Part shown: positions 1-64,000 of the stretch, piece by piece | Layout: every line of letters begins with the position of its first letter | How positions within the stretch are numbered: position 1 is the first letter of the stretch | NCBI GenBank assembly: GCA_937125225.1 | Contig: CAKZLE010000020.1 | Location: forward strand, 186,001-250,000 | Source: an uncultured Spirochaetia bacterium | GTDB lineage: Bacteria; Spirochaetota; Spirochaetia; CAKZLE01 | Reading direction: 5' to 3' | DNA: 64,000 nucleotides | Made by a program: the position numbers and the translations under genes | The notes under the pieces: model-generated | Databases searched by the model: none | Told to the model about the DNA's origin: nothing | The model's input: the letters and a program-made list of their open reading frames with translations, nothing else

Positions 1-270
1 TATATAAACATGAGCGAGTATGTTCAGAAGGACCCCTTAGTGATGGAGAAGCTCATAGCTGTGATCGATGAACTGGAAATCGAACCCGTCATGAAACCCA
101 TCCGTGGTGGTACCGATGGTGCTAGGCTCAGTGAGATGGGCATCCCTGCTCCCAATATCTTCGGTGGAGGTTTCAACTTTCATAGCAGATTCGAATGGGT
201 CGCCGTTGATGGAATGGTAGCTGCTGTCACTGTGATCGAAAGACTCGTGAATAGCTGGAGTAGGGCTTAA
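1..270 (+). CDS. pepT: Peptidase T (tripeptide aminopeptidase), C-terminal end only
   Basis: Partial gene: the reading frame is open to the left edge and only about 89 C-terminal residues are present. The stretch IRGGTDGARLSEMGIPAPN followed by FGGGFNFHSRFEWVAV matches the C-terminal part of peptidase T, an M20-family di-zinc cytoplasmic enzyme that removes the N-terminal residue from tripeptides. The His of FNFHSRFE is the family's last metal-ligand region. The next gene starts 2 nt after the stop, so the two are probably co-transcribed. A related M20 peptidase is the only realistic alternative. Confidence 0.85.
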   Translation, partial: YINMSEYVQKDPLVMEKLIAVIDELEIEPVMKPIRGGTDGARLSEMGIPAPNIFGGGFNFHSRFEWVAVDGMVAAVTVIERLVNSWSRA

Positions 271-272
271 TC

Positions 273-1475
273 ATGCAAAGGAGTCTTCGAACTCTCCTGA
301 TCATCATGTTTCTCTTTGTCCTGGGAGGCGTCTCTGCGAATGGGGATATCAACTTTCCGACTCTCTATATCAGTGATGTGACGATAGAGGAGGAGGAACT
401 CCCCTCATTCGATATCGATCTTTCCTTTGCCTTCAATGAGATGAATCTCAAGGCTATAGAAGAGCTTTATCGATTCAGAGTGGTGGCAGGTCCCTCAGCC
501 GATATATCGATCTTTCCGAATATCGAGAAGATCAGCTACTCCCATGATTCAGTGAATGAGGTCGAAGTCCTTGAACTGCTCATCCGTTGGGATGTAACGG
601 GGAAATACGGGAATGGTACACTCTCCTTCGATATCCTCGGAGCTGCAGGGACCATCAATGGTGCACTGCTCAGCGGGCTTGAACTCTATCGAGAGTCCAT
701 TGGGTATGAGGTCGTCTCTCAGTTGTCAGGTGGTGATTCTTTTATGGTTGATAGTACCTTCAATGATTATGTGACCGGGATCATTCCAGAATCAGCTACA
801 GCCTCAATAGGTGATGAGTTTCTCATCTATGATCCTATGAGTACAAAAGAGCTGGCACTTCTCACCTTAGCCTCCTTACGAGAACCTGAGGAGGGTGAAC
901 GTCTCAGCGGTGAGTATTATATCAACTATAGTGATGTATCTATACAACCAGGCATCCCTCTGTTTCAACAAAGTGACAATAAGAACATATCGATCAAACT
1001 CAGTGAGATTCAGACGTTGGGCCTCACCGGCCTGTCTTCAAAAGTCTATTTCAGAGGGGCTACCGGAGCTCTGCAGTATTCAGCAGGAGTTGATCTCGGG
1101 TATTGCTGGAATGATTCAGTTCTATCCTTAACTTGGCCTATAGAGGCTAAGGGTTTCCACTTTGGGATCAATCAAGGTTTTCTCGTTCGATTCGATCAGG
1201 GGCTTAAGTTGCAAGAGGCCTCTTCACGCACCCGCTATGCCATGTTCCTCGATATCGGAGCCGATCTTGGTCTCGGCTATTATGTAGACACCTCCGGAGG
1301 TGCCTCTGACTGGATCTACTATGGCTCCTACCACGCAGGACTCGGCTGGTACAGCTCGAGTACTACTGAGTTCGGGGTCGATCTTGGCTACCAACTGACC
1401 TATGGTTTTAGTGATGGGAGTATTCCCTTGCGATCTACACCTTATATCTCTCCACATGTAACCTTTCGATTATAA
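273..1475 (+). CDS. Exported protein, probable outer-membrane beta-barrel
   Basis: 400-residue protein with a clear N-terminal signal peptide (residues 1-23, RSLRTLLIIMFLFVLGGVSA, no lipobox Cys). The body is rich in alternating hydrophobic/polar segments and glycines, and the last third (about 270-400) has repeated aromatic-Gly strands. It ends in a strand PYISPHVTFRL, as outer-membrane barrels often do. No family is recognised. An AGGG site lies about 8 nt before the ATG, and it starts 2 nt after pepT. Two lipoprotein genes follow, so the three may form an envelope cluster. The barrel assignment is an inference from composition. Confidence 0.55.
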   Translation: MQRSLRTLLIIMFLFVLGGVSANGDINFPTLYISDVTIEEEELPSFDIDLSFAFNEMNLKAIEELYRFRVVAGPSADISIFPNIEKISYSHDSVNEVEVLELLIRWDVTGKYGNGTLSFDILGAAGTINGALLSGLELYRESIGYEVVSQLSGGDSFMVDSTFNDYVTGIIPESATASIGDEFLIYDPMSTKELALLTLASLREPEEGERLSGEYYINYSDVSIQPGIPLFQQSDNKNISIKLSEIQTLGLTGLSSKVYFRGATGALQYSAGVDLGYCWNDSVLSLTWPIEAKGFHFGINQGFLVRFDQGLKLQEASSRTRYAMFLDIGADLGLGYYVDTSGGASDWIYYGSYHAGLGWYSSSTTEFGVDLGYQLTYGFSDGSIPLRSTPYISPHVTFRL

Positions 1476-1549
1476 TAGGGTATATGTTTATAGGATAATG
1501 TGTATATTATATCTAATTGTTTATGATTATTGCTTAGTAGAGGTTTGAA

Positions 1550-2860
1550 ATGAGATTACAGAAATTCATTGTTACATTACTGGTACTCGTGCTGCTCTTG
1601 GTCTTCACGAGTTGTGCCACATCCGTCTATCGAGGACCAAGGTATGATCTGGTCACAGATGGCGATACCCCTGAATCAGTTATTCCTGAAGGATCAGTTC
1701 TTCCCCTGTTCTATGGGCTGGGAATCGGATCAGATGAGGAAGATGCGCAGGAGAATGGTATTCGTGACGCTCTAAATAGAGCATCAACTATAGCTCTTCA
1801 AGACAGTGGGTTGATCTACAAGGATCAAGTCGCTCGAATCATCGATAAGATCGGAGACCTTGACCCCTATATACTCCACTCTTCTTTGAAACAGCTAGAT
1901 TGGGATTATGACAGGGGACGATATACCTCATTGATCTCCGTAAGACTGCAGATGTCAAAGCTCTCAGATCTTTTGAGAAAAGAGGGGATCTATGGAGGTC
2001 TCATACAGGATAACATATCGTTGCGACTACCGAATCAGGAACCGATCGAATATGAGGATGCAGGATCTCTTGATGATGTCCTAGAACCATCCGGTGTCGA
2101 TTGGAGTGATGGGATCAAACCGACCTTCTTAGTCTATTATGATGAGACACAGGTCTCTGACCCCTTTACCGCTAGGACTGCAGTACTTATGGCTAACAAC
2201 TACCTATCATCTATCGATTTCACCTATATCGATCTCAGTCAGGTCGAATCGATCAAGAGTGATCAGGAATATGCCTTTGCAGAGGAGACTGGTAGTTCTT
2301 CCATGTTGCGTTGGATCGCCTCCAGATTACATGCAGATTACTACATCGATGTAGCCGTGAACGCCTCGACCTATGAGAAGGCGAACAGTTATTATGCTGA
2401 TGCCTCTGTATCACTAAGTTGCTTCGATGCCTCAACGGCCGAAGGACGAGGATCTGTCTTCATCCAGACGGATGATTCAGTGAAGGGTAATACCCGTAAC
2501 TCAGCGATCGATGGAGCCGTTGCTCAAGGTGTGACAGAGGGTATGCTTGAGATCATGAACACAGCTTCACGGTATTTCACTGATGATGCGAAGAGGGGTA
2601 CTCCCTATGACTTGATCATCATGAAGACCTATGATGATAAGATCATGAGATCTTTTCAGAAGACTCTTGAGGCGAAGTTGGTCTCACTCGTCAGGACCTC
2701 TTTCTCCGTTGAAGAATCACATTATACTTTGACATTCAACGGGACTATCGATGATCTAGCAGATCTTATTTATGAGACTGCAGAACTCTTTCCGGATCTT
2801 GATGGTATGTATATGACATACCAGCGAGGCAATTCAGTGACATTCCATACCGGAATGTGA
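1550..2860 (+). CDS. Lipoprotein with LPP20/FlgT-like N-terminal region
   Basis: 436 residues with a lipoprotein signal peptide (hydrophobic residues 7-20, then FTSC, Cys about 22), predicted to be anchored in the envelope. Residues about 50-140 (VLPLFYGLGIGSDEEDAQENGIRDALNRA) show the G-x-G...A-x-x-x-A pattern seen in LPP20 and FlgT N-terminal domains. The C-terminal part resembles periplasmic proteins of unknown role. An AGAGG site precedes the ATG. The gene is followed after 16 nt by a second, similarly organised lipoprotein. Function is unknown; the fold assignment is tentative. Confidence 0.6.
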   Translation: MRLQKFIVTLLVLVLLLVFTSCATSVYRGPRYDLVTDGDTPESVIPEGSVLPLFYGLGIGSDEEDAQENGIRDALNRASTIALQDSGLIYKDQVARIIDKIGDLDPYILHSSLKQLDWDYDRGRYTSLISVRLQMSKLSDLLRKEGIYGGLIQDNISLRLPNQEPIEYEDAGSLDDVLEPSGVDWSDGIKPTFLVYYDETQVSDPFTARTAVLMANNYLSSIDFTYIDLSQVESIKSDQEYAFAEETGSSSMLRWIASRLHADYYIDVAVNASTYEKANSYYADASVSLSCFDASTAEGRGSVFIQTDDSVKGNTRNSAIDGAVAQGVTEGMLEIMNTASRYFTDDAKRGTPYDLIIMKTYDDKIMRSFQKTLEAKLVSLVRTSFSVEESHYTLTFNGTIDDLADLIYETAELFPDLDGMYMTYQRGNSVTFHTGM

Positions 2861-2876
2861 TTGCTGGAGGTTGTAG

Positions 2877-4298
2877 ATGAAACAGCATTCGAATCGTTTG
2901 GTAGCAGGTATCTCTATACTGCTTTTGAGTATTACATTATTCACCGGTTGTTCTACCCTGCGGGCCTGGGTTCAAGATGTCCCTGTCTGGGTCATAGAGA
3001 AACCGGCAAATACACTGACTAAGGTCTTCTTCGTCTCAGAGGGTATAGACCCTGATGGGTTCGAAATGACCGCTAGGCAGTTTGCCTATGAGGGGTTGCT
3101 CACCGAGGTCTCTGAATTTCTTGGATATAGTACAGATGAGACCTACAGTAGAGAGTTGCTTCAGACGGGTGCCATCACCGATTTGGAATTGATCATCACT
3201 GAGGAATTCATCAGAGAGAGTGAAGAGGGTCTCCAAGTCTATATCATAGCAGAATCGAATAGAAAGACTATCAGTAAGCTCGTTCGAGACAACCTTGATA
3301 CGATCAAAGCTGATGAGGAACGTATCGATGCTCCAGAGGCCGAGGCTAAGGATGCCTATAAGAGACAAGAAGACTATCAGGCTTTTCTGAGTTATATCGA
3401 AGCTGCACAGATTGCCTATACATCTCCACTAGCGGAATCACAAGCCCGATACGATGGACTGATGAGGAATGCAATCTCAGTCCTTGAAGGCTTGAATATC
3501 GCGAGTGAGGCATCTGACCCTGATCAGGGAGTATTCACGGTGAAGGTGACGAGAGGGACCGGGATCTTTGCACCGAAGATCGAGGGACTCCCGCTTGCTG
3601 CGAGCTTCCCGATCAAGAATGCTGCAGGTAAAGTCAGACAACAGGAACTTCAGGACACCACCGATTCCAAAGGACTTCTCACGATTGCCCCTACCCATAC
3701 GAATTTCAGAGGATCCGGAGTTGTCAGGGTATACCTAGACCTTGAGGAGGTCCTTACCTCCTTAAGCGAATCTATCGGTGCTGATGATCCGTATGTCATA
3801 GAGTTGCGTTCACTCATCGTGAAGAAGAGTATTGAGTTCGAATTCTCTATATCTTCAGATATCGCAGGGTCGGTGATCGTAGTGGCTTTTCTAGATTATA
3901 AGAAGAACGGGTCCTTGACTTCAGATACGGTGACCCTTGATTCTCTGATCAGCTCGTTGAAAGCAGATGGGATCTTTGTAAACAGGATAGATCCCAATGG
4001 TGAGCTCTCAGATGAGGATGCGATGCTGAACTATGCGACTGAGACCTATGGGGACTCTCGTTCTATCGTAGTGATCGGTAGTGCCGGGGTGACCTCTATC
4101 ATTGAATCCAGTGGTTCTCATGTCGCATCGGTAAAAGGAGATGCGAGGATCTATGCCTTAGAGGATGGTTCCCTATTTGCCGAGAGCGGCACCTTTGCCG
4201 CTAATGCAGTAGGCGCAACCCCTCTTGCAGCTCAGGAGGCAGCTTTTCAGCGCTTTGGCCAAATAGCTGCTTCTCTGATCATCAGTAAACTCCTATAG
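2877..4298 (+). CDS. LPP20-like lipoprotein
   Basis: 473 residues. The signal peptide ends in FTGC (lipobox Cys about 25). Residues about 36-160 (VPVWVIEKP then an Ala/Glu-rich helix-strand stretch) look like the LPP20 fold, in which a conserved PxW precedes helices. The C-terminal half includes a beta-rich segment and ends with AAQEAAFQRFGQIAASLII. The ribosome site CTGGAGG is 9 nt upstream. It is probably in an operon with the preceding lipoprotein; the pair may be partners or paralogues. The last 6 nt overlap the convergent gdpD gene. No function is assigned. Confidence 0.6.
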   Translation: MKQHSNRLVAGISILLLSITLFTGCSTLRAWVQDVPVWVIEKPANTLTKVFFVSEGIDPDGFEMTARQFAYEGLLTEVSEFLGYSTDETYSRELLQTGAITDLELIITEEFIRESEEGLQVYIIAESNRKTISKLVRDNLDTIKADEERIDAPEAEAKDAYKRQEDYQAFLSYIEAAQIAYTSPLAESQARYDGLMRNAISVLEGLNIASEASDPDQGVFTVKVTRGTGIFAPKIEGLPLAASFPIKNAAGKVRQQELQDTTDSKGLLTIAPTHTNFRGSGVVRVYLDLEEVLTSLSESIGADDPYVIELRSLIVKKSIEFEFSISSDIAGSVIVVAFLDYKKNGSLTSDTVTLDSLISSLKADGIFVNRIDPNGELSDEDAMLNYATETYGDSRSIVVIGSAGVTSIIESSGSHVASVKGDARIYALEDGSLFAESGTFAANAVGATPLAAQEAAFQRFGQIAASLIISKLL

Positions 4299-5060
4299 GA
4301 GAGCTTTCAACATTCCTGGATCATTACCGATCATTCCATCAACACCCAGATCTATAAGGCGGTTTGCCTCTACTTCTGAGTTCACCGTCCAGGCGAACAT
4401 CGGATACCCTCTGCGTTCATGATCGATAGAGAACGTCCTCTCCTTGATAAGAGAGTAGTGGGGTTTCAAGAAACCACAACCGGCAATATACCGTCCCTTC
4501 CCATGCTGGAGAAGCTTTGGAACTTGATCATCGATACAATAGATGACTGCCGTAGGGATACGGTTTCCCGATACCCTTCTGAAACTTCTCACTGCAAAGG
4601 GATTGAAAGAAGAGACTACACAATGGTCTTCCATCGCATAACTCCTAATCAGGTCGAATAGCGAGGAGGCTAGGCCTAGGTCTTTAAAACCAGACTGTTT
4701 CAACTCGATATCATAGTAGAGAGAGTCTCCGAAGGTGTCGAAGAGTTCCTCCATCAGCGGGATATAGGCCTCCTTGAAAGTTGGAGCTTTGAAGGAGCCT
4801 GCATCAAGAGCCCTCAGTTGTTCGTAGTTCATCTGTTCAACGATCCCGTCAAATCCTGTTACCCGTTTCACTGAGAAATCATGGGTTATCACGAGTTCCC
4901 CTGATGCACAGATATGTACATCAAGTTCGACTCCTGGAACACCTCTCTCTACACAAAGGGAGAAGGCTTCCATCGTATTCTCGGGGGCTTCTTCTGAGAA
5001 TCCTCTGTGTCCGAAGATCAGAGGACGTGCTCTTCCTGGGAGAATGTCTCGGTTTTTCAT
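4293..5060 (-). CDS. Glycerophosphodiester phosphodiesterase
   Basis: 255 residues, the size of a stand-alone GDPD domain. FGHRGFSEEAPENTMEAF holds the first catalytic His and the Glu-Asn metal site, VELDVHICASGELVITHD holds the E-x-D metal ligands and the second catalytic His, and YYDIELK completes the barrel. It hydrolyses glycerophosphodiesters to glycerol 3-phosphate and an alcohol. No signal peptide, so it is probably cytosolic. It is last in a minus-strand operon with nfo and the IMPase gene; its ATG directly follows the nfo stop codon. GlpK, encoded far away at 49437, could feed the same glycerol-3-phosphate pool. Confidence 0.88.
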   Translation of the reverse strand: MKNRDILPGRARPLIFGHRGFSEEAPENTMEAFSLCVERGVPGVELDVHICASGELVITHDFSVKRVTGFDGIVEQMNYEQLRALDAGSFKAPTFKEAYIPLMEELFDTFGDSLYYDIELKQSGFKDLGLASSLFDLIRSYAMEDHCVVSSFNPFAVRSFRRVSGNRIPTAVIYCIDDQVPKLLQHGKGRYIAGCGFLKPHYSLIKERTFSIDHERRGYPMFAWTVNSEVEANRLIDLGVDGMIGNDPGMLKALL

Positions 5061-5906
5061 CTATTTATTCTCTAACTCATAGAGTAGTTTGATCTCTTCA
5101 TCCCATATCTCTGCATCGATCGTCTCAAGGACGATAGGCATATTATCAAAGCGATCGTCCTTCATGATAAAGGAGAAAGTATCGATCCCGATATTTCCCT
5201 TCCCGATACTATGATGTCTATCGACATGGCTATTGAAGGTACTCTTTGCATCGTTGAGGTGGACACCCATCAGCTTATCGAACCCGATGGTCGACTCAAA
5301 ATCGGCCATAGTCCTGTCATAACTCTCTCGGGTCCTTATATCATATCCTGCGGCAAAGATATGGCAGGTGTCTATGCAGACTCCGACTCGATCCTTCTTT
5401 TCGACCTGATCGATGATCGATGCGATCTCCTCGAAACTCCTTCCGAGTGCTGATCCCTGACCGGCAGTCGTCTCAATGACCAGTTTGATATCAGGTACTC
5501 TTTGAATCGCCTCGTTCAGGCTCTCTGCGATGAGCGTGATACATTCAGCAGGCTCGATCACCTTGAGATGTGCTCCCGGGTGAAAGTTCAGTCTATCGAG
5601 TCCGAGCATGGACACGCGTTCGAGTTCATGGATGAACGAATCAAGACTCTTCTGTCGCTTCTCAGGATCGGCATTACCTAGATTGATGAGGTAACTGTCA
5701 TGAGGTAGCACCTGATGAGGTTCATACCCATAGGTGGTCATAGCCTCTTTGAATCGCAGGATGTCATCTTCAGTGAGAGGCTTTGCCTTCCACTGTCGCT
5801 GACTCTTGGTAAAGAGAGCAAATGCTTTTGCCCCTATATTATGTGCGTTCTCAGGCGCATGATATAAGCCGCCAGCTGCGCTGACATGAGCTCCAATATA
5901 TTTCAT
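5061..5906 (-). CDS. nfo: Endonuclease IV (AP endonuclease)
   Basis: 281 residues, full length for Nfo. The family's N-terminus ([14 protein letters not shown]) is present, with zinc-ligand motifs [16 protein letters not shown] (Glu), [19 protein letters not shown] and [12 protein letters not shown]. It cuts 5' to abasic sites in base-excision repair; a family-4 uracil glycosylase that could supply abasic sites is encoded at 54818. The start codon overlaps the upstream stop as ATGA, indicating translational coupling, and a GGAGAG site lies about 6 nt before it. Confidence 0.95.
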
Positions 5907-6751
5907 TGATTCTCTCCTATTTGGTCGAGTCCTCTTTGCAGGATCTCTTTATGTTGTTCATAATGCTTGCTCACCAATTCAGTGAGATCACCTAGGATCT
6001 CTTCTCGAGCCACGATCAGTGATCTACCTGTGAGAGGATCATAGGGTTCTCCAAAGAAATTCTGATAGGGGATACCAGCCTCCTGCAGCAGTACAAGGGC
6101 TGCGCAGATATCATAGATACGGAGATCTGTCTCCCAGTATCCATGGAAGAATCCTGCTGCACAGTAGGCTAGGTCCAATGCCGCTGAGCCCATTCTCCTA
6201 ATCTCCTGACATCGGGTCAGAAGGTCTTTGGCAGAGTCGAAATAACCATCTGCTACATCCGGCGATCTGAAGGGCATACCGGTTGCTATAAAGGAGTCTT
6301 CAAGTCTTCCGTTAAAATCATAGAGAGGTAATCTCCTATCATCAAGCCATGCTCCATGACCTTTTGCTGCAGAGAAGAACTCTTGTGAGACTGGTCGATA
6401 TATGATACCGAGTACCGGTTCGCCTCTATACAGAAGTCCTATCGATATACACCATTCAGCTATCCCATGGAGGAAGTTCAATGTCCCATCTATAGGATCG
6501 ACCACCCAGGTATACTCTTCTCCGATGGTCTTGTCAGTCTCCTCACCGTAAAAGGCTGCCTCAGGGAGGACCTTCCCCAGCATCTCATGGATCATCTTCT
6601 CACTCTCGATATCGATTACCGATACCACCTCTCGTGGACGTTTCTGATACCCGTGAACAGACTCGGGTTTTCGATAAAAAGATAGTTGGTATTCACCGAT
6701 ACGAGGAAGCTCTAGCTTCACCTCTTTAAGGATCTCTGTAAGTTCGACCAT
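5903..6751 (-). CDS. Inositol monophosphatase family protein
   Basis: 282 residues from the ATG at 6751. This start is preferred because GGGAG lies 8 nt upstream; a GTG at 6760 is an alternative. Metal-binding motifs are visible: GEETDK (Glu), [15 protein letters not shown] (DPxDGT) and WETDLRIYD near the C-terminus. The family includes SuhB, CysQ-like 3'-phosphoadenosine phosphatases and archaeal-type fructose bisphosphatases; the sequence alone does not settle the substrate. First gene of the minus-strand IMPase-nfo-gdpD operon, transcribed from a good promoter at 6772-6801 that diverges from mnmE. Confidence 0.88.
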
Positions 6752-6771
6752 TGTTGTCACTCCCTATCTCT

Positions 6772-6801
6772 ATGATACTAAAGTATCTTATGATCAGTCA
6801 A
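6772..6801 (-). promoter_or_regulatory. Sigma70-like promoter of the IMPase-nfo-gdpD operon
   Basis: Read on the minus strand: TTGACT (6801-6796), 18 nt spacer, TATCAT (6777-6772). The predicted transcript would have a leader of roughly 15 nt with a GGGAG site, unlike the leaderless arrangement of the diverging mnmE promoter. Confidence 0.6.
6774..6787. promoter_or_regulatory. Short palindrome GATACTAAAGTATC over the -10 box
   Basis: A perfect 6-bp inverted repeat with a 2-nt centre that covers most of the -10 element of the minus-strand promoter. Its placement would suit a repressor operator; no regulator is known for it. Confidence 0.3.
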
Positions 6802-6861
6802 TCAAGAGTGTATTGAGTACTCAGGTTCTTCAGGTATGTGGAGAGAAGCATCTATTTACTA

Positions 6862-6890
6862 TTGAAGGAATAGTTCATGTGAATTATAAT
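6862..6890 (+). promoter_or_regulatory. mnmE promoter, leaderless arrangement
   Basis: TTGAAG (6862-6867), 17 nt spacer, perfect TATAAT (6885-6890). The ATGs at 6895 and 6898 lie 4 and 7 nt beyond the -10 box, so transcription should begin at or in the start codon. No Shine-Dalgarno sequence is possible. Confidence 0.65.
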
Positions 6891-6897
6891 CGCCATG

Positions 6898-8247
6898 ATG
6901 AAATATGCATATTACGATACAGATGACCCTATTGTCGCCTTAGCTACCCCTTGGGGGGAGAGCGCACTAGCTGTGATCAGAGTCTCAGGAACAGCTTCGG
7001 TCGATATGGCAGCTCCCTGTTTCTCGAGACCTGATAGGCTACTTAAGGGAGACTCTCATACTATACACTATATGAACTTCATCGATCCAGCAGATAATAT
7101 GCCGATCGACGAAGTAACCGTTGCCATCTACAGAGCTCCCCATGGGTTCACGGGACAGGACTCTTTGGAGATCTTCTGTCATGGTTCTCTGGTGAGTATC
7201 AAGAAGATACTTGAGACCCTAAAGTCGGTCGGTTTCAGAGACGCAAGACCGGGTGAGTTCACGTTGCGTGCCTTTACCCAGGGGAAACTCGATCTCACTC
7301 AGGCTGAAGCCGTTCAGGAGATCGTCTCTGCGAAATCAAGGCAGGCACATTCTCTGGCTCTTCATCGACTTTCTGGTGGACTCTTCTCCCATATAGATAT
7401 GATCAAGCGAGATCTACTTCTCATATTGAGCCGTATAGAACTTCAACTCGATTATGCTGAGGATGAGGTAGTGCTCGATGAGGAGATCGATGAGATCTCA
7501 CTGCATAAGGCTATCCGGGCTCTAGGCGAGCTTGCTGCGACCTATAGGACCGGTAAGATATTCTCACAGGGAGTCAAGATAGCTCTTGCAGGGCCGACGA
7601 ATGCCGGAAAATCTTCTCTGTTCAATCTGTTTCTCAAAGAGGACCGTTCGATAGTATCAGATATTCATGGTACGACTAGAGACTATATAGAGTCATGGAT
7701 CTCTATAAAGGGTATCCCTGTTCGACTCTATGACACTGCTGGCTTTAGAGCTTCTGTCGATGTGATTGAGGAAGAGGGGATCAGAAGGAGTATTCAACTT
7801 CTTGAAGATTCGGATCTTGTCATCTATATGATCGGAACAGAGGATATCTCTTCACTCATGGAAGAACATCCTGAATATATCTATATCTGGAATAAATCAG
7901 ATATCAGAGAGGGAAACGCCCCAGAAGGGTCGCTACCCCTATGTTCGCTGACTGGGGAGGGATTCTCTGACATCGAGAAGGAGATCATCTCTCGATTGGA
8001 GATCACGAATATCGACAACTCTGGGGAGCATGAGATCATGATTGATTCACTGCGACAGAAGGAACTTTTAGATAGAGGTGTCATTTCTCTTGATAGTGCA
8101 GTGGAGGCCATCGAATCAGGCATGCCTCTTGATGTGGTCGCTCCAGATATTCAAGACTGTATCGATGCTCTTGGAGAGATCACCGGAGAGATCACCTCAG
8201 CAGATATCCTCGACACGATCTTCTCAGGATTCTGTGTAGGGAAATAA
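6898..8247 (+). CDS. mnmE: tRNA modification GTPase MnmE (TrmE)
   Basis: 449 residues from the second of two adjacent ATGs (the alternative is 6895). The N-terminal formyl-THF-binding dimerisation domain begins IVALATPWGESALAVIRVSG. The helical domain carries an inserted G domain: G1 GPTNAGKSSLFN (about residue 230), G2/G3 GTTRDY and DTAG, G4 NKSD. The C-terminus FCVGK is the family's catalytic Cys motif. With MnmG it makes the cmnm5 modification at wobble U34 of tRNAs. mnmG follows after 14 nt, so they form an operon. The promoter position predicts a leaderless mRNA. Confidence 0.96.
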   Translation: MKYAYYDTDDPIVALATPWGESALAVIRVSGTASVDMAAPCFSRPDRLLKGDSHTIHYMNFIDPADNMPIDEVTVAIYRAPHGFTGQDSLEIFCHGSLVSIKKILETLKSVGFRDARPGEFTLRAFTQGKLDLTQAEAVQEIVSAKSRQAHSLALHRLSGGLFSHIDMIKRDLLLILSRIELQLDYAEDEVVLDEEIDEISLHKAIRALGELAATYRTGKIFSQGVKIALAGPTNAGKSSLFNLFLKEDRSIVSDIHGTTRDYIESWISIKGIPVRLYDTAGFRASVDVIEEEGIRRSIQLLEDSDLVIYMIGTEDISSLMEEHPEYIYIWNKSDIREGNAPEGSLPLCSLTGEGFSDIEKEIISRLEITNIDNSGEHEIMIDSLRQKELLDRGVISLDSAVEAIESGMPLDVVAPDIQDCIDALGEITGEITSADILDTIFSGFCVGK

Positions 8248-8261
8248 TAAGGAAGAATTCA

Positions 8262-10070
8262 ATGGATGTAGATGCAATCGTCATCGGGGGCGGACATGCA
8301 GGAATCGAGGCAGCTTTAGCACTCTCTCGATTACAGTTTTCCACACTGATGATAACCCAGAGTCTCGATGCGATAGGGCGACTATCCTGTAATCCAGCAA
8401 TCGGTGGACTCTCTAAGGGGAATATGGTTCGTGAGATCGACGCTCTTGGTGGTGAGATGGGAAATCTCATCGATGAGACGATGATCCAATTCAGAATACT
8501 CAATCGAAGAAGAGGACCAGCAGTCCAGGCCCCTCGGGCTCAGGCTGACAAGTTCAGTTATAATAGATTGGCTAAAGAGACTTTGGAACACCAGAAAGGA
8601 CTCTCTCTCTTTCAAGATACAGTGGTGGACCTCATCCTCGATTCAAGTGGTACCCGTGTGATCGGTGTTGTCACCGAAAGGGGAAGACGCTTCCATGCAA
8701 AGGTCGTAGTCCTCACTACGGGAACCTTTATGGATGGGAAGATATTCATTGGTGAGTATGTTGCCTCGTCAGGAAGACTTGGCGAACCTGCTGCTCTGGG
8801 ATTGGGGACCGCCCTTCGAAGGATGGGCCTGACCCTCGGTCGAATGAAGACAGGGACTCCTGCCCGAGTGAAACGGTCATCTCTTGATTTCGATAAGATG
8901 GAGATCCAGCCGGGAGACTCCCTTATGCAACCTTTCTCCTTCTCCAGAGAGAAGATAGAGAGACCCTCTCTATCCTGCTGGATAACCTTCACTAATGAGA
9001 AGACTCACCAGATCATTCAGGATAATATTCATCGTTCCCCCCTGTATGGTGGGCAGATCGTAGGTCTCGGACCTCGTTATTGTCCATCCCTAGAGGACAA
9101 GGTGGTCAGGTTCCCTGATAGAGACAGACATCAGATCTTCGTCGAACCTGAAGGTATCGGTACAGAGGAGATGTATCTTAACGGGATATCCTCCTCCCTT
9201 CCAGAGGATGTACAGGAAGATTTTATCCACTCTATAGAGGGCCTCGAGGAGGCCGAGATCATGAGAACCGGTTATGCCGTTGAATATGATTATATCGATC
9301 CCACTCAGCTCTATCCTACCTTGGAGTGTAAACAGTTCAAAGGACTCTATGTCGCCGGACAGACCAATGGGACGAGTGGCTATGAGGAGGCTGCAGGACA
9401 GGGGCTCATCGCTGCGATAAATGCAGGCCAATCCCTGCTCGGTAAGGCCCCATTGATCCTCTCGAGGTCTGAAGCCTATATCGGGGTACTCATCGATGAT
9501 CTAGTCACGAAGGGGACCAACGAACCCTACAGGATGTTCACCTCACGTGCTGAATACCGCTTGAACCTCAGACATGATTCTGCAGATCAACGATTGACGA
9601 GGAAGTCCTATGAAATCGGGTTACAGAGCAGTGAGGCCTTAGAACGTCTTGAATATAAACTCAAAGGGATAGAAGAGATAAAAGAGCTTCTCAGGGTGAA
9701 GAAGCATGAGGGGAAGAGCTGGATACAGCACCTCAAACGACCAGAGATGACGATCGATCAGATTGTAGACTCAGTCCCTGAACTGAACTCCTTTGATCCG
9801 GTATATGTGAACCAGGTAGAACTCGATATAAAATATGAGGGTTATATAAAGCGACAAGAACAGCAGGTCAAACGATTCGAACGGATGGAATTCATGAAGA
9901 TTCCCCTTGATTTTGATTATGATGAGATCGAAGGTCTCTCTAATGAATCCAAGGAGAAGTTCAAGAGTGTGCGACCGATGTCTGTAGGACAGGCTTCGAG
10001 GATCTCGGGTGTCAGAAACTCTGATATAGCAGTCTTGATGGTCATATTGGGGAGAAAGAAACGTGGATAA
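8262..10070 (+). CDS. mnmG: tRNA uridine 5-carboxymethylaminomethyl modification enzyme MnmG (GidA)
   Basis: 602 residues, slightly shorter than the usual 620-650. The FAD Rossmann motif VIGGGHAGIEAALAL is at the N-terminus, then the family motif LSCNPAIGGLSKG and, mid-protein, GQTNGTSGYEEAAGQGLIAA. The C-terminal MnmE-binding helical region ends VGQASRISGVRNSDIAVLMV. It is the FAD/NADH partner of MnmE in cmnm5U34 formation. AAGGAAG precedes the ATG. It overlaps rsmG by 8 nt, the common mnmE-mnmG-rsmG arrangement. Confidence 0.97.
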   Translation: MDVDAIVIGGGHAGIEAALALSRLQFSTLMITQSLDAIGRLSCNPAIGGLSKGNMVREIDALGGEMGNLIDETMIQFRILNRRRGPAVQAPRAQADKFSYNRLAKETLEHQKGLSLFQDTVVDLILDSSGTRVIGVVTERGRRFHAKVVVLTTGTFMDGKIFIGEYVASSGRLGEPAALGLGTALRRMGLTLGRMKTGTPARVKRSSLDFDKMEIQPGDSLMQPFSFSREKIERPSLSCWITFTNEKTHQIIQDNIHRSPLYGGQIVGLGPRYCPSLEDKVVRFPDRDRHQIFVEPEGIGTEEMYLNGISSSLPEDVQEDFIHSIEGLEEAEIMRTGYAVEYDYIDPTQLYPTLECKQFKGLYVAGQTNGTSGYEEAAGQGLIAAINAGQSLLGKAPLILSRSEAYIGVLIDDLVTKGTNEPYRMFTSRAEYRLNLRHDSADQRLTRKSYEIGLQSSEALERLEYKLKGIEEIKELLRVKKHEGKSWIQHLKRPEMTIDQIVDSVPELNSFDPVYVNQVELDIKYEGYIKRQEQQVKRFERMEFMKIPLDFDYDEIEGLSNESKEKFKSVRPMSVGQASRISGVRNSDIAVLMVILGRKKRG

Positions 10071-10713
10071 GAGATTAGTAGAGGCTCTTAAGAGCTTAGA
10101 ACTCACCTATGATGAGACTCAGTTGAATGCCCTTGGTCTCTATCTTTCAGAGATCGAGTTCTGGAATCCGACCTATAAACTCATCGCTGCAGATCATGAA
10201 GGGATCATCTATCGCCATATCCTAGACTCCCTTGCACCGCTCTCAATTCTTGAAGAGTCGATAAAGACCCTAACTGGCAATTCTCTCGCAGATCTTGGTT
10301 CGGGTAACGGTATGCCTGGGATACCTCTTTCGATCATGCTCCCTGACTCCCATATGACGCTCATCGAGAGATCAGGAAGGAGAGTAGGATTCTTGAGGAA
10401 TGCCTTGGCTGCTACCTCCCTCTCCGGAAGAGTCTCCATCATCGAAGAGGATATCACTTCAGTACGACAGCAGTTCGATATGCTCCTGTTTCGAGCATTT
10501 CGACCATTGAAGGAGATCTTCGGGTTGCTCGATTCATTATTATTGCCAGGTGGAGTCATGTTCGCCTATAAGGGGCAGTTGAAACAGGTAGAAGAGGAGA
10601 TCGAAGGGATCAGCGCTCTTCTTGAAGGCCGATTCACTGTAGAGAACAGACCCTATGAGATTCCAGGTCTAGAGGCTGAGCGGACGATCTGCCTGATAAC
10701 CAAGTTGAAATAA
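10063..10713 (+). CDS. rsmG: 16S rRNA (guanine527-N7)-methyltransferase RsmG (GidB)
   Basis: 216 residues starting at a GTG inside the end of mnmG (8-nt overlap). ILDSLAPL precedes the SAM-binding motif LADLGSGNGMPGIPLSI (about residues 73-90), followed by LIERSGRRVGFL and FRAFRPLKEI, all typical of RsmG. It methylates N7 of G527 in the 530 loop of 16S rRNA using SAM. Translation is probably coupled to mnmG. Loss of this enzyme gives low-level streptomycin resistance in other bacteria (family knowledge). Confidence 0.95.
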   Translation: MDKRLVEALKSLELTYDETQLNALGLYLSEIEFWNPTYKLIAADHEGIIYRHILDSLAPLSILEESIKTLTGNSLADLGSGNGMPGIPLSIMLPDSHMTLIERSGRRVGFLRNALAATSLSGRVSIIEEDITSVRQQFDMLLFRAFRPLKEIFGLLDSLLLPGGVMFAYKGQLKQVEEEIEGISALLEGRFTVENRPYEIPGLEAERTICLITKLK

Positions 10714-10723
10714 TCGAATTCAC

Positions 10724-10752
10724 TTGAATGAGATATTTTTTCCTTGTATGCT
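10724..10752 (+). promoter_or_regulatory. uppP promoter, leaderless arrangement
   Basis: TTGAAT (10724-10729), 17 nt spacer with a T-run, TATGCT (10747-10752), then 6 nt to the ATG at 10759. The predicted transcription start coincides with the start codon. Confidence 0.5.
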
Positions 10753-10758
10753 AGTGAG

Positions 10759-11550
10759 ATGGAAATATTCAATGCAATCCTCTTAGGAGCAATACAGGGT
10801 GTGACAGAGTTCCTTCCTGTTTCAAGCTCCGGACATCTGCTGCTCATGAAACACTTCTTGGATATGGGAGAAGTACCGATCCTGTTTGATGTACTCCTTC
10901 ATATCGCGACCTTGCTTGTAGTCTTGGGCTTTTTCAGACGACAGATCTTTTCTATCCTGAGAGCCCTCTGGCATTGGGTGCAGAAATCAATCGATACTGA
11001 GGATGCCTACTACCTCAGACTCACAGTGGTGATCATCATCGCGACAGTCTTTACCGTATTGCTTGGCTTTATTCTCAATACCGTTGATTCCCTTCATACC
11101 ACCTCCTCCGTATCAGTGATGTTCATCTTGACGGGCCTTCTGCTGATCTCCACAAAGTTCGTGAAGAGTAGAGAGGATCAAACCCCGAAGAAGAGAAATG
11201 GGATCCTTGTAGGTATTGCACAGGGACTTGGTACTCTTCCAGGGATATCTCGATCCGGAATAACGATTACTGCTGCTCTTTGGGGAGGGATAGATAGAGA
11301 AAAGGCCGGAGAACTTTCCTTCCTTCTTTCGATTCCTGCAATCCTCGGTGCCTTTATACTGGAGATCGGTGAGAGTGGAACTCTTACCTCCCAGATGCAC
11401 ATAAGTGCTATTCTTATAGGCTGCCTTTCAGCGATCATCTCCGGTATACTGAGTCTGAAACTGTTACTTTGGCTGATCAGATCTGGAAAACTCTATTTCT
11501 TCAGTATCTATCTGATTCCACTTGGTATCATCGGCCTTATATGGCTATAA
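10759..11550 (+). CDS. uppP: Undecaprenyl-diphosphate phosphatase UppP (BacA)
   Basis: 263 residues from the ATG at 10759, where MEIFNAILLGAIQGVTEFLP begins exactly like the family; a TTG at 10744 lies inside the promoter. Catalytic motifs are VTEFLPVSSSGHL near the N-terminus and ISRSGITITAALWGG (PGxSRSG-like) at about 157-175. There are about eight hydrophobic membrane segments. It dephosphorylates undecaprenyl-PP to recycle the lipid carrier for peptidoglycan and polysaccharide, a carrier the manC/Wzz locus at 17754 would also need. Confidence 0.95.
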   Translation: MEIFNAILLGAIQGVTEFLPVSSSGHLLLMKHFLDMGEVPILFDVLLHIATLLVVLGFFRRQIFSILRALWHWVQKSIDTEDAYYLRLTVVIIIATVFTVLLGFILNTVDSLHTTSSVSVMFILTGLLLISTKFVKSREDQTPKKRNGILVGIAQGLGTLPGISRSGITITAALWGGIDREKAGELSFLLSIPAILGAFILEIGESGTLTSQMHISAILIGCLSAIISGILSLKLLLWLIRSGKLYFFSIYLIPLGIIGLIWL

Positions 11551-11551
11551 T
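11522..11551 (+). promoter_or_regulatory. Candidate ftsK promoter inside the end of uppP
   Basis: TTGGTA (11522-11527), 18 nt spacer, TATAAT (11546-11551), the last base lying just past the uppP stop codon. It would give ftsK a leader of about 35 nt containing its GGGGGGAG site. Confidence 0.45.
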
Positions 11552-11591
11552 ACGAGAAAAGAGATAAAATCTTATTGAGAAGGGGGGAGAT

Positions 11592-14048
11592 GTGAATAAA
11601 CGTGGATCACGAATAGTCTATGCGACTCTGTTTTTTCTGCTGGCAACAGTGATTCTGCTTGTACTCATACTTACTACTCAATCTGTTGCGATGAAACTTC
11701 CAAGTATCATCGGTTGGGTTGATTCCCTCCTGAGGACCCTTTTTCTTCAGGCCGTATGGGCTGTCCCTGCATATCTTTTCTATTGTGGGTTTCTCGCACT
11801 CTATATCGATGAGAATCATCAGTATCAGGCCCTATATCCCTTTACCGCTATACCTTTTCTCACGATCATAGGTCTCCTTCACTTACAATCTGGATCAAGC
11901 GATTCAGTGTCTTATCGATGGATTGCAGAGAATCTCGGGATCCAATCAGCATCGATGATCCTACTAGTTGTATTCATCCTTGAGGTGATCCTCTTTTTCA
12001 TCTGGGCCCTGAACTGGTTTGGTAGGGGAAATTCCAATCATAGTGCTAATTATGTGCTCCAGGAACAACCACCGGTAGCAAAGAGTCTCGGTAGTCAGAA
12101 GGACAGCCTCACTGCGGCGATCGCTCAAGAGAAGAGGACTCAGAAAGAGGCAAAACAACAAGATAGGGTTGAGCTTGGATCTGATGATGACCATCAACCG
12201 TTAGAGTTGACTCTATCCTTTCCCGATCTCCCTGATCTCCCTGTATTGAATACCGTACCATCCTCGATCTATGTGGAAGAACCTAGAGAAGAGGTGATTG
12301 AAGAGTCGGTGCAGACACTCGATGATATCGACCTTACCGACGAACTTCCTGAAGTGCTAGCGGTACCGGATGAACAGCATCCCGTGGTTGAGAATCTAGA
12401 ACCTCCCGTGCAGATTCATGGGAAACTTCATGAGATAAAGCTCGAGGCTCCTGAACCTGAGATCATAAGGATCGGAAGACATGAGATCCCCAAGATTCCT
12501 GAAGAGAATCCCCATTTCGAAAATAGCAAACGACCGGATATTGCCGGGCGTCTTACGAAGATCCATACCTCCATTGATGAAGATGCTAACTTACCGAGAG
12601 AAGAACTCCTCTCAACGGGAATCGCGACTCTTGGTTATATCTATCCACCTGAAGCTGTTCTTGATACCTATCCGGATGTTTCTGTCGATATTGATGAGGT
12701 CACCAAGATCTCGGGAGATGTCCTGATGAAGACTCTCCGGGAGTTCAAGATAGAGGCAGAGCTCACTGGGATACAGAAAGGTCCTGTGGTAACGATGTAT
12801 GAGGTACTCCCAGCGCCAGGTATACGAGTACAGGCGATCACCAACCTCGCAGATAATATCGCTCTTCAACTTGCGGCCTCACGTGTTCGTATCGTAGCAC
12901 CAATTCCAGGGAAACAGGCTGTAGGGATCGAGGTCCCAAATAAGAATAGATCGATCGTCTCCTTCAGGGAGATGCTCGCAGAGATAGATAACAGATCCAA
13001 TTACGAGATTCCTATTGTCCTTGGAAAGGATATAACCGGAGAGTCCCAGGTCATTGACCTCGCGAAGACTCCACACCTTCTGATAGCAGGAGCAACCGGT
13101 TCTGGTAAATCAGTCTGTGTGAACTCACTGATCTGTTCCATCCTCTTCCGTCAATCCCCAAAGGATATAAGATTGATGATGGTTGACCCGAAGATCGTAG
13201 AGTTGAAACTCTATAATGATATTCCTCATCTCCTCACACCAGTCATAACCGATTCAAAGAAGGCCATCAAAGCATTACAATACTGTATCTATGAGATGGA
13301 ACGAAGATATGAACTGCTCGATCATCTGAATGTGAGAGATATCAAGACCTATAACAAGCGAATAATTGAAAAGGAATATGCCCGGGAGAAGCTTCCCTAT
13401 ATCGTCCTGATCATAGATGAGTTCGCAGATCTGATGACCACTGCAGGAAAGGAGATAGAGGCATATCTCGCACGACTTGCCGCAATGGCCCGTGCTGTTG
13501 GGATCCATCTTGTTCTGGCAACCCAACGACCCTCAACGAATGTCATCACAGGTATCATCAAGGCTAATATTCCCTCAAGGATCGCCTTCATGGTAACAAG
13601 TAATATGGACTCTCGAATAATCCTCGACCAGCCTGGAGCTGAGAAGCTTCTCGGTAGAGGTGATATGCTTTTCTCCTCCTCTTGGGATCCAAGTCTTGCA
13701 CGAATCCAGGGGGCTTTCCTCTCTGAAGAAGAGGTCGAAAGGATCGTAGAAGAGGTCAAACATAATGGGGAACCTGACTACCTAGATGAGGAGCTCTTTT
13801 GGGATGATGAGGATGTGGAAGAGGATGGTGTCGCACTTGAATCGACAGGTGATCCTCTCATGGATGAGGCTCTTAAGATCGTCTACAGTCGGAATAGTGC
13901 ATCAGCCTCCTATCTTCAGAGACGCTTGAAGATAGGCTACAATCGTGCAGCAAGATTGATCGAAGAGATGGAAGACCGAGGTATCGTTGGACCTGCTAGA
14001 GGTAGTCAACCAAGAGAGATCCTCAGGATGACAGATATCGATCGTTAG
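11592..14048 (+). CDS. ftsK: DNA translocase FtsK/SpoIIIE
   Basis: 818 residues from a GTG preceded by a strong GGGGGGAG site. Four hydrophobic segments in residues 1-150 form the membrane domain, followed by an acidic, Pro/Glu-rich linker (about 160-330). The motor contains Walker A GATGSGKSVCVN (about 501), Walker B-type IVLIIDEFADLM and the ATQRPSTNVITG motif. The C-terminal winged-helix gamma domain (about 745-818) normally reads KOPS-like DNA sequences. It pumps chromosomal DNA through the septum for dif resolution. It follows uppP by 41 nt. Confidence 0.95.
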   Translation: MNKRGSRIVYATLFFLLATVILLVLILTTQSVAMKLPSIIGWVDSLLRTLFLQAVWAVPAYLFYCGFLALYIDENHQYQALYPFTAIPFLTIIGLLHLQSGSSDSVSYRWIAENLGIQSASMILLVVFILEVILFFIWALNWFGRGNSNHSANYVLQEQPPVAKSLGSQKDSLTAAIAQEKRTQKEAKQQDRVELGSDDDHQPLELTLSFPDLPDLPVLNTVPSSIYVEEPREEVIEESVQTLDDIDLTDELPEVLAVPDEQHPVVENLEPPVQIHGKLHEIKLEAPEPEIIRIGRHEIPKIPEENPHFENSKRPDIAGRLTKIHTSIDEDANLPREELLSTGIATLGYIYPPEAVLDTYPDVSVDIDEVTKISGDVLMKTLREFKIEAELTGIQKGPVVTMYEVLPAPGIRVQAITNLADNIALQLAASRVRIVAPIPGKQAVGIEVPNKNRSIVSFREMLAEIDNRSNYEIPIVLGKDITGESQVIDLAKTPHLLIAGATGSGKSVCVNSLICSILFRQSPKDIRLMMVDPKIVELKLYNDIPHLLTPVITDSKKAIKALQYCIYEMERRYELLDHLNVRDIKTYNKRIIEKEYAREKLPYIVLIIDEFADLMTTAGKEIEAYLARLAAMARAVGIHLVLATQRPSTNVITGIIKANIPSRIAFMVTSNMDSRIILDQPGAEKLLGRGDMLFSSSWDPSLARIQGAFLSEEEVERIVEEVKHNGEPDYLDEELFWDDEDVEEDGVALESTGDPLMDEALKIVYSRNSASASYLQRRLKIGYNRAARLIEEMEDRGIVGPARGSQPREILRMTDIDR

Positions 14049-14058
14049 GAAGTTATTC

Positions 14059-14913
14059 ATGAACAGCATTGATTCAAACATACCCAAACACGCTCTAAAC
14101 GGTTATACGCTCATTCCTGAGACTGAGGCAGTGTTACCTTTGAGGATCAGAGAGGTCTTTTTCAATTTCAGTGTCTATGAATCAATCAAGATCATTGAGA
14201 GTATCCCCCTTTTTCTGCAGGATCATATAGATAGACTCTTCACTTCCGCCCAGGAATTGAGTATGAGTCATGAATTCTCAAGTATTCCTCTCACTGCTGC
14301 GATCCATTCACTGATCGATGAGGACTCACTAAAGGATGCTACTCTTCGAATCCAGTTAGTCGGTGGTGATCACCCGTACCTGTTCGTCTTCTCTCAGGAC
14401 CTTCCCGAATATAAGGATAGCCTGTATGAGAAGGGCGTCTCTGTGATCTCCTATGAGGGTGAGAGAATAGAACCAGAAGTAAAATCGAACTGTCTGTTAC
14501 TCAACTATCTTGCCCTGCGTGAAGCACGAGAGAAAGGCGCCTTCGAGGCTATTCTTGTCGATAGATATGGGATGGCAATAGAGGGGACGCGAAGTAATGT
14601 CTTCGGGATTCAAGGGAATACCCTCTATACACCGGGCTCTGGTGTCCTTGCTGGTGTGACAAGGAAACATATACTCGAGGCTGCAGAGAGTATCGGCATG
14701 GAGATTGCCTTCACAGATACCTCTTACTTTGAACTGAGATCTGGGTTCTTCGATGAATTTTTCATCTCATCGACGAGCATGGGGGCCATGCCGGTGTCAA
14801 TGATCGATGATGTGATGATCGGGAAGACCTTTCCTAAGACCCATAAGCTTCATGAGGAGTTCTCTCAGATTGAGCAGAGCTATATTGCTGATCGACGTCT
14901 ACGTAAAGCATAG
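14059..14913 (+). CDS. Class IV PLP-dependent aminotransferase (IlvE/Dat/PabC fold)
   Basis: 284 residues. VFFNFSVYESIKI near the N-terminus and DHIDRLFTSA fit the fold-type IV family. The Lys of EVKSNCLLLNYLALREA fits the PLP Schiff-base site, AIEGTRSNVFGIQGNTLYTP the E...S-N-V/I-F phosphate-binding loop, and EFFISSTSMGAMPV the C-terminal T-S-T loop. The family includes branched-chain aminotransferase, D-alanine aminotransferase and aminodeoxychorismate lyase; the sequence does not decide among them. It follows ftsK by 10 nt with AGGAAG, so it is probably co-transcribed. Its end overlaps the convergent gene by 34 nt. Confidence 0.8.
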   Translation: MNSIDSNIPKHALNGYTLIPETEAVLPLRIREVFFNFSVYESIKIIESIPLFLQDHIDRLFTSAQELSMSHEFSSIPLTAAIHSLIDEDSLKDATLRIQLVGGDHPYLFVFSQDLPEYKDSLYEKGVSVISYEGERIEPEVKSNCLLLNYLALREAREKGAFEAILVDRYGMAIEGTRSNVFGIQGNTLYTPGSGVLAGVTRKHILEAAESIGMEIAFTDTSYFELRSGFFDEFFISSTSMGAMPVSMIDDVMIGKTFPKTHKLHEEFSQIEQSYIADRRLRKA

Positions 14914-15353
14914 ATGATGATCAATCCTAGAGATATCCCGATCATTGAGAACTTGATAACCGTACAATAGGGAAGCAACACCGGGACCAGAGTGCCAGCT
15001 CTCATCGCCAATAATCTACCGATCATGATATTCTCACAATAATCAAAGATCATACCAAGAAAGATCGGTATCCAAATCTTCTTCTTCGGTGCGAAAGAAA
15101 GAAGAGCACTCGTATAGACGAGAGGATACAGGGTATCGACGAGCTGCATCGTGGTATAGGCCTGTCTTGCCTCTGAGGATAGGCTAGCGATGTAGTTCAA
15201 GATCTCCTGAGGTTCCCAGAGTGGGGTGATATCAAGGAAGGTCCTCCCCCCGGTTAGTCGCAGGAATCTCGGAGTTATAGAGAGGGCGAAAAGTAGCTGG
15301 AAAGCTATGAATGCAGTGATAGATCCTAGTCTCAGATAACCTTTTTTACTCAT
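14880..15353 (-). CDS. Small integral membrane protein of unknown function
   Basis: 157 residues with about four hydrophobic segments (residues about 8-30, 72-90, 95-112 and 128-150) and a short extracytoplasmic-looking loop after the first. It ends with a basic tail ALRRRRSAI. No family is recognised. The gene is convergent with the aminotransferase, overlapping it by 34 nt, and divergent from the LuxR-type gene with only 81 nt between. A GATAAC box ends 8 nt before the ATG, so it may also be leaderless, but no good -35 is visible. Confidence 0.6.
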   Translation of the reverse strand: MSKKGYLRLGSITAFIAFQLLFALSITPRFLRLTGGRTFLDITPLWEPQEILNYIASLSSEARQAYTTMQLVDTLYPLVYTSALLSFAPKKKIWIPIFLGMIFDYCENIMIGRLLAMRAGTLVPVLLPYCTVIKFSMIGISLGLIIIYALRRRRSAI

Positions 15354-15398
15354 AGGTTCAGGTTATCATCTAAACTGGGTTTGGTCTATAAAGAGTAC

Positions 15399-15428
15399 TT
15401 GACCCCGTAGGATGCTGGTGGCTATACT
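15399..15428 (+). promoter_or_regulatory. Promoter of the 7TM-LuxR gene, leaderless arrangement
   Basis: TTGACC (15399-15404), 18 nt spacer, TATACT (15423-15428), 6 nt, then ATG at 15435. The AAAGG just before the ATG could be mistaken for a ribosome site but abuts the start codon. Confidence 0.6.
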
Positions 15429-15434
15429 CAAAGG

Positions 15435-16313
15435 ATGAGTTGGCCAACAATAAATCTAGTTCTTTACATCTTCGCATTTTCAGTCGGTTCGATGACCCTC
15501 TGTCTCGGTATCCTCTTTCACCTGCGTAAAAGCTATGATTGGACGAAATATTATCTCATATTTCAGATTGCTATCACCTTTTTGCTGCTTATCTTCGGAC
15601 TGCGTAATTTTACCGGAGTGATGACTGGAGAACTCTCTCCTGCCTTCAATCTTATCACTTTATTGATGTTATATCTGGCAATCGCATTCTTAGTCTACTT
15701 CATTCCCTATTTCACCACCTGGGTCATTGCCCATCCTTGGCGTAATCCTTATAAGACGGTATTTCTCATTCTTGGTATATGCTTCATTGGATTGACGGTT
15801 CTCGGGACCATATTGGGGTTCTTATTTCTGATTCGTCTATTCATGAGCCTCATATTCTTCGGTGTCTTCATCTTCTGTCTGGGAGTCATCCTCAAGAACC
15901 TTCGATCTATCAAGGATCAGGGGGTGAGAATGATCTGCAGTGCGATACTCATCCTCTCTGTCATCATGGTCCCTGTCATCGTGATAGATCTGTTCATCTC
16001 CTTCGAGAGTCTATCGACTATCCCGATCTACTACTTCTGGATCTCATTGATCATTCTCGTCTATCTGTTTACCTATTTTCGGAGTATCCCTGAATCAGCG
16101 AAGGTCGCTATCGATGAGAAGAAGATCGAGGAGTATAGGATCACAGGAAGGGAGCGAGAGATCATCCTTCTTATACAGAAGGGGTTTATCAGTAAAGAGA
16201 TAGCACAGGCTCTTGATATATCGACGAGTACCGTGAATAACCATATCTCCAATATCTATGGGAAGACTCATGTGAGCAGCCGAATTGACCTGCTCAATGA
16301 ACTGACCTGCTGA
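15435..16313 (+). CDS. Membrane-bound LuxR-family regulator (seven-TM sensor plus HTH)
   Basis: 292 residues. Seven hydrophobic segments fill residues about 8-225, with hardly any soluble loop. They are followed directly by a LuxR/GerE helix-turn-helix: ITGREREIILLIQKGFISKEIAQ then STSTVNNHISNIYGKTHVSSR (about 233-285). This is a one-component transcription factor that would bind DNA while anchored in the inner membrane, sensing something in or across the membrane. An esterase gene starts 8 nt after the stop, so the two are likely one operon. Signal and targets are unknown. Confidence 0.82.
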   Translation: MSWPTINLVLYIFAFSVGSMTLCLGILFHLRKSYDWTKYYLIFQIAITFLLLIFGLRNFTGVMTGELSPAFNLITLLMLYLAIAFLVYFIPYFTTWVIAHPWRNPYKTVFLILGICFIGLTVLGTILGFLFLIRLFMSLIFFGVFIFCLGVILKNLRSIKDQGVRMICSAILILSVIMVPVIVIDLFISFESLSTIPIYYFWISLIILVYLFTYFRSIPESAKVAIDEKKIEEYRITGREREIILLIQKGFISKEIAQALDISTSTVNNHISNIYGKTHVSSRIDLLNELTC

Positions 16314-16321
16314 GGTACCAT

Positions 16322-17110
16322 ATGGATGGGATCAAAATAAGAAGATGTGCACTACCGATCACCCACGATGTTCCTGATGCAACACATGCGGTCCTCGGTC
16401 TACATGGCTTTGGAGGCTATCCGGGGGAACTCGCTCTATCGGTTCGATTACTGGCAGAGAAGGGGATCTCTGCCTACGTACCAAGGCTTCCTGGTCATGG
16501 TACTGATCAAGAGGACTTTGATCAGTCGACCGGTGAGCAATGGTATGCTACTGCTAAAGAGGCCTACCTAGAACTGAAAGAGCATTATGAGACAGTCAGT
16601 GTTATCGGCCATTCTATGGGAGGTGTCCTCGCTCTTCTTTTAGCCGAGGAGTTCACCATAGAGCGAATGGTTCTGATGGCACCAGCTTTGAGGCTCCGGT
16701 CAAAGATCTTTCCCTTTGTTGGCATAATAAGATTATTCAAACATCGAATCAGAATTCACTGGGAGGCTGATTCAACCGTGACCTTCTTCGATGAGAGAGA
16801 TCCTGGTGATGATGAGTTCCTCGGTAATGAATACTGGGGGTATCTGAATGTAAAACAGATAAATCAACTGAGGAAATTGTGTAACAGAGCGCGCAGAGCT
16901 TTGGATAACGTCACAGGAGACCTCCTGGTACTGACAGGTGGAAAGGACCCCTCGGTTCCTCCGAGTGTTGGGGAGTTGATCCGTCGCAAGAGTTCTGCAA
17001 GGACAGTGTTGATACATCTAGAAGATGCTTCCCATCTTATCCCTTATGATCCACATACCTACTCACGAGAGTATGCGATGTCGAGTATGCTCGAGTTCTT
17101 GACTGATTAA
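16322..17110 (+). CDS. Alpha/beta hydrolase, carboxylesterase/monoacylglycerol lipase type
   Basis: 262 residues. LGLHGFGGYPGE gives the oxyanion HG motif, VIGHSMGGVLALLL the nucleophile elbow (Ser about 98), LVLTGGKDPSVP the acid Asp (about 206), and LEDASHLIPYDPH the catalytic His (about 237). Size and motif spacing match Est30-like carboxylesterases and bacterial monoglyceride lipases. No signal peptide, so it is cytosolic. It lies 8 nt behind the membrane LuxR-type regulator, suggesting that the regulator responds to a lipid or ester that this enzyme handles (inference). Confidence 0.82.
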   Translation: MDGIKIRRCALPITHDVPDATHAVLGLHGFGGYPGELALSVRLLAEKGISAYVPRLPGHGTDQEDFDQSTGEQWYATAKEAYLELKEHYETVSVIGHSMGGVLALLLAEEFTIERMVLMAPALRLRSKIFPFVGIIRLFKHRIRIHWEADSTVTFFDERDPGDDEFLGNEYWGYLNVKQINQLRKLCNRARRALDNVTGDLLVLTGGKDPSVPPSVGELIRRKSSARTVLIHLEDASHLIPYDPHTYSREYAMSSMLEFLTD

Positions 17111-17125
17111 GGTGCTTGTTGGGAA

Positions 17126-17461
17126 CTAATCGTCTGTCTTATCAGTAGGACTCTGAGAGTTCTTAGAACCGGCTCTTTTGTTCAAGAATATCTTCATCTC
17201 ATTGATAAAACTGTCATCGATGACCTCTTGGTAGAATTTATCTCTATCTTCCGGTCTCATGACGATATCTGATGGGAGAACTTGCAGGACCTCTGCGACT
17301 CTTTCAAGACTATCGATGGAGAGCGTGGATTTTCCACTCTCTACCTGTGCGATCATCCCATCTGTAAGCTCTGCTGCTTCAGCTAGGTAGGCCTGAGAGA
17401 ATCCATGTCTTTCACGATAATATCGCACATTCACTGAAACCCATTTACGTAAGTATCCCAT
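17126..17461 (-). CDS. XRE-family helix-turn-helix regulator
   Basis: About 111 residues from the ATG at 17461 (a TTG at 17467 is possible). Residues about 10-65 are a Cro/C1-type HTH: VRYYRERHGFSQAYLAEAAE then GMIAQVESGKSTLSIDSLERV. The C-terminal tail is charged (KIFLNKRAGSKNSQSP). It diverges from the manC polysaccharide locus across a 292-bp intergenic region, making it a candidate regulator of that locus. A TACTCT box ends 6 nt before the ATG but lacks a good -35. Confidence 0.8.
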   Translation of the reverse strand: MGYLRKWVSVNVRYYRERHGFSQAYLAEAAELTDGMIAQVESGKSTLSIDSLERVAEVLQVLPSDIVMRPEDRDKFYQEVIDDSFINEMKIFLNKRAGSKNSQSPTDKTDD

Positions 17462-17717
17462 AAACAAAGAGTAGCATCAGTTTCCCATAATTGACATTCA
17501 GTATGACTAAGAATAACTTTAGTATAATTAAGTATAATGGTTAAAAATAAAAAATCTCAGGTCGTCGACTTCTAGGTGTAATCCCCCCATTTCACTACTA
17601 CTTAAGATATCTGACGAGGAATAAAGGGGTAACGAAAAGCTCTCTTGGAGAAAGCCCGATACTATACAATAAAAGGTCTGAGGAGAGCCTGAAACGGTCA
17701 AAGTATGAAGATTCTGA
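17462..17717. other. AT-rich intergenic region between the XRE regulator and manC
   Basis: No gene seen. It has TTGACA at 17491-17496 and a direct repeat of AGTATAAT (17521-17528, 17531-17538). About 100 nt further on, GCTCTC (17639-17644) can pair with GAGAGC (17683-17688), or locally with GAGAAAGC. CCCCCC near 17584 can pair with GGGG near 17636. It could hold a small RNA or regulator sites; there is no T-tract terminator and it matches no RNA family I know. Confidence 0.3.
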
Positions 17718-17746
17718 TTGACGTATGGGGGTTGTTATCGTAGAGT
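17718..17746 (+). promoter_or_regulatory. manC promoter, leaderless arrangement
   Basis: TTGACG (17718-17723), 17 nt spacer with a G-run, TAGAGT (17741-17746), 7 nt, ATG at 17754. The in-frame TTG at 17718 that could be taken for a start codon is the -35 box. Confidence 0.5.
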
Positions 17747-17753
17747 AGATACT

Positions 17754-18776
17754 ATGAAACATACAATTTGCATTATGGCCGGGGGAGGCGGAACACGCCT
17801 TTACCCACTCTCTCAGACAGAAGAGGGGAAACTACCCAAACAGTTCCTATCAGTGATCAAAGGGAATACCCTGTTACAGAAAGCTATTGCCAGGATTTCT
17901 GAATCCTACGATGTGGTTGTCATACCTGAAGAGCGGTATAGCAAGGTCGTGATCGAACAGGCTGAGGCAATCAGTCGATCAGTCGAATTGATCGATGAAC
18001 CCTTTGGTTGTAATACGGCAGCTGCGATCCTCTACACCGCAGCACTACAGCAGGATCCTCAGCGAGTGCTCTGTTTTATTCCTGCTGACCATGAGATGGA
18101 TACAGATGTGTTTAGAGAGCTTATCGATCGTGCTGTAGCGGTTGCAGAGAAAGAGGATCGTATGGTTACTCTGGGTATCAAACCAACGAAACCCGAGACC
18201 AATTATGGGTATATCAAGATCGTAGAGGGGCAATCAGATAAGAGTACTTGTGAAGTCGAGAGGTTTGTTGAGAAGCCTGACAGCAAGAGGGCAGCCGCCT
18301 ATCTTGAAGATGGTGGGTACTATTGGAATGCAGGTATTTTTGCTGCAAAGGCTTCAGTGTTCATAGAATCGGCTCAGGCAGTCTGTCCTGATATACTAGC
18401 ACCACTGCTAAAAGCTGCTGATCCTTCAGATCCAATGACTCAGACTGATGCATATACATCGCTAAAGAGTCAGAAATTGAACAAGTCCATAGACTATGCT
18501 CTCATGGAGAAGATTGCAGACTCTATTCTTTTGATCCCTGCTCCAGTTGAACTTCTATGGAATGATCTCGGTAATTGGGAATCATTACGAGCCTATATGT
18601 CTCTAGATGAATCTGAGAATGCCGTCTTTGAGGATAATGTCACCTTTGAGAATAGTCACGGTATGACGGTCTGCAACTATACTGACCTTCCTGTTGTCGT
18701 CAAAGGTATGGAAAAGGTTCTTGTAGTCGTTACTGATCAGGGGGTTTTGATCAGACCCATCGATGAAGATATCTGA
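17754..18776 (+). CDS. manC: Mannose-1-phosphate guanylyltransferase
   Basis: 340 residues from the ATG at 17754. MAGGGGTRLYPLSQ (nucleotide-binding loop), KLPKQFL, FIPADHEMD (metal Asp region), TNYGYIK, VERFVEKPD, YYWNAGIF and the final LWNDLGNWESL are all characteristic of GDP-mannose pyrophosphorylases. Only the transferase domain is present, without the C-terminal phosphomannose-isomerase domain of longer ManC proteins. It makes GDP-mannose from GTP and mannose 1-phosphate for surface glycans. It heads the locus continued by the Wzz-kinase and its phosphatase. Confidence 0.92.
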   Translation: MKHTICIMAGGGGTRLYPLSQTEEGKLPKQFLSVIKGNTLLQKAIARISESYDVVVIPEERYSKVVIEQAEAISRSVELIDEPFGCNTAAAILYTAALQQDPQRVLCFIPADHEMDTDVFRELIDRAVAVAEKEDRMVTLGIKPTKPETNYGYIKIVEGQSDKSTCEVERFVEKPDSKRAAAYLEDGGYYWNAGIFAAKASVFIESAQAVCPDILAPLLKAADPSDPMTQTDAYTSLKSQKLNKSIDYALMEKIADSILLIPAPVELLWNDLGNWESLRAYMSLDESENAVFEDNVTFENSHGMTVCNYTDLPVVVKGMEKVLVVVTDQGVLIRPIDEDI

Positions 18777-18874
18777 GTTTATCCTTATCCCTCTTTTATA
18801 ACTGAGGCAAACACGCTACTATGGTAAAGTCATGAACGTGGTATGATACTTATTGGAAATTATGGAGTGAAGAC

Positions 18875-21292
18875 TTGGAACAGCAAATAATACAGGATGA
18901 TCAGAATGAGATCTCGTTAAAAGAGATCCTTAGAATAATACTTAACCGAAAATGGTGGTTGATCCTTACATTTATAGTTGTTGTCAGTCTCGTTGTAGCA
19001 TACCTCTATCAGGCGACCCCTATCTATCAATCGAGTGCGACCTTATGGATCGAACCATCTCAGAGTGGAAGTTCTTTCGAGGACCTCTTTGCCATACAGG
19101 CCGGAGGTTCTTCAACGAAGATAGCGACTGAGGTCGAGATCATCAAATCACGTAGGAATCTAGAGAAGATCATTGAAGAACTCGATCTTATCGATCGCTA
19201 TATGAAGAAATATGATTACAGTTCCCCCCTTACCGTCGATTCCTTAGTGAACAGGCTCAATGCTTCTATATCGGTATCAACGGTGAAGGATACGAACATC
19301 GTCAAGATATCGGTCGAGAATGATGACTATCTTCTTGCCCGTGATATTGCAAATACCTTAGCAGTAGTCTATAACAGCCTCTTGAAAGACCTTGCTCAGA
19401 CCGACTTCTCTATTCGTAAAGAGTTTATAGAAAGCCAGATTGGACCTGCTGCTGCGAATGTGGTAGAGGCTGAAGACAGTCTGAGACGTTTTAAAGAGGA
19501 TAATGATGTATTCCTCCTTGATGAGGAGGCGCGGGTGCTGCTTGAGAGTATCACCGCCTATGATCAACAGATAGATCCCTATCTGATCCAGAGGGATGAG
19601 GCCTTGAACAAGCAAGCTGTCTTCTCTCAGGCTATTGAGGAGAATGATGGTATCGTTGTCTCTCTCGAGATCGTCAGAGATGATTCGGAGTTAGCAAGCA
19701 AGATCGCTGAACTCACCTCTGCAAAGCTTGAACTCATCGGTTACGATGATGGGTCTCTCAACAGTACGAGTTCACGTTCAGGGGATCTGATCTCCGAGGC
19801 TCTTAAACTTGAGAATGAGATTCAGGCTCTTATCACTGATAAGGTGATCTTCTCTCAAGATGCGAATGAATCGATCGTACTTCGGTCCTTTCTTCTTCAG
19901 TTAGCAGGAGCTTATACCCAGCAGGTCCTCGCAGATATCAACATATCGTTTCTCAATCAGTTGAAGCAAAGTTACGAGCTGAAGATGGCAACCTTACCGG
20001 CCCTTGAACAGAAACTTCTTGATCTGAAACGAGATGTGACTGTGAAAGAAAATCTCTATCTCCTTTTATTACAGAACTATGAAGAGGCAAAGATCGCTGA
20101 AGCAGCCGTCTCTGGTACCTCTACGATCATTGATAAAGCAATCTCGAACCCGAACCCGATAAAGCCAAACAAACAGATGATGCTTGCAATAGGAGTACTT
20201 CTTGGTTTGTTCCTAGGAGTCCTTTTGGTGTTTTTGATTGAGGCTTTTGATGATTCTATCAAAGATGAGGATTCTATCACGAGAGCGTTAGGCTTCAACC
20301 TTCCCATTCTCGGGAGAATACCTCACCTTCATATCAATGAGGATGATCCCTACAATGAGTTGATCGTGTATAACGATCCGACATCTCCTGCAGCTGAGTC
20401 CTTCAAGTTGATCGCAACAAATGTGCTGTACAGTAATGTGAAAGCTCCTAAGGTCATAGCAGTATGTAGTTCTGAAATGTCTTCTGGAAAGACTCTTGTA
20501 ACCTCCAATACTGCGATCGCGATGGCACAGAATGGCCTACGAACCTTAGTGATCGATGCAGATATGAGAAAGCCAAGGATCGAGAAGGCCTTTGGGTTGA
20601 CTAGAGCTACAGACGGAGTTGTGAACCATCTCTTACAGAAGGTTGAGTTGAAATCACTGATTCTTCAGCCTCTTGATACCTTACCTAATCTTCACCTTCT
20701 CCCAGTAGGGCCACTACCTCCAAACCCGACCTCTCTCATTGCCTCGGAGAAGTTTACCGCTATGCTTGCTGAACTGAGTCATTGGTATGACCGAATCATC
20801 ATTGACCTGCCACCACTGTTGGCAGCCTCTGATGGATTGATAGTATCCAGGATCGCAGATGGAATGATCCTTGCTATTCGTATGGGTATCACCTCAAAGC
20901 ATGGAACGAGATTAGCTGGAGAGTCGGTAAGAAATTCAGAGATTCCTATTCTCGGTGCTGTCCTCAATGACATGACCAAAGAGAACTCCTATAACTATTA
21001 CCACTACTATTACTACTATAATTCTTCAGAAGAGAATGGAGGTAAGAGGAAAAAACCTAAAAGTAAGGTGAAGTATAGGAGATATGGGAATAAAAAGAGT
21101 TCTCAACGAAAAGATTCTACGAGGTTGAAGATGGCCTCTGCCTCAGATCGTAAGGTTGCTTGGAAATCGGTCGATCCAGAGATGATCAATGAGGAAGAAT
21201 TAAAGATCCAGTCCAGTCCCGATTCAGTGATCGGAAAGAACACTGATGATTTTCTGACAGAACTGGAGAATGAAGATAAAGACAAGAGCTAG
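18875..21292 (+). CDS. Polysaccharide chain-length regulator fused to BY-type tyrosine autokinase
   Basis: 805 residues from a TTG preceded by GGAGTGAAG. Wzz domain: TM1 at about 28-50, a long periplasmic coiled-coil region (about 60-420), TM2 at about 437-457 in a Pro-rich setting (NPNPIKPNKQ). Kinase domain: Walker A EMSSGKTLVTSN (about 535), Walker A' VIDADMRKP, Walker B-type IIIDLPP. A tyrosine cluster SYNYYHYYYYYN (about 705-715) is the likely autophosphorylation site. Unusually it is not terminal: about 90 further basic, then acidic, residues follow. It controls polymer length and export of a surface polysaccharide. Confidence 0.9.
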   Translation: MEQQIIQDDQNEISLKEILRIILNRKWWLILTFIVVVSLVVAYLYQATPIYQSSATLWIEPSQSGSSFEDLFAIQAGGSSTKIATEVEIIKSRRNLEKIIEELDLIDRYMKKYDYSSPLTVDSLVNRLNASISVSTVKDTNIVKISVENDDYLLARDIANTLAVVYNSLLKDLAQTDFSIRKEFIESQIGPAAANVVEAEDSLRRFKEDNDVFLLDEEARVLLESITAYDQQIDPYLIQRDEALNKQAVFSQAIEENDGIVVSLEIVRDDSELASKIAELTSAKLELIGYDDGSLNSTSSRSGDLISEALKLENEIQALITDKVIFSQDANESIVLRSFLLQLAGAYTQQVLADINISFLNQLKQSYELKMATLPALEQKLLDLKRDVTVKENLYLLLLQNYEEAKIAEAAVSGTSTIIDKAISNPNPIKPNKQMMLAIGVLLGLFLGVLLVFLIEAFDDSIKDEDSITRALGFNLPILGRIPHLHINEDDPYNELIVYNDPTSPAAESFKLIATNVLYSNVKAPKVIAVCSSEMSSGKTLVTSNTAIAMAQNGLRTLVIDADMRKPRIEKAFGLTRATDGVVNHLLQKVELKSLILQPLDTLPNLHLLPVGPLPPNPTSLIASEKFTAMLAELSHWYDRIIIDLPPLLAASDGLIVSRIADGMILAIRMGITSKHGTRLAGESVRNSEIPILGAVLNDMTKENSYNYYHYYYYYNSSEENGGKRKKPKSKVKYRRYGNKKSSQRKDSTRLKMASASDRKVAWKSVDPEMINEEELKIQSSPDSVIGKNTDDFLTELENEDKDKS

Positions 21293-21346
21293 ACGATTTT
21301 GACCTAACCTCGAATGTTCTTTGTTTTAGGACTGTAGGAGTTATAC

Positions 21347-21973
21347 ATGATAGATATTCATTCACATCTACTCCCTGGAGTTGATGACGGGGTACAGACA
21401 GAGGATGAGAGTAGGGAACTGCTTCAGGAATACGCTGATGCCGGTTTTTCTCATATCGTTTGTACACCACATCTTCATGATCCCTATGTTGAGACAAAGA
21501 TTCCTAAGATCAGAGGTGCCTACCAGTGGTTCTCTGCAGAGGCAGAGAAGTTCGGTATTACCACTTTTCTCGGCTCTGAACTCTATATGAGCCCAGACCC
21601 TGGGAAATCCATCCCCTTTCTTGGAAGATTCCAATTGATAGAGACCAACACAAAAACCGAACCGATGTATCTGCTTGATGAGGTCTTTAAGCTACAGATG
21701 CAGGGACTCACAATCATCATGGCTCATATCGAACGATTTGAGTGGTTCTCTCTCGATAGTCAAATATCAAATAGATTGAAGGAGATGGGGGTACTGTTTC
21801 AGGTGAACATCGGGATGGTCTCCTCTGGAAAAGTCCAGAAATACATGGAAAAGGACTGGGTCGACTTCATATCTAGTGACAATCATGGGAAACGACGTAG
21901 TTCTATTGATTTCGCTCTCTGGAAACAGTATGAAGCGATAAATAAGCGGTCAATGAGCCTGTTGGGACTATAA
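21347..21973 (+). CDS. PHP-type tyrosine-protein phosphatase (CpsB/YwqE family)
   Basis: 208 residues, somewhat shorter than the usual 240-260. Metal motifs of the PHP fold: MIDIHSHLLPGVDDGV, CTPHLHDPY, GSELY, IMAHIERFEWF and FISSDNHGKR. It removes phosphate from the tyrosine cluster of the cognate BY-kinase encoded 55 nt upstream, resetting polysaccharide assembly. A TAGGAG site precedes the ATG. The region between the second and third motifs is compact compared with CpsB. A terminator hairpin follows at 21993-22009. Confidence 0.88.
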   Translation: MIDIHSHLLPGVDDGVQTEDESRELLQEYADAGFSHIVCTPHLHDPYVETKIPKIRGAYQWFSAEAEKFGITTFLGSELYMSPDPGKSIPFLGRFQLIETNTKTEPMYLLDEVFKLQMQGLTIIMAHIERFEWFSLDSQISNRLKEMGVLFQVNIGMVSSGKVQKYMEKDWVDFISSDNHGKRRSSIDFALWKQYEAINKRSMSLLGL

Positions 21974-21992
21974 ATATCACAATAAGAGTCTT

Positions 21993-22009
21993 AAAGCAGG
22001 GGCTTTTTT
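21993..22009 (+). terminator. Intrinsic terminator after the polysaccharide locus
   Basis: AAAGC-AGGG-GCTTT followed by three more T. Short 5-bp stem; it separates the glycan locus from the AbiL/RloAB-like pair. Confidence 0.55.
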
Positions 22010-22059
22010 GTGTACAAATAGTTACATAATGTATTACACTAGAACACTAGGAGGTATCT

Positions 22060-23310
22060 ATGTTTGTAGATATTACTTTAGAAAATTTCAGGTCTGTTAA
22101 AGAAGCTCAAACACTTTCTTTTGAATCTATCACAGACCGTAGGTTACGGACTGATCATGTGATAGACGTTGATGATAGAACATCATTGTTGAAGTATTGT
22201 TCAATTGCCGGTCCGAATGGGGTGGGCAAGAGTACTGTAGTTAGAGCTCTTGAGATGCTTCAGGGAATGGTACTTGCCACTGAGGAGGATAATAATCCTC
22301 TGCTCAGGTTGTCAGGAGCATCCTTTGCCTATGATTCAATCTGTAAGAGGTCTCCTAGTTCAATCCAGATTCAGATCATCAGAGGTGAGGATGAGGAGAC
22401 TGGATTACCTATCTACTATACCTATTCTCTTAGAGCCGATAATAAACGGGTCTATAATGAATCCTTATATCAAAGGATTGGTCGGGCCTCGAGTAAACTG
22501 TTCGAACGTGAACTCATCACTTCTGAGGATTCTGAAGAAGAGAGTTATTATGTTTTCAGTTATGGTAAGAAATATATAGGAGTGAAAAAACGATTCAGTA
22601 ACAAACTCCCTGAGAATAAGCTTTTCTTAGGAAACGCAGCACGGGCTGAGAGTGCGTCTCTGATGCCAATCTTCGAATGGTTCCGAGATGATTGTGTTAT
22701 TATCCCAATCGGATTGTCCCCCATGAGCGAAGATTTCATCCTCAAAGCGATGAAGCGCTACCCCTCCCTGAAGGGTTGTATGCTGGAATTTCTCCACAAT
22801 ATGGACTTCATTGATATCAAAGATTTTAATATTGTAGAGAAAGAGGGCGCTAAGGATAGACTTGTCTATATACATGGGGTCAACCGTTCTCGATATGCCT
22901 CCTATTTCTCTAGTGAATCACTAGGGACTAGAAGGATCACCATGATGGCTGTGGTCATCTGGCAGGCTATGCAGAAGAATATGTTCCTCGTTGCTGATGA
23001 CTTTGGACTGCTTCTCCACGATACCATTCTCAATGAGTTATTTGAGAAGTTCTCTTATGAGACTAGACTCAGTAAATCACAGATGTTGACAACCGGTGTC
23101 GATCTGACCCCATTGAAGAAGGGGCAGCATAGATTCGATGAGATATGGCTCACATCGAAAGATTCAGAGGGCAGTACCCGATATTACAGCCTTGCTGATT
23201 TTGTCATGAGAAAGAATGACTCTGTAAAAGATATGTACCTCAATGGTGCCTATGGATCAGTACCTATCCTTTCTGAATGTGTTCATAGAAGAATGAGGGA
23301 GGAGAAATAA
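22060..23310 (+). CDS. AAA/ABC-type ATPase of a two-gene abortive-infection-like module (AbiLi/RloA-like)
   Basis: 416 residues. It starts MFVDITLENFRSVKEAQTLS, the SMC/RecF-like N-terminus of defence ATPases, with Walker A IAGPNGVGKST (about 49-59), an ABC signature FSSESLGTRR (about 286) and Walker B-type MFLVADDFGLLLHDT (about 310). The residue after the Walker B Asp, normally a catalytic Glu (DE), is Asp here. A clean AGGAGGT precedes the ATG. The stop shares one base with the ATG of the RloB-like gene, so the two are translationally coupled. By family such ATPases sense phage and license the effector; the trigger here is unknown. Confidence 0.82.
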   Translation: MFVDITLENFRSVKEAQTLSFESITDRRLRTDHVIDVDDRTSLLKYCSIAGPNGVGKSTVVRALEMLQGMVLATEEDNNPLLRLSGASFAYDSICKRSPSSIQIQIIRGEDEETGLPIYYTYSLRADNKRVYNESLYQRIGRASSKLFERELITSEDSEEESYYVFSYGKKYIGVKKRFSNKLPENKLFLGNAARAESASLMPIFEWFRDDCVIIPIGLSPMSEDFILKAMKRYPSLKGCMLEFLHNMDFIDIKDFNIVEKEGAKDRLVYIHGVNRSRYASYFSSESLGTRRITMMAVVIWQAMQKNMFLVADDFGLLLHDTILNELFEKFSYETRLSKSQMLTTGVDLTPLKKGQHRFDEIWLTSKDSEGSTRYYSLADFVMRKNDSVKDMYLNGAYGSVPILSECVHRRMREEK

Positions 23311-23978
23311 TGGCTAGAAAACATGATGCGAAGGAACCGAAGAATCCACTTCTGATTTATACCTGTAATGAAATCGAAAGACTCTATTTCCTTCAGATGA
23401 GAAGAGATTGTCGCTATGCGAATCTGACTGTCATCCAGAAGACTCCACAGGCTGTGAATCTTGAACTGATGGTCAAAGAGGCGATTAAGATGCGTAGAGA
23501 AGAGGGCTTCTCCGCAGTCTGGTGTGTGGTCAATCCGAATGACTTAGAGATTCAACAGGATCTTTTACCCGCTCAGTTAGAACTAGCAAAACGGAGAAAG
23601 GTCAACATCGTATTCAACCAACCAGGGATCGAATTCTGGTTCCACCTCCATTTCGGGATGCCAGCTGAACGTGATATGAATAGGACTCAACTCTCAGAGG
23701 GGATCAAGAACTGGGTTGACGATTACAGATCTACTAGAAAGTTCTTCTCAGAGGATGAGGGTTCTCAGTTCTTCCTGAGATTATTCCCAAATAAGTCGGA
23801 AGCTGTTATCAGAGCAAATGAGTATAGACTACTTATTGAGGATGTTCCTTTCGGTGCACCAGAGGGGTTGGCTACGAATATGCCGTCCTTCCTCAAGGCT
23901 ATCAATGATGAATGTGGTAGATGTTATGTCTCAAGAGGTCAACTCTATGAGAAACATCGGGTCAAATACGATATCTAA
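23310..23978 (+). CDS. RloB-like TOPRIM-fold effector (AbiLii-like)
   Basis: 222 residues. RloB landmarks: LLIYTCNEIERLYF (16-27; aligns with the family CEGxxTE..YF but is two residues shorter and keeps one Glu, E23), AVWCVVNPND (69-78; family VFDxDD, with Asn75 replacing the first Asp) and FNQPGIEFWFHLHF (about 104-117; family NPxFExWFLLHF). The fold is TOPRIM-like, suggesting a nuclease or tRNA-cutting effector, but the altered acidic residues make catalysis uncertain. It is coupled to the ATPase by a 1-nt overlap and followed by a strong terminator. Confidence 0.8.
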   Translation: MARKHDAKEPKNPLLIYTCNEIERLYFLQMRRDCRYANLTVIQKTPQAVNLELMVKEAIKMRREEGFSAVWCVVNPNDLEIQQDLLPAQLELAKRRKVNIVFNQPGIEFWFHLHFGMPAERDMNRTQLSEGIKNWVDDYRSTRKFFSEDEGSQFFLRLFPNKSEAVIRANEYRLLIEDVPFGAPEGLATNMPSFLKAINDECGRCYVSRGQLYEKHRVKYDI

Positions 23979-24003
23979 AAGGTGACCCTAAACAGTCAAT
24001 AAT

Positions 24004-24044
24004 GAGCTGCTTTCTCCTGTATGAGAGAGTGGCTCTATTTTTTT
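24004..24044 (+). terminator. Intrinsic terminator of the ATPase-RloB module
   Basis: GAGC (24004-24007) pairs with GCTC (24032-24035), and CTTTCTC with GAGAGAG inside, around a CTGTAT loop. A T-rich tract follows to 24044. Confidence 0.8.
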
Positions 24045-24087
24045 AATATTTAGGTTGATAAGTGATTATGAGTATCATTTATCTCTA

Positions 24088-24116
24088 TTGTTGTTAGTTG
24101 TAAAAACATATATAGT
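24088..24116 (+). promoter_or_regulatory. Helicase promoter, leaderless arrangement
   Basis: TTGTTG (24088-24093), 17 nt spacer, TATAGT (24111-24116), 7 nt (GGTTTTT), ATG at 24124; no ribosome site. Confidence 0.55.
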
Positions 24117-24123
24117 GGTTTTT

Positions 24124-25938
24124 ATGAAATTTAGTGAATTACAATTAACAGAACAATCATTCATCGGTATAAAAGATGCTGGGTTTGAAAACTGCATGCC
24201 TGTTCAGGAGAGAGTCTTTACTCACTCATTGAAAGGTAAAGATGTCATGGTACAGTCTCAGACTGGAACAGGAAAGACAGCAGCATTCCTCATTACCATA
24301 TTTGAACAGTATGCAAAACGTCCCGAAGGGACAGACTACAAAGCATTGATCATCGTTCCAACAAGAGAGCTGGCAGTACAGATCGAACAAGATGCTAATA
24401 TGCTCTCAAAGGGGCTACCAGATCTCGTAGTAGGAACATTCTACGGTGGTGTAGGGTACAAGAAGCAGGATGAACTGCTTAAGAAAGGTGTAGATATCTT
24501 TATCGGAACACCGGGAAGACTCCTTGATTACGAAAAAGCACGAAAGATAGATTATAAGAAGATGGATATGATCGTTGTAGATGAGGCTGATCGCCTATTC
24601 GACATGGGCTTCTATCCAGATATCAGAGACATGTTCAAGAAGATGCGAAATCGAGAGCAACGACAGACTATGCTCTTCAGTGCGACGATGACAGTACGTG
24701 CAAGAAACCTTGCATGGGACTTCCTCAACGAACCTGAGGAGATTGAGATCGAACCTGAGACCATCACCGTGAAAGAGATCAATCAGGAACTCTTTCATGT
24801 GAGTAAATCTGAGAAATCACAGTTACTCTTAAGAATATTGGCAAAACGGGCACCTAAAAGTGCAATTGTCTTTACCAATACCAAATCGATGGCAGTAGAG
24901 ATAGCTAAAAGACTCGAACTCAATGGTTATGAGGCTCATGCACTCATGGGTGATCTCCCTCAGAATAAACGACTTCAGATTGTGAACCAAATGAAAAAGG
25001 GTGAGATCAAATTTCTCGTTGCGACAGATGTTGCTGCAAGAGGGTTGCATGTCGATGATCTTGAACTCGTTGTCAACTATGATATCCCTGAAGATTTTGA
25101 GAACTATGTCCATAGGATCGGAAGGACCGCAAGGGCTGGAAAGAGTGGCTCTGCTGTAACCTTGGCCTGTGAACAGTTCGTCTATGGACTAGAGAATATT
25201 GAAGCTTATATTCAAATGAAGATTCCTGTTGTCTGGGCAGACGAAGAGACCTTTCCCATGGTCAACGATAAGAGTGCACATCTTTCCTTCAGACAGCTTG
25301 TAAAAGACTATCGTGGATCGGGACAGAGACGGACTACCTCTCAACAATCAAGAGGTCAAGGTCGTCAGGGTGGTTCCTCTACAAACAGGGGACCTAATAG
25401 ACAGGGTTCAAGACCTCCTCGACCGGCTTCATCTAATCCGTCAGAGCAAAGACCTCGACCTGATTCTCGTAATCGGTCAGAGCAAAGACCTCGACAGGGA
25501 AAGGCTCCGAATAATGTTCAGAGTAAAGGTGTTGGAACAGGTCAGGCCATAAGAAGACCTGCTAGTCACAATCTGAAAGGACAGAGTGCACAGCACAAGA
25601 GTCTCAAACAGATTGAACAGATGTCTTTTGAAGATCGACTTGCATATTACAAGAATGCCTATGGGGGAGACCTACAGGCAGAGAAGGCTTCAAAGCAGCA
25701 GAAACGACCACAACAGAAAAGTGGTAAGCCAGCTTCTCAGAATAATTCTGGCAAACCTCAGAGTGGAAGACCTCAGAACAGATCTGCGAAACCTCAGAAT
25801 GGTTCCCAGGCTCAGAAGAACAAAACCCCTCAGAATAAGAAGCCAAAAGAAGCGGTAGTACAGAAATCCTCACCAACGGCTGAGAAAAATATAAAGAAAC
25901 CAAAAAAAGGTTTTATCGCGAGAATATTCGGAAAATAG
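24124..25938 (+). CDS. DEAD-box ATP-dependent RNA helicase with long disordered tail
   Basis: 604 residues from the ATG at 24124, where MKFSELQLTEQSFIGIKDAG gives the usual N-terminus and Q motif (PVQERV). Motifs: QSQTGTGKTAAF (I), PTRELAVQ (Ia), TPGRLLDY (Ib), VDEADRLFDMGF (II, DEAD), FSATM (III), FVATDVAARGLHVDDL (V), HRIGRTARAG (VI). From about residue 395 a low-complexity tail rich in Q, R, S, P, K and N runs to the end, with a tandem in-frame repeat SEQRPRxDSRNR/SEQRPRQ. It probably remodels RNA or ribosomes. The ABC exporter gene starts at the next base after the stop. Confidence 0.93.
   Translation: MKFSELQLTEQSFIGIKDAGFENCMPVQERVFTHSLKGKDVMVQSQTGTGKTAAFLITIFEQYAKRPEGTDYKALIIVPTRELAVQIEQDANMLSKGLPDLVVGTFYGGVGYKKQDELLKKGVDIFIGTPGRLLDYEKARKIDYKKMDMIVVDEADRLFDMGFYPDIRDMFKKMRNREQRQTMLFSATMTVRARNLAWDFLNEPEEIEIEPETITVKEINQELFHVSKSEKSQLLLRILAKRAPKSAIVFTNTKSMAVEIAKRLELNGYEAHALMGDLPQNKRLQIVNQMKKGEIKFLVATDVAARGLHVDDLELVVNYDIPEDFENYVHRIGRTARAGKSGSAVTLACEQFVYGLENIEAYIQMKIPVVWADEETFPMVNDKSAHLSFRQLVKDYRGSGQRRTTSQQSRGQGRQGGSSTNRGPNRQGSRPPRPASSNPSEQRPRPDSRNRSEQRPRQGKAPNNVQSKGVGTGQAIRRPASHNLKGQSAQHKSLKQIEQMSFEDRLAYYKNAYGGDLQAEKASKQQKRPQQKSGKPASQNNSGKPQSGRPQNRSAKPQNGSQAQKNKTPQNKKPKEAVVQKSSPTAEKNIKKPKKGFIARIFGK
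25440..25495 (+). repeat. In-frame direct repeat in the helicase tail
   Basis: A 20-nt unit beginning GTCAGAGCAAAGACC occurs at 25440-25459 and again at 25476-25495, a 36-nt (12-codon) period encoding SEQRPR twice. Confidence 0.7.
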
Positions 25939-27654
25939 ATGTTACAAAGATTTATTACCTACTATAGACCTCATATCAGGTTGTTCATTCTTGATATGAG
26001 TGTAGCAGTAATCGCCTCTCTGCTTGCAGTCCTGCTGCCTGCATTGACGCGAGACCTGCTAAAGACCTATATACCAGAGCAGAACATGCAGAGGATCCTC
26101 ATGGTCCTTGCATGGATGCTCCTCATCTACCTAGTGAAAAGTCTAGCTGCCTATGTTCGGATCAAATGGGGTCATATTCTTGGTGTCCGTATGGAAGCGG
26201 ATATGAGAAATGATCTCTTCTCTCATCTGCAGAAACTCTCTTTCACCTATTATGACAATGTGAAGACTGGTCACCTCATGTCTCGTGTGACAAATGATCT
26301 GAACCTCATAGCAGAGGTTGCTCACCATGCACCGGAGGATCTGATCATTTCGGTCATCGTCATCATCTGTGCCTATGCCTTCATGTTCTCCTTTAACGTA
26401 GCATTATCGGTAGTATCACTCATTCCTATCCCTCTGATGATCATCTGGGGGCTTACCTATGGCAAGAGGATGAAGAGGGGATTTAGAAATGTACGTGAGA
26501 AGATCGCAGATATCAATGCGGTCGTTGAGAACTCAGTACAGGGTATCAGAGAGGTAAAATCCTTTAGTAATGAGACTATCGAGCAGGAGAAGTTCTCAAA
26601 GAGTAATAACTCCTTTCAATTGGCAAAGGAGAAGATCTATACTGTCATGGCACGATTCCATTCAGGAATGATGCTACTTCGTGAACTCTACTACTTTGTT
26701 GTCATTGCTGGTGGGGTACTATTGATCTCGGAGGGCTCAGTAGAGGTCTATGATCTGGTTACCTTCATCCTTTATGTCGGTATCGTCCTGCCTCCTATAG
26801 ATAGACTCATCAACTTTACAGAACAGTATCAACAGGGGACAGCGGCCTTTGAGCGTTTTATCTCTGTTATGGATACTGAACCTGATATTAAAGATCATGT
26901 TGACGCTCGTGATATCTCAGTGGATGAGGGAATCGTGACATTCGAAGATGTGACCTTTTCCTATGAATCGTCCCCGTCTCCTGTTCTGGAAGATGTAAGC
27001 TTCTTGATTCCGGGAGGGAAACAATTTGCGGTCGTTGGAGAGTCTGGCGCCGGTAAGACGACCCTTGCCTCACTGATCCCAAGATTCTATGAACCACAGA
27101 AGGGTACCATCAAGATCGATGGACAAGATATAGCAATGGTGACCCAGAAGAGCCTTAGAGAAGAGGTAGGGGTAGTCCAACAGGATGTCTTCCTCTTTGA
27201 TTCAACAATCAGAGAGAACCTACTCTATGGAAGACCTGAGGCTAGTGAAGATGAGATGATCGTTGCAGCACATGCAGCAAACATTCTGGATTTCATCAAT
27301 GGTCTCCCAGAGGGGTTTGATACTCTCGTCGGAGAGCGCGGAGTCAAACTCTCCGGTGGCCAGAAACAGCGGATTTCCATTGCAAGGGTCTTTCTTAAAG
27401 ATCCTAAGATCATCATCTTTGATGAGGCGACCTCCTCACTAGATGCTTCTTCAGAGTCGGTGATTCAGGAGGCCTTTGAAAGGCTTGCTGTAGGAAGGAC
27501 ATCTATCGTCATTGCCCACCGGCTCAGTACGATAAAGAATGCTGACATCATTATAGTACTCTCTGAAGGTAAGATCGCTGAGAAAGGGACACATATTCAG
27601 TTATTGTCAGAAAAAGGAATTTATGCCAAACTATATGAAAAGAACTTCATATAG
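25939..27654 (+). CDS. ABC exporter, fused permease and ATPase (MsbA/LmrA type)
   Basis: 571 residues. Six transmembrane segments in residues 1-310, coupling region YYDNVKTGHLMSRVTNDL, then the ATPase: GESGAGKTTLASL (Walker A, about 368-380), Q-loop VGVVQQDVFLF, signature KLSGGQKQR, Walker B IIFDEATSSLDAS, H-loop IVIAHRLS. A half-transporter that dimerises to export lipids, peptides or drugs; the substrate is unknown. Its ATG immediately follows the helicase stop without a ribosome site, so translation is likely coupled. plsC follows after 13 nt, making lipid export plausible but unproven. Confidence 0.9.
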   Translation: MLQRFITYYRPHIRLFILDMSVAVIASLLAVLLPALTRDLLKTYIPEQNMQRILMVLAWMLLIYLVKSLAAYVRIKWGHILGVRMEADMRNDLFSHLQKLSFTYYDNVKTGHLMSRVTNDLNLIAEVAHHAPEDLIISVIVIICAYAFMFSFNVALSVVSLIPIPLMIIWGLTYGKRMKRGFRNVREKIADINAVVENSVQGIREVKSFSNETIEQEKFSKSNNSFQLAKEKIYTVMARFHSGMMLLRELYYFVVIAGGVLLISEGSVEVYDLVTFILYVGIVLPPIDRLINFTEQYQQGTAAFERFISVMDTEPDIKDHVDARDISVDEGIVTFEDVTFSYESSPSPVLEDVSFLIPGGKQFAVVGESGAGKTTLASLIPRFYEPQKGTIKIDGQDIAMVTQKSLREEVGVVQQDVFLFDSTIRENLLYGRPEASEDEMIVAAHAANILDFINGLPEGFDTLVGERGVKLSGGQKQRISIARVFLKDPKIIIFDEATSSLDASSESVIQEAFERLAVGRTSIVIAHRLSTIKNADIIIVLSEGKIAEKGTHIQLLSEKGIYAKLYEKNFI

Positions 27655-27667
27655 GAGATAACCTACC

Positions 27668-28390
27668 ATGAAAGCGATACAGTTGTTTGTAGCGTTCATC
27701 TATATAATCCTTCATTTCATCGTCTCGATCATTATCGGTGTAATACCTGCAAAGTTCCTGGAGCTGATCGGGTTGGAGAAAAGGGCTGAGAACTGGCTTA
27801 AACTCAATGGAAAGTTTCTTTCAAAAGGTATCATTTTCTCTCTTGGAGGAAGGGTCGTCGTTGAGGGTGTTGAGAACATCCCCCTCGATGATAGAAGAAT
27901 CTGTTTCGTCTCTAATCACAGATCATTTGTTGATATCCCTTTGATCGTCACTTATATCCCGGTATTACTCGGCTTCGTAGCGAAGATCGAGTTGAAGAGG
28001 GTACCGTTTCTTAGAGGCTGGATGAAGGCGTTGGGTTGTGTCTATATCGACCGAACAAGTGCACGCTCCTCTGTAAAGGCAATCTTCGATGGAGTGAAAG
28101 TGATCAAAGGCGGGCATCCCCTCGTGATCTTCCCGGAAGGTACTAGAAGTAAGTCTGAAGAGATAGGGGATCTCAAGGCAGGTTCTCTCAAACTGGCTAC
28201 ACGAGCGAAGGCTATCATCATCCCGATCACCATATATAACTCTCATACCCTTCTTGAGAAGAGGACTGGTAGTTCTCTGATCAATACGATCCGATTGAAG
28301 ATACATGAACCCGTCGCAACTGCAGAAATGAGTGATCAGGAGCTCAAAGAGCTACCCTCAAAGGTCTTTGCTACTATTAGAGAGCAATGA
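27668..28390 (+). CDS. 1-acyl-sn-glycerol-3-phosphate acyltransferase family (PlsC)
   Basis: 240 residues. An N-terminal membrane segment (about 5-30) is followed by catalytic motif CFVSNHRSFVDIPLI (NHx4D), KIELKRVPFLRGW (second block), VIFPEGTRSKSEEIG (FPEGTRS) and IIIPITIYNS (fourth block). It acylates lysophosphatidic acid in the inner membrane. AGGAGATAACC precedes the ATG. Co-transcribed with the ABC exporter. An acyltransferase acting on another lysophospholipid is the alternative. Confidence 0.88.
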   Translation: MKAIQLFVAFIYIILHFIVSIIIGVIPAKFLELIGLEKRAENWLKLNGKFLSKGIIFSLGGRVVVEGVENIPLDDRRICFVSNHRSFVDIPLIVTYIPVLLGFVAKIELKRVPFLRGWMKALGCVYIDRTSARSSVKAIFDGVKVIKGGHPLVIFPEGTRSKSEEIGDLKAGSLKLATRAKAIIIPITIYNSHTLLEKRTGSSLINTIRLKIHEPVATAEMSDQELKELPSKVFATIREQ

Positions 28391-28392
28391 GG

Positions 28393-29151
28393 TCATACAT
28401 ATCTGATCAGCATCGCTATGCCTGCATAATAGATTGATGCCAATATGATATAGCGATAGACCTTCTCTGGAATGACTTTGACCAAGAGCGTCGCGGTGAT
28501 AATTCCCAGTATGATCGTTGGAATGAGGGATGCAGTTATCAAAAGTGTCTGCGGAGTAAGAACCTGCCAGAAAAAGATATAGATAATCAGTTTTATCCCA
28601 TTGATACTGAGATACATGCGGGCATTAGTGCCAAGAAAGGTGTTCTTATCTTTGATATGCATGAGATAATAGGTATTGGTGACCCCTCCGGCCATATTCC
28701 CGATGATCGATCCGAATCCAGCAATGATCCCTAAGATGATCCTAATACTAAACTGATGCGTCGGATGTATGTTAAAGGGTCGGTACTCCAGTCTAGTGAG
28801 GAGTATTCCCATGGACAGGACGATGATCGAGATTGAGATACCGAAGATCTGCTCTGACATACCTGAACCTACCGTGGCACCAATGATAAGACCTATAATG
28901 ACCCAGGGGATAAACCTTCTCAAGGTTTTTACGGCACAATCCTTCTGATAGTGAACAGTAGGGAATATCTCTCCTATAAACATCACAGGTGCTAAGACTG
29001 CGAGCATAGTTCGAGAATCCAATACTGATGTGATAAGGAATATCCCGATACCCACTAGTGGTTTTAAACCACCCTTGTCTAATCCTATGATAAATCCTGT
29101 GATGAGGAAGATTACCCAATGTTCTTGTATGATCTCCGGCAGCATAGTCAC
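28393..29151 (-). CDS. TauE/SafE-family permease
   Basis: 252 residues, almost entirely hydrophobic, with about eight membrane segments. The repeats typical of the family are visible: FIIGLDKGGLKPLVGIGIF near the start and IIAGFGSIIGNMAGGVTNTYYL in the middle (G-x-x-G-x-G/N pattern). The family exports or imports sulfite, sulfoacetate and other organosulfur or carboxylate anions; the substrate cannot be read from the sequence. GGAG precedes the ATG. Convergent with plsC, 2 nt apart. Confidence 0.82.
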   Translation of the reverse strand: MTMLPEIIQEHWVIFLITGFIIGLDKGGLKPLVGIGIFLITSVLDSRTMLAVLAPVMFIGEIFPTVHYQKDCAVKTLRRFIPWVIIGLIIGATVGSGMSEQIFGISISIIVLSMGILLTRLEYRPFNIHPTHQFSIRIILGIIAGFGSIIGNMAGGVTNTYYLMHIKDKNTFLGTNARMYLSINGIKLIIYIFFWQVLTPQTLLITASLIPTIILGIITATLLVKVIPEKVYRYIILASIYYAGIAMLIRYV

Positions 29152-29575
29152 TCCTGTGAACTTCGATGTGATGTGGTCACAGCATAGAGACTAATCAACT
29201 CTCTGTCCATGACTGAAGAATGATAGGGGAACTCTTGAGATAGTACCTTCATCAATCCTTTATGCGGAAAGTCCCTGATAGGTAAAGGGCGAGGTAGTAG
29301 AAATAAATATTGATATGATATATCTTGTTAACGGATGTGGATCTATAACCTTCTATCAGGAGCGATCAAACAATCTGGTATGTCATGTTAATGATCATAC
29401 CTCAGGGATCTTCAGGACCCTTGAGTTTGAAGCTGGGACGAAACCAATCTGATGGGGTATGGAATCACACCCGGTCATAACGAGTTGGAGGCGACGACTA
29501 GAATCTTCGCCTTATCATGATTTACTGAGATCAAAAAGATGAGTGAACTCTCTTTTTGATTACAAGGAGAAAAGA
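29152..29575. other. Gene-free 424-bp region with several possible RNA hairpins upstream of transketolase
   Basis: No coding sequence is convincing. On the plus strand, CCTGATAG (29274-29281) can pair with CTATCAGG (29353-29360). CTCAGGG (29401-29407) can pair with CCCTTGAG, GGGT (29455-29458) with ACCC (29469-29472), and AGGCGA (29489-29494) with TCGCCT (29507-29512). Together they could form a structured leader for the transketolase operon or a separate RNA. I could not match it to the thiamine, cobalamin, FMN, SAM, c-di-GMP, tmRNA, SRP or RNase P consensus. Confidence 0.35.
29530..29560 (+). promoter_or_regulatory. Hairpin immediately before the transketolase ribosome site
   Basis: ATCAAAAAGA (29530-29539) is the exact complement of TCTTTTTGAT (29551-29560), with GAG-TGAA-CTC capping the loop. 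The 3' arm is T-rich. It ends 3 nt before AAGGAGA and could act as an attenuator or stabilise the 5' end. Confidence 0.45.
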
Positions 29576-30403
29576 ATGGAAGCAGAAAAGAGAACCTTCC
29601 TTGAGCAGAAAGCGAAAGAGATTCGTGTGCTCACCATCGACGAGGTAGGATACCTCGGAGTTGGTCACATTGGTGGAGCGATGTCTGTTGTAGATATCCT
29701 TACCGTGCTGTATTACAGCAAGATGAATGTGGATCCTAAGAATCCTAAGATGGAGACTAGAGATAAACTAGTCGTATCAAAGGGCCACTCAGGTCCTGCA
29801 TTGTATGCTGTCTTGGCAGACAAGGGCTTCTTCCCTAAAGAGTGGCTTCATACCTTGAACCATGGTGGAACCAATCTACCTAGTCACTGTGATATGAACA
29901 GAACTCCAGGAATCGATTTTACCACCGGTTCATTAGGACAGGGTTCTTCAGCTGCAATGGGTATTGCCCTAGCAGATAAGATGAAGGGTAACGATGTGAA
30001 TACCTACCTGATCATCGGAGATGGTGAGAGTCAGGAAGGTCAGATCTGGGAAGCAGCGATGTTCGGAGCCCATTACAAATTGGGTAACCTCATAGCCTTC
30101 ACAGACTATAATAAGATGCAGATCGATGGTGAGACAGCAGATGTCATGGGCATTGATGATATCACCACTAAATGGAATGGGTTCGGATGGCATGTACAGC
30201 GAATCGATGGCCATAATGTGGTTGAGATCGAGAGAGCGATCACCAATGCACAGCAGGTGACAGAAAGACCTTCGATGATCGTATGTGATACCATCAAGGG
30301 AAAGGGATTCGCACCTGGTGAAGGTAAAGTCGGATCTCACAGTATGGCATTCACCTATGAGACAGCGAAAGAAGCTATTGCGCTGTTGCAGGGGGAGAAA
30401 TAG
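29576..30403 (+). CDS. Transketolase, N-terminal subunit
   Basis: 275 residues from the ATG at 29576, with AAGGAGA 5 nt upstream; an in-frame GTG at 29543 lies inside a hairpin and is rejected. The ThDP-binding half of transketolase: GHIGGAMSVVDILTVLYY, KGHSGPALYAVL, TGSLGQGSSAAMGIA and the GDGESQEGQIWEA...N motif for Mg-ThDP. It works with the adjacent C-terminal subunit (2 nt downstream) as a split transketolase of the non-oxidative pentose phosphate pathway. Confidence 0.93.
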   Translation: MEAEKRTFLEQKAKEIRVLTIDEVGYLGVGHIGGAMSVVDILTVLYYSKMNVDPKNPKMETRDKLVVSKGHSGPALYAVLADKGFFPKEWLHTLNHGGTNLPSHCDMNRTPGIDFTTGSLGQGSSAAMGIALADKMKGNDVNTYLIIGDGESQEGQIWEAAMFGAHYKLGNLIAFTDYNKMQIDGETADVMGIDDITTKWNGFGWHVQRIDGHNVVEIERAITNAQQVTERPSMIVCDTIKGKGFAPGEGKVGSHSMAFTYETAKEAIALLQGEK

Positions 30404-30405
30404 AT

Positions 30406-31353
30406 ATGAAAAAGTTAGATACCTATGCAGATATGAGGGCAGTCTATGCAGATACTCTCATTGAAATAGCAAAAGATGATGATAAAGTAGTTGTTATGGA
30501 TGCAGACCTTATGGCTGCAAATGGAACAAAAGGCTTCAAGGATGCCTATCCTGATCGAATGATCAATGCAGGAGTGGCAGAGGCTAATATGGTTGGTGTT
30601 GCAGCTGGATTGGCATCACAGGGATTCATCCCCTTTGCATCAACATTCGGATGTTTTGCAGCTAGAAGAGCCTATGATCAGTTCTTCCTGTCAGCTAACT
30701 ACGCTAAACAGAATGTGAAACTTGTCGGATCTGACCCTGGAGTGACTGCACAGTTCAACGGTGGAACTCATATGCCGTTTTGTGACATCACACTCATGAG
30801 AGTCATTCCTAATCTCGTAGTACTTGATCCTTGTGATACAGTCTCCCTTCATAAACTGACTAAAGCAATATATGAATATAAGGGACCTGTCTATATGCGT
30901 CTACATCGTAAGGGTGCAACGACTATCTACAAAGATGATCAGGAGTTCGAGATCGGTAAGGGTGTAGTCATCAAAGATGGAACTGATGTTACTCTCATCG
31001 CTAATGGATTGGTCATGGTAACCGAGGCTATCAAGGCTGAAAAGGCATTAGCAGCTGAAGGAATCAGTGCTGCAGTCATCGATATGCATACCATCAAACC
31101 TCTTGATGAGGCACTTGTTGCTGAATATGCCAAGAAGACCGGTGCTATCGTCACCTGTGAGAATGGCCAGAAGATCGGAGGGCTCGGTGGAGCTGTCAGT
31201 GAATATCTGTCAGAGAATATGCCAACACTCATGAAACGTGTAGCGGTAGATGACGTATTCGGAGAAGTTGGGACTCAGGACTACCTGCAGGAGCGATTCG
31301 GACTAACCTCTGAAAAGATCGTTGAGGCAGCAAAGTCTTTGGTCAAGAAATAA
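30406..31353 (+). CDS. Transketolase, C-terminal subunit
   Basis: 315 residues. VVVMDADLMAANGTKGF, INAGVAEANMVGVAAGLAS (the Glu that activates ThDP), FASTFGCFAARRAYDQ, then a C-terminal domain with VIDMHTIKPLDE and TCENGQKIGGLGGAVSEYL. It completes the split transketolase. Starts 2 nt after the N-terminal subunit. Followed by a strong terminator at 31375-31407. Confidence 0.93.
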   Translation: MKKLDTYADMRAVYADTLIEIAKDDDKVVVMDADLMAANGTKGFKDAYPDRMINAGVAEANMVGVAAGLASQGFIPFASTFGCFAARRAYDQFFLSANYAKQNVKLVGSDPGVTAQFNGGTHMPFCDITLMRVIPNLVVLDPCDTVSLHKLTKAIYEYKGPVYMRLHRKGATTIYKDDQEFEIGKGVVIKDGTDVTLIANGLVMVTEAIKAEKALAAEGISAAVIDMHTIKPLDEALVAEYAKKTGAIVTCENGQKIGGLGGAVSEYLSENMPTLMKRVAVDDVFGEVGTQDYLQERFGLTSEKIVEAAKSLVKK

Positions 31354-31374
31354 GAATCTAATAATAAATAGTAG

Positions 31375-31407
31375 CAAAAGAGCTTCATTATGGAGCTCTT
31401 TTGTTTT
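31375..31407 (+). terminator. Intrinsic terminator of the transketolase operon
   Basis: Perfect 10-bp stem CAAAAGAGCT / AGCTCTTTTG with a 9-nt loop, then a T-rich tail. Confidence 0.85.
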
Positions 31408-31451
31408 CTTCTAGACAAAACGGCTATAACCTATTACTGTTTGAGTTGTAT

Positions 31452-32891
31452 ATGGAACACATAGCAGCAATCAACAACCTGACATTCAAATACCACAGCT
31501 ATACCTCGAAACAGTCAGCAAACATATTCTCTGATACCTCATTTCTTCTGGAGAAGGGGGTTATCCAAATTCTGTATGGAAGGCCTGAGAGCGGTAAGAC
31601 TACACTCTGCAGGCTTCTTGCAGGTCTTATACCTATGTATCAGGGGGGGACTCTATCAGGAGATATCACCCTTGGAGAGATTCAAATCAGAGAGCAGCAT
31701 GCTTTTCAGCTGTTATCAAAGATTGGAATCGTCTTTCAGGATCCAGAAGAACAGCTATTCATGCCAGTCTGTGAAGATGAGATCCTCTTTCCCCTAGAGC
31801 ATCTTGAACTCTCTCACGAGGAGATTGGATCCCGATTGGAGCAGGTCATAGATTTCTATGATCTTCAACAGTATCGAACAAGTAATCCTGCAAACTTATC
31901 GGGTGGCGAGAAGAAACGTCTACTCATGGCAGTCCTCGATGCTGTCGATCCCGAACTCTGGGTGCTTGATGAGACCTTTGAAGAGTTAGATATCAATTGG
32001 AGAGAGAAGATTCTGAGATCCCTGAAAGAGAGGGGGAAGAGTGTACTCATCCTTGCCTCCAAAGATATTGATCTCTATGAAACCTATGGTGATCGATTTG
32101 GCGTGATCATTAAGCGAGACTCAGGGAATCATATCGAATTCTCGGGTAGAGAGCATGCGATTGAGGTTTTAGGTGATACCCTTCCGTCAATCGAATTGTC
32201 AGAAGTCCTCTATGCTCATGAGAGGGCCCTATGTAATATGACTGGATTACAGTTCACCTATAAACATTCCAATCATGACTTTCTTATCTCAATAGATGCA
32301 CTGACCCTCTATGATCAAGAGGTCTTAGCCCTCTATGGTCCCAATGGATCGGGCAAGAGTACTCTCTGTAAGATACTCTGTGGATTGATCAGTCCCAATG
32401 AGGGAAAGATATCTATCCGTGATGGGGAGAAGATGAGGGTGGCTTCTGAGAATGACCTTCTGAGACATACAGGATATCTATTTCAGAATCCTGATTTCCA
32501 GATCTTTCTCCCTACAATCGGTGATGAACTCAAGCTTGGTCTCACCCGAATGGGGATCCAAAGTTCAGAGGCAGATCAGAGGATTCGAGAGGCAACAGAC
32601 CTGTTTGACCTCGGGGATGTGGAGCAGCCACCGGCTATCATGAGTTATGGAAAGAGAAAACGACTACAAGCAGCAGTATATTATCTACTAGAGCGAAAGG
32701 TCTGTATCCTCGATGAGACTGACTCTGGTATCTCACTTGATGATTATGCCAAAATATTGGAACTGCTTAAAGGCCGGGTCGATGCCGTGATCCTCATCAC
32801 TCATGATATGAGATTGGCAGAGGCTTGTTCGCATAGGATCATTGAGATGAAAGATGGTGAGATACAAAAGGAGCGTAGACTATGCAGATGA
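31452..32891 (+). CDS. ECF transporter ATPase, two fused ABC domains (EcfA1-EcfA2)
   Basis: 479 residues from the ATG at 31452. First ABC: LYGRPESGKTTLCRLLAG (Walker A, RPESGK), IGIVFQDPEEQLFMPV (Q-loop), NLSGGEKKR, WVLDETFEELD. Second ABC: ALYGPNGSGKSTLCKILCG, GYLFQNPDFQIFLP, AIMSYGKRKRLQAA (degenerate signature), VCILDETDSGIS. The FQDPE/FQNPD Q-loops are typical of ECF ATPases, normally two proteins but here one. It powers vitamin uptake with the T component that overlaps it by 10 nt and the S component after that. Confidence 0.9.
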   Translation: MEHIAAINNLTFKYHSYTSKQSANIFSDTSFLLEKGVIQILYGRPESGKTTLCRLLAGLIPMYQGGTLSGDITLGEIQIREQHAFQLLSKIGIVFQDPEEQLFMPVCEDEILFPLEHLELSHEEIGSRLEQVIDFYDLQQYRTSNPANLSGGEKKRLLMAVLDAVDPELWVLDETFEELDINWREKILRSLKERGKSVLILASKDIDLYETYGDRFGVIIKRDSGNHIEFSGREHAIEVLGDTLPSIELSEVLYAHERALCNMTGLQFTYKHSNHDFLISIDALTLYDQEVLALYGPNGSGKSTLCKILCGLISPNEGKISIRDGEKMRVASENDLLRHTGYLFQNPDFQIFLPTIGDELKLGLTRMGIQSSEADQRIREATDLFDLGDVEQPPAIMSYGKRKRLQAAVYYLLERKVCILDETDSGISLDDYAKILELLKGRVDAVILITHDMRLAEACSHRIIEMKDGEIQKERRLCR

Positions 32892-33619
32892 CGCTCTTCC
32901 AGCAGGGGAATAGTATCTTCCATAGATTCGATCCAAGGGCGAAGATCCTCCTTCTTCTCTTCTTCCTAGTATATATATTCCTTCCGTTCGGTCTCATCGT
33001 TCATGGGACAGTTCTTCTTCTTCTGATCATCGCTTCAGCTGTATCGACAGATTGGAGAGATATGTTTTCTCCTATTATCGCTATCTGGCCGATACTCATC
33101 CTTATCGCACTACTTACCCCTCCATTTTACAGGGAGGACCCGATAGGTATAACTATCGAACTACTTCTCAGATTCACATCGATCAGTTATCTTTTTACCC
33201 TATTCTTCAAGACAACCGAGATGTCCATGATCATTCTGACCCTCAGATGGTTTAGGCTTCCCTATAACGCAGCTCTAGTCATCACTATGGCACTACGGTT
33301 CATTCCCTATCTTGGAGGAGTCTACCACCAGATTCAGGATGCTCATAAATTGAGGATGGGGAGTGCAGAGAAGATAAATCGTTTCTATCAGAAGATACGA
33401 TCATTGATTCCTGTACTGACTTCTGTTATGATATATGCAATTAAGACGATACCTGAGCTATCGATGAGTCTAGAGCATCGCGGGTTTGGAATACCACGCA
33501 AGACCTCACGGTTGAGAGTATATAAATCACTTAAAAATGGGCATAAGCTCTTTACCCACATGGGGATTTCAGTTATTATAGCCGTCATATTCATATTGAC
33601 ACCTAGTATATTTAACTAA
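32882..33619 (+). CDS. ECF transporter transmembrane (T) component
   Basis: 245 residues, CbiQ/EcfT family. RFDPRAKILLLLFFLVYIF is the family start, with about five membrane segments in total. Coupling-helix motifs are ALVITMALRFIPYL and AHKLRMGSAEK, with AIKTIPELSMSLEHRGFGIP containing the second A-R-G-like box. It links the fused ATPase to the substrate-binding S protein. Starts inside the end of the ATPase gene, and an S component follows after 43 nt. Confidence 0.9.
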   Translation: MQMTLFQQGNSIFHRFDPRAKILLLLFFLVYIFLPFGLIVHGTVLLLLIIASAVSTDWRDMFSPIIAIWPILILIALLTPPFYREDPIGITIELLLRFTSISYLFTLFFKTTEMSMIILTLRWFRLPYNAALVITMALRFIPYLGGVYHQIQDAHKLRMGSAEKINRFYQKIRSLIPVLTSVMIYAIKTIPELSMSLEHRGFGIPRKTSRLRVYKSLKNGHKLFTHMGISVIIAVIFILTPSIFN

Positions 33620-33662
33620 CGAAATAGATAGTTGCTCTAGCTGAACGATAAAAGGACACCAT

Positions 33663-34226
33663 ATGGAAGAAAGAACTCCAAATGTTAAACGACAAATTTC
33701 ACCAGCTTTCAAAGTCTCCTCTGTTGCGATCCTCACTGCGATCACAGCAGTCTTTACCCTTGTAGTACGAATCCCCATTGCACCCACCCGAGGATATATC
33801 AATCTTGGTGATGTGGCGATATATTTTACCGCCTTCACACTCGGACCTATCACTGCGATGATTGCAGGAGCGCTTGGTACAGGGTTGGCAGACATCATAG
33901 GGGGGTATCCTCAATGGTCGATCATATCGTTCTTCATTCATGGGATACAGGGCTTTGCCGTTGGTGCGGTCATGCGAGGTGCAATCGGCTTGACTGAACA
34001 ACAAACGAAATTATCTAGGGTACGGATCCTTATCGCAGGTCTGCTGGGGACTTCGATCATGGTTCTGCTCTATTATTTGGCAGGTGCTGCCATGTCAGGC
34101 TTTGGGCCTGCTTTAGCAGAGATACCAGGCAACATCATACAGAATGTTGTAGGTGTGGTTGGCGGGTTGCTGCTGACACGAGCAATCTACAGGGCATATC
34201 CCCCAGTGAGGGATTTTTATTGGTAA
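33663..34226 (+). CDS. ECF transporter S (substrate-capture) component
   Basis: 187 residues with about six hydrophobic segments. FKVSSVAILTAITAVFTLVV holds the family's AxxxA-type motif in helix 1. The block RGYINLGDVAIYFTAFTLGP and GALGTGLADIIGG is typical of the riboflavin/HMP-type S protein group (HmpT-like). The vitamin is not determined. It follows a transketolase operon, a thiamine-diphosphate enzyme, so a thiamine precursor is a reasonable but weak guess. AAAGGA is 7 nt before the ATG. Confidence 0.85.
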   Translation: MEERTPNVKRQISPAFKVSSVAILTAITAVFTLVVRIPIAPTRGYINLGDVAIYFTAFTLGPITAMIAGALGTGLADIIGGYPQWSIISFFIHGIQGFAVGAVMRGAIGLTEQQTKLSRVRILIAGLLGTSIMVLLYYLAGAAMSGFGPALAEIPGNIIQNVVGVVGGLLLTRAIYRAYPPVRDFYW

Positions 34227-34234
34227 GGTACGTT

Positions 34235-34265
34235 AGGGCCGTTCTTGGAAAAGAACGGCCTTTTT
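34235..34265 (+). terminator. Intrinsic terminator of the ECF operon
   Basis: Perfect 10-bp stem GGCCGTTCTT-GGAA-AAGAACGGCC followed by TTTTT. It lies 34 nt before the guaB start, so guaB needs its own promoter or read-through. Confidence 0.9.
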
Positions 34266-34298
34266 ATATGCAAATACAAATCAAGAAAGGACATGGAA

Positions 34299-35762
34299 AT
34301 GAAAGAGATTAGAAAAGGTTTATCATTCGATGATGTGCTATTGGTCCCTTCAGAGTCAAAGATCGTCCCCAGAGACGTGATCACTAAGACTCGAATAAGT
34401 CGGAATATTGAACTGCAGATCCCGTTAGTCAGTGCGGCGATGGATACCGTGACAGAATCACGATTAGCCATAGCACTTGCCCGACAGGGTGGTATTGGTA
34501 TCATCCACAAGAATCTTTCTATCGAAGAACAGGCTGCTGAAGTCGATAAGGTAAAAAGGTCTCAGTCTGGTATTATCACCTCTCCTATATCATTGAATCC
34601 CGATAATACTGTCCAAGATGCTACAGATCTCATGGAGCGATATCATATCTCAGGAATTCCGGTAACAGACGAGAAGGGTAAGCTTGTCGGAATTCTGACG
34701 AACAGGGATCTGCGATTCCATGAGGATTTCGATATGAAACTCTCAGAGGCTATGACCTGTAAGAATCTGATCACTGCAGCACCGGGAACCAGCCTCGATG
34801 AGGCAAGTGCTCTCCTCCATACACACCGTATAGAGAAACTACCAATCGTTGATGACGAGGGGATCTTGCAAGGCCTCATCACTTTCAAGGATATCATGAA
34901 GGCGAAAGATTATCCTAATAGCTGTAAAGACGAATCAGGAAGGCTGAGAGTCGGAGCTGCCTTGAGTACCGGGGAGGCAGAAATCGAGAGAGCTAGAGCT
35001 CTGGTAGCTGCAGATGTGGATCTGCTCGTAGTTGACAGTGCCCATGGTCATAATGTGATGGTCGCTGAAACGGTTCGGATGATCAAGAAGGAGTTCCCTC
35101 AGGTAGATGTCGTTGCCGGTAATATCGTTACGAAGGAGGCCGCAGAAGCATTGATCACCGCTGGTGTGGATGCGATCAAAGTCGGTGTAGGACCAGGATC
35201 GATCTGTACTACTCGAGTAGTAGCAGGTGTAGGAGTCCCTCAGTTTACTGCAGTCATGGATGTGGCAGAGGTCGCTAGGGAACATGGTGTTCCTGTTATC
35301 GCAGATGGAGGTATCAAGTTCAGTGGGGATATCGTAAAGGCTATAGGTGCAGGGGCGGATGTCGTCATGATCGGTAATCTCTTTGCAGGTACTGCAGAGT
35401 CCCCCGGAGAGGTCATCACCCATATGGGACGAAACTATAAGGTCCACCGGGGGATGGGTTCTGTCAAAGCTATGCAGAAGGGGAGCAAGGCTCGATATAT
35501 GCAGTCTGACGTGAAAGATGCTGAAAAACTGGTACCAGAGGGGATCGAAGGACGAGTTCCCTTTAGAGGAGCTCTCTCTTCCTATGTTCATCAGCTAATA
35601 GGGGGACTACGTGCTGGAATGGGTTACTGTGGATGTGCTACTATAGCTGATATGCAGAAGAATGCAGCTTTCATACAGGTCACTCAGTCGGGTTTACATG
35701 AGAGTCATCCTCATGATATTACCATCACTGAAGAACCATTGAACTATCAAATAACGAGGTAA
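34299..35762 (+). CDS. guaB: Inosine-5'-monophosphate dehydrogenase
   Basis: 487 residues from the ATG at 34299, chosen because AGGA lies 7 nt upstream; the ATG at 34293 is too close. N-terminus [17 protein letters not shown] is standard. Two CBS domains occupy about 90-205. The catalytic loop [17 protein letters not shown] carries the active Cys, [23 protein letters not shown] binds phosphate, and YRGMGSV-type [13 protein letters not shown] is the flap. It oxidises IMP to XMP. guaA follows after 2 nt. Confidence 0.96.
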
Positions 35763-35764
35763 AG

Positions 35765-37312
35765 ATGATCGAACATGACCAGATAATCGTAGTATTGGAT
35801 TTTGGGGCACAATACAGTCAGCTCATTGCAAGAAGGGTACGTGAGACTCATGTATATAGTCAGATACTCCCCTATAATACCCCAGTCGTTAAGATAATGG
35901 AACTTGAACCTTCGGGTATCATCTTCAGCGGAGGACCTGCAAGTGTCAGAGATGAGGGGTCTCCAAGACCTGATCCAGAGATCTTCAATCTAGGTATCCC
36001 GATACTGGGAATCTGTTATGGTCTCCAGGTTATGTCCCTCGTCCTCGGTGGGGACGTACAAAGACCAGAGAGGCGGGAATATGGCTTTGCTGCTCTCACT
36101 AAGAATGAGGATACTCCTCTCTTCTCAGGTATTGATTCAGGCTCTCAACTTTGGATGAGCCATGGCGATTCTGTCTCAGCTCTTCCTGAAGGATTCACTT
36201 GTACTGCATCGACTCAGAACTGTGAGTTCACCGGTATTGAGAATTCTTCAAAGAGAATGTTTGGAGTCCAGTTCCATCCAGAAGTGGTCCATACGACGGA
36301 TGGGACCCTACTGATAAGTAATTTCGTTCATAAGATCTGTGGTTGTACCGCCTCTTGGAGTATGGAATCATTCGTTGATACCGCCATAGCAGAGATACGA
36401 GAGCATGTGGGTGATCGTACCGTGCTCTGTGGGCTTTCAGGTGGAGTCGATTCATCAGTCGTAGCAGCGCTTCTCCATAAAGCCATAGGGGACCAGCTAG
36501 TCTGTGTCTTCGTGAATAATGGACTTCTTCGAAAAGGGGAAGCTGATCTAGTCATTCAGCTATTCAGAGATAATTTTCATATCAGATTACAATATGCCGA
36601 TGCAGAGGAGAGATTTCTCTCTAAACTCGAAGGGATCTCTGAACCTGAGGCTAAGCGTAAGATCATAGGAAAAGAGTTTATCGAGGTCTTCGAACATGAG
36701 GCAAGAGCTATAGGTCGTGTAGATTTCCTTGCTCAGGGTACACTCTATCCAGATGTTATAGAAAGTGTCTCAGCAACAGGTGGTCCTTCAGCGACCATCA
36801 AGAGTCATCACAATGTAGGAGGCTTACCAGAGGACCTCAGATTCGAGTTAATCGAGCCTTTACGTGAACTTTTCAAGGATGAGGTGAGAGAACTTGGTAA
36901 GGAACTTGGACTACCTGATGAGGTCGTCTACCGTCATCCGTTTCCCGGTCCAGGCTTAGGAATACGTTGTATAGGCGAGATCACAAAGGATCGTCTCGAT
37001 ACTCTCAGGGATGTAGATGAGATCTTTATCGAAGAGATTCGAAAAGCAGGACTCTATGGAGAGATCTGGCAGGCTCTCGCCTGTCTTCTCCCGGTGAAGA
37101 GTGTAGGTGTCCAAGGAGATGAGAGGACCTATGAGGAGGTCTGTTCTCTGCGAGCTGTCACAAGTGAAGATGCTATGACAGCAGACTGGTTTAGATTCCC
37201 TCCTGAGGTCCTACAGACAGCCTCTAATAGAATCTGTAACGAGGTTGCTCGAGTGAATCGAGTCCTCTATGATATCACCTCAAAGCCACCTGGAACGGTT
37301 GAGTGGGAATAA
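35765..37312 (+). CDS. guaA: GMP synthase (glutamine-hydrolysing)
   Basis: 515 residues. Class I glutaminase domain: FGAQYSQLIARRVRE, GICYGLQVMS (nucleophile Cys), FGVQFHPEVVHT (His-Glu). ATP pyrophosphatase domain: LCGLSGGVDSSVVAALL (PP-loop), QGTLYPDVIES, then the dimerisation domain ending RVLYDITSKPPGTVEWE. It converts XMP to GMP with Gln and ATP. It completes the guaBA operon (2-nt gap). An inverted repeat at 37320-37345 follows. Confidence 0.97.
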   Translation: MIEHDQIIVVLDFGAQYSQLIARRVRETHVYSQILPYNTPVVKIMELEPSGIIFSGGPASVRDEGSPRPDPEIFNLGIPILGICYGLQVMSLVLGGDVQRPERREYGFAALTKNEDTPLFSGIDSGSQLWMSHGDSVSALPEGFTCTASTQNCEFTGIENSSKRMFGVQFHPEVVHTTDGTLLISNFVHKICGCTASWSMESFVDTAIAEIREHVGDRTVLCGLSGGVDSSVVAALLHKAIGDQLVCVFVNNGLLRKGEADLVIQLFRDNFHIRLQYADAEERFLSKLEGISEPEAKRKIIGKEFIEVFEHEARAIGRVDFLAQGTLYPDVIESVSATGGPSATIKSHHNVGGLPEDLRFELIEPLRELFKDEVRELGKELGLPDEVVYRHPFPGPGLGIRCIGEITKDRLDTLRDVDEIFIEEIRKAGLYGEIWQALACLLPVKSVGVQGDERTYEEVCSLRAVTSEDAMTADWFRFPPEVLQTASNRICNEVARVNRVLYDITSKPPGTVEWE

Positions 37313-37319
37313 TAGTGAA

Positions 37320-37345
37320 ACAGGTTGTCATAATTGACAACCTGT
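37320..37345. terminator. Bidirectional hairpin between guaA and the AEC transporter
   Basis: Perfect 10-bp repeat ACAGGTTGTC / GACAACCTGT with a 6-nt loop between two convergent genes. The T-tracts are weak on both sides. Confidence 0.6.
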
Positions 37346-37349
37346 CTTG

Positions 37350-38285
37350 TTATGCGAGTATCATCATGATCGTGATATAGAGAATCAGGGTGACTACTGT
37401 ATAGATCACTAATGCATTGTTATAGAACTGATTAGCCTTTTTCTCTGATTTCGGTAGAAATACCGGGATCACAAAAGGAGGAGGCAGTACGATGAAGGTG
37501 ATGAATGCATTTCTCATGAGCGTATCGAGCTTCATGATATAGGCATCTGTTATGAACATGAACAGAAGTCCCAAGACCCAGACTACTAAGAGCCGTAACC
37601 CGATCAGCTTGAAGGATTCCTTCAGCCCAGTCTTCTCGAACTTCAGCTGGAATCCAATAACAAGAAGGATCAGAGGTGAGGTCATATCTGCAACCATCTG
37701 AAATGCACGTAGGGCACCCTCGGTGATTCTGTATTTATCGACTGCTTCAAAGGCTCCTGATAGATTAAACAGCAAGGCTGAGAGGATAGCGATGATCAGA
37801 GGTGAGCTGAGAAACGATCTGATCACTGACAGGATATTCAGTTTGCCTTCACTTTTGAATTGTAGTGCAGGAACATAGAAGAACCAGATGAATAGTTCAT
37901 GGCCTAATCCAAGTAACAGGATCGCATAGAGGTTCTCTGCTCCAAAAAGACTGGAGAAAAGAGCTACTCCCACCATTCCGAATTCGAAACCGGTGTAGAA
38001 GAACTCAGAATAGGGATGAACACAGATCTTAGACCTTTTAAAGATGATTCCTGCAAAGAAGAGCAGAAAGCAGTAGGCGATAGTCGCTATGAACAATGAT
38101 ATATAGGAACTCTTGAGTTCCATTGTGAGGAACGAGATGAAAAGCGTTGCCGGTAGAGTGATCGTCACGATCAGTTTCTTGATATCATCTACGAAGTTCT
38201 TGGTCAGGAGACCTGTCTTTCTTAGGAGGAATCCTGTGAGAAGCAGGATGAATATCGGAATGAATTTACTTATAAGTTCTGTCAT
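37350..38285 (-). CDS. AEC-family transporter (auxin efflux carrier-like permease)
   Basis: 311 residues with ten predicted hydrophobic segments in two five-helix halves. The start ISKFIPIFILLLTGFLLRKTG and the mid-protein block LIIAILSALLFNLSGAF are typical of the PF03547 family, whose bacterial members carry malate, malonate or other organic anions. The start ATG lies 6 nt beyond a good -10 box and has no ribosome site, so the mRNA is predicted to be leaderless. Convergent with guaA. Confidence 0.85.
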   Translation of the reverse strand: MTELISKFIPIFILLLTGFLLRKTGLLTKNFVDDIKKLIVTITLPATLFISFLTMELKSSYISLFIATIAYCFLLFFAGIIFKRSKICVHPYSEFFYTGFEFGMVGVALFSSLFGAENLYAILLLGLGHELFIWFFYVPALQFKSEGKLNILSVIRSFLSSPLIIAILSALLFNLSGAFEAVDKYRITEGALRAFQMVADMTSPLILLVIGFQLKFEKTGLKESFKLIGLRLLVVWVLGLLFMFITDAYIMKLDTLMRNAFITFIVLPPPFVIPVFLPKSEKKANQFYNNALVIYTVVTLILYITIMMILA

Positions 38286-38291
38286 GGCCCC

Positions 38292-38320
38292 ATTGTAACT
38301 TCCATCATCTCTTTGGTCAA
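38292..38320 (-). promoter_or_regulatory. AEC transporter promoter, leaderless arrangement
   Basis: On the minus strand: TTGACC (38320-38315), 17 nt spacer, TACAAT (38297-38292), 6 nt (GGGGCC), ATG at 38285. Confidence 0.65.
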
Positions 38321-38392
38321 TTGTACCCCATTATCTATATTTCTATATGATCGAGGAGTATAATCAGGTAGAGATAGTTTGAAGGAGAGCCT

Positions 38393-38641
38393 ATGGATTA
38401 TAAGATCATTGCGATAAAGATAGATGGAAGGACGGTCCATGCTGCAGAGGTTCAGAGTTTACTGACTAAGTTCGGTTGTATGATCAAAGTTCGTTTGGGG
38501 CTTCATGACCTCCCGGAGGGAGGCTGTTCGACCTCTGGTCTTATCATTCTAGAAGTAGCTGAGAGCGATCTGGTCATTGGTGAGTTCATCGAGCAGCTCA
38601 ATGCGTTGGATCAGGTCACAGCAAAATTCTTGAGTCTTTGA
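38393..38641 (+). CDS. Small ACT-fold protein, TM1266/iron-only-hydrogenase-regulator-like
   Basis: 82 residues. Two beta-alpha-beta repeats: YKIIAIKIDG then VQSLLTKFGCMIKVRLGLHD then SGLIILEVAES and FIEQLNALDQVTAKF. The central MIKVRLGLHDLP matches the family's G/RMGLP region. Such proteins are ACT-like small regulators first noted beside FeFe-hydrogenase maturation genes; no hydrogenase gene is present here. GGAGAG precedes the ATG and a TATAAT lies upstream near 38361. It is coupled to the Mut7-C gene, which starts 2 nt after its stop. Confidence 0.65.
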   Translation: MDYKIIAIKIDGRTVHAAEVQSLLTKFGCMIKVRLGLHDLPEGGCSTSGLIILEVAESDLVIGEFIEQLNALDQVTAKFLSL

Positions 38642-38643
38642 CG

Positions 38644-39348
38644 ATGAGTACCCATGAGATCGTTCATATACGAGTTCCCGAGGGTATGCAGTGGATGGTC
38701 TATCATTCGATAGTCCTCTCAGATATGACAGCGATCATGAGGTATCATGAACATCAGAGCCTCAAAGATTGTCTTGAATCGATAGGGATCCCACATACAG
38801 AAGTCGAATCCTGCTTTGTGGACTCCCAGCAAGTTTCCAATACTCATATTATGTTACCTGATGAGGTGATCACTATAGAGCCGAGAAGGTCTATCCCTTT
38901 TAAGGAACAGTCCTTCCTGCTAGATGTACATCTTGGAAAGCTGACGACCTATCTGAGGCTCTTAGGATTCGATGCAGTCTACTTCTCGAGTATAGAACAT
39001 GAGAAACTTCTCGAAGGGGCTGAAGGTTCAGTGATCCTTACAAGAAGTCGGGATCTGCTCAAACATAAGAGAGTATCTGAAGGTATGCTCATTAGGGATA
39101 CGCAGACTCAGGAACAGCTAAGAGAGGTCATGAGACGCTATCAGTTGAAGGACAGCTATAGATTCCTCTACCGATGTCCCAACTGTAATGGTCTACTACA
39201 GGAAGTCTCTAAGGAATCTGTGGCACAGGAGCTGGAAGCAGAGACCCTGTTATGGATCGAATCGTACTTCCGTTGTCCCTCCTGTTCTAAGATCTACTGG
39301 TATGGCTCTCACTATACCAAGCTCGAGGAGCTACTTTCCAGACTCTAG
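38644..39348 (+). CDS. Mut7-C RNase-domain protein with N-terminal ubiquitin-like domain
   Basis: 234 residues from the ATG at 38644 (an overlapping TTG at 38638 is possible). Residues about 1-85 form a beta-grasp ubiquitin-like domain (HIVHIRVPEG-like start, HIMLPDEVITIEPRR end). Residues about 95-165 are the PIN-like Mut7-C nuclease core (FLLDVHLGKLTTYLRLLGFD, VILTRSRDLL). A zinc ribbon CPNCNGLL...CPSCSKIYWYG closes it. Predicted to be an RNase; bacterial function is not established. Probably co-transcribed with the ACT-like gene. Its end overlaps the convergent MFS gene by 18 nt. Confidence 0.82.
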   Translation: MSTHEIVHIRVPEGMQWMVYHSIVLSDMTAIMRYHEHQSLKDCLESIGIPHTEVESCFVDSQQVSNTHIMLPDEVITIEPRRSIPFKEQSFLLDVHLGKLTTYLRLLGFDAVYFSSIEHEKLLEGAEGSVILTRSRDLLKHKRVSEGMLIRDTQTQEQLREVMRRYQLKDSYRFLYRCPNCNGLLQEVSKESVAQELEAETLLWIESYFRCPSCSKIYWYGSHYTKLEELLSRL

Positions 39349-40614
39349 ATAGGCATCGAGATTTCTCTTTCCCTCTTCCTCATCAACTTTGAGGAGAATC
39401 AGTCCTCCTGCAATGAAAAGGATGACGATAGAGAGCATCCCGAGTCTGTTCGATCCGGTGAGTATGGTGACCCCACCCATGAGCACTGGCCCGATGACTG
39501 CTGCAAACTTCCCAAGTAGATTGAAGAAACCAAAGAATTCAGCTGCCTGTTCCTCTGGGATCAGTCTGGTGTAGTAACTTCTACTCAATGCCTGGATTCC
39601 ACCCTGAAAGAGTCCGATCGCTACTGCTAGAGCATAGAAGTGCCAAGTCTCGACCATAAAGAAGCCGAAGATCGCAATGATCGAATAGGCAACGATAGCG
39701 ATGAGTAAGGCCTTCTTGATCCCTACCCGTTGACCGAACATGTTATAGAGAAGCGTAGCAGGGAAAGCTACGAACTGAACGAGAAGTAATGCGACGATCA
39801 GAGAATCTGCAGGGAATCCGATTGAGGTCCCGTAATCAACGGCCATTCGAACGATCGTATCCACTCCATCAATATAGAGCCAGTAGGCTATCAGGAAGAT
39901 TCCGACTACCTTGAGGTGTCGAATCTCTCTGAATGTATGTGCTAGCTGTGAGAATCCCTCTTTTACCGCCTGGACGGTAGAAATCTTGTCATGGATAGCC
40001 GGTTCTTTTACAAAAAGGATGATAGGGAGAGAGAAGACCGCCCACCAGATAGCTACCGATAGGAACGATATTCTGATGGCTAGAGTCCCATCTGCGATTC
40101 CGAATAACTCAGGTTTCAGATACATGGCAACATTGATAAGGAACAGGAGGCCTCCACCAATATAACCGAGACCAAAACCCAAGGAAGAGGCATAATCGAT
40201 CTTCTTTGCAGAGGCGACTGAAGGTAATAGAGAGTCATAGAATATATTAGCTCCAGAGAATCCGACTGTCGCTGTGATATAGAAGATGATAGCCATAGGC
40301 CAGAGTCCTGCCTGAACGAACCATAGTCCGCCGGTCATGATACAGCCAAGGTATGCAAAGAATATGAGGAATTTCTTCTTCATACTTCCTCTATCAGCGA
40401 TCGCCCCTAATATCGGAGCAAGAGCCGCAACAAGGATTGATGCAATGGAATTCGCTAACCCGAGATAGAAGGTACTCTGCTGTACAGATGTTCCGGTTGA
40501 CCAGTAGGCTTTGAAGAAGACAGGGAAGAAACCTGCCATGACAGTCGTAGCGAACGCGCTGTTCGCCCAGTCATAACAAGCCCATGACCAGATGGCTCTT
40601 TTCGAATCTTTCAT
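39331..40614 (-). CDS. MFS transporter, UMF1/Atg22-like family
   Basis: 427 residues with about twelve membrane segments. AIWSWACYDWANSAFATTVM at the N-terminus is the hallmark of the UMF1 group, followed by AALAPILGAIADRGSMKKK (MFS A-motif) and, in the second half, GLFQGGIQALSRSYYTRLIP. Bacterial members are uncharacterised; the relatives are yeast vacuolar amino-acid effluxers. GGAG lies 8 nt before the ATG. Confidence 0.88.
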   Translation of the reverse strand: MKDSKRAIWSWACYDWANSAFATTVMAGFFPVFFKAYWSTGTSVQQSTFYLGLANSIASILVAALAPILGAIADRGSMKKKFLIFFAYLGCIMTGGLWFVQAGLWPMAIIFYITATVGFSGANIFYDSLLPSVASAKKIDYASSLGFGLGYIGGGLLFLINVAMYLKPELFGIADGTLAIRISFLSVAIWWAVFSLPIILFVKEPAIHDKISTVQAVKEGFSQLAHTFREIRHLKVVGIFLIAYWLYIDGVDTIVRMAVDYGTSIGFPADSLIVALLLVQFVAFPATLLYNMFGQRVGIKKALLIAIVAYSIIAIFGFFMVETWHFYALAVAIGLFQGGIQALSRSYYTRLIPEEQAAEFFGFFNLLGKFAAVIGPVLMGGVTILTGSNRLGMLSIVILFIAGGLILLKVDEEEGKRNLDAYLESGK

Positions 40615-40703
40615 TATGTATGCTCCACTTTGCTTTATACACTATTCTAGCTTAAGAATGATAAGAAGTCATGTATTAATTGTGAGTGGAGTGTTAAATA
40701 TAC

Positions 40704-41393
40704 TTAAGCGAAATGTTTATCATGTAGTTCAGGCCGTTTGATGCTGTTTCTGATCCAATCATAGAGTAGTTCTAATCTCTCTCGTTCGGATAGGCTCAGA
40801 TCGACCTCTGAAGTTCTCAGTGCATGGGTAATATGGTGAAGAGTCATAGCACAGGAGACTGAGATATTGAAACTCTCGACGAAACCATACATGGGAATCT
40901 TCATATACTCATCGGCTAGATCTAAGGCTGTATCACTGAGGCCGGTCAATTCAGTACCGAACATAAGAGCCATCTTGCCCTTCGTGACATCAAGATCTTC
41001 AAGGTTCACGTCATTGTTATGGGGACTTGTAGCAATGATCCTGTATCCATCACTCTTCAATTTCTTGATTGCTTCTACGGTATTGTTGGTATTGCTTTCT
41101 CTGTGTCTGTTGATCGTCAGCCATTGACTGGTGCCGAGTTCAATACTCTTATTTAGATGGAAGTTGTTCTTATTCTCTATAATATGGACATCCTGGACAC
41201 CAAACCCATCACAGCTACGAAGGACCGCACTCGCATTATGGGGTTGGAAGATATCCTCAAGAACTACTGAGACATGACGTGTCCGCTGCTTGAGGACCTC
41301 TGTGACCCGAGAGAGGCGCTCTTGTGTGATGAGTTCTCCAAAGTAGGCGATCCTTTCCTCTAACTGGCTGTCTGTAAACGATTCATTATTCAT
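40704..41393 (-). CDS. trmH: SpoU/TrmH-family RNA 2'-O-methyltransferase
   Basis: 229 residues from the ATG at 41393, which suits a leaderless transcript; an ATG at 41399 is only 2 nt from the -10 box. SPOUT knot motifs: VVLEDIFQPHNASAVLRSCDGFG, KMALMFGTELTGLSD and MYGFVESFNISVSCAMTLH. It matches TrmH (tRNA Gm18 methyltransferase) in length and N-terminal extension better than RlmB, though another 2'-O-ribose target is possible. It stands alone, divergent from aspartokinase. Confidence 0.85.
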   Translation of the reverse strand: MNNESFTDSQLEERIAYFGELITQERLSRVTEVLKQRTRHVSVVLEDIFQPHNASAVLRSCDGFGVQDVHIIENKNNFHLNKSIELGTSQWLTINRHRESNTNNTVEAIKKLKSDGYRIIATSPHNNDVNLEDLDVTKGKMALMFGTELTGLSDTALDLADEYMKIPMYGFVESFNISVSCAMTLHHITHALRTSEVDLSLSERERLELLYDWIRNSIKRPELHDKHFA

Positions 41394-41401
41394 GGTCATA
41401 G

Positions 41402-41407
41402 ATTATA
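41402..41407 (-). promoter_or_regulatory. trmH -10 box, leaderless arrangement
   Basis: A perfect TATAAT on the minus strand, 8 nt before the ATG at 41393. The -35 is less clear (TTGCAT at a short 15-nt spacing). Confidence 0.45.
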
Positions 41408-41567
41408 ATATGTTCAGATGATATGCAAGGTTTCAGAACATTTAGAGAAACCCTTAGGACTTGATTGTCTGAGTCTTGTACTAAGGTTTATCATTTGATA
41501 CGATTCCTGGCATAAGAGAAATGTTAAGGATCATGATGAAGTGTTTCTGTGCCAAAGGTTCCCGACA

Positions 41568-41596
41568 TTGCAAAAGGGGACGTATATCAGTACAAT
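41568..41596 (+). promoter_or_regulatory. Aspartokinase promoter
   Basis: TTGCAA (41568-41573), 17 nt spacer, TACAAT (41591-41596). The predicted leader of about 23 nt carries a GGGGGAG ribosome site, so this gene is not leaderless. Confidence 0.6.
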
Positions 41597-41625
41597 CACA
41601 CAAAATGATTTATGGGGGGAGATAA

Positions 41626-42939
41626 ATGATCGTATGTAAATTCGGAGGAAGCTCCGTAGCTGACTCAAATCAGATAAAGAAGGTCGCGAATATTCTAACA
41701 TCTCATGAAGCTAGAAGGATCGCTATCGTATCTGCACCGGGAAAGAGGAACAGTGAAGATATCAAGATCACTGATATGCTCTATACCTGTCAGCGTCTGA
41801 CATCAGAGGGCAAATCGATGACAACAGAGTTTGGTCAGATCAGAACCCGTTATCTTGAGATCGCTCAGGATCTTGAGCTCTCTACCGAGAGCCTGGCTGC
41901 TCAGATAGATGAGATAGAGAAGAACCTCTTAGCAGGAGCTGGTCCGGACTATGCTGCATCAAGAGGGGAGTTCTTGAGTGCACAGGTCATAGCTGCTAGC
42001 ATGGGATGGGAGTTCTTAGATACTCAAACCTATATTTTCCTCAATGATGACGGAACTGTCGATGAGAAGAGCTATCAGTTGCTAGCTGATGCTATTGACG
42101 ATACCAAGAACTATATTCTTCCAGGTTTCTATGGCTCTGGTACTGATGGTAAGGTGAAGACCTTCTCTCGAGGTGGATCCGATATAACAGGAGCCATCGC
42201 TGCAAGAAGTGTGGGAGCAGAGCTCTATGAGAACTGGACTGATGTCTCTGGTATCAGAATGGCAGATCCCAGGATCGTCGATGATCCGGCTGTAGTCAAT
42301 GAACTTACCTATCAGGAAATCAGAGAGCTTGCATCTGTCGGGGCGAATGTCTTTCATGAAGAGGCAATAGCACCGGTACGATCGGTGCAGATCCCTATCT
42401 GTGTCAAGAATACCAATGACCCAGAATCGGCTGGTACTATGATGGGACCTTCTCGAGATACATCCACGCTACCCATAGTCGGGATCTCAGGCAAGACCGG
42501 TTATTGCAGACTTCATATAAAGAAACACTTCCTGAACAAGGAGGCTGACTATAAACTGAAGCTTGAGACAATCCTGAAAGTCTATGGAATCGTTCCGGAG
42601 TTCTCTTCAGATGGTTTCGACTCCCTTTCGTGCTATTTCAAACAGAAACTTCTACGTGATCAGGAGGGGCTCATCGGACGAATCGTAGAGGAACTCTCTC
42701 CAGATGAGATAGATACTGAGGAACAGATCGCTATGATCGGACTTGTTGGTGAGGGGCTTTATGAGGCACGAGGGATTCTCGGAGATGTCTCTTCAGCTCT
42801 TGCAGCTGAGGGTATCGCGATCAGATATCTGAGCTATGGGGGATCAATGATCACCTGTATCATAGGAGTCTATGACCACGAATACCTACATGCACTGAAA
42901 GTGATGTATAAAGCCGTATCAGAGAAGTACGTATCTTAA
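41626..42939 (+). CDS. Aspartate kinase
   Basis: 437 residues, monofunctional. VCKFGGSSVADSNQIKKV (nucleotide-binding start), TFSRGGSDITGAIAARSVGA, YENWTDVSGIRMADPRIV and ELASVGANVFHEEAI are the amino-acid-kinase core. Two ACT domains follow about residue 285 (VGISGKTGYCRLHI; IAMIGLVGEGL), implying allosteric control by lysine or threonine. First step of the Lys/Thr/Met pathway. GGGGGAG precedes the ATG; the 226-bp upstream region shows no recognisable lysine riboswitch. Confidence 0.95.
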   Translation: MIVCKFGGSSVADSNQIKKVANILTSHEARRIAIVSAPGKRNSEDIKITDMLYTCQRLTSEGKSMTTEFGQIRTRYLEIAQDLELSTESLAAQIDEIEKNLLAGAGPDYAASRGEFLSAQVIAASMGWEFLDTQTYIFLNDDGTVDEKSYQLLADAIDDTKNYILPGFYGSGTDGKVKTFSRGGSDITGAIAARSVGAELYENWTDVSGIRMADPRIVDDPAVVNELTYQEIRELASVGANVFHEEAIAPVRSVQIPICVKNTNDPESAGTMMGPSRDTSTLPIVGISGKTGYCRLHIKKHFLNKEADYKLKLETILKVYGIVPEFSSDGFDSLSCYFKQKLLRDQEGLIGRIVEELSPDEIDTEEQIAMIGLVGEGLYEARGILGDVSSALAAEGIAIRYLSYGGSMITCIIGVYDHEYLHALKVMYKAVSEKYVS

Positions 42940-42967
42940 GAATACTTATACTATTGATCAGATGATA

Positions 42968-43010
42968 AGGGAACCATTACCTCTATAGGGTATCGGTTCC
43001 CTGTTTTTTT
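42968..43010 (+). terminator. Intrinsic terminator of aspartokinase
   Basis: AGGGAACC / GGTTCCCT stem, with ACC/GGT pairing further in, followed by a GTTTTTTT tail. Confidence 0.85.
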
Positions 43011-43013
43011 CAT

Positions 43014-43043
43014 AAAAAAACCAGCCATCCTAAGATGACTGGT
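43014..43043 (-). terminator. Intrinsic terminator of the UgpC-type ATPase gene
   Basis: On the minus strand, ACCAGTCATC-TTAG-GATGGCTGGT (one G-U pair) followed by seven T. It lies back to back with the aspartokinase terminator. Confidence 0.85.
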
Positions 43044-43064
43044 CCATTTGCAGATCACTGCGAA

Positions 43065-44159
43065 TTATCTGATAGCGATTTCAGTCTCACCATCGAAGAA
43101 AGTAACCTTTGCCAGGTCTGGTACGAAGCTGACTTTCTGGCCAACTGATACAAGAACTGTAGGGTCGATTCGAGCGACTAGCTGGTGGCTCTTTGTATTG
43201 ATGAATACATGAGTCTCAGCACCGAGTGGTTCTACAACTGTAACCTCAGCATTGATTGTCTCATCGACAACTGCTTTTGGTGCAGCACTGATGTCTTCTG
43301 GTCTGATACCGAAAACGACATCTTTACCAACATAGTCTTTCAACAATGTCTTATGATCATCTGAAAGTTTGATTCTGAAGTCACCTTCATCAGCGATCAT
43401 AGTATCGCCTTCCATAACGATCTTAGCATTGAGGAAATTCATTGGTGGTGATCCGATGAAACCTGCTACAAACTTATTTGCCGGATAGTTGTAGAGTTCG
43501 AGAGGGCTACCGATCTGCTGGATGATTCCAAACTTCATAACTACGATCTTGTCAGCCATTGTCATAGCTTCGACCTGGTCGTGAGTTACATAGATCATGG
43601 TTGCTTTCAATCTGCTATGAAGAGAAGAAATCTCTGCACGCATCTGAACTCTTAACTTAGCATCCAAGTTTGAGAGTGGCTCATCAAACAAGAAAACTTT
43701 TGGCTGACGAACGATTGCTCGACCAACAGCTACACGCTGTCTCTGTCCACCAGAAAGCGCTTTAGGCTTTCTATCGAGGAGTTCCTCAATATCAAGGATC
43801 TTAGCAGCTTCTCGTACTCTCTGTTCGATCTCTTCTTTTGGGAACTTTCTGATCTTGAGTCCGAATGCCATGTTGTCATAAACACTCATGTGTGGATAAA
43901 GTGCGTAGTTCTGGAATACCATTGCAATGTCTCTATCTTTTGGTGGAACGTCATTGACGAGTTTGCCGTCAATAGTCAATTCTCCACTAGAGATATCTTC
44001 GAGACCAGCAACCATTCTCAATGTAGTAGATTTTCCACATCCTGAAGGACCGACAAGAACAACAAACTCTTGATCTTCGATGTTGACGTTTACACTGTCA
44101 ACCGCTTTCACATCACCGTCATATACTTTAGTGATGTCTTTTAAAATTACTGTAGCCAT
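43065..44159 (-). CDS. Sugar ABC transporter ATPase, UgpC/MalK/MsmX family
   Basis: 364 residues. ABC domain: VGPSGCGKSTTLRMVAGLE (Walker A), VFQNYALYPHMSVYDN, ALSGGQRQRVAVGRA, FLFDEPLSNLDAKLRVQMR, YVTHDQVEAMTMAD. The C-terminal regulatory TOBE/MalK domain starts at about 240 (NFLNAKI ... GIRPEDI). As a single-gene locus with no permeases, it may serve several carbohydrate importers encoded elsewhere, as MsmX does. The promoter at 44190-44218 has a consensus -35, and GGAGG precedes the ATG. Confidence 0.93.
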   Translation of the reverse strand: MATVILKDITKVYDGDVKAVDSVNVNIEDQEFVVLVGPSGCGKSTTLRMVAGLEDISSGELTIDGKLVNDVPPKDRDIAMVFQNYALYPHMSVYDNMAFGLKIRKFPKEEIEQRVREAAKILDIEELLDRKPKALSGGQRQRVAVGRAIVRQPKVFLFDEPLSNLDAKLRVQMRAEISSLHSRLKATMIYVTHDQVEAMTMADKIVVMKFGIIQQIGSPLELYNYPANKFVAGFIGSPPMNFLNAKIVMEGDTMIADEGDFRIKLSDDHKTLLKDYVGKDVVFGIRPEDISAAPKAVVDETINAEVTVVEPLGAETHVFINTKSHQLVARIDPTVLVSVGQKVSFVPDLAKVTFFDGETEIAIR

Positions 44160-44189
44160 AGGAACCTCCTATATTATCTTATAGCTATC

Positions 44190-44218
44190 ACGATACACCA
44201 GAATATTCGAGGTGTCAA
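44190..44218 (-). promoter_or_regulatory. Strong promoter of the UgpC-type ATPase gene
   Basis: On the minus strand: perfect TTGACA (44218-44213), 17 nt spacer, TATCGT (44195-44190). The transcript leader is about 25-30 nt with a GGAGG site. Confidence 0.65.
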
Positions 44219-44395
44219 TGATAGAATAATTCGAGGAACATGCTAATCAGTGATATCGAATGAGATATGAGAGAAATGAGTCGATAAAAGCCTACATAAT
44301 CAATATAATACTGTACAACAGCACAATTATAATAAGATAATAGATTAGGAATACACATATTATTGGAATATTAGAAGTAAAGGCATGGAAAACAA

Positions 44396-46030
44396 ATGAG
44401 GAAAAAAATACTTGGTATGAGTGTAGGTATAATACTCATGATAGCATCAAATACCTATGCAGGGCAGCAAACAATAATTCCCTCTGAATCCCCAATCTAT
44501 GAGAGACTATATGACTTGAGTGTTCTTGAAGGTAGAGTGCCGTTCTCTGATTCTATACCCATGAGTGTAGTAGAGCTTCAGCGCATTTTAGATGTATATG
44601 CACTTGCAGGTATTGAAAAAGAGAATATGGGATTATATGAGTCTATAAAGAGACAATTGATCATCAAGGACTATGGGATAGAAGTCTCCCCTGAATTGTA
44701 TATGCATTCAAGTGAATCAGCGACTTTCTCACAAGATGAATCCTGGTACCATAATTATCACAGCCGACTACCGATAGCGGCAATCTATGGTGGGTTCTCT
44801 TTTGAAGATAAGATCTACGGTTATGCAAAGATGGCTGCGAATAACAGCCAGTTCCATGTTGATACAGGTGATTCCTCTGGCTTCTTCTCTCCCCATGTGA
44901 AGACCAACCTCATCCTTGATGACTCTTATGATAACTTTGATAGTTCGACTCCCTGGCGAGCCTATATCTCTTTGGGTGACTACTATTGGAATTTTCAAGT
45001 CGGACGTGATTTGATTCGTTGGGGGAACGGGCAGACCGGGAATCTCATAATTGACGATCATATGGATTACCATGAATATGCTAGGCTCACAGCTTTCAAT
45101 GATCATCTGAAATTCACCATGTTAGTTCTCTCCTTTGATCATCCCTCTAGTTATCAGGAATCGGTATCCCTATCAGACCCGATAGAGGGGTATGAGCTGT
45201 TCGTAGCACATAGACTTGAGGCTCAAATAGGACAGAGAATGCGTTTGGCAGTGTCTGAGAGCATCATGTATCAAGGTCTGACCGTAGATCCGGGAATCTT
45301 GAACCCTTTGATGTTTCTCCATAATCTCTATATAAAGGGTAATTCAAATTCATTAGCTGAGATCAGTCTCAGTTATACCCCATATAAAGGGGTGAATCTC
45401 TATTCTCAATTAGCAATCGATCAGCTACGTGTGGTTGGGGAGGGGGCCTCTGAGCCTTCTGCTTTTGGAGGATTGGCAGGTGTGAACTATGTCAAACGAA
45501 TACATGAGGGGCTTTTGATGAATCTTGGATTTGAGGTGGTCTATACTGATCCTTATCTTTATCTGAGAGATGGGAGTACTGATGGGTATCCCATTGACTT
45601 TATCGTTGGTTATAGGAAGAGCTCTCCCAATACGATCATCCCCGTGGATTTAGATTTTCTTGGATATGAGAGGGGATCAGATAATGTCGTGGTCTCTTTT
45701 AGGGCCGGTTTATCTGATTCAGATCGATTAGATATGGATTTGACACTTAGTTATCTTCTCCACGGCTGTATCGATCAGAATTCAACCTGGGGGGAAGGGG
45801 AGGCTTATGCAAGCCTTGTCGCCCCTAGCACGCAGGATCCTGCTGATAGTCGAAAGGATTCAATTGAAAGATTATTGAGTAGTTCCTATTCAGTGGATTA
45901 TGCAATAACTACATATACCTCTGTACATGCACATCTAGATTGGGTTCATTGTTGGAATTATCAAAATCTATCCAACAATGGATATGAATCAGATATTCAG
46001 TTGTCTACTGGAATAACAATACGAATATAG
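44396..46030 (+). CDS. Wzi-like capsule-assembly outer-membrane protein
   Basis: 544 residues. Signal peptide 1-22 (KILGMSVGIILMIASNTYA). Residues 30-90 resemble the helical plug region (SPIYERLYDLSVLEGRVPF). After that come many amphipathic strands, with the family block FQVGRDLIRWGNGQTGNLII and LNPLMFLHN. It ends in a strand YESDIQLSTGITIRI. PF14052 proteins anchor or display capsule polysaccharide at the outer membrane; other members are uncharacterised barrels. No glycosyltransferases are adjacent. The ATG has only a weak site; the 236-bp upstream region is very AT-rich. Confidence 0.72.
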   Translation: MRKKILGMSVGIILMIASNTYAGQQTIIPSESPIYERLYDLSVLEGRVPFSDSIPMSVVELQRILDVYALAGIEKENMGLYESIKRQLIIKDYGIEVSPELYMHSSESATFSQDESWYHNYHSRLPIAAIYGGFSFEDKIYGYAKMAANNSQFHVDTGDSSGFFSPHVKTNLILDDSYDNFDSSTPWRAYISLGDYYWNFQVGRDLIRWGNGQTGNLIIDDHMDYHEYARLTAFNDHLKFTMLVLSFDHPSSYQESVSLSDPIEGYELFVAHRLEAQIGQRMRLAVSESIMYQGLTVDPGILNPLMFLHNLYIKGNSNSLAEISLSYTPYKGVNLYSQLAIDQLRVVGEGASEPSAFGGLAGVNYVKRIHEGLLMNLGFEVVYTDPYLYLRDGSTDGYPIDFIVGYRKSSPNTIIPVDLDFLGYERGSDNVVVSFRAGLSDSDRLDMDLTLSYLLHGCIDQNSTWGEGEAYASLVAPSTQDPADSRKDSIERLLSSSYSVDYAITTYTSVHAHLDWVHCWNYQNLSNNGYESDIQLSTGITIRI

Positions 46031-46053
46031 GAGATTGATCCTATATTCGTATT
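46018..46053. terminator. Bidirectional terminator hairpin overlapping the stop codon
   Basis: A perfect 15-bp repeat AATACGAATATAGGA / TCCTATATTCGTATT with a 6-nt loop GATTGA. The 5' arm contains the last codons and the TAG of the Wzi-like gene; the convergent acyl-CoA synthetase ends 8 nt away. Confidence 0.75.
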
Positions 46054-46060
46054 CTCTCAA

Positions 46061-47725
46061 CTACTCTACCTCATAGAGGTATCTCTTTATCTTAAGGGTA
46101 GGAGTTCTTTCAAAAGGTTCTTTCTGTTCAAGAGTCTCTGAGATCCTTGAGAATGAAGAGAGCTCTTTATTCACCCTGGTGATGAGATCATTCAGAAACT
46201 GAGTGATCTGATCATCAAGTGAAACCTCATCTCCCTTATTACGGAGCTTGTTCTCAAGATTGTGAAATTCTCTCATGATCCGACCCTCTTTGAGGGATTC
46301 CTTGAACATGTCGTAATCGATATGAACTCTGGCAATGAGACTTTTTGTCTTCACGTCCTGAAGTACTAAAGACTCGACCACGAACTCTTCCTGGTTGATC
46401 AAGGCTTCAATCTGGTCTGGATAAATATTCTCTCCGGTAGATCCTAAGATCATGTTCTTAGCTCTTCCGATGATTCTAAGAGAGCCATCCTCAGCGATCT
46501 CACCCAAGTCACCAGTTCTGAACCAGCCATCCTCTGAGAGGACCTCTGCAGTCTTTTCTGGATCTTTATAGTATCCCTGCATGATCGTTGGACCTTTGAC
46601 GAACAACTCCTTTCCTGTACCTGATTCTTCACTCTTTCGCAGCTCATACTCCACATTGGGAAGGACGGAGCCGGTAGATGCGAAGGAGATCATATCTCCC
46701 ATACCTCCGGCGAGAAGCGGTGAGGTCTCTGTGATCCCGTATCCGATAGAGAAGGGGAAGTTTGCCTCTCTGAGGAACTTCTCAGTCTCTTTGACTAGAG
46801 GAGCCCCTCCGACACCGAAGAAGTGAAGATTGTTCCCGAAGGTTTCCATAAGTCCTTTACCGATCACCTTGTTCAGCTTCTTTCGCACCAGTGGTATCTT
46901 GTAGAGGAACTTCAAGAGTTTCTTATTATTGATCTTCGTCTTCATGATCCCATCATGGATCTTCTCGATTAACAAGGGTACTGATAGCATGATATGGGGT
47001 TTTACTTTATTCAGAGCGGGGATAAGTACACTCGTTGATGGTGGTCTCTTCATATAATAGATAGAACCGTGCATAACGAGGATCACAATGAATCCGATGG
47101 TGAACTCATAGGTATGTGCTAGAGGGAGAACAGACAATGCTCTCGTCTCATCAGCCCATCTTGGTATCTTACACGCCGTATAGGCATTCAGTATGACGTT
47201 CTTATGGGTGAGCATGACACCTTTTGAGCTACCTGTGGTCCCTGATGTATAGATGATACAAAGTAGGTCATTCTCATCTATCTCCGGAAGTTCGATCTCG
47301 ATTGGTTCTTTACATCTTAGGATCACGTCCTGAGTCTTTAGTGTGGTCTGTTTGATCTTCTTTGAGTCTATCTTCTTAGCAGATTTTTCTGATATGAGCA
47401 AAATAGATGCTTCACTGTGGTCAAGGATGGTAAGGATCTCGTTCTCATGGAAATCGGGAAGGATCGGTACCATCACTGCTCCAGCAATGACACCGGCAAA
47501 ATATGATATGCCCCAATAGGGATTACTCTCTGATAGGAGTGCGATCCGGTCGCCCCTCTTTATTCCCATCTCTCTGAGTGTCAAAGCTAACTGGCATGCT
47601 GATCTATAGACCTCATGGTAGGTCCAGGGCTTCTCATTGACATAGGAAAGTGCTGGAGAGTCTCCATATTCAGCATCTGATTGTACGATCAGATCTAATA
47701 GAGTCTTCACGGTATTTTCATTCAT
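46061..47725 (-). CDS. AMP-forming acyl-CoA synthetase (long-chain fatty-acid CoA ligase)
   Basis: 554 residues. ANL-superfamily motifs: CIIYTSGTTGSSKGVMLTHKN (P-loop), LSVLPLAHTYE, GYGITETSPLL (A5), DGWFRTGDLGEIAEDG (A7), IIGRAKNMILGSTGENIYP (A8). The C-terminal region, longer than a classic A10 segment, has TPTLKIKRYLYEVE with the catalytic Lys. It activates a carboxylic acid, probably a long-chain fatty acid or acyl group for membrane lipids. CAGGAG precedes the ATG. Its upstream region carries a 20-bp palindrome that could be a regulator's operator. Confidence 0.88.
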   Translation of the reverse strand: MNENTVKTLLDLIVQSDAEYGDSPALSYVNEKPWTYHEVYRSACQLALTLREMGIKRGDRIALLSESNPYWGISYFAGVIAGAVMVPILPDFHENEILTILDHSEASILLISEKSAKKIDSKKIKQTTLKTQDVILRCKEPIEIELPEIDENDLLCIIYTSGTTGSSKGVMLTHKNVILNAYTACKIPRWADETRALSVLPLAHTYEFTIGFIVILVMHGSIYYMKRPPSTSVLIPALNKVKPHIMLSVPLLIEKIHDGIMKTKINNKKLLKFLYKIPLVRKKLNKVIGKGLMETFGNNLHFFGVGGAPLVKETEKFLREANFPFSIGYGITETSPLLAGGMGDMISFASTGSVLPNVEYELRKSEESGTGKELFVKGPTIMQGYYKDPEKTAEVLSEDGWFRTGDLGEIAEDGSLRIIGRAKNMILGSTGENIYPDQIEALINQEEFVVESLVLQDVKTKSLIARVHIDYDMFKESLKEGRIMREFHNLENKLRNKGDEVSLDDQITQFLNDLITRVNKELSSFSRISETLEQKEPFERTPTLKIKRYLYEVE

Positions 47726-47804
47726 CTTGTATTACTCCTGTCATGAATTTAACAAATTATAACGCTTTGTCAAGAAAATTGCGATAATGAAACAGACCTA
47801 TACC

Positions 47805-47824
47805 CCTAGGTATTAATACCTAGG
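47805..47824. promoter_or_regulatory. 20-bp perfect palindrome, candidate operator
   Basis: CCTAGGTATTAATACCTAGG. A third CCTAGG lies at 47843-47848, and CCCCTAGG/CCTAGGGG can pair around it. It sits in the 174-bp divergent region between the acyl-CoA synthetase and radical SAM genes, 80 bp from the former. Confidence 0.5.
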
Positions 47825-47854
47825 TTCTATAATGGATAATCTCCTAGGGGTTCA

Positions 47855-47884
47855 TAGACAACCTCTGTTATCAGGTGATATAAT
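47855..47884 (+). promoter_or_regulatory. Promoter of the radical SAM gene
   Basis: TAGACA (47855-47860), 18 nt spacer, TATAAT (47879-47884); the TTG start at 47900 is 15 nt further on. The CCTAGG palindrome lies just upstream. Confidence 0.5.
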
Positions 47885-47899
47885 CCCTCAGGTATTTTT

Positions 47900-48949
47900 T
47901 TGCCTTGGGAGTTTGTCATCAATCTATATCGGTCATATACATCATATCTGAAGAATCTTTATGGTCAACCCACCTATCGTATCGGTGTAGATGCAGGGTT
48001 CAGTTGTCCAAACAGGGACTGCAACCGTTTCGGTGGTTGTACCTATTGTGATGATATGGGCGCGACTGCCGTATACCATAGATCGACTGAGAGCGGTATG
48101 GCCAAGACTGGACAGGTGAATCAATCACTGATGAAAGAGGATGTCTCCACTGCAAAAGAGCATTCTATGCAGATGAGAAAACAGTCAATCTATGAGCAGA
48201 TCCATAAAGGTAAGGAGTTCCTTGTTCGAAGGTATCGTGCGCATAATCATATTCTGTATCTTCAATCCTACTCGAATACCTTTGGAAGCATTGACGAGCT
48301 AAGAGAGATCTATGATCATGCGTTGAAGCAGGATGATTTCGTCGAGTTCGTCATAGCGACAAGACCTGACTGTATCAATGAGGAGATCGCTGATCTGATC
48401 GCATCCTATAAGAGTGATACCATAAAAGACATATGGGTGGAACTCGGACTGCAAAGTGGGAATGAACAGACCCTAACGGCAATAAACCGTGGCCATACGG
48501 TCGCAGCTTGTGAGAAGGCTGTCGGAATCCTGAGAGAACGTGGGATAAAGATCTCCCTGCATGTTATTCTGGGGCTTCCTCTTGAGGGATACAGCGAGTT
48601 AGAAGAGACCGCCTCTGTCGTCAGAGCCATAGCTCCTGAAGCGGTGAAGATCCATAATCTACATGTACCTATCAGGACTAGGATGTACTATCAGTACCAG
48701 CTCGGAGAGTTCAACCCTCCGGCGCAGAGACGACATATCTCCTATACTATCTGGTTCCTGGAACGAATACCTGCTGATATCATCATACAACGAGTGGTAT
48801 GTGATACCCCCTCTCATCGTCTAGCGGCCCCGGTCAGATTCGGTGCGAAAGGATCTTTTGTCCACCAGTTGCAAAAAGAGATGGAAGAACGCGGGTCATA
48901 TCAGGGAAGACTATCAATCGAGGATGAACATCATGTTGGAGAAGCATAA
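47900..48949 (+). CDS. Radical SAM protein, TIGR01212/YhcC family
   Basis: 349 residues from a TTG, the only canonical start before the conserved region. RIGVDAGFSCPNRDCNRFGG then CTYCDD supplies the iron-sulfur cysteines (C...CxxC; the middle Cys follows a longer loop, as in this family). QSYSNTFGSIDELREIYDHA, IATRPDCIN, DIWVELGLQSGNEQTLTAINRGH and ISLHVILGLPLEG are family landmarks. The reaction is unknown; relatives resemble Elp3-type enzymes. A VanZ-like gene starts inside its last codons. Confidence 0.85.
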   Translation: MPWEFVINLYRSYTSYLKNLYGQPTYRIGVDAGFSCPNRDCNRFGGCTYCDDMGATAVYHRSTESGMAKTGQVNQSLMKEDVSTAKEHSMQMRKQSIYEQIHKGKEFLVRRYRAHNHILYLQSYSNTFGSIDELREIYDHALKQDDFVEFVIATRPDCINEEIADLIASYKSDTIKDIWVELGLQSGNEQTLTAINRGHTVAACEKAVGILRERGIKISLHVILGLPLEGYSELEETASVVRAIAPEAVKIHNLHVPIRTRMYYQYQLGEFNPPAQRRHISYTIWFLERIPADIIIQRVVCDTPSHRLAAPVRFGAKGSFVHQLQKEMEERGSYQGRLSIEDEHHVGEA

Positions 48950-49349
48950 GAACATTCGGAGAATCAGTATCATATTATGGGTATCAGTCAATATTGGGAT
49001 CCTCCTCCTGTCTCTTCTCCCTGCTGATAGGATTGTCATGGGTGATGCCAATATAAATGATAAGCTGGCGCATGGCTTCGCCTATATGGTACTTGGAGCG
49101 TTAACCTATCTTTTCCTATCCTTCATTCATACTTCCGTATCAGATAAGACTTTCAGAAAACTGATGATCTCTATCGCCTATTGTGTGCTATTAGGTGGAC
49201 TGATCGAGGTATTACAGCCTCTTTCTGGTAGAGCCATGGAGTTCCTGGATCTTGTGGCTGATCTTATTGGAACCCTGACTGGTGTCCTTATCATGAAGCT
49301 GCTAGTTGATAAATACCATAACTGGTTCAAGAACCGAAAAACTACATAG
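48933..49349 (+). CDS. VanZ-like family membrane protein
   Basis: 138 residues from the ATG at 48933, with GAGG 9 nt upstream; the ATG at 48924 abuts that site and is less likely. Four hydrophobic segments, with the family's SLLPADRI, NDKLAHGFAYMVLGAL and GGLIEVLQPLSGRAMEFLDLVAD...G motifs. Function unknown; the family is named after an accessory teicoplanin-resistance protein, and most members have no link to antibiotics. It overlaps the radical SAM gene by 17 nt, implying co-translation. Confidence 0.82.
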   Translation: MLEKHKNIRRISIILWVSVNIGILLLSLLPADRIVMGDANINDKLAHGFAYMVLGALTYLFLSFIHTSVSDKTFRKLMISIAYCVLLGGLIEVLQPLSGRAMEFLDLVADLIGTLTGVLIMKLLVDKYHNWFKNRKTT

Positions 49350-49436
49350 TATCCATCCTTACTCAATAAACTCTTTTCAGATATACCTCATTGCTTATAT
49401 AATGGATGAAAACATCATTAGGAGCTTAATAAGGTT

Positions 49437-50951
49437 ATGGTAGAAAAGAAGTATGTAGGTTCTTTAGATCAGGGGACCACAAGTACAAGATTCATCCTCT
49501 TCGATCAAGAAGGACAGATTGCTGCATCTCACCAGATGGAGCACAAACAGATCTTTCCAAAGCCAGGTTGGGTAGAACACGATGCATTAGAGATATGGGA
49601 ACGTTCGATTGAGGTTATCGATAAGACTATGCTCGCATCTGGAGCCACTGCAGAAGAGGTCGCTGGTATTGGAATAACCAACCAGAGAGAGACCGTCGTT
49701 GTATGGAATCCCCATACCGGTGTTCCCTACTATAACGCTATAGTCTGGCAGGATCTTCGTGGAAAAGAGTTTATAGATACGCTAGTCGCGAGTGGGAGAG
49801 CAAAGGAGATCCAACGGAAGACAGGATTGCAGGTTAGCCCCTATTTTGCTGGATCCAAGATCGCCTGGCTTTTTAATCATGTAGAAGGGCTTAGAGAAAA
49901 GGCTAACTCTGGAGACGCTCTGATCGGAACGATCGATTCCTGGCTCACCTGGAAACTGACAGGTGGAAAGAACGGGGGCGTGCATATCACTGATGTGACG
50001 AATGCCTCACGTTATCTTCTCATGGATATTGAGACACTAGAATGGGACGATGAGCTACTTGAGACCTTCGATATACCTAAGGTAGCATTACCGGAGATCG
50101 TTCCCTCGATCGGGAGAGTCTATGGACATACCAAGAAAGAGGGGCCTATAGGAAGAGAGATCGCTGTCTGTGGTATTCTTGGCGACCAGCAGGCAGCACT
50201 CTTTGGACAGGCCTGTTTCGAAGAGGGAATGGGTAAGAACACGTATGGTACCGGCTGTTTTCTCCTCGTGAACACAGGAGAGAAACTTTGTCATTCGACT
50301 CAGGGACTACTTACTACCGTAGCATATCAGGAAGAGGGTAAGGCCCCGGTCTATGCACTTGAAGGTTCCATCGCTGTCGCAGGCTCCCTCGTACAATGGA
50401 CAAGGGATAACCTTGGACTCGTTGATTCTGCACCTGAGATAGATAAGCTCGCAGAGACGGTAGAGGATAATGGAGGAGTCTATTTCGTTCCGGCCTTCTC
50501 AGGACTCTATGCCCCCTACTGGAGATCAGATGCTAGAGGAGTCATAGCAGGTTTGACTGGATATGCGACCTCTGCTCATATTGCTCGTGCGGTCCTTGAG
50601 GCGACAGCCTTCCAAGCCAACGATATCTTTCATGCCATGGAGGCTGATTCAGGTATCGATATAACCACGCTGAAGGTCGATGGGGGGCTTATAAACAGTA
50701 GACCGCTCATGCAGTTTCAGGCTGATATCCTGAATATACCTGTGATAAGACCGGCAGTGGCAGAGACCACGGCTCTTGGTTCAGCCTATGCGGCAGGACT
50801 TACTACAGGTTTCTGGAGTAACACTGACGAACTGGCTCTGCAATGGCAGGAGAAGCGAAGGTGGATACCGGATATGGCTGAAGAGGAACGAGAAGAGAAG
50901 ATCCATTTCTGGCACAAAGCAGTCGACAGGACCCTGAACTGGGTAGACTAG
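49437..50951 (+). CDS. glpK: Glycerol kinase
   Basis: 504 residues. YVGSLDQGTTSTRFILFD (phosphate 1), NQRETVVVWNPHTG, NAIVWQDLRG, GTIDSWLTWKLTGG, GILGDQQAALFGQ, NTYGTGCFLLVNTG, LKVDGGLINSRPLMQFQADI and ALGSAYAAGL. It phosphorylates glycerol to glycerol 3-phosphate. The family's activating HPr-phosphorylated His found in low-GC Gram-positives is not evident. An AAGG lies close before the ATG, AGGAG further up, and a TATAAT at 49398. Cardiolipin synthase follows after 27 nt, so glycerol flows toward phospholipid. Confidence 0.96.
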   Translation: MVEKKYVGSLDQGTTSTRFILFDQEGQIAASHQMEHKQIFPKPGWVEHDALEIWERSIEVIDKTMLASGATAEEVAGIGITNQRETVVVWNPHTGVPYYNAIVWQDLRGKEFIDTLVASGRAKEIQRKTGLQVSPYFAGSKIAWLFNHVEGLREKANSGDALIGTIDSWLTWKLTGGKNGGVHITDVTNASRYLLMDIETLEWDDELLETFDIPKVALPEIVPSIGRVYGHTKKEGPIGREIAVCGILGDQQAALFGQACFEEGMGKNTYGTGCFLLVNTGEKLCHSTQGLLTTVAYQEEGKAPVYALEGSIAVAGSLVQWTRDNLGLVDSAPEIDKLAETVEDNGGVYFVPAFSGLYAPYWRSDARGVIAGLTGYATSAHIARAVLEATAFQANDIFHAMEADSGIDITTLKVDGGLINSRPLMQFQADILNIPVIRPAVAETTALGSAYAAGLTTGFWSNTDELALQWQEKRRWIPDMAEEEREEKIHFWHKAVDRTLNWVD

Positions 50952-50978
50952 TCACATAACGCTGGAGGATGATGCCCC

Positions 50979-52433
50979 ATGCAGATAGGTGGTTTTTCGA
51001 TTATCTATATTATCTCATTCGTGCTGGCTGTATCCTTCAGTATACAGCTGCTGTTTGATAATAAGACAGCCCAGTCCTCTCTGGCATGGATCATGGCGAT
51101 GTTTCTCATTCCCTATATCGGTGTCGGGGCATATGTCCTCAGTGGTATCAATTGGCGAAAGAAGAAACTGGTGAAATTCAGACCTGAAGAGATGTATGGT
51201 ACCTATCTTCGTGAGATCCTATCTCAACAACGGGAGCTCATCAATGAGAAGAAGGAGTACATCGGGTCTGATACTCATAAGATCATGATGATGACCATGA
51301 AGACCGCTAACGGGGTCATCATGGGGAACAATGATATCAATGTCTATCATCAGGGAGATCAACTCTTCAAGGATCTTATCCGAGACCTCGAAGCAGCTGA
51401 AGAGTCAATTCATATCGAATATTTCATCTACCGTGATGATGAGATCGGTAAGGAGATCCTCTCTATTCTCAAGCGGAAGGCCTCAGCTGGAGTCGAAGTC
51501 AGATTCCTCGTGGATGGATCGGGGTCGAAATTCACCTTCACCAAGAGAGGGAGAAGAAGACTGAGGAAGAGTGATGTAGAATATCGGAACTTCCTTGATC
51601 CCGGTAATATCATCTTCGCCTGGCTTCTAAACTACAGCTCTCATAGGAAGATCGTCATCATCGATAACAAGATCTCCTATACCGGTGGGATGAACATCGG
51701 AAAAGAATATATAGATGGTGGTAGGCGATTCGATACCTGGCGTGATACCCACATGAGATTCGTAGGGAATGCCTCGGGGATCCTTCAATCGATCTTCTTG
51801 GCCGATTGGGTGAATAGTGGTGGGATCATCGATGATCCTGAGAGATTCTTCAAGAAACTCGACCTCAAATCTAAAGTGGTGAATCTAACCGGAGTGCAGA
51901 TGCTCTCAAGCGGACCGGATTCTGACTGGTTTGGGATACAGCAACTCTATTTCACGATGATCACCAATGCAAACAACAAGGTCGTCATCCAGAGTCCCTA
52001 CTTCATCCCTGATGAGAGTATCGCTACGGCTCTTGAGAATGCGGCGCTCACCGGAGTGGATGTGAATCTTATGATCACTGGATGTCCAGATAAGAGGATA
52101 CCCTTCTGGGCGGCACACTCCTTCTTCGAACCCCTGTTGAAAGCAGGTGTCAAGATATTTCTCTATAAGGCAGGCTTCTTTCACAGTAAGGTGGTAGTCA
52201 TCGATGAGAAGGTCGCGACCTGTGGGAGTTGCAATATGGATCAGAGGAGCTTCTTCTTAGATTATGAGCTGAACACGATCTTCTACAATGAGAGGATCGC
52301 TAAGGAGTTCTCAGATCAGTTCGATAGGGATTGCGAACTCAGTGAACAATTCACTCTTGAGAGTTATCACAACCTGTCAGCCGTCAAGAAGTTGCGGAAT
52401 TCAGTCTTTCGCCTGATATCGCCGCTCTTGTGA
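50979..52433 (+). CDS. cls: Cardiolipin synthase (phospholipase D type)
   Basis: 484 residues. Two N-terminal membrane helices (about 4-25, 34-56). Two HKD motifs: HRKIVIIDNKISYTGGMNIG (about 222) and HSKVVVIDEKVATCGSCNMD (about 403), each followed by the usual Gly/Asn loop. IQSPYFIPDESI is also typical. It condenses two phosphatidylglycerols into cardiolipin and glycerol in the inner membrane. GGAGG lies 10 nt before the ATG. Co-transcription with glpK is likely. Confidence 0.93.
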   Translation: MQIGGFSIIYIISFVLAVSFSIQLLFDNKTAQSSLAWIMAMFLIPYIGVGAYVLSGINWRKKKLVKFRPEEMYGTYLREILSQQRELINEKKEYIGSDTHKIMMMTMKTANGVIMGNNDINVYHQGDQLFKDLIRDLEAAEESIHIEYFIYRDDEIGKEILSILKRKASAGVEVRFLVDGSGSKFTFTKRGRRRLRKSDVEYRNFLDPGNIIFAWLLNYSSHRKIVIIDNKISYTGGMNIGKEYIDGGRRFDTWRDTHMRFVGNASGILQSIFLADWVNSGGIIDDPERFFKKLDLKSKVVNLTGVQMLSSGPDSDWFGIQQLYFTMITNANNKVVIQSPYFIPDESIATALENAALTGVDVNLMITGCPDKRIPFWAAHSFFEPLLKAGVKIFLYKAGFFHSKVVVIDEKVATCGSCNMDQRSFFLDYELNTIFYNERIAKEFSDQFDRDCELSEQFTLESYHNLSAVKKLRNSVFRLISPLL

Positions 52434-52456
52434 TATCTGTAAGGAGACTCTATACT
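52428..52456 (+). promoter_or_regulatory. cdaA promoter, leaderless arrangement
   Basis: TTGTGA (52428-52433, over the cls stop), 17 nt spacer, TATACT (52451-52456), 8 nt, TTG at 52465. Confidence 0.5.
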
Positions 52457-52464
52457 AGGTATTA

Positions 52465-53307
52465 TTGGATACGATGAACAAGGAGCTGAGCTTGGGTGAT
52501 TTACTAGAGATTTGGTATGTGAAGGATATCATCATACCGGTTATCGATATTGCGATTGTAGCATTCTTACTATACAAGGTGTATACCACGGTATCCCAGA
52601 CGAACGCTGTACAGATGATCAAGATATTCGTCTATATGGCGTGCCTTTATCTGTTGGCATACCTACTGCAACTATCAACGATACTCTGGGGCTATAAGAA
52701 CCTGACCCCCATCATCATCATCATATTGGCCATCATCTATCAGCCGGAACTCAGAAGAGCCTTCACTAGGCTTTGGAGTGGTGGTAGAGGGCTCTTTAGG
52801 TTCGGTTCCCAGACGACTAGTGAACAGATAGACACGATCATAAATGCTTTGGATGTTCTCTCAACGAAGAGAAGAGGTGCATTGATCGTCTTTCCGAGAA
52901 AACTCGGAGTGAAGGGGATCTTGGAATCAGGGACACGTTTGAATGCAGATCTGTCGAGTGCACTCCTTCTTACGATATTCGACCATGACACACCTCTTCA
53001 TGATGGTGCGGTACTGGTACAGGGACGTAAAGTCCTCTCTGCAGGTTGTTTTCTCCCTTTGAGTGAGCAGGCAGATATCAGAAAGAGTTTTGGAGCAAGA
53101 CATAGAGCGGCTCTTGGTATGGCAGAGGATACCGATGCGGTAGTCCTCATCGTCTCAGAAGAGACTGGGGCTATGTCTCTAGCCTATAATGCCAATCTCT
53201 ATTATGATCTCGTTCCTGATACGATACATAAGATGCTCATAGCACTCTTGAACTACTATGATGTGACACCAGAAGAGATAGAGGAGGCCCATGATGAAGC
53301 AGAATAG
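52465..53307 (+). CDS. cdaA: Diadenylate cyclase CdaA (c-di-AMP synthase)
   Basis: 280 residues from the TTG at 52465 (ATG at 52474 is the alternative). Three N-terminal membrane helices (about 18-85), then the DisA_N domain with its two signatures: TPLHDGAVLVQGRKV (DGA) and SFGARHRAALGMAEDTDAV (RHR). It condenses two ATP into cyclic di-AMP, which controls potassium and osmolyte balance and wall homeostasis. The YbbR-domain gene overlaps by 17 nt, the standard CdaA-CdaR pairing. glmM, common in Firmicutes, is absent here. Confidence 0.94.
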   Translation: MDTMNKELSLGDLLEIWYVKDIIIPVIDIAIVAFLLYKVYTTVSQTNAVQMIKIFVYMACLYLLAYLLQLSTILWGYKNLTPIIIIILAIIYQPELRRAFTRLWSGGRGLFRFGSQTTSEQIDTIINALDVLSTKRRGALIVFPRKLGVKGILESGTRLNADLSSALLLTIFDHDTPLHDGAVLVQGRKVLSAGCFLPLSEQADIRKSFGARHRAALGMAEDTDAVVLIVSEETGAMSLAYNANLYYDLVPDTIHKMLIALLNYYDVTPEEIEEAHDEAE

Positions 53308-53698
53308 ATTTATCAACTGGCTGGTATTCGATTGGCCAGTCAAGGTCATATCACTGCTCACAGCGGTGCTGCTCTTCTTTTTCGTACAGCTGATCACCGT
53401 AGAACATCGCTCCTTTCAGATACCTTTGGATATCATCGAGAACTCGGAATACGTGATTGATAGTGCCTATCCTCTGACTATCGACGTGAAGATCTCTGGA
53501 CAACAGGAAGATGTGTTCATGATCTACCCGGAAGACCTGAAGGTCTCGATCGATATCTCTGAGATCGATGTGACCGGTGTTGCAACGATTCCCATAGAGA
53601 TCGAGAAGGGAGAAGTCTTTGAGACTGTTGGCGATATTCAGGTCGTACCAGACCCTATCGATCTACGACTGCACCTTGGTAACAGGAGCAGTCAATGA
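53291..53698 (+). CDS. YbbR-domain protein, CdaR-like
   Basis: 135 residues: one membrane helix (about 15-37) then a single YbbR-type beta domain (FQIPLDIIENSEY ... YPLTIDVKISGQQEDV ... VATIPIEIEKGEVF). CdaR of Firmicutes has four such repeats; this minimal form has one complete repeat. It probably sits outside the inner membrane and regulates CdaA. GAGGAGG precedes the ATG. The stop overlaps the acpS start as ATGA. Confidence 0.85.
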   Translation: MMKQNRFINWLVFDWPVKVISLLTAVLLFFFVQLITVEHRSFQIPLDIIENSEYVIDSAYPLTIDVKISGQQEDVFMIYPEDLKVSIDISEIDVTGVATIPIEIEKGEVFETVGDIQVVPDPIDLRLHLGNRSSQ

Positions 53699-54066
53699 TA
53701 CTCGGTATGGGACTTGATATCGTAGATGTCAAGCGAATGGAAAGGCACTGTGATGATGAGAACTTCATGAGAAGATTTCTTCATGACCAAGAATATGAGG
53801 AGATCCTAAAGAGTGAAGAATCCCCTGCTATGCTCTTAGCTTCACGGTTTGCCGTCAAAGAGGCTTTTGGGAAGGCTGTCGGGGTCGGCCTACGGGGAAT
53901 CTCTCTAAAAGATATTCAGTTAGATCATGATGGGTTGGGTAAACCTGTCTTGACCCTTCATAATACTGCGAAACAAAAGGCAACAGCTCTTGGTGTGAAT
54001 CATATTCATCTCTCCCTATCTCATGAAGCACAGATAGCTGCTGCTGTCGTGATCTTAGAGAGTTGA
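53695..54066 (+). CDS. acpS: Holo-[acyl-carrier-protein] synthase
   Basis: 123 residues, normal size. ILGMGLDIVDVKRMERH holds the Mg-binding Asp, and LASRFAVKEAFGKAVGVG the Glu and Lys of the CoA site (family RFAAKEA). HLSLSHEAQIAAAVVI closes the fold. It transfers phosphopantetheine from CoA to acyl-carrier protein for fatty-acid synthesis. Coupled to ybbR by an ATGA overlap; truA begins 3 nt after the stop. Confidence 0.94.
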   Translation: MILGMGLDIVDVKRMERHCDDENFMRRFLHDQEYEEILKSEESPAMLLASRFAVKEAFGKAVGVGLRGISLKDIQLDHDGLGKPVLTLHNTAKQKATALGVNHIHLSLSHEAQIAAAVVILES

Positions 54067-54069
54067 CTC

Positions 54070-54825
54070 ATGGATGATTCAAATTCAAGAAGGATCATGC
54101 TGATCGTAGGTTATGATGGATACGATTTCTGTGGTTGGCAGATACAACCACATGTCAGGACGGTACAGCAGGAGATAGAGTCAGTCCTTGAGAGGATCCA
54201 TGGGCATCATATCAGAGTCTATGCTTCGGGAAGGACTGATGCAGGAGTACATGCTACCGGTCAGGTGATACACTTCGACTCTGATATCGCATCGATCCCT
54301 GCTGAACGATATGCTCTGATCCTGAACAGTCAACTTCCTATAGATGTGCGAATCTATGGCTCAGATGTGGTACCTTCTGATTTCCATGCGAGGTTCAGTG
54401 CGAGATCAAGAAGTTATCGATATGTGATCAAGCAGTTCGCTGATATGACTCCTATGGATCAAAGATATTGCTATGGGGTACCGAGACTCCCTTCTGTGAC
54501 TCTCCTGAACTCCTATGCCAGAGAGATCATAGGTATTCATGACTTTACCACCTTCTCTGCAGCGAAGGACCCCAATGAGGTGAAGATTCGTGAAGTCTTT
54601 GAGGCTGTCTGGATTGAGAATGGTAGCTCTTTAGAGTTCACTATCAGAGGGAACGCCTTCTTGTGGAAGATGGTGAGATCCCTCGTTGGGACGATGTTGG
54701 AACTTGCCTTGAAGAAGAGAGAATCATCAGATATGAGAGATATTCTCAACTCTCTCGATCGTTCTCAAGCTGGGATGACAGCCCCCCCTCATGGTTTGCG
54801 ATTAGAAAGGATAGAATATGAGTAA
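54070..54825 (+). CDS. truA: tRNA pseudouridine synthase A
   Basis: 251 residues. VGYDGYDFCGWQIQ, YASGRTDAGVHATGQVIHF (catalytic Asp in RTDAGVHA), FHARFSARSRSYRYVI and FLWKMVRSLVGTMLELA are the TruA signatures. It makes pseudouridine at positions 38-40 of the anticodon arm. It overlaps the uracil-DNA glycosylase gene by 8 nt. Confidence 0.95.
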   Translation: MDDSNSRRIMLIVGYDGYDFCGWQIQPHVRTVQQEIESVLERIHGHHIRVYASGRTDAGVHATGQVIHFDSDIASIPAERYALILNSQLPIDVRIYGSDVVPSDFHARFSARSRSYRYVIKQFADMTPMDQRYCYGVPRLPSVTLLNSYAREIIGIHDFTTFSAAKDPNEVKIREVFEAVWIENGSSLEFTIRGNAFLWKMVRSLVGTMLELALKKRESSDMRDILNSLDRSQAGMTAPPHGLRLERIEYE

Positions 54826-55513
54826 TGTTGAAGAATATTGGAAGATACTCGATGGAGCACAACAGTTCCTGAGAGGTAAAGATAGAGTCGTGAGTGAGAT
54901 CTCCGCAGAGGATGTGGTCCTTGAAGCTCTGCAAAAGGAGCTTACCATATCAGAGATGGATATGGAGCAGCTCTCAGAGGCTATAAAGTCCTGTACGAAG
55001 TGTGCCCTCCATGCAGGAAGGAAGAATCCTGTTCCGGGTAAGGGGGTTCTCAATCCCAAGGTCATGATCATCGGAGAGGCTCCGGGGGCTCAAGAGGATG
55101 AACAGGGCCTTCCCTTTGTAGGGAAATCAGGAGAATACCTCGACCGCTGGATGAGTGCTATCCATCTAACGAGGGAGGATGATCTGTTCATCGGAAATAT
55201 CATGAAATGTAGACCACCGGGGAATCGTGATCCCTTCCCAGAGGAGCAGAGAATCTGTATCCCCTATCTGGTCAGGCAGCTTGAACTGATCAAACCCCAA
55301 TCGATCCTCTGTCTTGGAAGAGTATCGTCTCAGATCCTCCTGAAAACAGAAGAGGGGATCGGAAAACTTCGGGGGAAGATCTACTCCTATGAGAATATTC
55401 CTCTTGTGGTGACCTATCACCCAAGTGCTGTTCTCAGATACCCTGAGAAATATCGTCGTCCGGTCTGGGAAGATCTGAAGTTGCTGAAGAGTATCTTCGA
55501 TCCAGAAGCTTAG
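54818..55513 (+). CDS. Uracil-DNA glycosylase, family 4 (iron-sulfur)
   Basis: 231 residues. Residues about 65 onward are the domain: SCTKCALHAGRKNPVPGKG (two cluster Cys), VMIIGEAPGAQEDEQGLPFV (GEAPG catalytic loop), GNIMKCRPPGNRDP (third Cys), ILCLGRVSSQILL, and VVTYHPSAVLRYPEKYR (HPS loop). The fourth Cys, normally after ICIPYL-type blocks, reads CIPYLVRQL here. It excises uracil from DNA; Nfo (5061) could act next. The N-terminal 60 residues are an extra helical region. Confidence 0.9.
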   Translation: MSNVEEYWKILDGAQQFLRGKDRVVSEISAEDVVLEALQKELTISEMDMEQLSEAIKSCTKCALHAGRKNPVPGKGVLNPKVMIIGEAPGAQEDEQGLPFVGKSGEYLDRWMSAIHLTREDDLFIGNIMKCRPPGNRDPFPEEQRICIPYLVRQLELIKPQSILCLGRVSSQILLKTEEGIGKLRGKIYSYENIPLVVTYHPSAVLRYPEKYRRPVWEDLKLLKSIFDPEA

Positions 55514-55522
55514 GAGTCATCA

Positions 55523-57478
55523 TTGTTCATAGAGGTCCTCTTCAATCTACCGCTACATACCTCCTTCACCTATGAGACCAATGAAAAGGATCATTGTGAA
55601 GTGGGCTTCCGTGTCATGGCCCCGATCAAGAATCGAAACCTTACCGGTTTCGTCATCTCGGTAAGTGAGACCTTCGAGGCGACTTATCAGATCAAGAAGA
55701 TCAAACGAGTCATCGATAAGGAGTCTCTGTTTGGACAGGAGGAGATCGAACTGGCCTCTTGGATATCCTCATTGTATCTCTGTTCTCAGGGTGAGGCTCT
55801 CTCGGTCATGATCCCGGGAGGGAGAAGAGAGATAGAGGTTCCCTCTCTTGGCATAGAGGATACCCCCTCTAGTTCTGGTCTGATCCTCTCTGAACATCAG
55901 AAAGAGGCTATTAAAAGTATTTTAGCTCATGAGAATGATCTCTATTACCTCTTCGGTGTGACAGGTTCAGGGAAGACAGAGGTCTTTCTTCAGACAGCTC
56001 AGAAGATGATAGAAGAGGGTAAGAGTATCATCTATCTTGTCCCAGAGATCTCTTTGACACACCAACTAGCGGCTATGGTCAATCAACGATTCCCAGATGA
56101 TGTTGCGATCCTACACTCCTCCTTGACCCCTTCTCAAAGGCTAAAGGAGTGGAGAAGGATCAGAAAGGATGAGGTGCATCTGATCATCGGAGCAAGGAGT
56201 GCGATCTTCGCTCCTTGTAAGGATATCGGGATGATCATCATCGACGAGGAGCATGAGAACAGTTATAAATCTGGTTCGACTCCTCGGTATCATGCGAGAC
56301 AGATAGCGATGAAGAGAGCTGCATTGCATGATGCGGTCGTGGTCATGGGAAGTGCTACCCCATCCTTAGAGGCCTGGAGACTGATGGGGACAGGAAGAAT
56401 CAAACGTCTTGATCTGCCCAATAGAGTGTCTGGAGGATCGATGCCTGCTATCGAGATCGTCAATATAAGCGGTAATCCGAATATTCTCTCAAAGACACTT
56501 GTCAAAGGAATTCAGGAGGTCCTCGCAAAGGAGAAACAGGCTATCCTTTTTCTTAACAGAAGGGGATTCTCATACTTCTTTCATTGCAGGACCTGCGGGT
56601 ATGAGATGCATTGTCGCGATTGCTCAGTACCCTTGACCTATCATAAGCATAAACATCGCATGGTCTGTCACTACTGTGGCTATTCAGAGAGACCGATCAC
56701 CTCCTGCCCCTCCTGTGGCTCAGTCGATGTCGGGTATTCAGGCTTTGGGACGGAATTAGTCGAGGATACGGTGCGACAGACCTTTCCTCAAGCAAGGATC
56801 GGGAGACTAGATGCTGATGTCACCAAGGATAAGAAGCAACTCAAGGAGATCCTTGATAGCTTCTCTACCGGAGAACTCGATATACTTCTCGGTACCCAGA
56901 TGGTTGCTAAAGGACTCAACTTCCCCAATGTGGAATTAGTCGGTATCGTCCTTGCTGACAGTGGGCTCCATCTTCCCGATTTTCGGGCACAGGAGAGAAC
57001 CTTCTCATTGTTGCTGCAGGTTGCAGGACGATCGGGACGTTTCAGTGATGACGGAAAGGTGATCATCCAGACCTATCATCCGGAGAACGCTGCGATTCAG
57101 GCTGCCGCATCAGGAGAACTAGAGGCCTTCTATGAAGAGGAACTCCAGATGAGGTCACAACTCGAATTCCCTCCTATGACAAGACTCTGTCGATTGGTCT
57201 TCAGGTCTTCACAGTTGGACAAGGTTCGAAAAGCAGCTGATACTGCTGCTGATATCATGTATGGACTCATCGATGAACTCGAATACCGAGATGTCGACAT
57301 CCTTGGCCCTGCAGAGGCTCCGATAGCGAAGATCTCTAGCAATTATCGTTATCAGGTGCTTGTACGTTCAGCTGATTTCAAACGACTTCATAAGACTGTG
57401 GGTTATCTTTCCTCTGTCTACAAACCTGAAGGGAGAGTCTATCTTGAGATCGACTTCGATCCTGTTAACTTACTCTGA
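55523..57478 (+). CDS. priA: Primosomal protein N' (replication restart helicase PriA)
   Basis: 651 residues from a TTG with TAGGAG 6 nt upstream. N-terminal 3'-DNA-binding domain (FIEVLFNLPLHTSFTY), helicase motifs GVTGSGKTEVFL, IIDEEHENSYKS and GSATPSLEAWRL. The zinc-binding module CRTCGYEMHCRDC ... CHYCGYSERPITSCPSCG has eight Cys. Helicase C-terminal LLGTQMVAKGLNFPNVELV and QVAGRSGRF follow. It reloads the replisome at stalled forks. It follows the udg gene by 9 nt. Confidence 0.95.
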   Translation: MFIEVLFNLPLHTSFTYETNEKDHCEVGFRVMAPIKNRNLTGFVISVSETFEATYQIKKIKRVIDKESLFGQEEIELASWISSLYLCSQGEALSVMIPGGRREIEVPSLGIEDTPSSSGLILSEHQKEAIKSILAHENDLYYLFGVTGSGKTEVFLQTAQKMIEEGKSIIYLVPEISLTHQLAAMVNQRFPDDVAILHSSLTPSQRLKEWRRIRKDEVHLIIGARSAIFAPCKDIGMIIIDEEHENSYKSGSTPRYHARQIAMKRAALHDAVVVMGSATPSLEAWRLMGTGRIKRLDLPNRVSGGSMPAIEIVNISGNPNILSKTLVKGIQEVLAKEKQAILFLNRRGFSYFFHCRTCGYEMHCRDCSVPLTYHKHKHRMVCHYCGYSERPITSCPSCGSVDVGYSGFGTELVEDTVRQTFPQARIGRLDADVTKDKKQLKEILDSFSTGELDILLGTQMVAKGLNFPNVELVGIVLADSGLHLPDFRAQERTFSLLLQVAGRSGRFSDDGKVIIQTYHPENAAIQAAASGELEAFYEEELQMRSQLEFPPMTRLCRLVFRSSQLDKVRKAADTAADIMYGLIDELEYRDVDILGPAEAPIAKISSNYRYQVLVRSADFKRLHKTVGYLSSVYKPEGRVYLEIDFDPVNLL

Positions 57479-57484
57479 AATTCA

Positions 57485-57514
57485 TTGACCATTACCAACC
57501 ATTTTATGTATCAT
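57485..57514 (+). promoter_or_regulatory. def promoter, leaderless arrangement
   Basis: TTGACC (57485-57490), 18 nt spacer, TATCAT (57509-57514), 6 nt, ATG at 57521. The in-frame TTG at 57485 is the -35 box. Confidence 0.55.
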
Positions 57515-57520
57515 ACAGAC

Positions 57521-58030
57521 ATGTTAGAAATAGTGACGATTGGTGAAGAAGTACTGCGAGAGAAGGCAAAACCCATTAAATCTTTCGGATCCGAACTGCG
57601 TATCCTTGTTGATGCCATGTTCGAATCTATGGAGATGGATAATGGGATCGGTCTAGCCGCTCCTCAGATCGCAGTACCAAAGAGAATGTTTGTTGTACAT
57701 CCCCCTGATGATGAGGCAAGGGTGTTCATTAATCCTGAGATCATAGAGACCTCTCAAGAGGTCGTTTCCTATGAAGAGGGTTGCTTGAGTGTGCCCGGAG
57801 TCTTCTCTGAGGTCGTAAGACCTGCAGGAATTACCATCCAGGCTCAAGACCTTGAAGGGAAGGCCTTTGTTCTGAAAGCTCAAGGTATGCTTGCCAGAGT
57901 GATCCAGCACGAGAATGATCATCTGAATGGGATCCTGTTCGTCGATAGACTTCCTGAAGAGCGAAGAGAGCAGGTGATGAAGATCTATGAGAAGAAACAG
58001 AAGAACAAAAGGCGAAAGAAGACTGTATGA
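57521..58030 (+). CDS. def: Peptide deformylase
   Basis: 169 residues from the ATG at 57521, which matches the family's MLEIVTIGEEVLREKAKPI start. Motif 1 GIGLAAPQIAV, motif 2 EEGCLSVPG (metal Cys), motif 3 VIQHENDHLNGILF (HExxH). It removes the formyl group from nascent proteins. fmt overlaps by 4 nt (ATGA), the usual def-fmt pairing. Preceded by a leaderless-type promoter. Confidence 0.95.
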   Translation: MLEIVTIGEEVLREKAKPIKSFGSELRILVDAMFESMEMDNGIGLAAPQIAVPKRMFVVHPPDDEARVFINPEIIETSQEVVSYEEGCLSVPGVFSEVVRPAGITIQAQDLEGKAFVLKAQGMLARVIQHENDHLNGILFVDRLPEERREQVMKIYEKKQKNKRRKKTV

Positions 58031-58977
58031 GAATAGTATTTGCAGGTAGTCCTGAGATCGCAGTACCTACTCTAGAAGCTCTTGCTAAAGAGTTCGACGT
58101 GGTCGGGGTCCTGACAAATCCAGATAGACCGAAGGGTAGGAGTAAGAGACTCCTCCCTACAGCCATCAAGAGTAAAGCTCTTGAACTAGGTCTTCAGGTC
58201 TTTCAATATGATCACCTCTACAAAGAGTCAAGAGAGACCATTTCATCTCTTGAACCAGATATCCTGATCTCTTTTGCTTTTGGTAAGATCTTCGGACCCA
58301 AGTTCCTAGCCCTCTTTCCTGAGGGTGGGATCAATGTCCATCCTTCATTGCTTCCGAAACATCGTGGGGCTACCCCGATTCCTGCTGCTATCCTTGCAGG
58401 GGATACGATGACAGGTATAACTATTCAGGAGATTGATCTGAAGATGGATGAGGGAGATATTCTTGCCTCGGTCTCTTTCCCCTTAGATGGTACTGAGACC
58501 ACAGAGAGTCTGAGTGATTTCGTCTCGCAAAAGAGTCCAGAGCTCCTGTGTGAAGTGGTGAGATCGATTGCAGGTCAGCTTGTCAAACCTGTCAAACAGG
58601 ATGGTCGGGATGCTACCTACTGTTCATTCATGAACAAAGAGGAGGCACAGATCGATTGGCAAAGTCCTGCTATGAAGATCTCCTCGATGGTCAGAGGGTA
58701 TTATCCTTGGCCGAAGGCCTCCACGACCTTTCAAGGTAGAGTATTGATGCTTACCTATGCAAGGATCTTCTCTGAAGGGGTTCCCGGAATCAGATTAGAG
58801 GCTGATACTAAGGTCGGTACGGTCTTGGGTGCGGTTGCGAAACATGGAATAATCATTGCAACTGGACAGGGTATGATCGGGGTAGAACGACTACAACTCC
58901 AATCGAAGAAGGAGATGGACTGGAAGTCCTTTATGAATGGTAATCCCTCGATCATCGGTTCGGTCCTAGGTGAATGA
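58027..58977 (+). CDS. fmt: Methionyl-tRNA formyltransferase
   Basis: 316 residues. MRIVFAGSPEIAVPTLEAL, VGVLTNPDRPKGR, ISFAFGKIFGPKFL and GGINVHPSLLPKHRGATPIP (catalytic Asn-His with SLLPxxRG loop), then TGITIQEIDLKMDEGDIL. The C-terminal tRNA-binding domain starts at about 205. It formylates initiator Met-tRNA with 10-formyl-THF. Translationally coupled to def. Confidence 0.96.
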   Translation: MRIVFAGSPEIAVPTLEALAKEFDVVGVLTNPDRPKGRSKRLLPTAIKSKALELGLQVFQYDHLYKESRETISSLEPDILISFAFGKIFGPKFLALFPEGGINVHPSLLPKHRGATPIPAAILAGDTMTGITIQEIDLKMDEGDILASVSFPLDGTETTESLSDFVSQKSPELLCEVVRSIAGQLVKPVKQDGRDATYCSFMNKEEAQIDWQSPAMKISSMVRGYYPWPKASTTFQGRVLMLTYARIFSEGVPGIRLEADTKVGTVLGAVAKHGIIIATGQGMIGVERLQLQSKKEMDWKSFMNGNPSIIGSVLGE

Positions 58978-58993
58978 TTCAGGGAGGATACCT

Positions 58994-61204
58994 ATGAGAA
59001 GATATCGATCTCTGTTTCTGATACTCCTCTTTCTGCTTCCTCTCAGTATGTTGACTGCAGATCCAAAACCAGACTCCCTCGATAATGAACCAACGATCGC
59101 TCTCGTCCTCTCTGGAGGGGGAGCCCTTGGACTTGCTCATATCGGGGTCCTTGAGGTGATAGAAGAACTCGGTATACCGATCGACCTGGTAGTCGGAACC
59201 AGTATGGGAGGCCTTGTAGGAGGACTCTATTCGGTTGGTTATACCCCACTTGAGATAAAGACCATCGTCAAAGAGTTGGATTGGCTTGATATGTTCGTGG
59301 CTCCCTCGAGCCCCTATGACTATTATTACGGACCTGTCATAGATGGAGAGCAGAATATACTCTCCTTCTCCTTTGATGAGCATGGCTTTGGCTCCTCTCT
59401 CGGGGTGATCTCAGATCAGAAGATACTATCGCTGCTTTCCCGGTTAGTCGTTAATATCTCACCGATAGATGACTTCGATGAGTTTTATAGACCCTTCAGG
59501 ACTGTCGGGGTAGATATCCTCACTGGTGAAGAGATCATCTTCGAATCTGGTAGCTTAGTAGATGCTCTACGGGCAACGATGTCGATTCCCTCTGTCTTCG
59601 CTCCTTATGAGGTTGAGGGCAGGTACTTCATTGATGGGGGGACAACAAATAACCTCCCGGTCGATGTCGCACTGGACCTTGGTGCGGATCTAGTCATCGC
59701 TGTTGATGTCGATTCAGAGAAGATCACCGATTACAGTGACCTGAGATCATCTCTAGATATCTTCTCACAATATGTTCAGATCGTGATCGATCATAATGAA
59801 CAGGAGAATTCTAAACTTGCAGATGTGCTCATAGAGCCCGATCTTACCGGATTGAATGTAGCTATGTTCACCTCCTATGATGAGTTTCTTATTCGTGGAG
59901 AAGAGGCTGCTAGAGATATGATCGATGAACTCAAGCTCTTTCGTGATGAGATATCAGCGTGTAGGAGTATCGTCATCCCAGACCCTGAGCGTATTGGGTA
60001 CTATAATTCAATCGACGATCAGACGTTCAATGAGATATCAGTCTCTATCGATGATGATCTGTTTCCCATAGATCTGTTTGATCAATTCGAGACTAAGAGT
60101 CTTGGTCATGCTATAACAGCACAACTAGAACAATCGATCAACAGGATCGTCTCCTCTGGTAGATACGATTCGATCAGTTACGGGCTCATACCTTCTGAAG
60201 AAGATGAATTCGGCTATGATCTTCAGTTAAGGCCGACCATCTCTGATAGGGGCAAGCACTCTCTTGGGTTGGGATTCTCCTTTGATGGTGGCTACTCAGG
60301 TGTTTTGGATGAATCCTGGTATCTTGATCCTTCATTGACGGCCTCCTTGGTCATGACAGAACTGTTTGGGACGAACGCCTATGCTCTGCTTGATATGAAG
60401 ATCAGTGATCAATTCATAGGTCATATGGAGTTGTTCTCTCCCATAGGTCCAGCAGTCTATATCAGACCGACGTTGAATCTCTATAATGAGGAATTCACCA
60501 GCGAAGAGGGTTCTATAGATCGCTCGATCCTTCTTTCTGCTAGCCAGGAGTTGGGGCTTCTCATCGGGAAGTTCACAGAGATCGGTCTGAATATAAAAGA
60601 GCAGGTCTCCTGGATCGCCACCGATGATGATGGGAATACAGATCTTCTAGCCGACTTCGATATTGTCTATGGTCCATCAATCAACTGGCAGAACAACGAG
60701 TCACATCGTTTCATCCATGATGGGATCATCAGTAAATCGAGTATAGATTTCTCTATTCTAGGCTCTGATAGCTGGTATCAAAGGATCTGTATAGCACATG
60801 ATCACCATCTACCGATCACCGATCTTGGGACCCTCTCCTATGATATCCTCTTTGGCTCCTATAAGGGCAAGTTCACGAATAGACAGTTGAGTTTCGATAT
60901 TGGTGGTTGGGATGGTATTCCCGGTTATCTGACAAGTAAGGAGATCTATGACGATGTCTTCTTGATCGGAGCTGCCTATCAGCACCGCTTCGAGACCCTC
61001 TCTCAAGTTCTTGGAGTAGATATCTATGGGATAACTGAATTCAAAGTAGGAAACGGCTGGGATGACTTCCCTGAGTTCGAAGAGCTCACTCTCAAATATG
61101 GGAGTGCTATGGGTCTTGGGATCAACTCCTTCTTTGGAGATGTCATTCTTGGTATCGGGATCAACCAGGATGCACAGCTAGCCTACTATATCCTGATGAA
61201 CTAA
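58994..61204 (+). CDS. Patatin-like phospholipase with C-terminal outer-membrane barrel
   Basis: 736 residues from the ATG at 58994, with GGGAGG 6 nt upstream; a GTG at 58970 is rejected. Signal peptide 1-22. Patatin domain: SGGGALGLAHIGVLEV (oxyanion loop), VVGTSMGGLVGGLYS (nucleophile Ser), FIDGGTTNNLPVDVA (catalytic Asp). A POTRA-like stretch at about 340-400 is followed by a barrel ending LGIGINQDAQLAYYILMN. Related to RssA/PlpD-type autotransporters (type Vd) and to spirochaete surface antigens. Predicted to act on lipids at or outside the outer membrane. Confidence 0.87.
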   Translation: MRRYRSLFLILLFLLPLSMLTADPKPDSLDNEPTIALVLSGGGALGLAHIGVLEVIEELGIPIDLVVGTSMGGLVGGLYSVGYTPLEIKTIVKELDWLDMFVAPSSPYDYYYGPVIDGEQNILSFSFDEHGFGSSLGVISDQKILSLLSRLVVNISPIDDFDEFYRPFRTVGVDILTGEEIIFESGSLVDALRATMSIPSVFAPYEVEGRYFIDGGTTNNLPVDVALDLGADLVIAVDVDSEKITDYSDLRSSLDIFSQYVQIVIDHNEQENSKLADVLIEPDLTGLNVAMFTSYDEFLIRGEEAARDMIDELKLFRDEISACRSIVIPDPERIGYYNSIDDQTFNEISVSIDDDLFPIDLFDQFETKSLGHAITAQLEQSINRIVSSGRYDSISYGLIPSEEDEFGYDLQLRPTISDRGKHSLGLGFSFDGGYSGVLDESWYLDPSLTASLVMTELFGTNAYALLDMKISDQFIGHMELFSPIGPAVYIRPTLNLYNEEFTSEEGSIDRSILLSASQELGLLIGKFTEIGLNIKEQVSWIATDDDGNTDLLADFDIVYGPSINWQNNESHRFIHDGIISKSSIDFSILGSDSWYQRICIAHDHHLPITDLGTLSYDILFGSYKGKFTNRQLSFDIGGWDGIPGYLTSKEIYDDVFLIGAAYQHRFETLSQVLGVDIYGITEFKVGNGWDDFPEFEELTLKYGSAMGLGINSFFGDVILGIGINQDAQLAYYILMN

Positions 61205-61301
61205 AAGGCTCCTTTCCTTAACAGGATTTACCCTTTACTTTCTCAATTCTCATGATAAACTGCTCGTATAAAGAACCTTTTCATAAGGGTGGGGAGGGAT
61301 T

Positions 61302-63131
61302 ATGTCATTGAAAAAAGAGGTTCGATTTGGTGGGGTGTTTTCTTTAGCGACCGGAGCTATGATCAGCTCAGGTATCTTCATCCTCCCGAGTCTGGCCTTC
61401 TCCAAGACTGGCCCAGCAGTAGCAGTCTCCTATTTTCTTGCCGGTATATTGGCTCTCATCGGTGTGTTGAGTATCATTGAGCTTGCGACTGCGATGCCGA
61501 AGGCTGGTGGTGACTATTTCTTTATCAACAGATCTCTTGGTCCCCTTGTGGGGACCTTGTCAGGTTTTCTTGGTTGGTTCGCACTCTCTCTCAAGAGTGC
61601 TTTTGCCATCTTCGGGATCTCGGAGATCGTATTGACGCTGATTGGGATATCCCCCCTGATCACGGCTGCTATTCTGACGCTTCTGTTCGTAATTCTCAAT
61701 ATCGTAGGAGTCAAAGAGGCAGCTGCATTTCAGGTACTTCTAGTAGTCGGTCTCCTCGTGATCATGGTGATCTATGTTATCGTAGGTATGCCAAGACTCC
61801 AACCGGATCATTTCAGCCCATTCATGCCGAATGGGGTGAACAGTATTCTGATCACTACGGGTTTCATCTTCGTCTCCTTCGGGGGATTACTCAAAGTCGC
61901 TAATATCGCTGAAGAGGTTCAGAATCCTAAACGGAATATCCCATTAGGGATGATCTCATCGATCATTGTCGTGACTATTCTCTATACATTGACTGTCATC
62001 GTCACTACGAGTGTCCTAGATAGTGAGAGTTTTATAAACTCCTATACCCCGATAGCAGATGCTGCTAGGATCCTTTTGGGAAGGGGCGGTTATATCATCA
62101 TCACCATCGCATCGATCCTAGCCTTCTTCACTACTGCCAATGCCGGGATCATGGCGGCTTCACGGTATCCATTAGCTTTGAGTAGAGATTCCCTCATTCC
62201 AGAAGGGATCAGCAGAATGCATCCAAGGCTACAGACACCTATCGTTTCTATAGTCATCACAGGGGTCCTTATCTACTGTTCTCTTCTTCTGCCTTTGGAG
62301 ATGCTGGTAAAATCAGCTTCTACTGTTATTCTCACATCCTATGTACTCACCAATGTATCTGTCATCATTCTTCGAGAGAGTAGGTTATCAAATTATCGAC
62401 CAAGTTTTTCAACACCCCTCTATCCCTTCATACAACTGTTCAGTATCGCGATATTCTCCTATTTCATCATAGATCTTGGGAAGGAGTCGATAGAGATCAG
62501 TCTCGCATTCGTTTTTCTCTGTTTCTGTTTCTATCTTCTCTATGGAAGAAGACGGAGTACTGGAGAGTATGCTCTTCTTCATGTTCTCAAGAGGATAACT
62601 GATAAGAGATTGACAGATGATCTCCTCGAACAGGAGCTCAGAGAGATCATCATCCATCGAGATGAGATCGAACAGGATGATTTTGATGAGTTGGTAAAGC
62701 ATGCACTTGTTCTTGATGTCGAAGAGAAAATCTCATTTGAGAGACTCTTGGATCAGCTTGAGGAGAGACTATCAGAAATAACAGGGCTGAGAGGAGAAGA
62801 GGTCAAAAAACGGTTTATCGAGCGCCAGAATGAATCTAATACGGCTATTACACAATTCCTTGCAGTCCCTCATATCATCCTTGATGATGGAGAGATGGTA
62901 TTGATCCTAGTAAGAGCAAAAAAAGGTATTCACTTCACTGATGATCAGGACTCGGTAAGATCTGTCTTCCTGTTTGGTGGACCGATTGAACAGAGAGGTC
63001 TTCATTTGAAGGTGCTATCCTCCATTGCATTGACAGCAGGACAGGCGGGGTTTGAAGAGATGTGGTTGAATGCCTCAGGTGCAGAGGACCTGAAGAACAT
63101 CTTCATACTCAGTTCCAGGATGAGATCCTGA
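61302..63131 (+). CDS. APC-family amino-acid permease fused to a PTS EIIA-type domain
   Basis: 609 residues. Residues 1-410 are an APC permease of about twelve helices (GGVFSLATGAMISSGIFILP, the family's TM1 G-rich loop; AEEVQNPKRNIPLG). After a charged linker, residues about 430-609 match a PTS EIIA type-2 (mannitol/fructose/nitrogen-PTS) domain: QFLAVPHIILDDGEMVLILV with the phosphorylatable His at 524 (AVPH), then IHFTDDQDSVRSVFLFGG. This suggests that amino-acid uptake is set by the phosphotransferase state. GGGGAGG precedes the ATG. Confidence 0.87.
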   Translation: MSLKKEVRFGGVFSLATGAMISSGIFILPSLAFSKTGPAVAVSYFLAGILALIGVLSIIELATAMPKAGGDYFFINRSLGPLVGTLSGFLGWFALSLKSAFAIFGISEIVLTLIGISPLITAAILTLLFVILNIVGVKEAAAFQVLLVVGLLVIMVIYVIVGMPRLQPDHFSPFMPNGVNSILITTGFIFVSFGGLLKVANIAEEVQNPKRNIPLGMISSIIVVTILYTLTVIVTTSVLDSESFINSYTPIADAARILLGRGGYIIITIASILAFFTTANAGIMAASRYPLALSRDSLIPEGISRMHPRLQTPIVSIVITGVLIYCSLLLPLEMLVKSASTVILTSYVLTNVSVIILRESRLSNYRPSFSTPLYPFIQLFSIAIFSYFIIDLGKESIEISLAFVFLCFCFYLLYGRRRSTGEYALLHVLKRITDKRLTDDLLEQELREIIIHRDEIEQDDFDELVKHALVLDVEEKISFERLLDQLEERLSEITGLRGEEVKKRFIERQNESNTAITQFLAVPHIILDDGEMVLILVRAKKGIHFTDDQDSVRSVFLFGGPIEQRGLHLKVLSSIALTAGQAGFEEMWLNASGAEDLKNIFILSSRMRS

Positions 63132-63148
63132 TTGTTTTATTATTAGAG

Positions 63149-63176
63149 TTGCAATTCCTCAGGGAATTCGTATAAT
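63149..63176 (+). promoter_or_regulatory. tRNA-Gly promoter
   Basis: TTGCAA (63149-63154), 16 nt spacer, TATAAT (63171-63176), 21 nt before the mature tRNA 5' end. Confidence 0.65.
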
Positions 63177-63197
63177 ATTAACAGGTATTAAATCAAT

Positions 63198-63268
63198 GCG
63201 CCCATGGTATAGTGGTATTACGACAGCTTCCCAAGCTGTAAAGGCGAGTCCGATTCTCGTTGGGCGCT
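63198..63268 (+). tRNA. tRNA-Gly (anticodon CCC)
   Basis: 71 nt. Acceptor GCGCCCA pairs perfectly with TGGGCGC (63261-63267), followed by discriminator T. Anticodon stem ACAGC/GCTGT flanks loop TTCCCAA, anticodon CCC reading GGG. The T arm is GCGAG-TCCGATT-CTCGT. The D arm is short (GTA/TAC). CCA is not encoded. A cas3 gene starts 159 nt downstream. Confidence 0.93.
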
Positions 63269-63353
63269 GATATCTTCTATGAGTAAATGATGTTTCGTTT
63301 AACACTTTGATGTAGTTTTTTGGGTAAAAGCTTAATTCTGCAACTGTAACAAC

Positions 63354-63412
63354 CTCTTTATTATTAATAGGTTCTGATATTCAGATATCTATTAACAATA
63401 GTATTTAAAGAG
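63354..63412. repeat. Imperfect inverted repeat between the tRNA and cas3
   Basis: CTCTTTA (63354-63360) is complementary to TAAAGAG (63406-63412), and TTAATAG (63364-63370) to CTATTAA (63389-63395), with GATATTC..GATATC-like symmetry in the loop. It lies in an AT-rich stretch just before cas3; it could be a terminator, promoter-region operator or structural relic. Confidence 0.4.
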
Positions 63413-63427
63413 TTGTGAAGGTTGTAC

Positions 63428-64000
63428 ATGTATCAGAGATTTTATAACTATTGGGCTAAAGCGAAAGATTCTCATTCTTATCATCTTTTGATATATCATT
63501 GTCTTGACGTTTCAGCTGTCGGTAATGTATATCTAGAGAAACATCCCGCATTATTACAGCGAATTTGTTCAAATATTGATTGTACTAAACAACAATTCAT
63601 AGCTTGGTATTGTTATGCTTTGGCAATTCACGATATTGGTAAATATGCTGCTTCCTTTCAAAATATCATTCCAGACCTTAGAACTTCACTCATAGGTGAA
63701 TCGCGTAAAACATATAATATCCGACATGACGTTCTAGGCTGGTGGTTGTGGAATACTAAATTCAAACCAATATTGATGGATACGATAGGTGATAAGACAA
63801 CGAACCATCGGAATCTTTTGGTATTTATTAAACCTTTTATGCAAATAGCGATGGGGCATCATGGAAGACCTGTAGATAAAAAAGAAAAATGTGATTATGA
63901 GTTTTTACCTGTAGATATCGATGCTGCATTAACTTGGAACAATGAATGTCAGAAGTTCTTCTCAATTTATGATTATATTCCTATATCTCTTTATAACATG
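63428..64000 (+). CDS. cas3: CRISPR-associated helicase/nuclease Cas3, N-terminal HD domain (type I-E-like), partial
   Basis: The first 191 residues; the frame is open at the right edge. HD nuclease motifs: HLLIYHCLDVSAV (19-31; identical to E. coli Cas3 over HLLIYHCLDV), ALAIHDIGKYAASFQ (64-78, HD at 68-69), RHDVLG (99-104) and MGHHG (142-146). The YWAK start is also shared with E. coli. Cas3 degrades the R-loop target DNA after Cascade binding; its helicase part would lie beyond the window. AAGG lies 7 nt before the ATG. AT-rich codon use differs from the rest of the window, suggesting acquisition by transfer. Confidence 0.9.
   Translation, partial: MYQRFYNYWAKAKDSHSYHLLIYHCLDVSAVGNVYLEKHPALLQRICSNIDCTKQQFIAWYCYALAIHDIGKYAASFQNIIPDLRTSLIGESRKTYNIRHDVLGWWLWNTKFKPILMDTIGDKTTNHRNLLVFIKPFMQIAMGHHGRPVDKKEKCDYEFLPVDIDAALTWNNECQKFFSIYDYIPISLYNM

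Follow-up and report, generated by a model that had tools for sequence, protein, structure and literature searches.

A minority of the promoter-proximal genes of this uncultured spirochaete is very probably transcribed as leaderless mRNA from ordinary sigma70-type promoters. We analysed a window of 64 kb (positions 186001–250000 of contig C20, from a draft genome of 3.43 Mb) together with a larger sample of the same genome and of its relatives. The FtsK-like protein encoded in the window, whose best segments are 45–69% identical to those of uncultured Spirochaetia in a public genome set, identifies the organism as a spirochaete. At standard promoters +1 lies some 6–7 nt past the -10 element, which in the layout described here is the A of the ATG, and it is from this usual distance that the 5' end of the transcript would be placed at the ATG. 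A sigma70-type promoter would thus be set so that transcription starts on, or within ~2 nt of, the AUG, leaving an mRNA without room for a Shine-Dalgarno (SD) sequence. Judging from other bacteria (summarised in PMC10783764), initiator tRNA and IF2 would then take the place of SD pairing in the ribosome's recognition of the AUG at the 5' end, while most other genes, above all those internal to operons, would initiate through SD. The same genes could in addition be transcribed with a leader from promoters lying farther upstream.

The main evidence is the distribution of distances between -10 elements and start codons. Our sample of this genome comprised 1.22 Mb in stretches (a third of the genome) with 673 promoter-proximal genes, called by a simple home-made coding-potential finder, and a fixed E. 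coli-like -35/-10 matrix was scored at every distance from ATGs near the starts of these genes. Since first-pass starts based on coding potential hid several cases, every in-frame ATG close to the start was considered, and ATGs out of frame served as the control. At a score of at least 8, spacers of 5, 6, 7 and 8 nt were represented by 7, 25, 9 and 3 promoters in front of in-frame ATGs; counts then fell into a trough across spacers of 9–19 nt (6, 2, 3, 1, 1, 1, 3, 1, 5, 2 and 4) and climbed again from ~20 nt, where the leadered genes lie. The genome-wide clustering predicted by the preliminary description is therefore present in the third of the genome sampled, as a sharp peak at 5–8 nt. At a score of at least 7 there were 63 matches in the four peak positions, of which ~20 are chance matches as estimated from the trough, compared to 40 in eight trough positions (p = 7e-9). 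The same threshold gave 20 matches in the peak and 5 in the trough in the sister genus (p = 2e-6), the peak was significant in five other families (p = 0.001–0.02), and the same peak at 6–7 nt appeared among ~350 promoter-proximal genes taken from 80 named loci of spirochaetes. ATGs in the other two frames gave a flat profile without a peak (3, 4, 3 and 5 at spacers of 5–8 nt), and the same procedure applied to 250 kb of E. coli at score 7 returned none of 140 genes. Neither GTG nor TTG starts showed a 5–8 nt peak in this genome, where the leaderless class uses AUG only; a few GTG cases occur in relatives.

It could be argued that -35/-10 look-alikes are frequent in AT-rich intergenic DNA and that those near ATGs were simply picked out. 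There is a clear chance background at scores 6–7, and the share of matches is slightly higher in the window than in the rest of the genome sample (7/37 vs 55/636 promoter-proximal genes, p = 0.07), as would be expected if striking cases had drawn the eye. However, the peak, the trough, the frame control, the E. coli control and the conservation between genera all stand against chance, which is extremely unlikely as a general explanation and for the class as a whole is already refuted. Chance may still account for the weak single cases discussed below (the DEAD-box helicase and trmH).

A good -35 element was found 16–18 nt from 27.5% of the peak -10 elements, a share that drops to 2.0% and 1.3% when control gaps are used (p ~1e-18, all sampled genomes pooled), and the peak -10 elements are therefore promoters and not mere AT-rich sequence. 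This bears on a second alternative, in which the AT-rich hexamer is an unstructured or S1-binding stretch within a longer leader, transcribed from farther upstream and initiating independently of SD. Initiation of this kind, via low structure or S1, has been proposed for other bacteria (PMC5397173), and there is an open frame of 574 aa that carries five S1 repeats. We nevertheless consider this very unlikely, as the signal consists of both promoter elements at the correct 17-nt gap, is confined to a window of a few nucleotides and is absent at out-of-frame ATGs.

Leaderless transcription at the peak genes is further consistent with the sequence around their starts. An SD of at least 4 nt precedes 3/44 peak genes, as against 542/860 of the others (p = 3e-14); part of this difference follows from the layout itself, as a -10 element so placed leaves little room for an SD. 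As at transcription start sites, the A of the ATG is preceded by a pyrimidine in 37/44 peak genes, compared to 352/542 (p = 0.012). A search for the anti-SD tail of 16S rRNA returned solely matches with two mismatches. The transcripts might also carry very short leaders of 2–5 nt instead of strictly none, given that spacers vary from 5 to 9 nt among relatives and that in Leptospira about half of ~440 such genes have a leader of <2 nt and the rest leaders of up to 10 nt. However, the modal spacer is 6 nt here and 6–7 nt in the sister genus, and with this spacing a standard promoter would start transcription at the A of the ATG; we therefore regard short leaders as very unlikely to be the general case.

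Leaderless genes appear to be a minority class, amounting to ~6–10% of promoter-proximal genes. After subtraction of the trough, their share is ~6% in this genome, 10% in the sister genus and 8–13% across the five other families; these are lower bounds, because weak or non-sigma70 promoters escape detection, and approximate, because they depend on a home-made gene finder and count only E. coli-like promoters. Seven of the 37 promoter-proximal genes in the window were detected at a score of at least 7, most of the others having an SD. Leaderless transcription had been called systematic in the preliminary description, which is too strong a term since SD dominates among promoter-proximal genes in both the genome sample and the window. 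Further candidates include regulators (AraC, TetR and sigma54 activator types), transporters, leucyl-tRNA synthetase, a LonB-type protease and EPSP synthase, with no one function prominent.

A leaderless layout is also seen at genes for an AI-2E family transporter (L155:9630–9690, and about 10540–10600 on the minus strand of L190), in which an inverted repeat, CCTTGTTTTCCAAGG, lies between -35 and -10 and is kept in both genera; it is a possible operator. We also observed divergent gene pairs whose two members both have a leaderless appearance and stand back to back across an intergenic stretch of 80–130 nt (L155:4736–4817 and 13791–13875; L190:13455–13585). The pair at L155:4736–4817 includes a TetR-type regulator, and a palindrome-like sequence, ATACCGATCGGTAT, lies at the promoter of this gene.

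Leaderless transcription best explains the sequence of the individual promoters in the window. Pairs of -35 and -10 elements had been described previously at eight genes, with gaps of 17–18 nt and the -10 ending 6–8 nt before a start codon without an SD. All hexamers, gaps and coordinates hold, and the spacing is 6–7 nt before an ATG lacking an SD in seven of the eight, one of them weak, the eighth (cdaA) being SD-led; Pfam agrees with the names given to the listed genes. The mnmE promoter (6862..6900, plus strand; TTGAAG-17-TATAAT) is followed by two ATGs, at 4 nt (6895) and 7 nt (6898) from the -10; the start of its relatives aligns with 6898, from which leaderless initiation is predicted, and the sister genus shares the layout. 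The predicted leaderless genes on the plus strand further include uppP (10724..10761; TTGAAT-17-TATGCT, 6 nt before ATG 10759), a LuxR-type regulator (15399..15437; TTGACC-18-TATACT, 6 nt before ATG 15435), a manC-like nucleotidyl transferase (17718..17756; TTGACG-17-TAGAGT, 7 nt before ATG 17754) and def (57485..57523; TTGACC-18-TATCAT, 6 nt before ATG 57521), whose promoter lies in the priA-def gap and would give a leaderless def-fmt mRNA. On the minus strand, an AEC transporter is predicted to be leaderless from TTGACC-17-TACAAT (38283..38320), 6 nt before ATG 38285. The DEAD-box helicase (24088..24126, plus strand) is a possible case, with a weak promoter (TTGTTG-17-TATAGT, 7 nt before ATG 24124) that scores only 6.7. 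A further TATAAT had been noted 8 nt before an ATG of the SpoU/TrmH methylase gene trmH; it is indeed found 5' of ATG 41393 (41391..41407, minus strand), and with a score of 7.3 the gene is borderline leaderless. The TTG codons at 17718 and 57485, tempting as starts, are as previously proposed the -35 boxes of the manC and def promoters, and gene-finding programs that rely on an SD will place starts wrongly at such sites in these genomes.

Two further promoter-like features in the window were observed. Between the end of a minus-strand ORF at 17467 and manC there are two TATAAT boxes 10 nt apart (17520–17540; TATAATTAAGTATAAT), with no gene start close downstream. A promoter-like pair at 30460–30500 lies 7 nt before an ATG (30496) inside a gene that is itself SD-led; chance or an internal start is the probable reason.

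The leaderless assignment of cdaA was rejected. Its promoter (52428..52494, plus strand; TTGTGA-17-TATACT) has a -10 that stands 8 nt from a TTG at 52465, but cdaA orthologues begin at the position matching 52492, here a TTG located 6 nt past AAGGAG, and in the sister genus the equivalent site is an ATG preceded by a 6-nt SD match. The gene is most simply read as SD-led, with a leader of ~30 nt.

The leaderless layout is conserved beyond this genome at particular genes. Of 13 leaderless genes of the sister genus, G001, whose orthologues fall within our sample of this genome, ten are also leaderless here, at 48–80% protein identity. The layout of manC is shared with G001 and G003, and uppP is leaderless in G001, G040 and G006 and SD-led in most remaining relatives; at greater depth manC, uppP and cdaA were leaderless only at the background rate. 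Beyond the family, the leaderless layout is found at def in 18/28 genomes representing 15/22 families (p ~1e-10 against a rate of 10%), and at mnmE in 12/28 genomes representing 11/22 families (p ~3e-6). This pattern suggests that certain genes alternate between SD-led and leaderless starts while others retain a leaderless one.

For def, gene order may provide the explanation. The window contains priA-def-fmt (55523–58977), and fmt directly follows def in 30/30 spirochaete loci; the association of an upstream priA with a leaderless def came to 16/21, compared to 1/9. Because of this association, a short conserved priA-def gap, rather than function, may lie behind the leaderless layout of def, and the def transcript could also arise by read-through from priA. 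The genes def and fmt encode the deformylase and the Met-tRNA formyltransferase, and both their layout and their adjacency are conserved. A more speculative and rather unlikely scenario is that leaderless initiation is ancestral in Spirochaetia and has been selectively retained at particular genes; as formylated initiator tRNA and IF2 are considered necessary for this mode of initiation, the def-fmt operon could then sense and adjust formylation. Whatever its cause, the persistence of this layout across families at def and mnmE offers a handle on why some genes keep it.

Leaderless genes in spirochaetes are a known phenomenon, and the added result is their gene-specific conservation at def and mnmE; a light search of the literature, incomplete in its coverage, turned up no report of deep conservation at individual genes in Spirochaetia. 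The earlier view that leaderless mRNAs are not generally described in this group is outdated. Differential RNA-seq of Leptospira interrogans found ~440 genes with a start site no more than 10 nt from the start codon, 184 of them exactly there (Zhukova et al. 2017, PMC5243855), and leaderless (TA-led) genes were predicted in 6 of 18 Spirochaetes genomes, at a mean of 3.9% of genes (Zheng et al. 2011, PMC3160421). High-frequency leaderless transcripts are mentioned in passing in a paper on the Borrelia ribosome (PMC10618245); the word 'leaderless' is absent from a Borrelia paper on RNA ends (PMC10319736).

The present case resembles that of L. interrogans, a member of the same phylum in which a sizeable promoter-proximal minority has its transcription start on the start codon or no more than 10 nt from it, although the starts were measured there and are inferred here, on a different branch of the phylum. 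Only sigma54, and no general sigma70 motif, was reported for L. interrogans (PMC5243855), in contrast to the clear -35/-10 pairs found here. The present survey broadens the range of leaderless genes from Leptospira to numerous uncultured Spirochaetia. The TA-led genes (PMC3160421) likewise lack an SD and have a Pribnow box ~10–12 bp ahead of the start codon; unlike that survey, our analysis was made per promoter-proximal gene and orthologue by orthologue, with -35, frame and outgroup controls. The leaderless transcriptomes of Mycobacterium and Deinococcus also have the promoter -10 just before the start codon, and the literature cited in PMC5243855 and PMC3160421 attributes to them a larger leaderless share than the minority found here.

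What the first reader, a model, noticed from the sequence alone, without database searches (positions are those of the whole stretch)
63198..64000. Type I-E CRISPR-Cas locus starting beside tRNA-Gly at the window edge
The Cas3 HD domain begins 159 nt after a tRNA-Gly(CCC). The cas3 stretch and the spacer before it are clearly more AT-rich than the preceding 63 kb, and tRNA 3' ends are common integration sites. The remaining cas genes, array and possibly an island boundary should lie just to the right.
Basis: partly seen in the sequence, partly recalled or inferred. Interest (0 to 1): 0.6.

Follow-up and report, generated by a model that had tools for sequence, protein, structure and literature searches.

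The report
Complete type I-E CRISPR beside tRNA-Gly
The window ends inside the first gene of an ordinary, complete bacterial CRISPR immune system with 42 stored phage memories, at least four of which match a whole phage genome found in the same assembly; nothing supports the idea that the system jumped in at the neighbouring tRNA gene.

Summary
A tRNA-Gly(CCC) (63198-63268) is followed 159 nt later by the HD domain of an I-E Cas3, in AT-rich DNA. Reading past the window edge in the same contig shows a complete, single-strand locus, cas3-cse1-cse2-cas7-cas5-cas6e-cas1-cas2, and one array of 43 repeats (the last degenerate) and 42 spacers. The sdaA-alpha-galactosidase-topA genes follow at normal GC. 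"Type I-E" is confirmed.

The island part is half right. Cas genes have GC3 0.24-0.33 against about 0.48 in the flanks. The only same-family genome held keeps patatin-tRNA-Gly(CCC) and sdaA-topA but has no Cas1e, so a gain by this lineage is likely. But the tRNA 3' end is not repeated within about 57 kb to the right, and no integrase lies in the segment. tRNA-mediated integration is unsupported.

New here: six spacers match one circular 33.6-kb tailed-phage contig of the same assembly with 3-7 mismatches (best of 40 simulated nulls: 9). All six lie on one strand, and the four best all have an AAG PAM. This fits a standard I-E system with recurrent, perhaps primed, acquisition against one drifting phage lineage. 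Cas1 groups with spirochaetes and Cas7 with Fibrobacter (module exchange). Ordinary kind; modest interest.

The parts
61302..63131 (+). left flank: amino-acid permease with C-terminal PTS EIIA-like domain, the last host gene before the tRNA; not part of the CRISPR system
   Evidence: Pfam AA_permease_2 and PTS_EIIA_2; normal GC 0.450, GC3 0.479
63198..63268 (+). tRNA-Gly(CCC), the conserved chromosomal landmark bordering the cas locus; not shown to be an attachment site
   Evidence: ARAGORN; same tRNA directly downstream of the patatin gene in same-family genome G001, and on the same contig and strand in G040
63269..63427 (+). 159-nt AT-rich intergenic stretch between tRNA and cas3; presumably holds the cas promoter (inferred)
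   Evidence: sequence read directly
63428..64000 (+). cas3 (type I-E helicase-nuclease), first 191 codons, which is all that lies in the window; the gene runs on to L002:6157 (window numbering 66157, outside the window). The rest of the locus follows at L002:6160-14685 (window numbering 66160-74685): cse1, cse2, cas7, cas5, cas6e, cas1, cas2, 42-spacer array
   Evidence: Pfam Cas3_HD; whole protein PADLOC Cas3e 4.3e-186; downstream genes by NCBIfam models; array

Best explanation
This is the 5' end of a complete, probably functional type I-E CRISPR-Cas locus, most likely of a spirochaete. Inferred working, by family knowledge: Cas6e cuts the array transcript at the repeat hairpin; Cascade (Cse1, Cse2, Cas7, Cas5, Cas6e) carries the 61-nt crRNA to DNA next to an AAG PAM; Cas3 is recruited and degrades the target; Cas1-Cas2 adds new spacers at the AT-rich leader between cas2 and the first repeat. 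Shown: all eight genes intact with key catalytic residues in those checked (Cas1, Cas3, Cas6e), one array of 42 spacers, and four protospacers with AAG PAMs (plus two weaker ones) on a co-assembled phage genome. The locus was probably gained by this lineage between an old patatin-tRNA-Gly neighbourhood and the sdaA-topA neighbourhood. The route is unknown, and tRNA-directed integration is not supported.
For: Eight genes in the canonical I-E order on one strand. I-E NCBIfam models above cut-off for cse1 to cas2; cas3 passes the cas3_core and cas3_HD domain models, with the PRK09694 Cas3 equivalog at 500 of 569 bits; PADLOC I-E models agree for all eight. Cas1 aligns nearly end to end with E. 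coli Cas1 (3nkd), keeping E141, H208, D218 and D221. Cas3 keeps HD, Walker A and DEVH motifs, and Cas6e keeps the histidine of HQ-LW. The 29-nt repeat folds into a 7-bp hairpin. Array: 43 repeats, 42 spacers of 32-33 nt, degenerate last repeat at the far end, so the leader end is next to cas2. It is the only array with this repeat in the genome. Six spacers match contig C1 with 3, 3, 4, 6, 7 and 7 mismatches, against a best of 9 in 40 Markov nulls. The four best are each preceded by AAG, the consensus E. coli I-E PAM (PMC6282206). Cas genes GC3 0.24-0.33 against 0.475-0.485 in flanking genes. Flanks syntenic without cas in G001; no Cas1e in G001.
Against: Expression and activity are untested. 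The C1 matches are all imperfect, so present immunity to C1 may be weak. The clean empty site was not seen, because the G001 contig ends 272 nt after the tRNA. Low GC of cas genes can also occur in long-resident loci (general knowledge).
Confidence: 0.9

Rival explanations
1. A genomic island: an integrase-bearing element inserted at the 3' end of tRNA-Gly and brought the cas locus with it, leaving the tRNA 3' end repeated at the far border.
For: Position right after a tRNA, a sharp GC drop, and absence of Cas1e from the same-family genome.
Against: No repeat of the tRNA 3' end in about 57 kb to the right; the single 12-nt match lies mostly 3' of the tRNA and is of chance length. No integrase or other mobile gene between tRNA and sdaA. 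The low-GC stretch ends with cas2, and the array and flank are normal.
Confidence: 0.07
2. Old vertical resident: the tRNA-cas order is ancestral to the family and was lost in relatives.
For: Cas1 falls in a well supported clade with three other spirochaete-associated Cas1 proteins (99/98).
Against: The order is seen in none of the sampled relatives; tRNA-Gly(CCC) of G040 is followed by other genes; only 5 of 41 genomes, this one included, hold a Cas1e above cut-off. Cas7 groups with Fibrobacter, not with G023 or Treponema UBA4873.
Confidence: 0.15
3. The matches to contig C1 are not a real host-phage link: C1 is a contaminant contig and the similarity is chance.
For: The assembly may be a metagenome bin (4.5% contamination); matches are imperfect.
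Against: 3-4 mismatches in 32 nt against a null best of 9, AAG PAM in 4 of 4 best, one strand, and conserved peptides at the sites. Whether or not C1 was binned rightly, the array holds sequence of its relatives.
Confidence: 0.03

Closest known systems
Type I-E CRISPR-Cas of Escherichia coli K-12 (Cascade/Cas3)
   Same: Gene set and order cas3-casA-casB-casC-casD-casE-cas1-cas2, overlapping cas1/cas2, 29-nt repeat ending CCG with hairpin, 32-33-nt spacers, AAG PAM, intact Cas1 catalytic residues (E. coli features from general knowledge and PMC6282206)
   Different: Effector proteins are distant (Cse1 matches E. coli CasA at only 6.3e-10 by phmmer); the host is another phylum (inferred); one array of 42 spacers
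Type I-E locus of Spirochaetia bacterium D159 (L095)
   Same: Cas1 68%, Cas2 67% and Cas7 53% identical; same gene order
   Different: Cas3 and Cse1 only 35% identical; the window's Cas7 is nearer to Fibrobacter L098
Type I-E loci of G023 (same class) and Treponema UBA4873 (L094)
   Same: Cas1 69-71% and Cas2 65-67% identical
   Different: The effector module is of a different I-E branch (Cas7 32-34%, Cse1 21% or not detected), so adaptation and effector modules have been exchanged

Membership tests
Type I-E CRISPR-Cas | signature gene cse1/cas8e | tested here: met
   TIGR02547 casA_cse1 279.5 bits, cut-off 70
Type I-E CRISPR-Cas | cse2, Cas7e, Cas5e, Cas6e effector subunits | tested here: met
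   TIGR02548, TIGR01869, TIGR01868, TIGR01907 all above cut-off
Type I-E CRISPR-Cas | fused HD-helicase Cas3 | tested here: met
   one 909-aa protein with cas3_HD and cas3_core above cut-off; PADLOC Cas3e 4.3e-186
Type I-E CRISPR-Cas | Cas1e and Cas2e adaptation pair | tested here: met
   TIGR03638 378 bits, TIGR01873 111 bits; Cas1 catalytic residues kept
Type I-E CRISPR-Cas | array of about 29-nt repeats and 32-33-nt spacers beside cas2 | tested here: met
   43 repeats at 61-bp period, 42 spacers
Type I-E CRISPR-Cas | AAG-type PAM upstream of protospacers | tested here: met
   AAG before the four best C1 protospacers; the two 7-mismatch sites have GGA and AAA
Type I-E CRISPR-Cas | crRNA-guided interference and acquisition in the cell | not testable with these tools
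   needs experiments
tRNA-integrated genomic island | direct repeat of the tRNA 3' end at the far border | tested here: not met
   no tRNA piece of 12 nt or more recurs in about 57 kb to the right
tRNA-integrated genomic island | integrase gene inside | tested here: not met
   only cas genes and the array between tRNA and sdaA among ORFs of 80 aa or more
tRNA-integrated genomic island | empty site in a close relative | tested here: inconclusive
   G001 keeps patatin-tRNA-Gly but its contig ends 272 nt later

The most novel reading that the evidence does not exclude
The array records a long association with one phage lineage that still coexists with the host. Six spacers, from old (34, 39, 40) to newer (6, 17, 20), all map to one strand of the co-assembled phage, as repeated primed acquisition against a drifting phage would produce, and the phage persists through protospacer changes that are mostly silent in its proteins.
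Probability: 0.45. Interest if true: 0.4.

Novelty: new member of a known kind. Interest (0 to 1): 0.27.

Why it matters
It settles a window-edge guess, adds a well delimited I-E locus with a mixed module history, and gives a host-phage pair with an inferred PAM, which is useful for assigning phages to uncultured relatives. It does not change the picture of type I-E systems.

Tried and rejected
Looked for a far-border copy of the tRNA 3' end at 12-16 nt in both orientations over the 56.7 kb of DNA right of the tRNA: nothing but one 12-mer lying mostly 3' of the tRNA. ARAGORN's second tRNA-Gly at L002:14261-14361 was rejected as an attachment-site copy: it spans CRISPR repeats and spacer 37, whose sequence is itself tRNA T-arm-like. 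Searched all spacers against 50,697 phage records: no match. Exact scan of viral contigs for the core of the tRNA-like spacer: none. Searched for relatives of phage C1: one viral contig at 49% for the head protein, one at 42% for the portal, and none in 296 other genomes of the class. A closed empty site could not be examined because the relative's contig ends there.

Full report
Observation. The window is bases 186001-250000 of contig C20 in a 3.43-Mb, 36-contig assembly. ARAGORN finds one tRNA in the window, tRNA-Gly(CCC) at 63198-63268. An open frame with ATG at 63428 runs to the edge, and its 191 codons match Pfam Cas3_HD (E 1.4e-27) and best PADLOC Cas3e. GC drops to 35.5% in the last kilobase.

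What lies to the right. L002 is C20:246001-266000, so L002 position = window position minus 60000. On the + strand it holds cas3 3428-6157, cse1 6160-7752, cse2 7756-8301, cas7 8318-9352, cas5 9360-10112, cas6e 10114-10815, cas1 10819-11730 and cas2 11711-11992 (the cas7 start at 8318 is my choice within a longer frame). Each of the seven genes after cas3 passes an I-E NCBIfam model. Cas3 passes the HD and helicase-core domain models and matches the Cas3 equivalog PRK09694 just below its cut-off (500 of 569 bits). PADLOC agrees for all eight. The array runs from 12094 to 14685: 43 repeats of ATATTCCCCACGGATGTGGGGATCAACCG at 61-bp spacing, 42 spacers, 41 of 32 nt and one of 33. The last repeat is degenerate, so the leader end faces cas2, after an AT-rich stretch. 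Three other repeats carry one base change. There is no second array of this repeat in the genome. The repeat RNA forms a 7-bp hairpin. Next come a short ORF (MLNQKIKQ...), sdaA 15070, an alpha-galactosidase-like gene 16260 and topA 18560 at about 44-52% GC (the last two names are my reading of the sequence).

Integrity of the machinery. Cas1 aligns over residues 6-302 with E. coli Cas1 and keeps E141, H208, D218 and D221 in E. coli numbering (residue roles from general knowledge). Cas3 keeps HD, Walker A (GSGKTEAA) and DEVHAYD. Cas6e keeps the histidine of HQ-LW. No frame is broken. Activity itself is inferred.

Island or not. Cas gene GC3 is 0.24-0.33, against 0.475-0.485 for permease, sdaA, aga and topA. 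In G001, the only same-family genome held, def-fmt-patatin-tRNA-Gly(CCC) is kept but the contig stops 272 nt beyond the tRNA. sdaA-aga-topA and further downstream genes are kept on another contig. G001 has no Cas1e. In G040 of another family, patatin and tRNA-Gly(CCC) lie in the same order about 4.4 kb apart, and no cas genes follow the tRNA. So the tRNA is an old landmark, the permease between patatin and tRNA is also absent there, and cas was seen here only in this lineage. Gain is the simplest reading. But no piece of 12 nt or more of the tRNA recurs in about 57 kb to the right, and there is no integrase between tRNA and sdaA. The tRNA-as-attachment-site part of the reading is not supported.

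Origin of the modules. Cas1 groups with G023 (same class), Treponema UBA4873 and Spirochaetia D159 (support 99/98), while Cas7 is sister to a Fibrobacter locus (99/97) and far from G023 and Treponema UBA4873 (identities). The adaptation and effector modules therefore have different histories among these loci, a known feature of CRISPR evolution (general knowledge; PMC8482600 reports sharing of adaptation machinery between systems).

Targets. The 42 spacers were compared with the host's own assembly. Beyond the array, the significant matches all fall on contig C1, 33,695 bp with a 77-bp terminal overlap, hence probably circular, about 33.6 kb. C1 encodes terminase, portal, head protein, tape measure, Erf-like annealing protein, YqaJ exonuclease, resolvase, replication initiator, DnaC-like loader and two DNA methyltransferases: a tailed phage. 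No integrase turned up among the proteins scanned. Spacers 34, 40, 6, 39, 17 and 20 match it with 3, 3, 4, 6, 7 and 7 mismatches. The best of 40 first-order Markov nulls was 9, and an equal length of host DNA gave 11. The four best are each preceded by AAG. All six lie on the same strand (two-sided chance 0.03). At the sites the encoded peptides are identical for spacers 34 and 40 and differ by one to three residues of ten for the others. Hence the spacers were taken from earlier or sister versions of this phage. In E. coli, primed acquisition takes almost only AAG-flanked pieces with strong strand bias (PMC6282206). The pattern here fits that, but six sites are few. In the literature I-E spacers on average prefer the template strand (PMC8482600), whereas five of the six here pair with the coding strand, which speaks for a history effect rather than a general rule. 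Spacers 34 and 40 have changes at positions 2 and 8 from the PAM, inside the seed (seed positions from general knowledge), while 6 and 39 keep the seed. C1 may thus be only partly resisted.

Verdict. The phage link is the most useful new fact.

Noticed in passing
G000 contig C1 (L092 + L093), 33.7 kb: A probably circular tailed-phage genome sits as its own contig in the host assembly, almost without relatives in the collections searched (best head-protein match 49%).
   Followed up: partly
L092:11420-12514: Phage C1 encodes a radical-SAM protein resembling the RNA methyltransferase RlmN, far below those family cut-offs but strong to PHROG 24834 of unknown function (4e-109). A phage-borne RlmN-like enzyme seems unusual.
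   Followed up: partly
L002:14320-14351 (spacer 37): This spacer reads as the T-arm of a tRNA (GAGGG TTCAATT CCCTC) and lies under a false tRNA-Gly call across the array. It has no match elsewhere in the host assembly and none in viral contigs exactly, so it probably comes from a mobile element's tRNA.
   Followed up: partly
L092:17182-17255: Phage C1 carries a tRNA-like sequence called tRNA-Leu(CAA) of only 74 nt, odd for a leucine tRNA.
   Followed up: no
window 61302-63131: Amino-acid permease fused to a PTS EIIA-like domain; at this place it is absent from the same-family genome, where patatin directly precedes the tRNA.
   Followed up: partly
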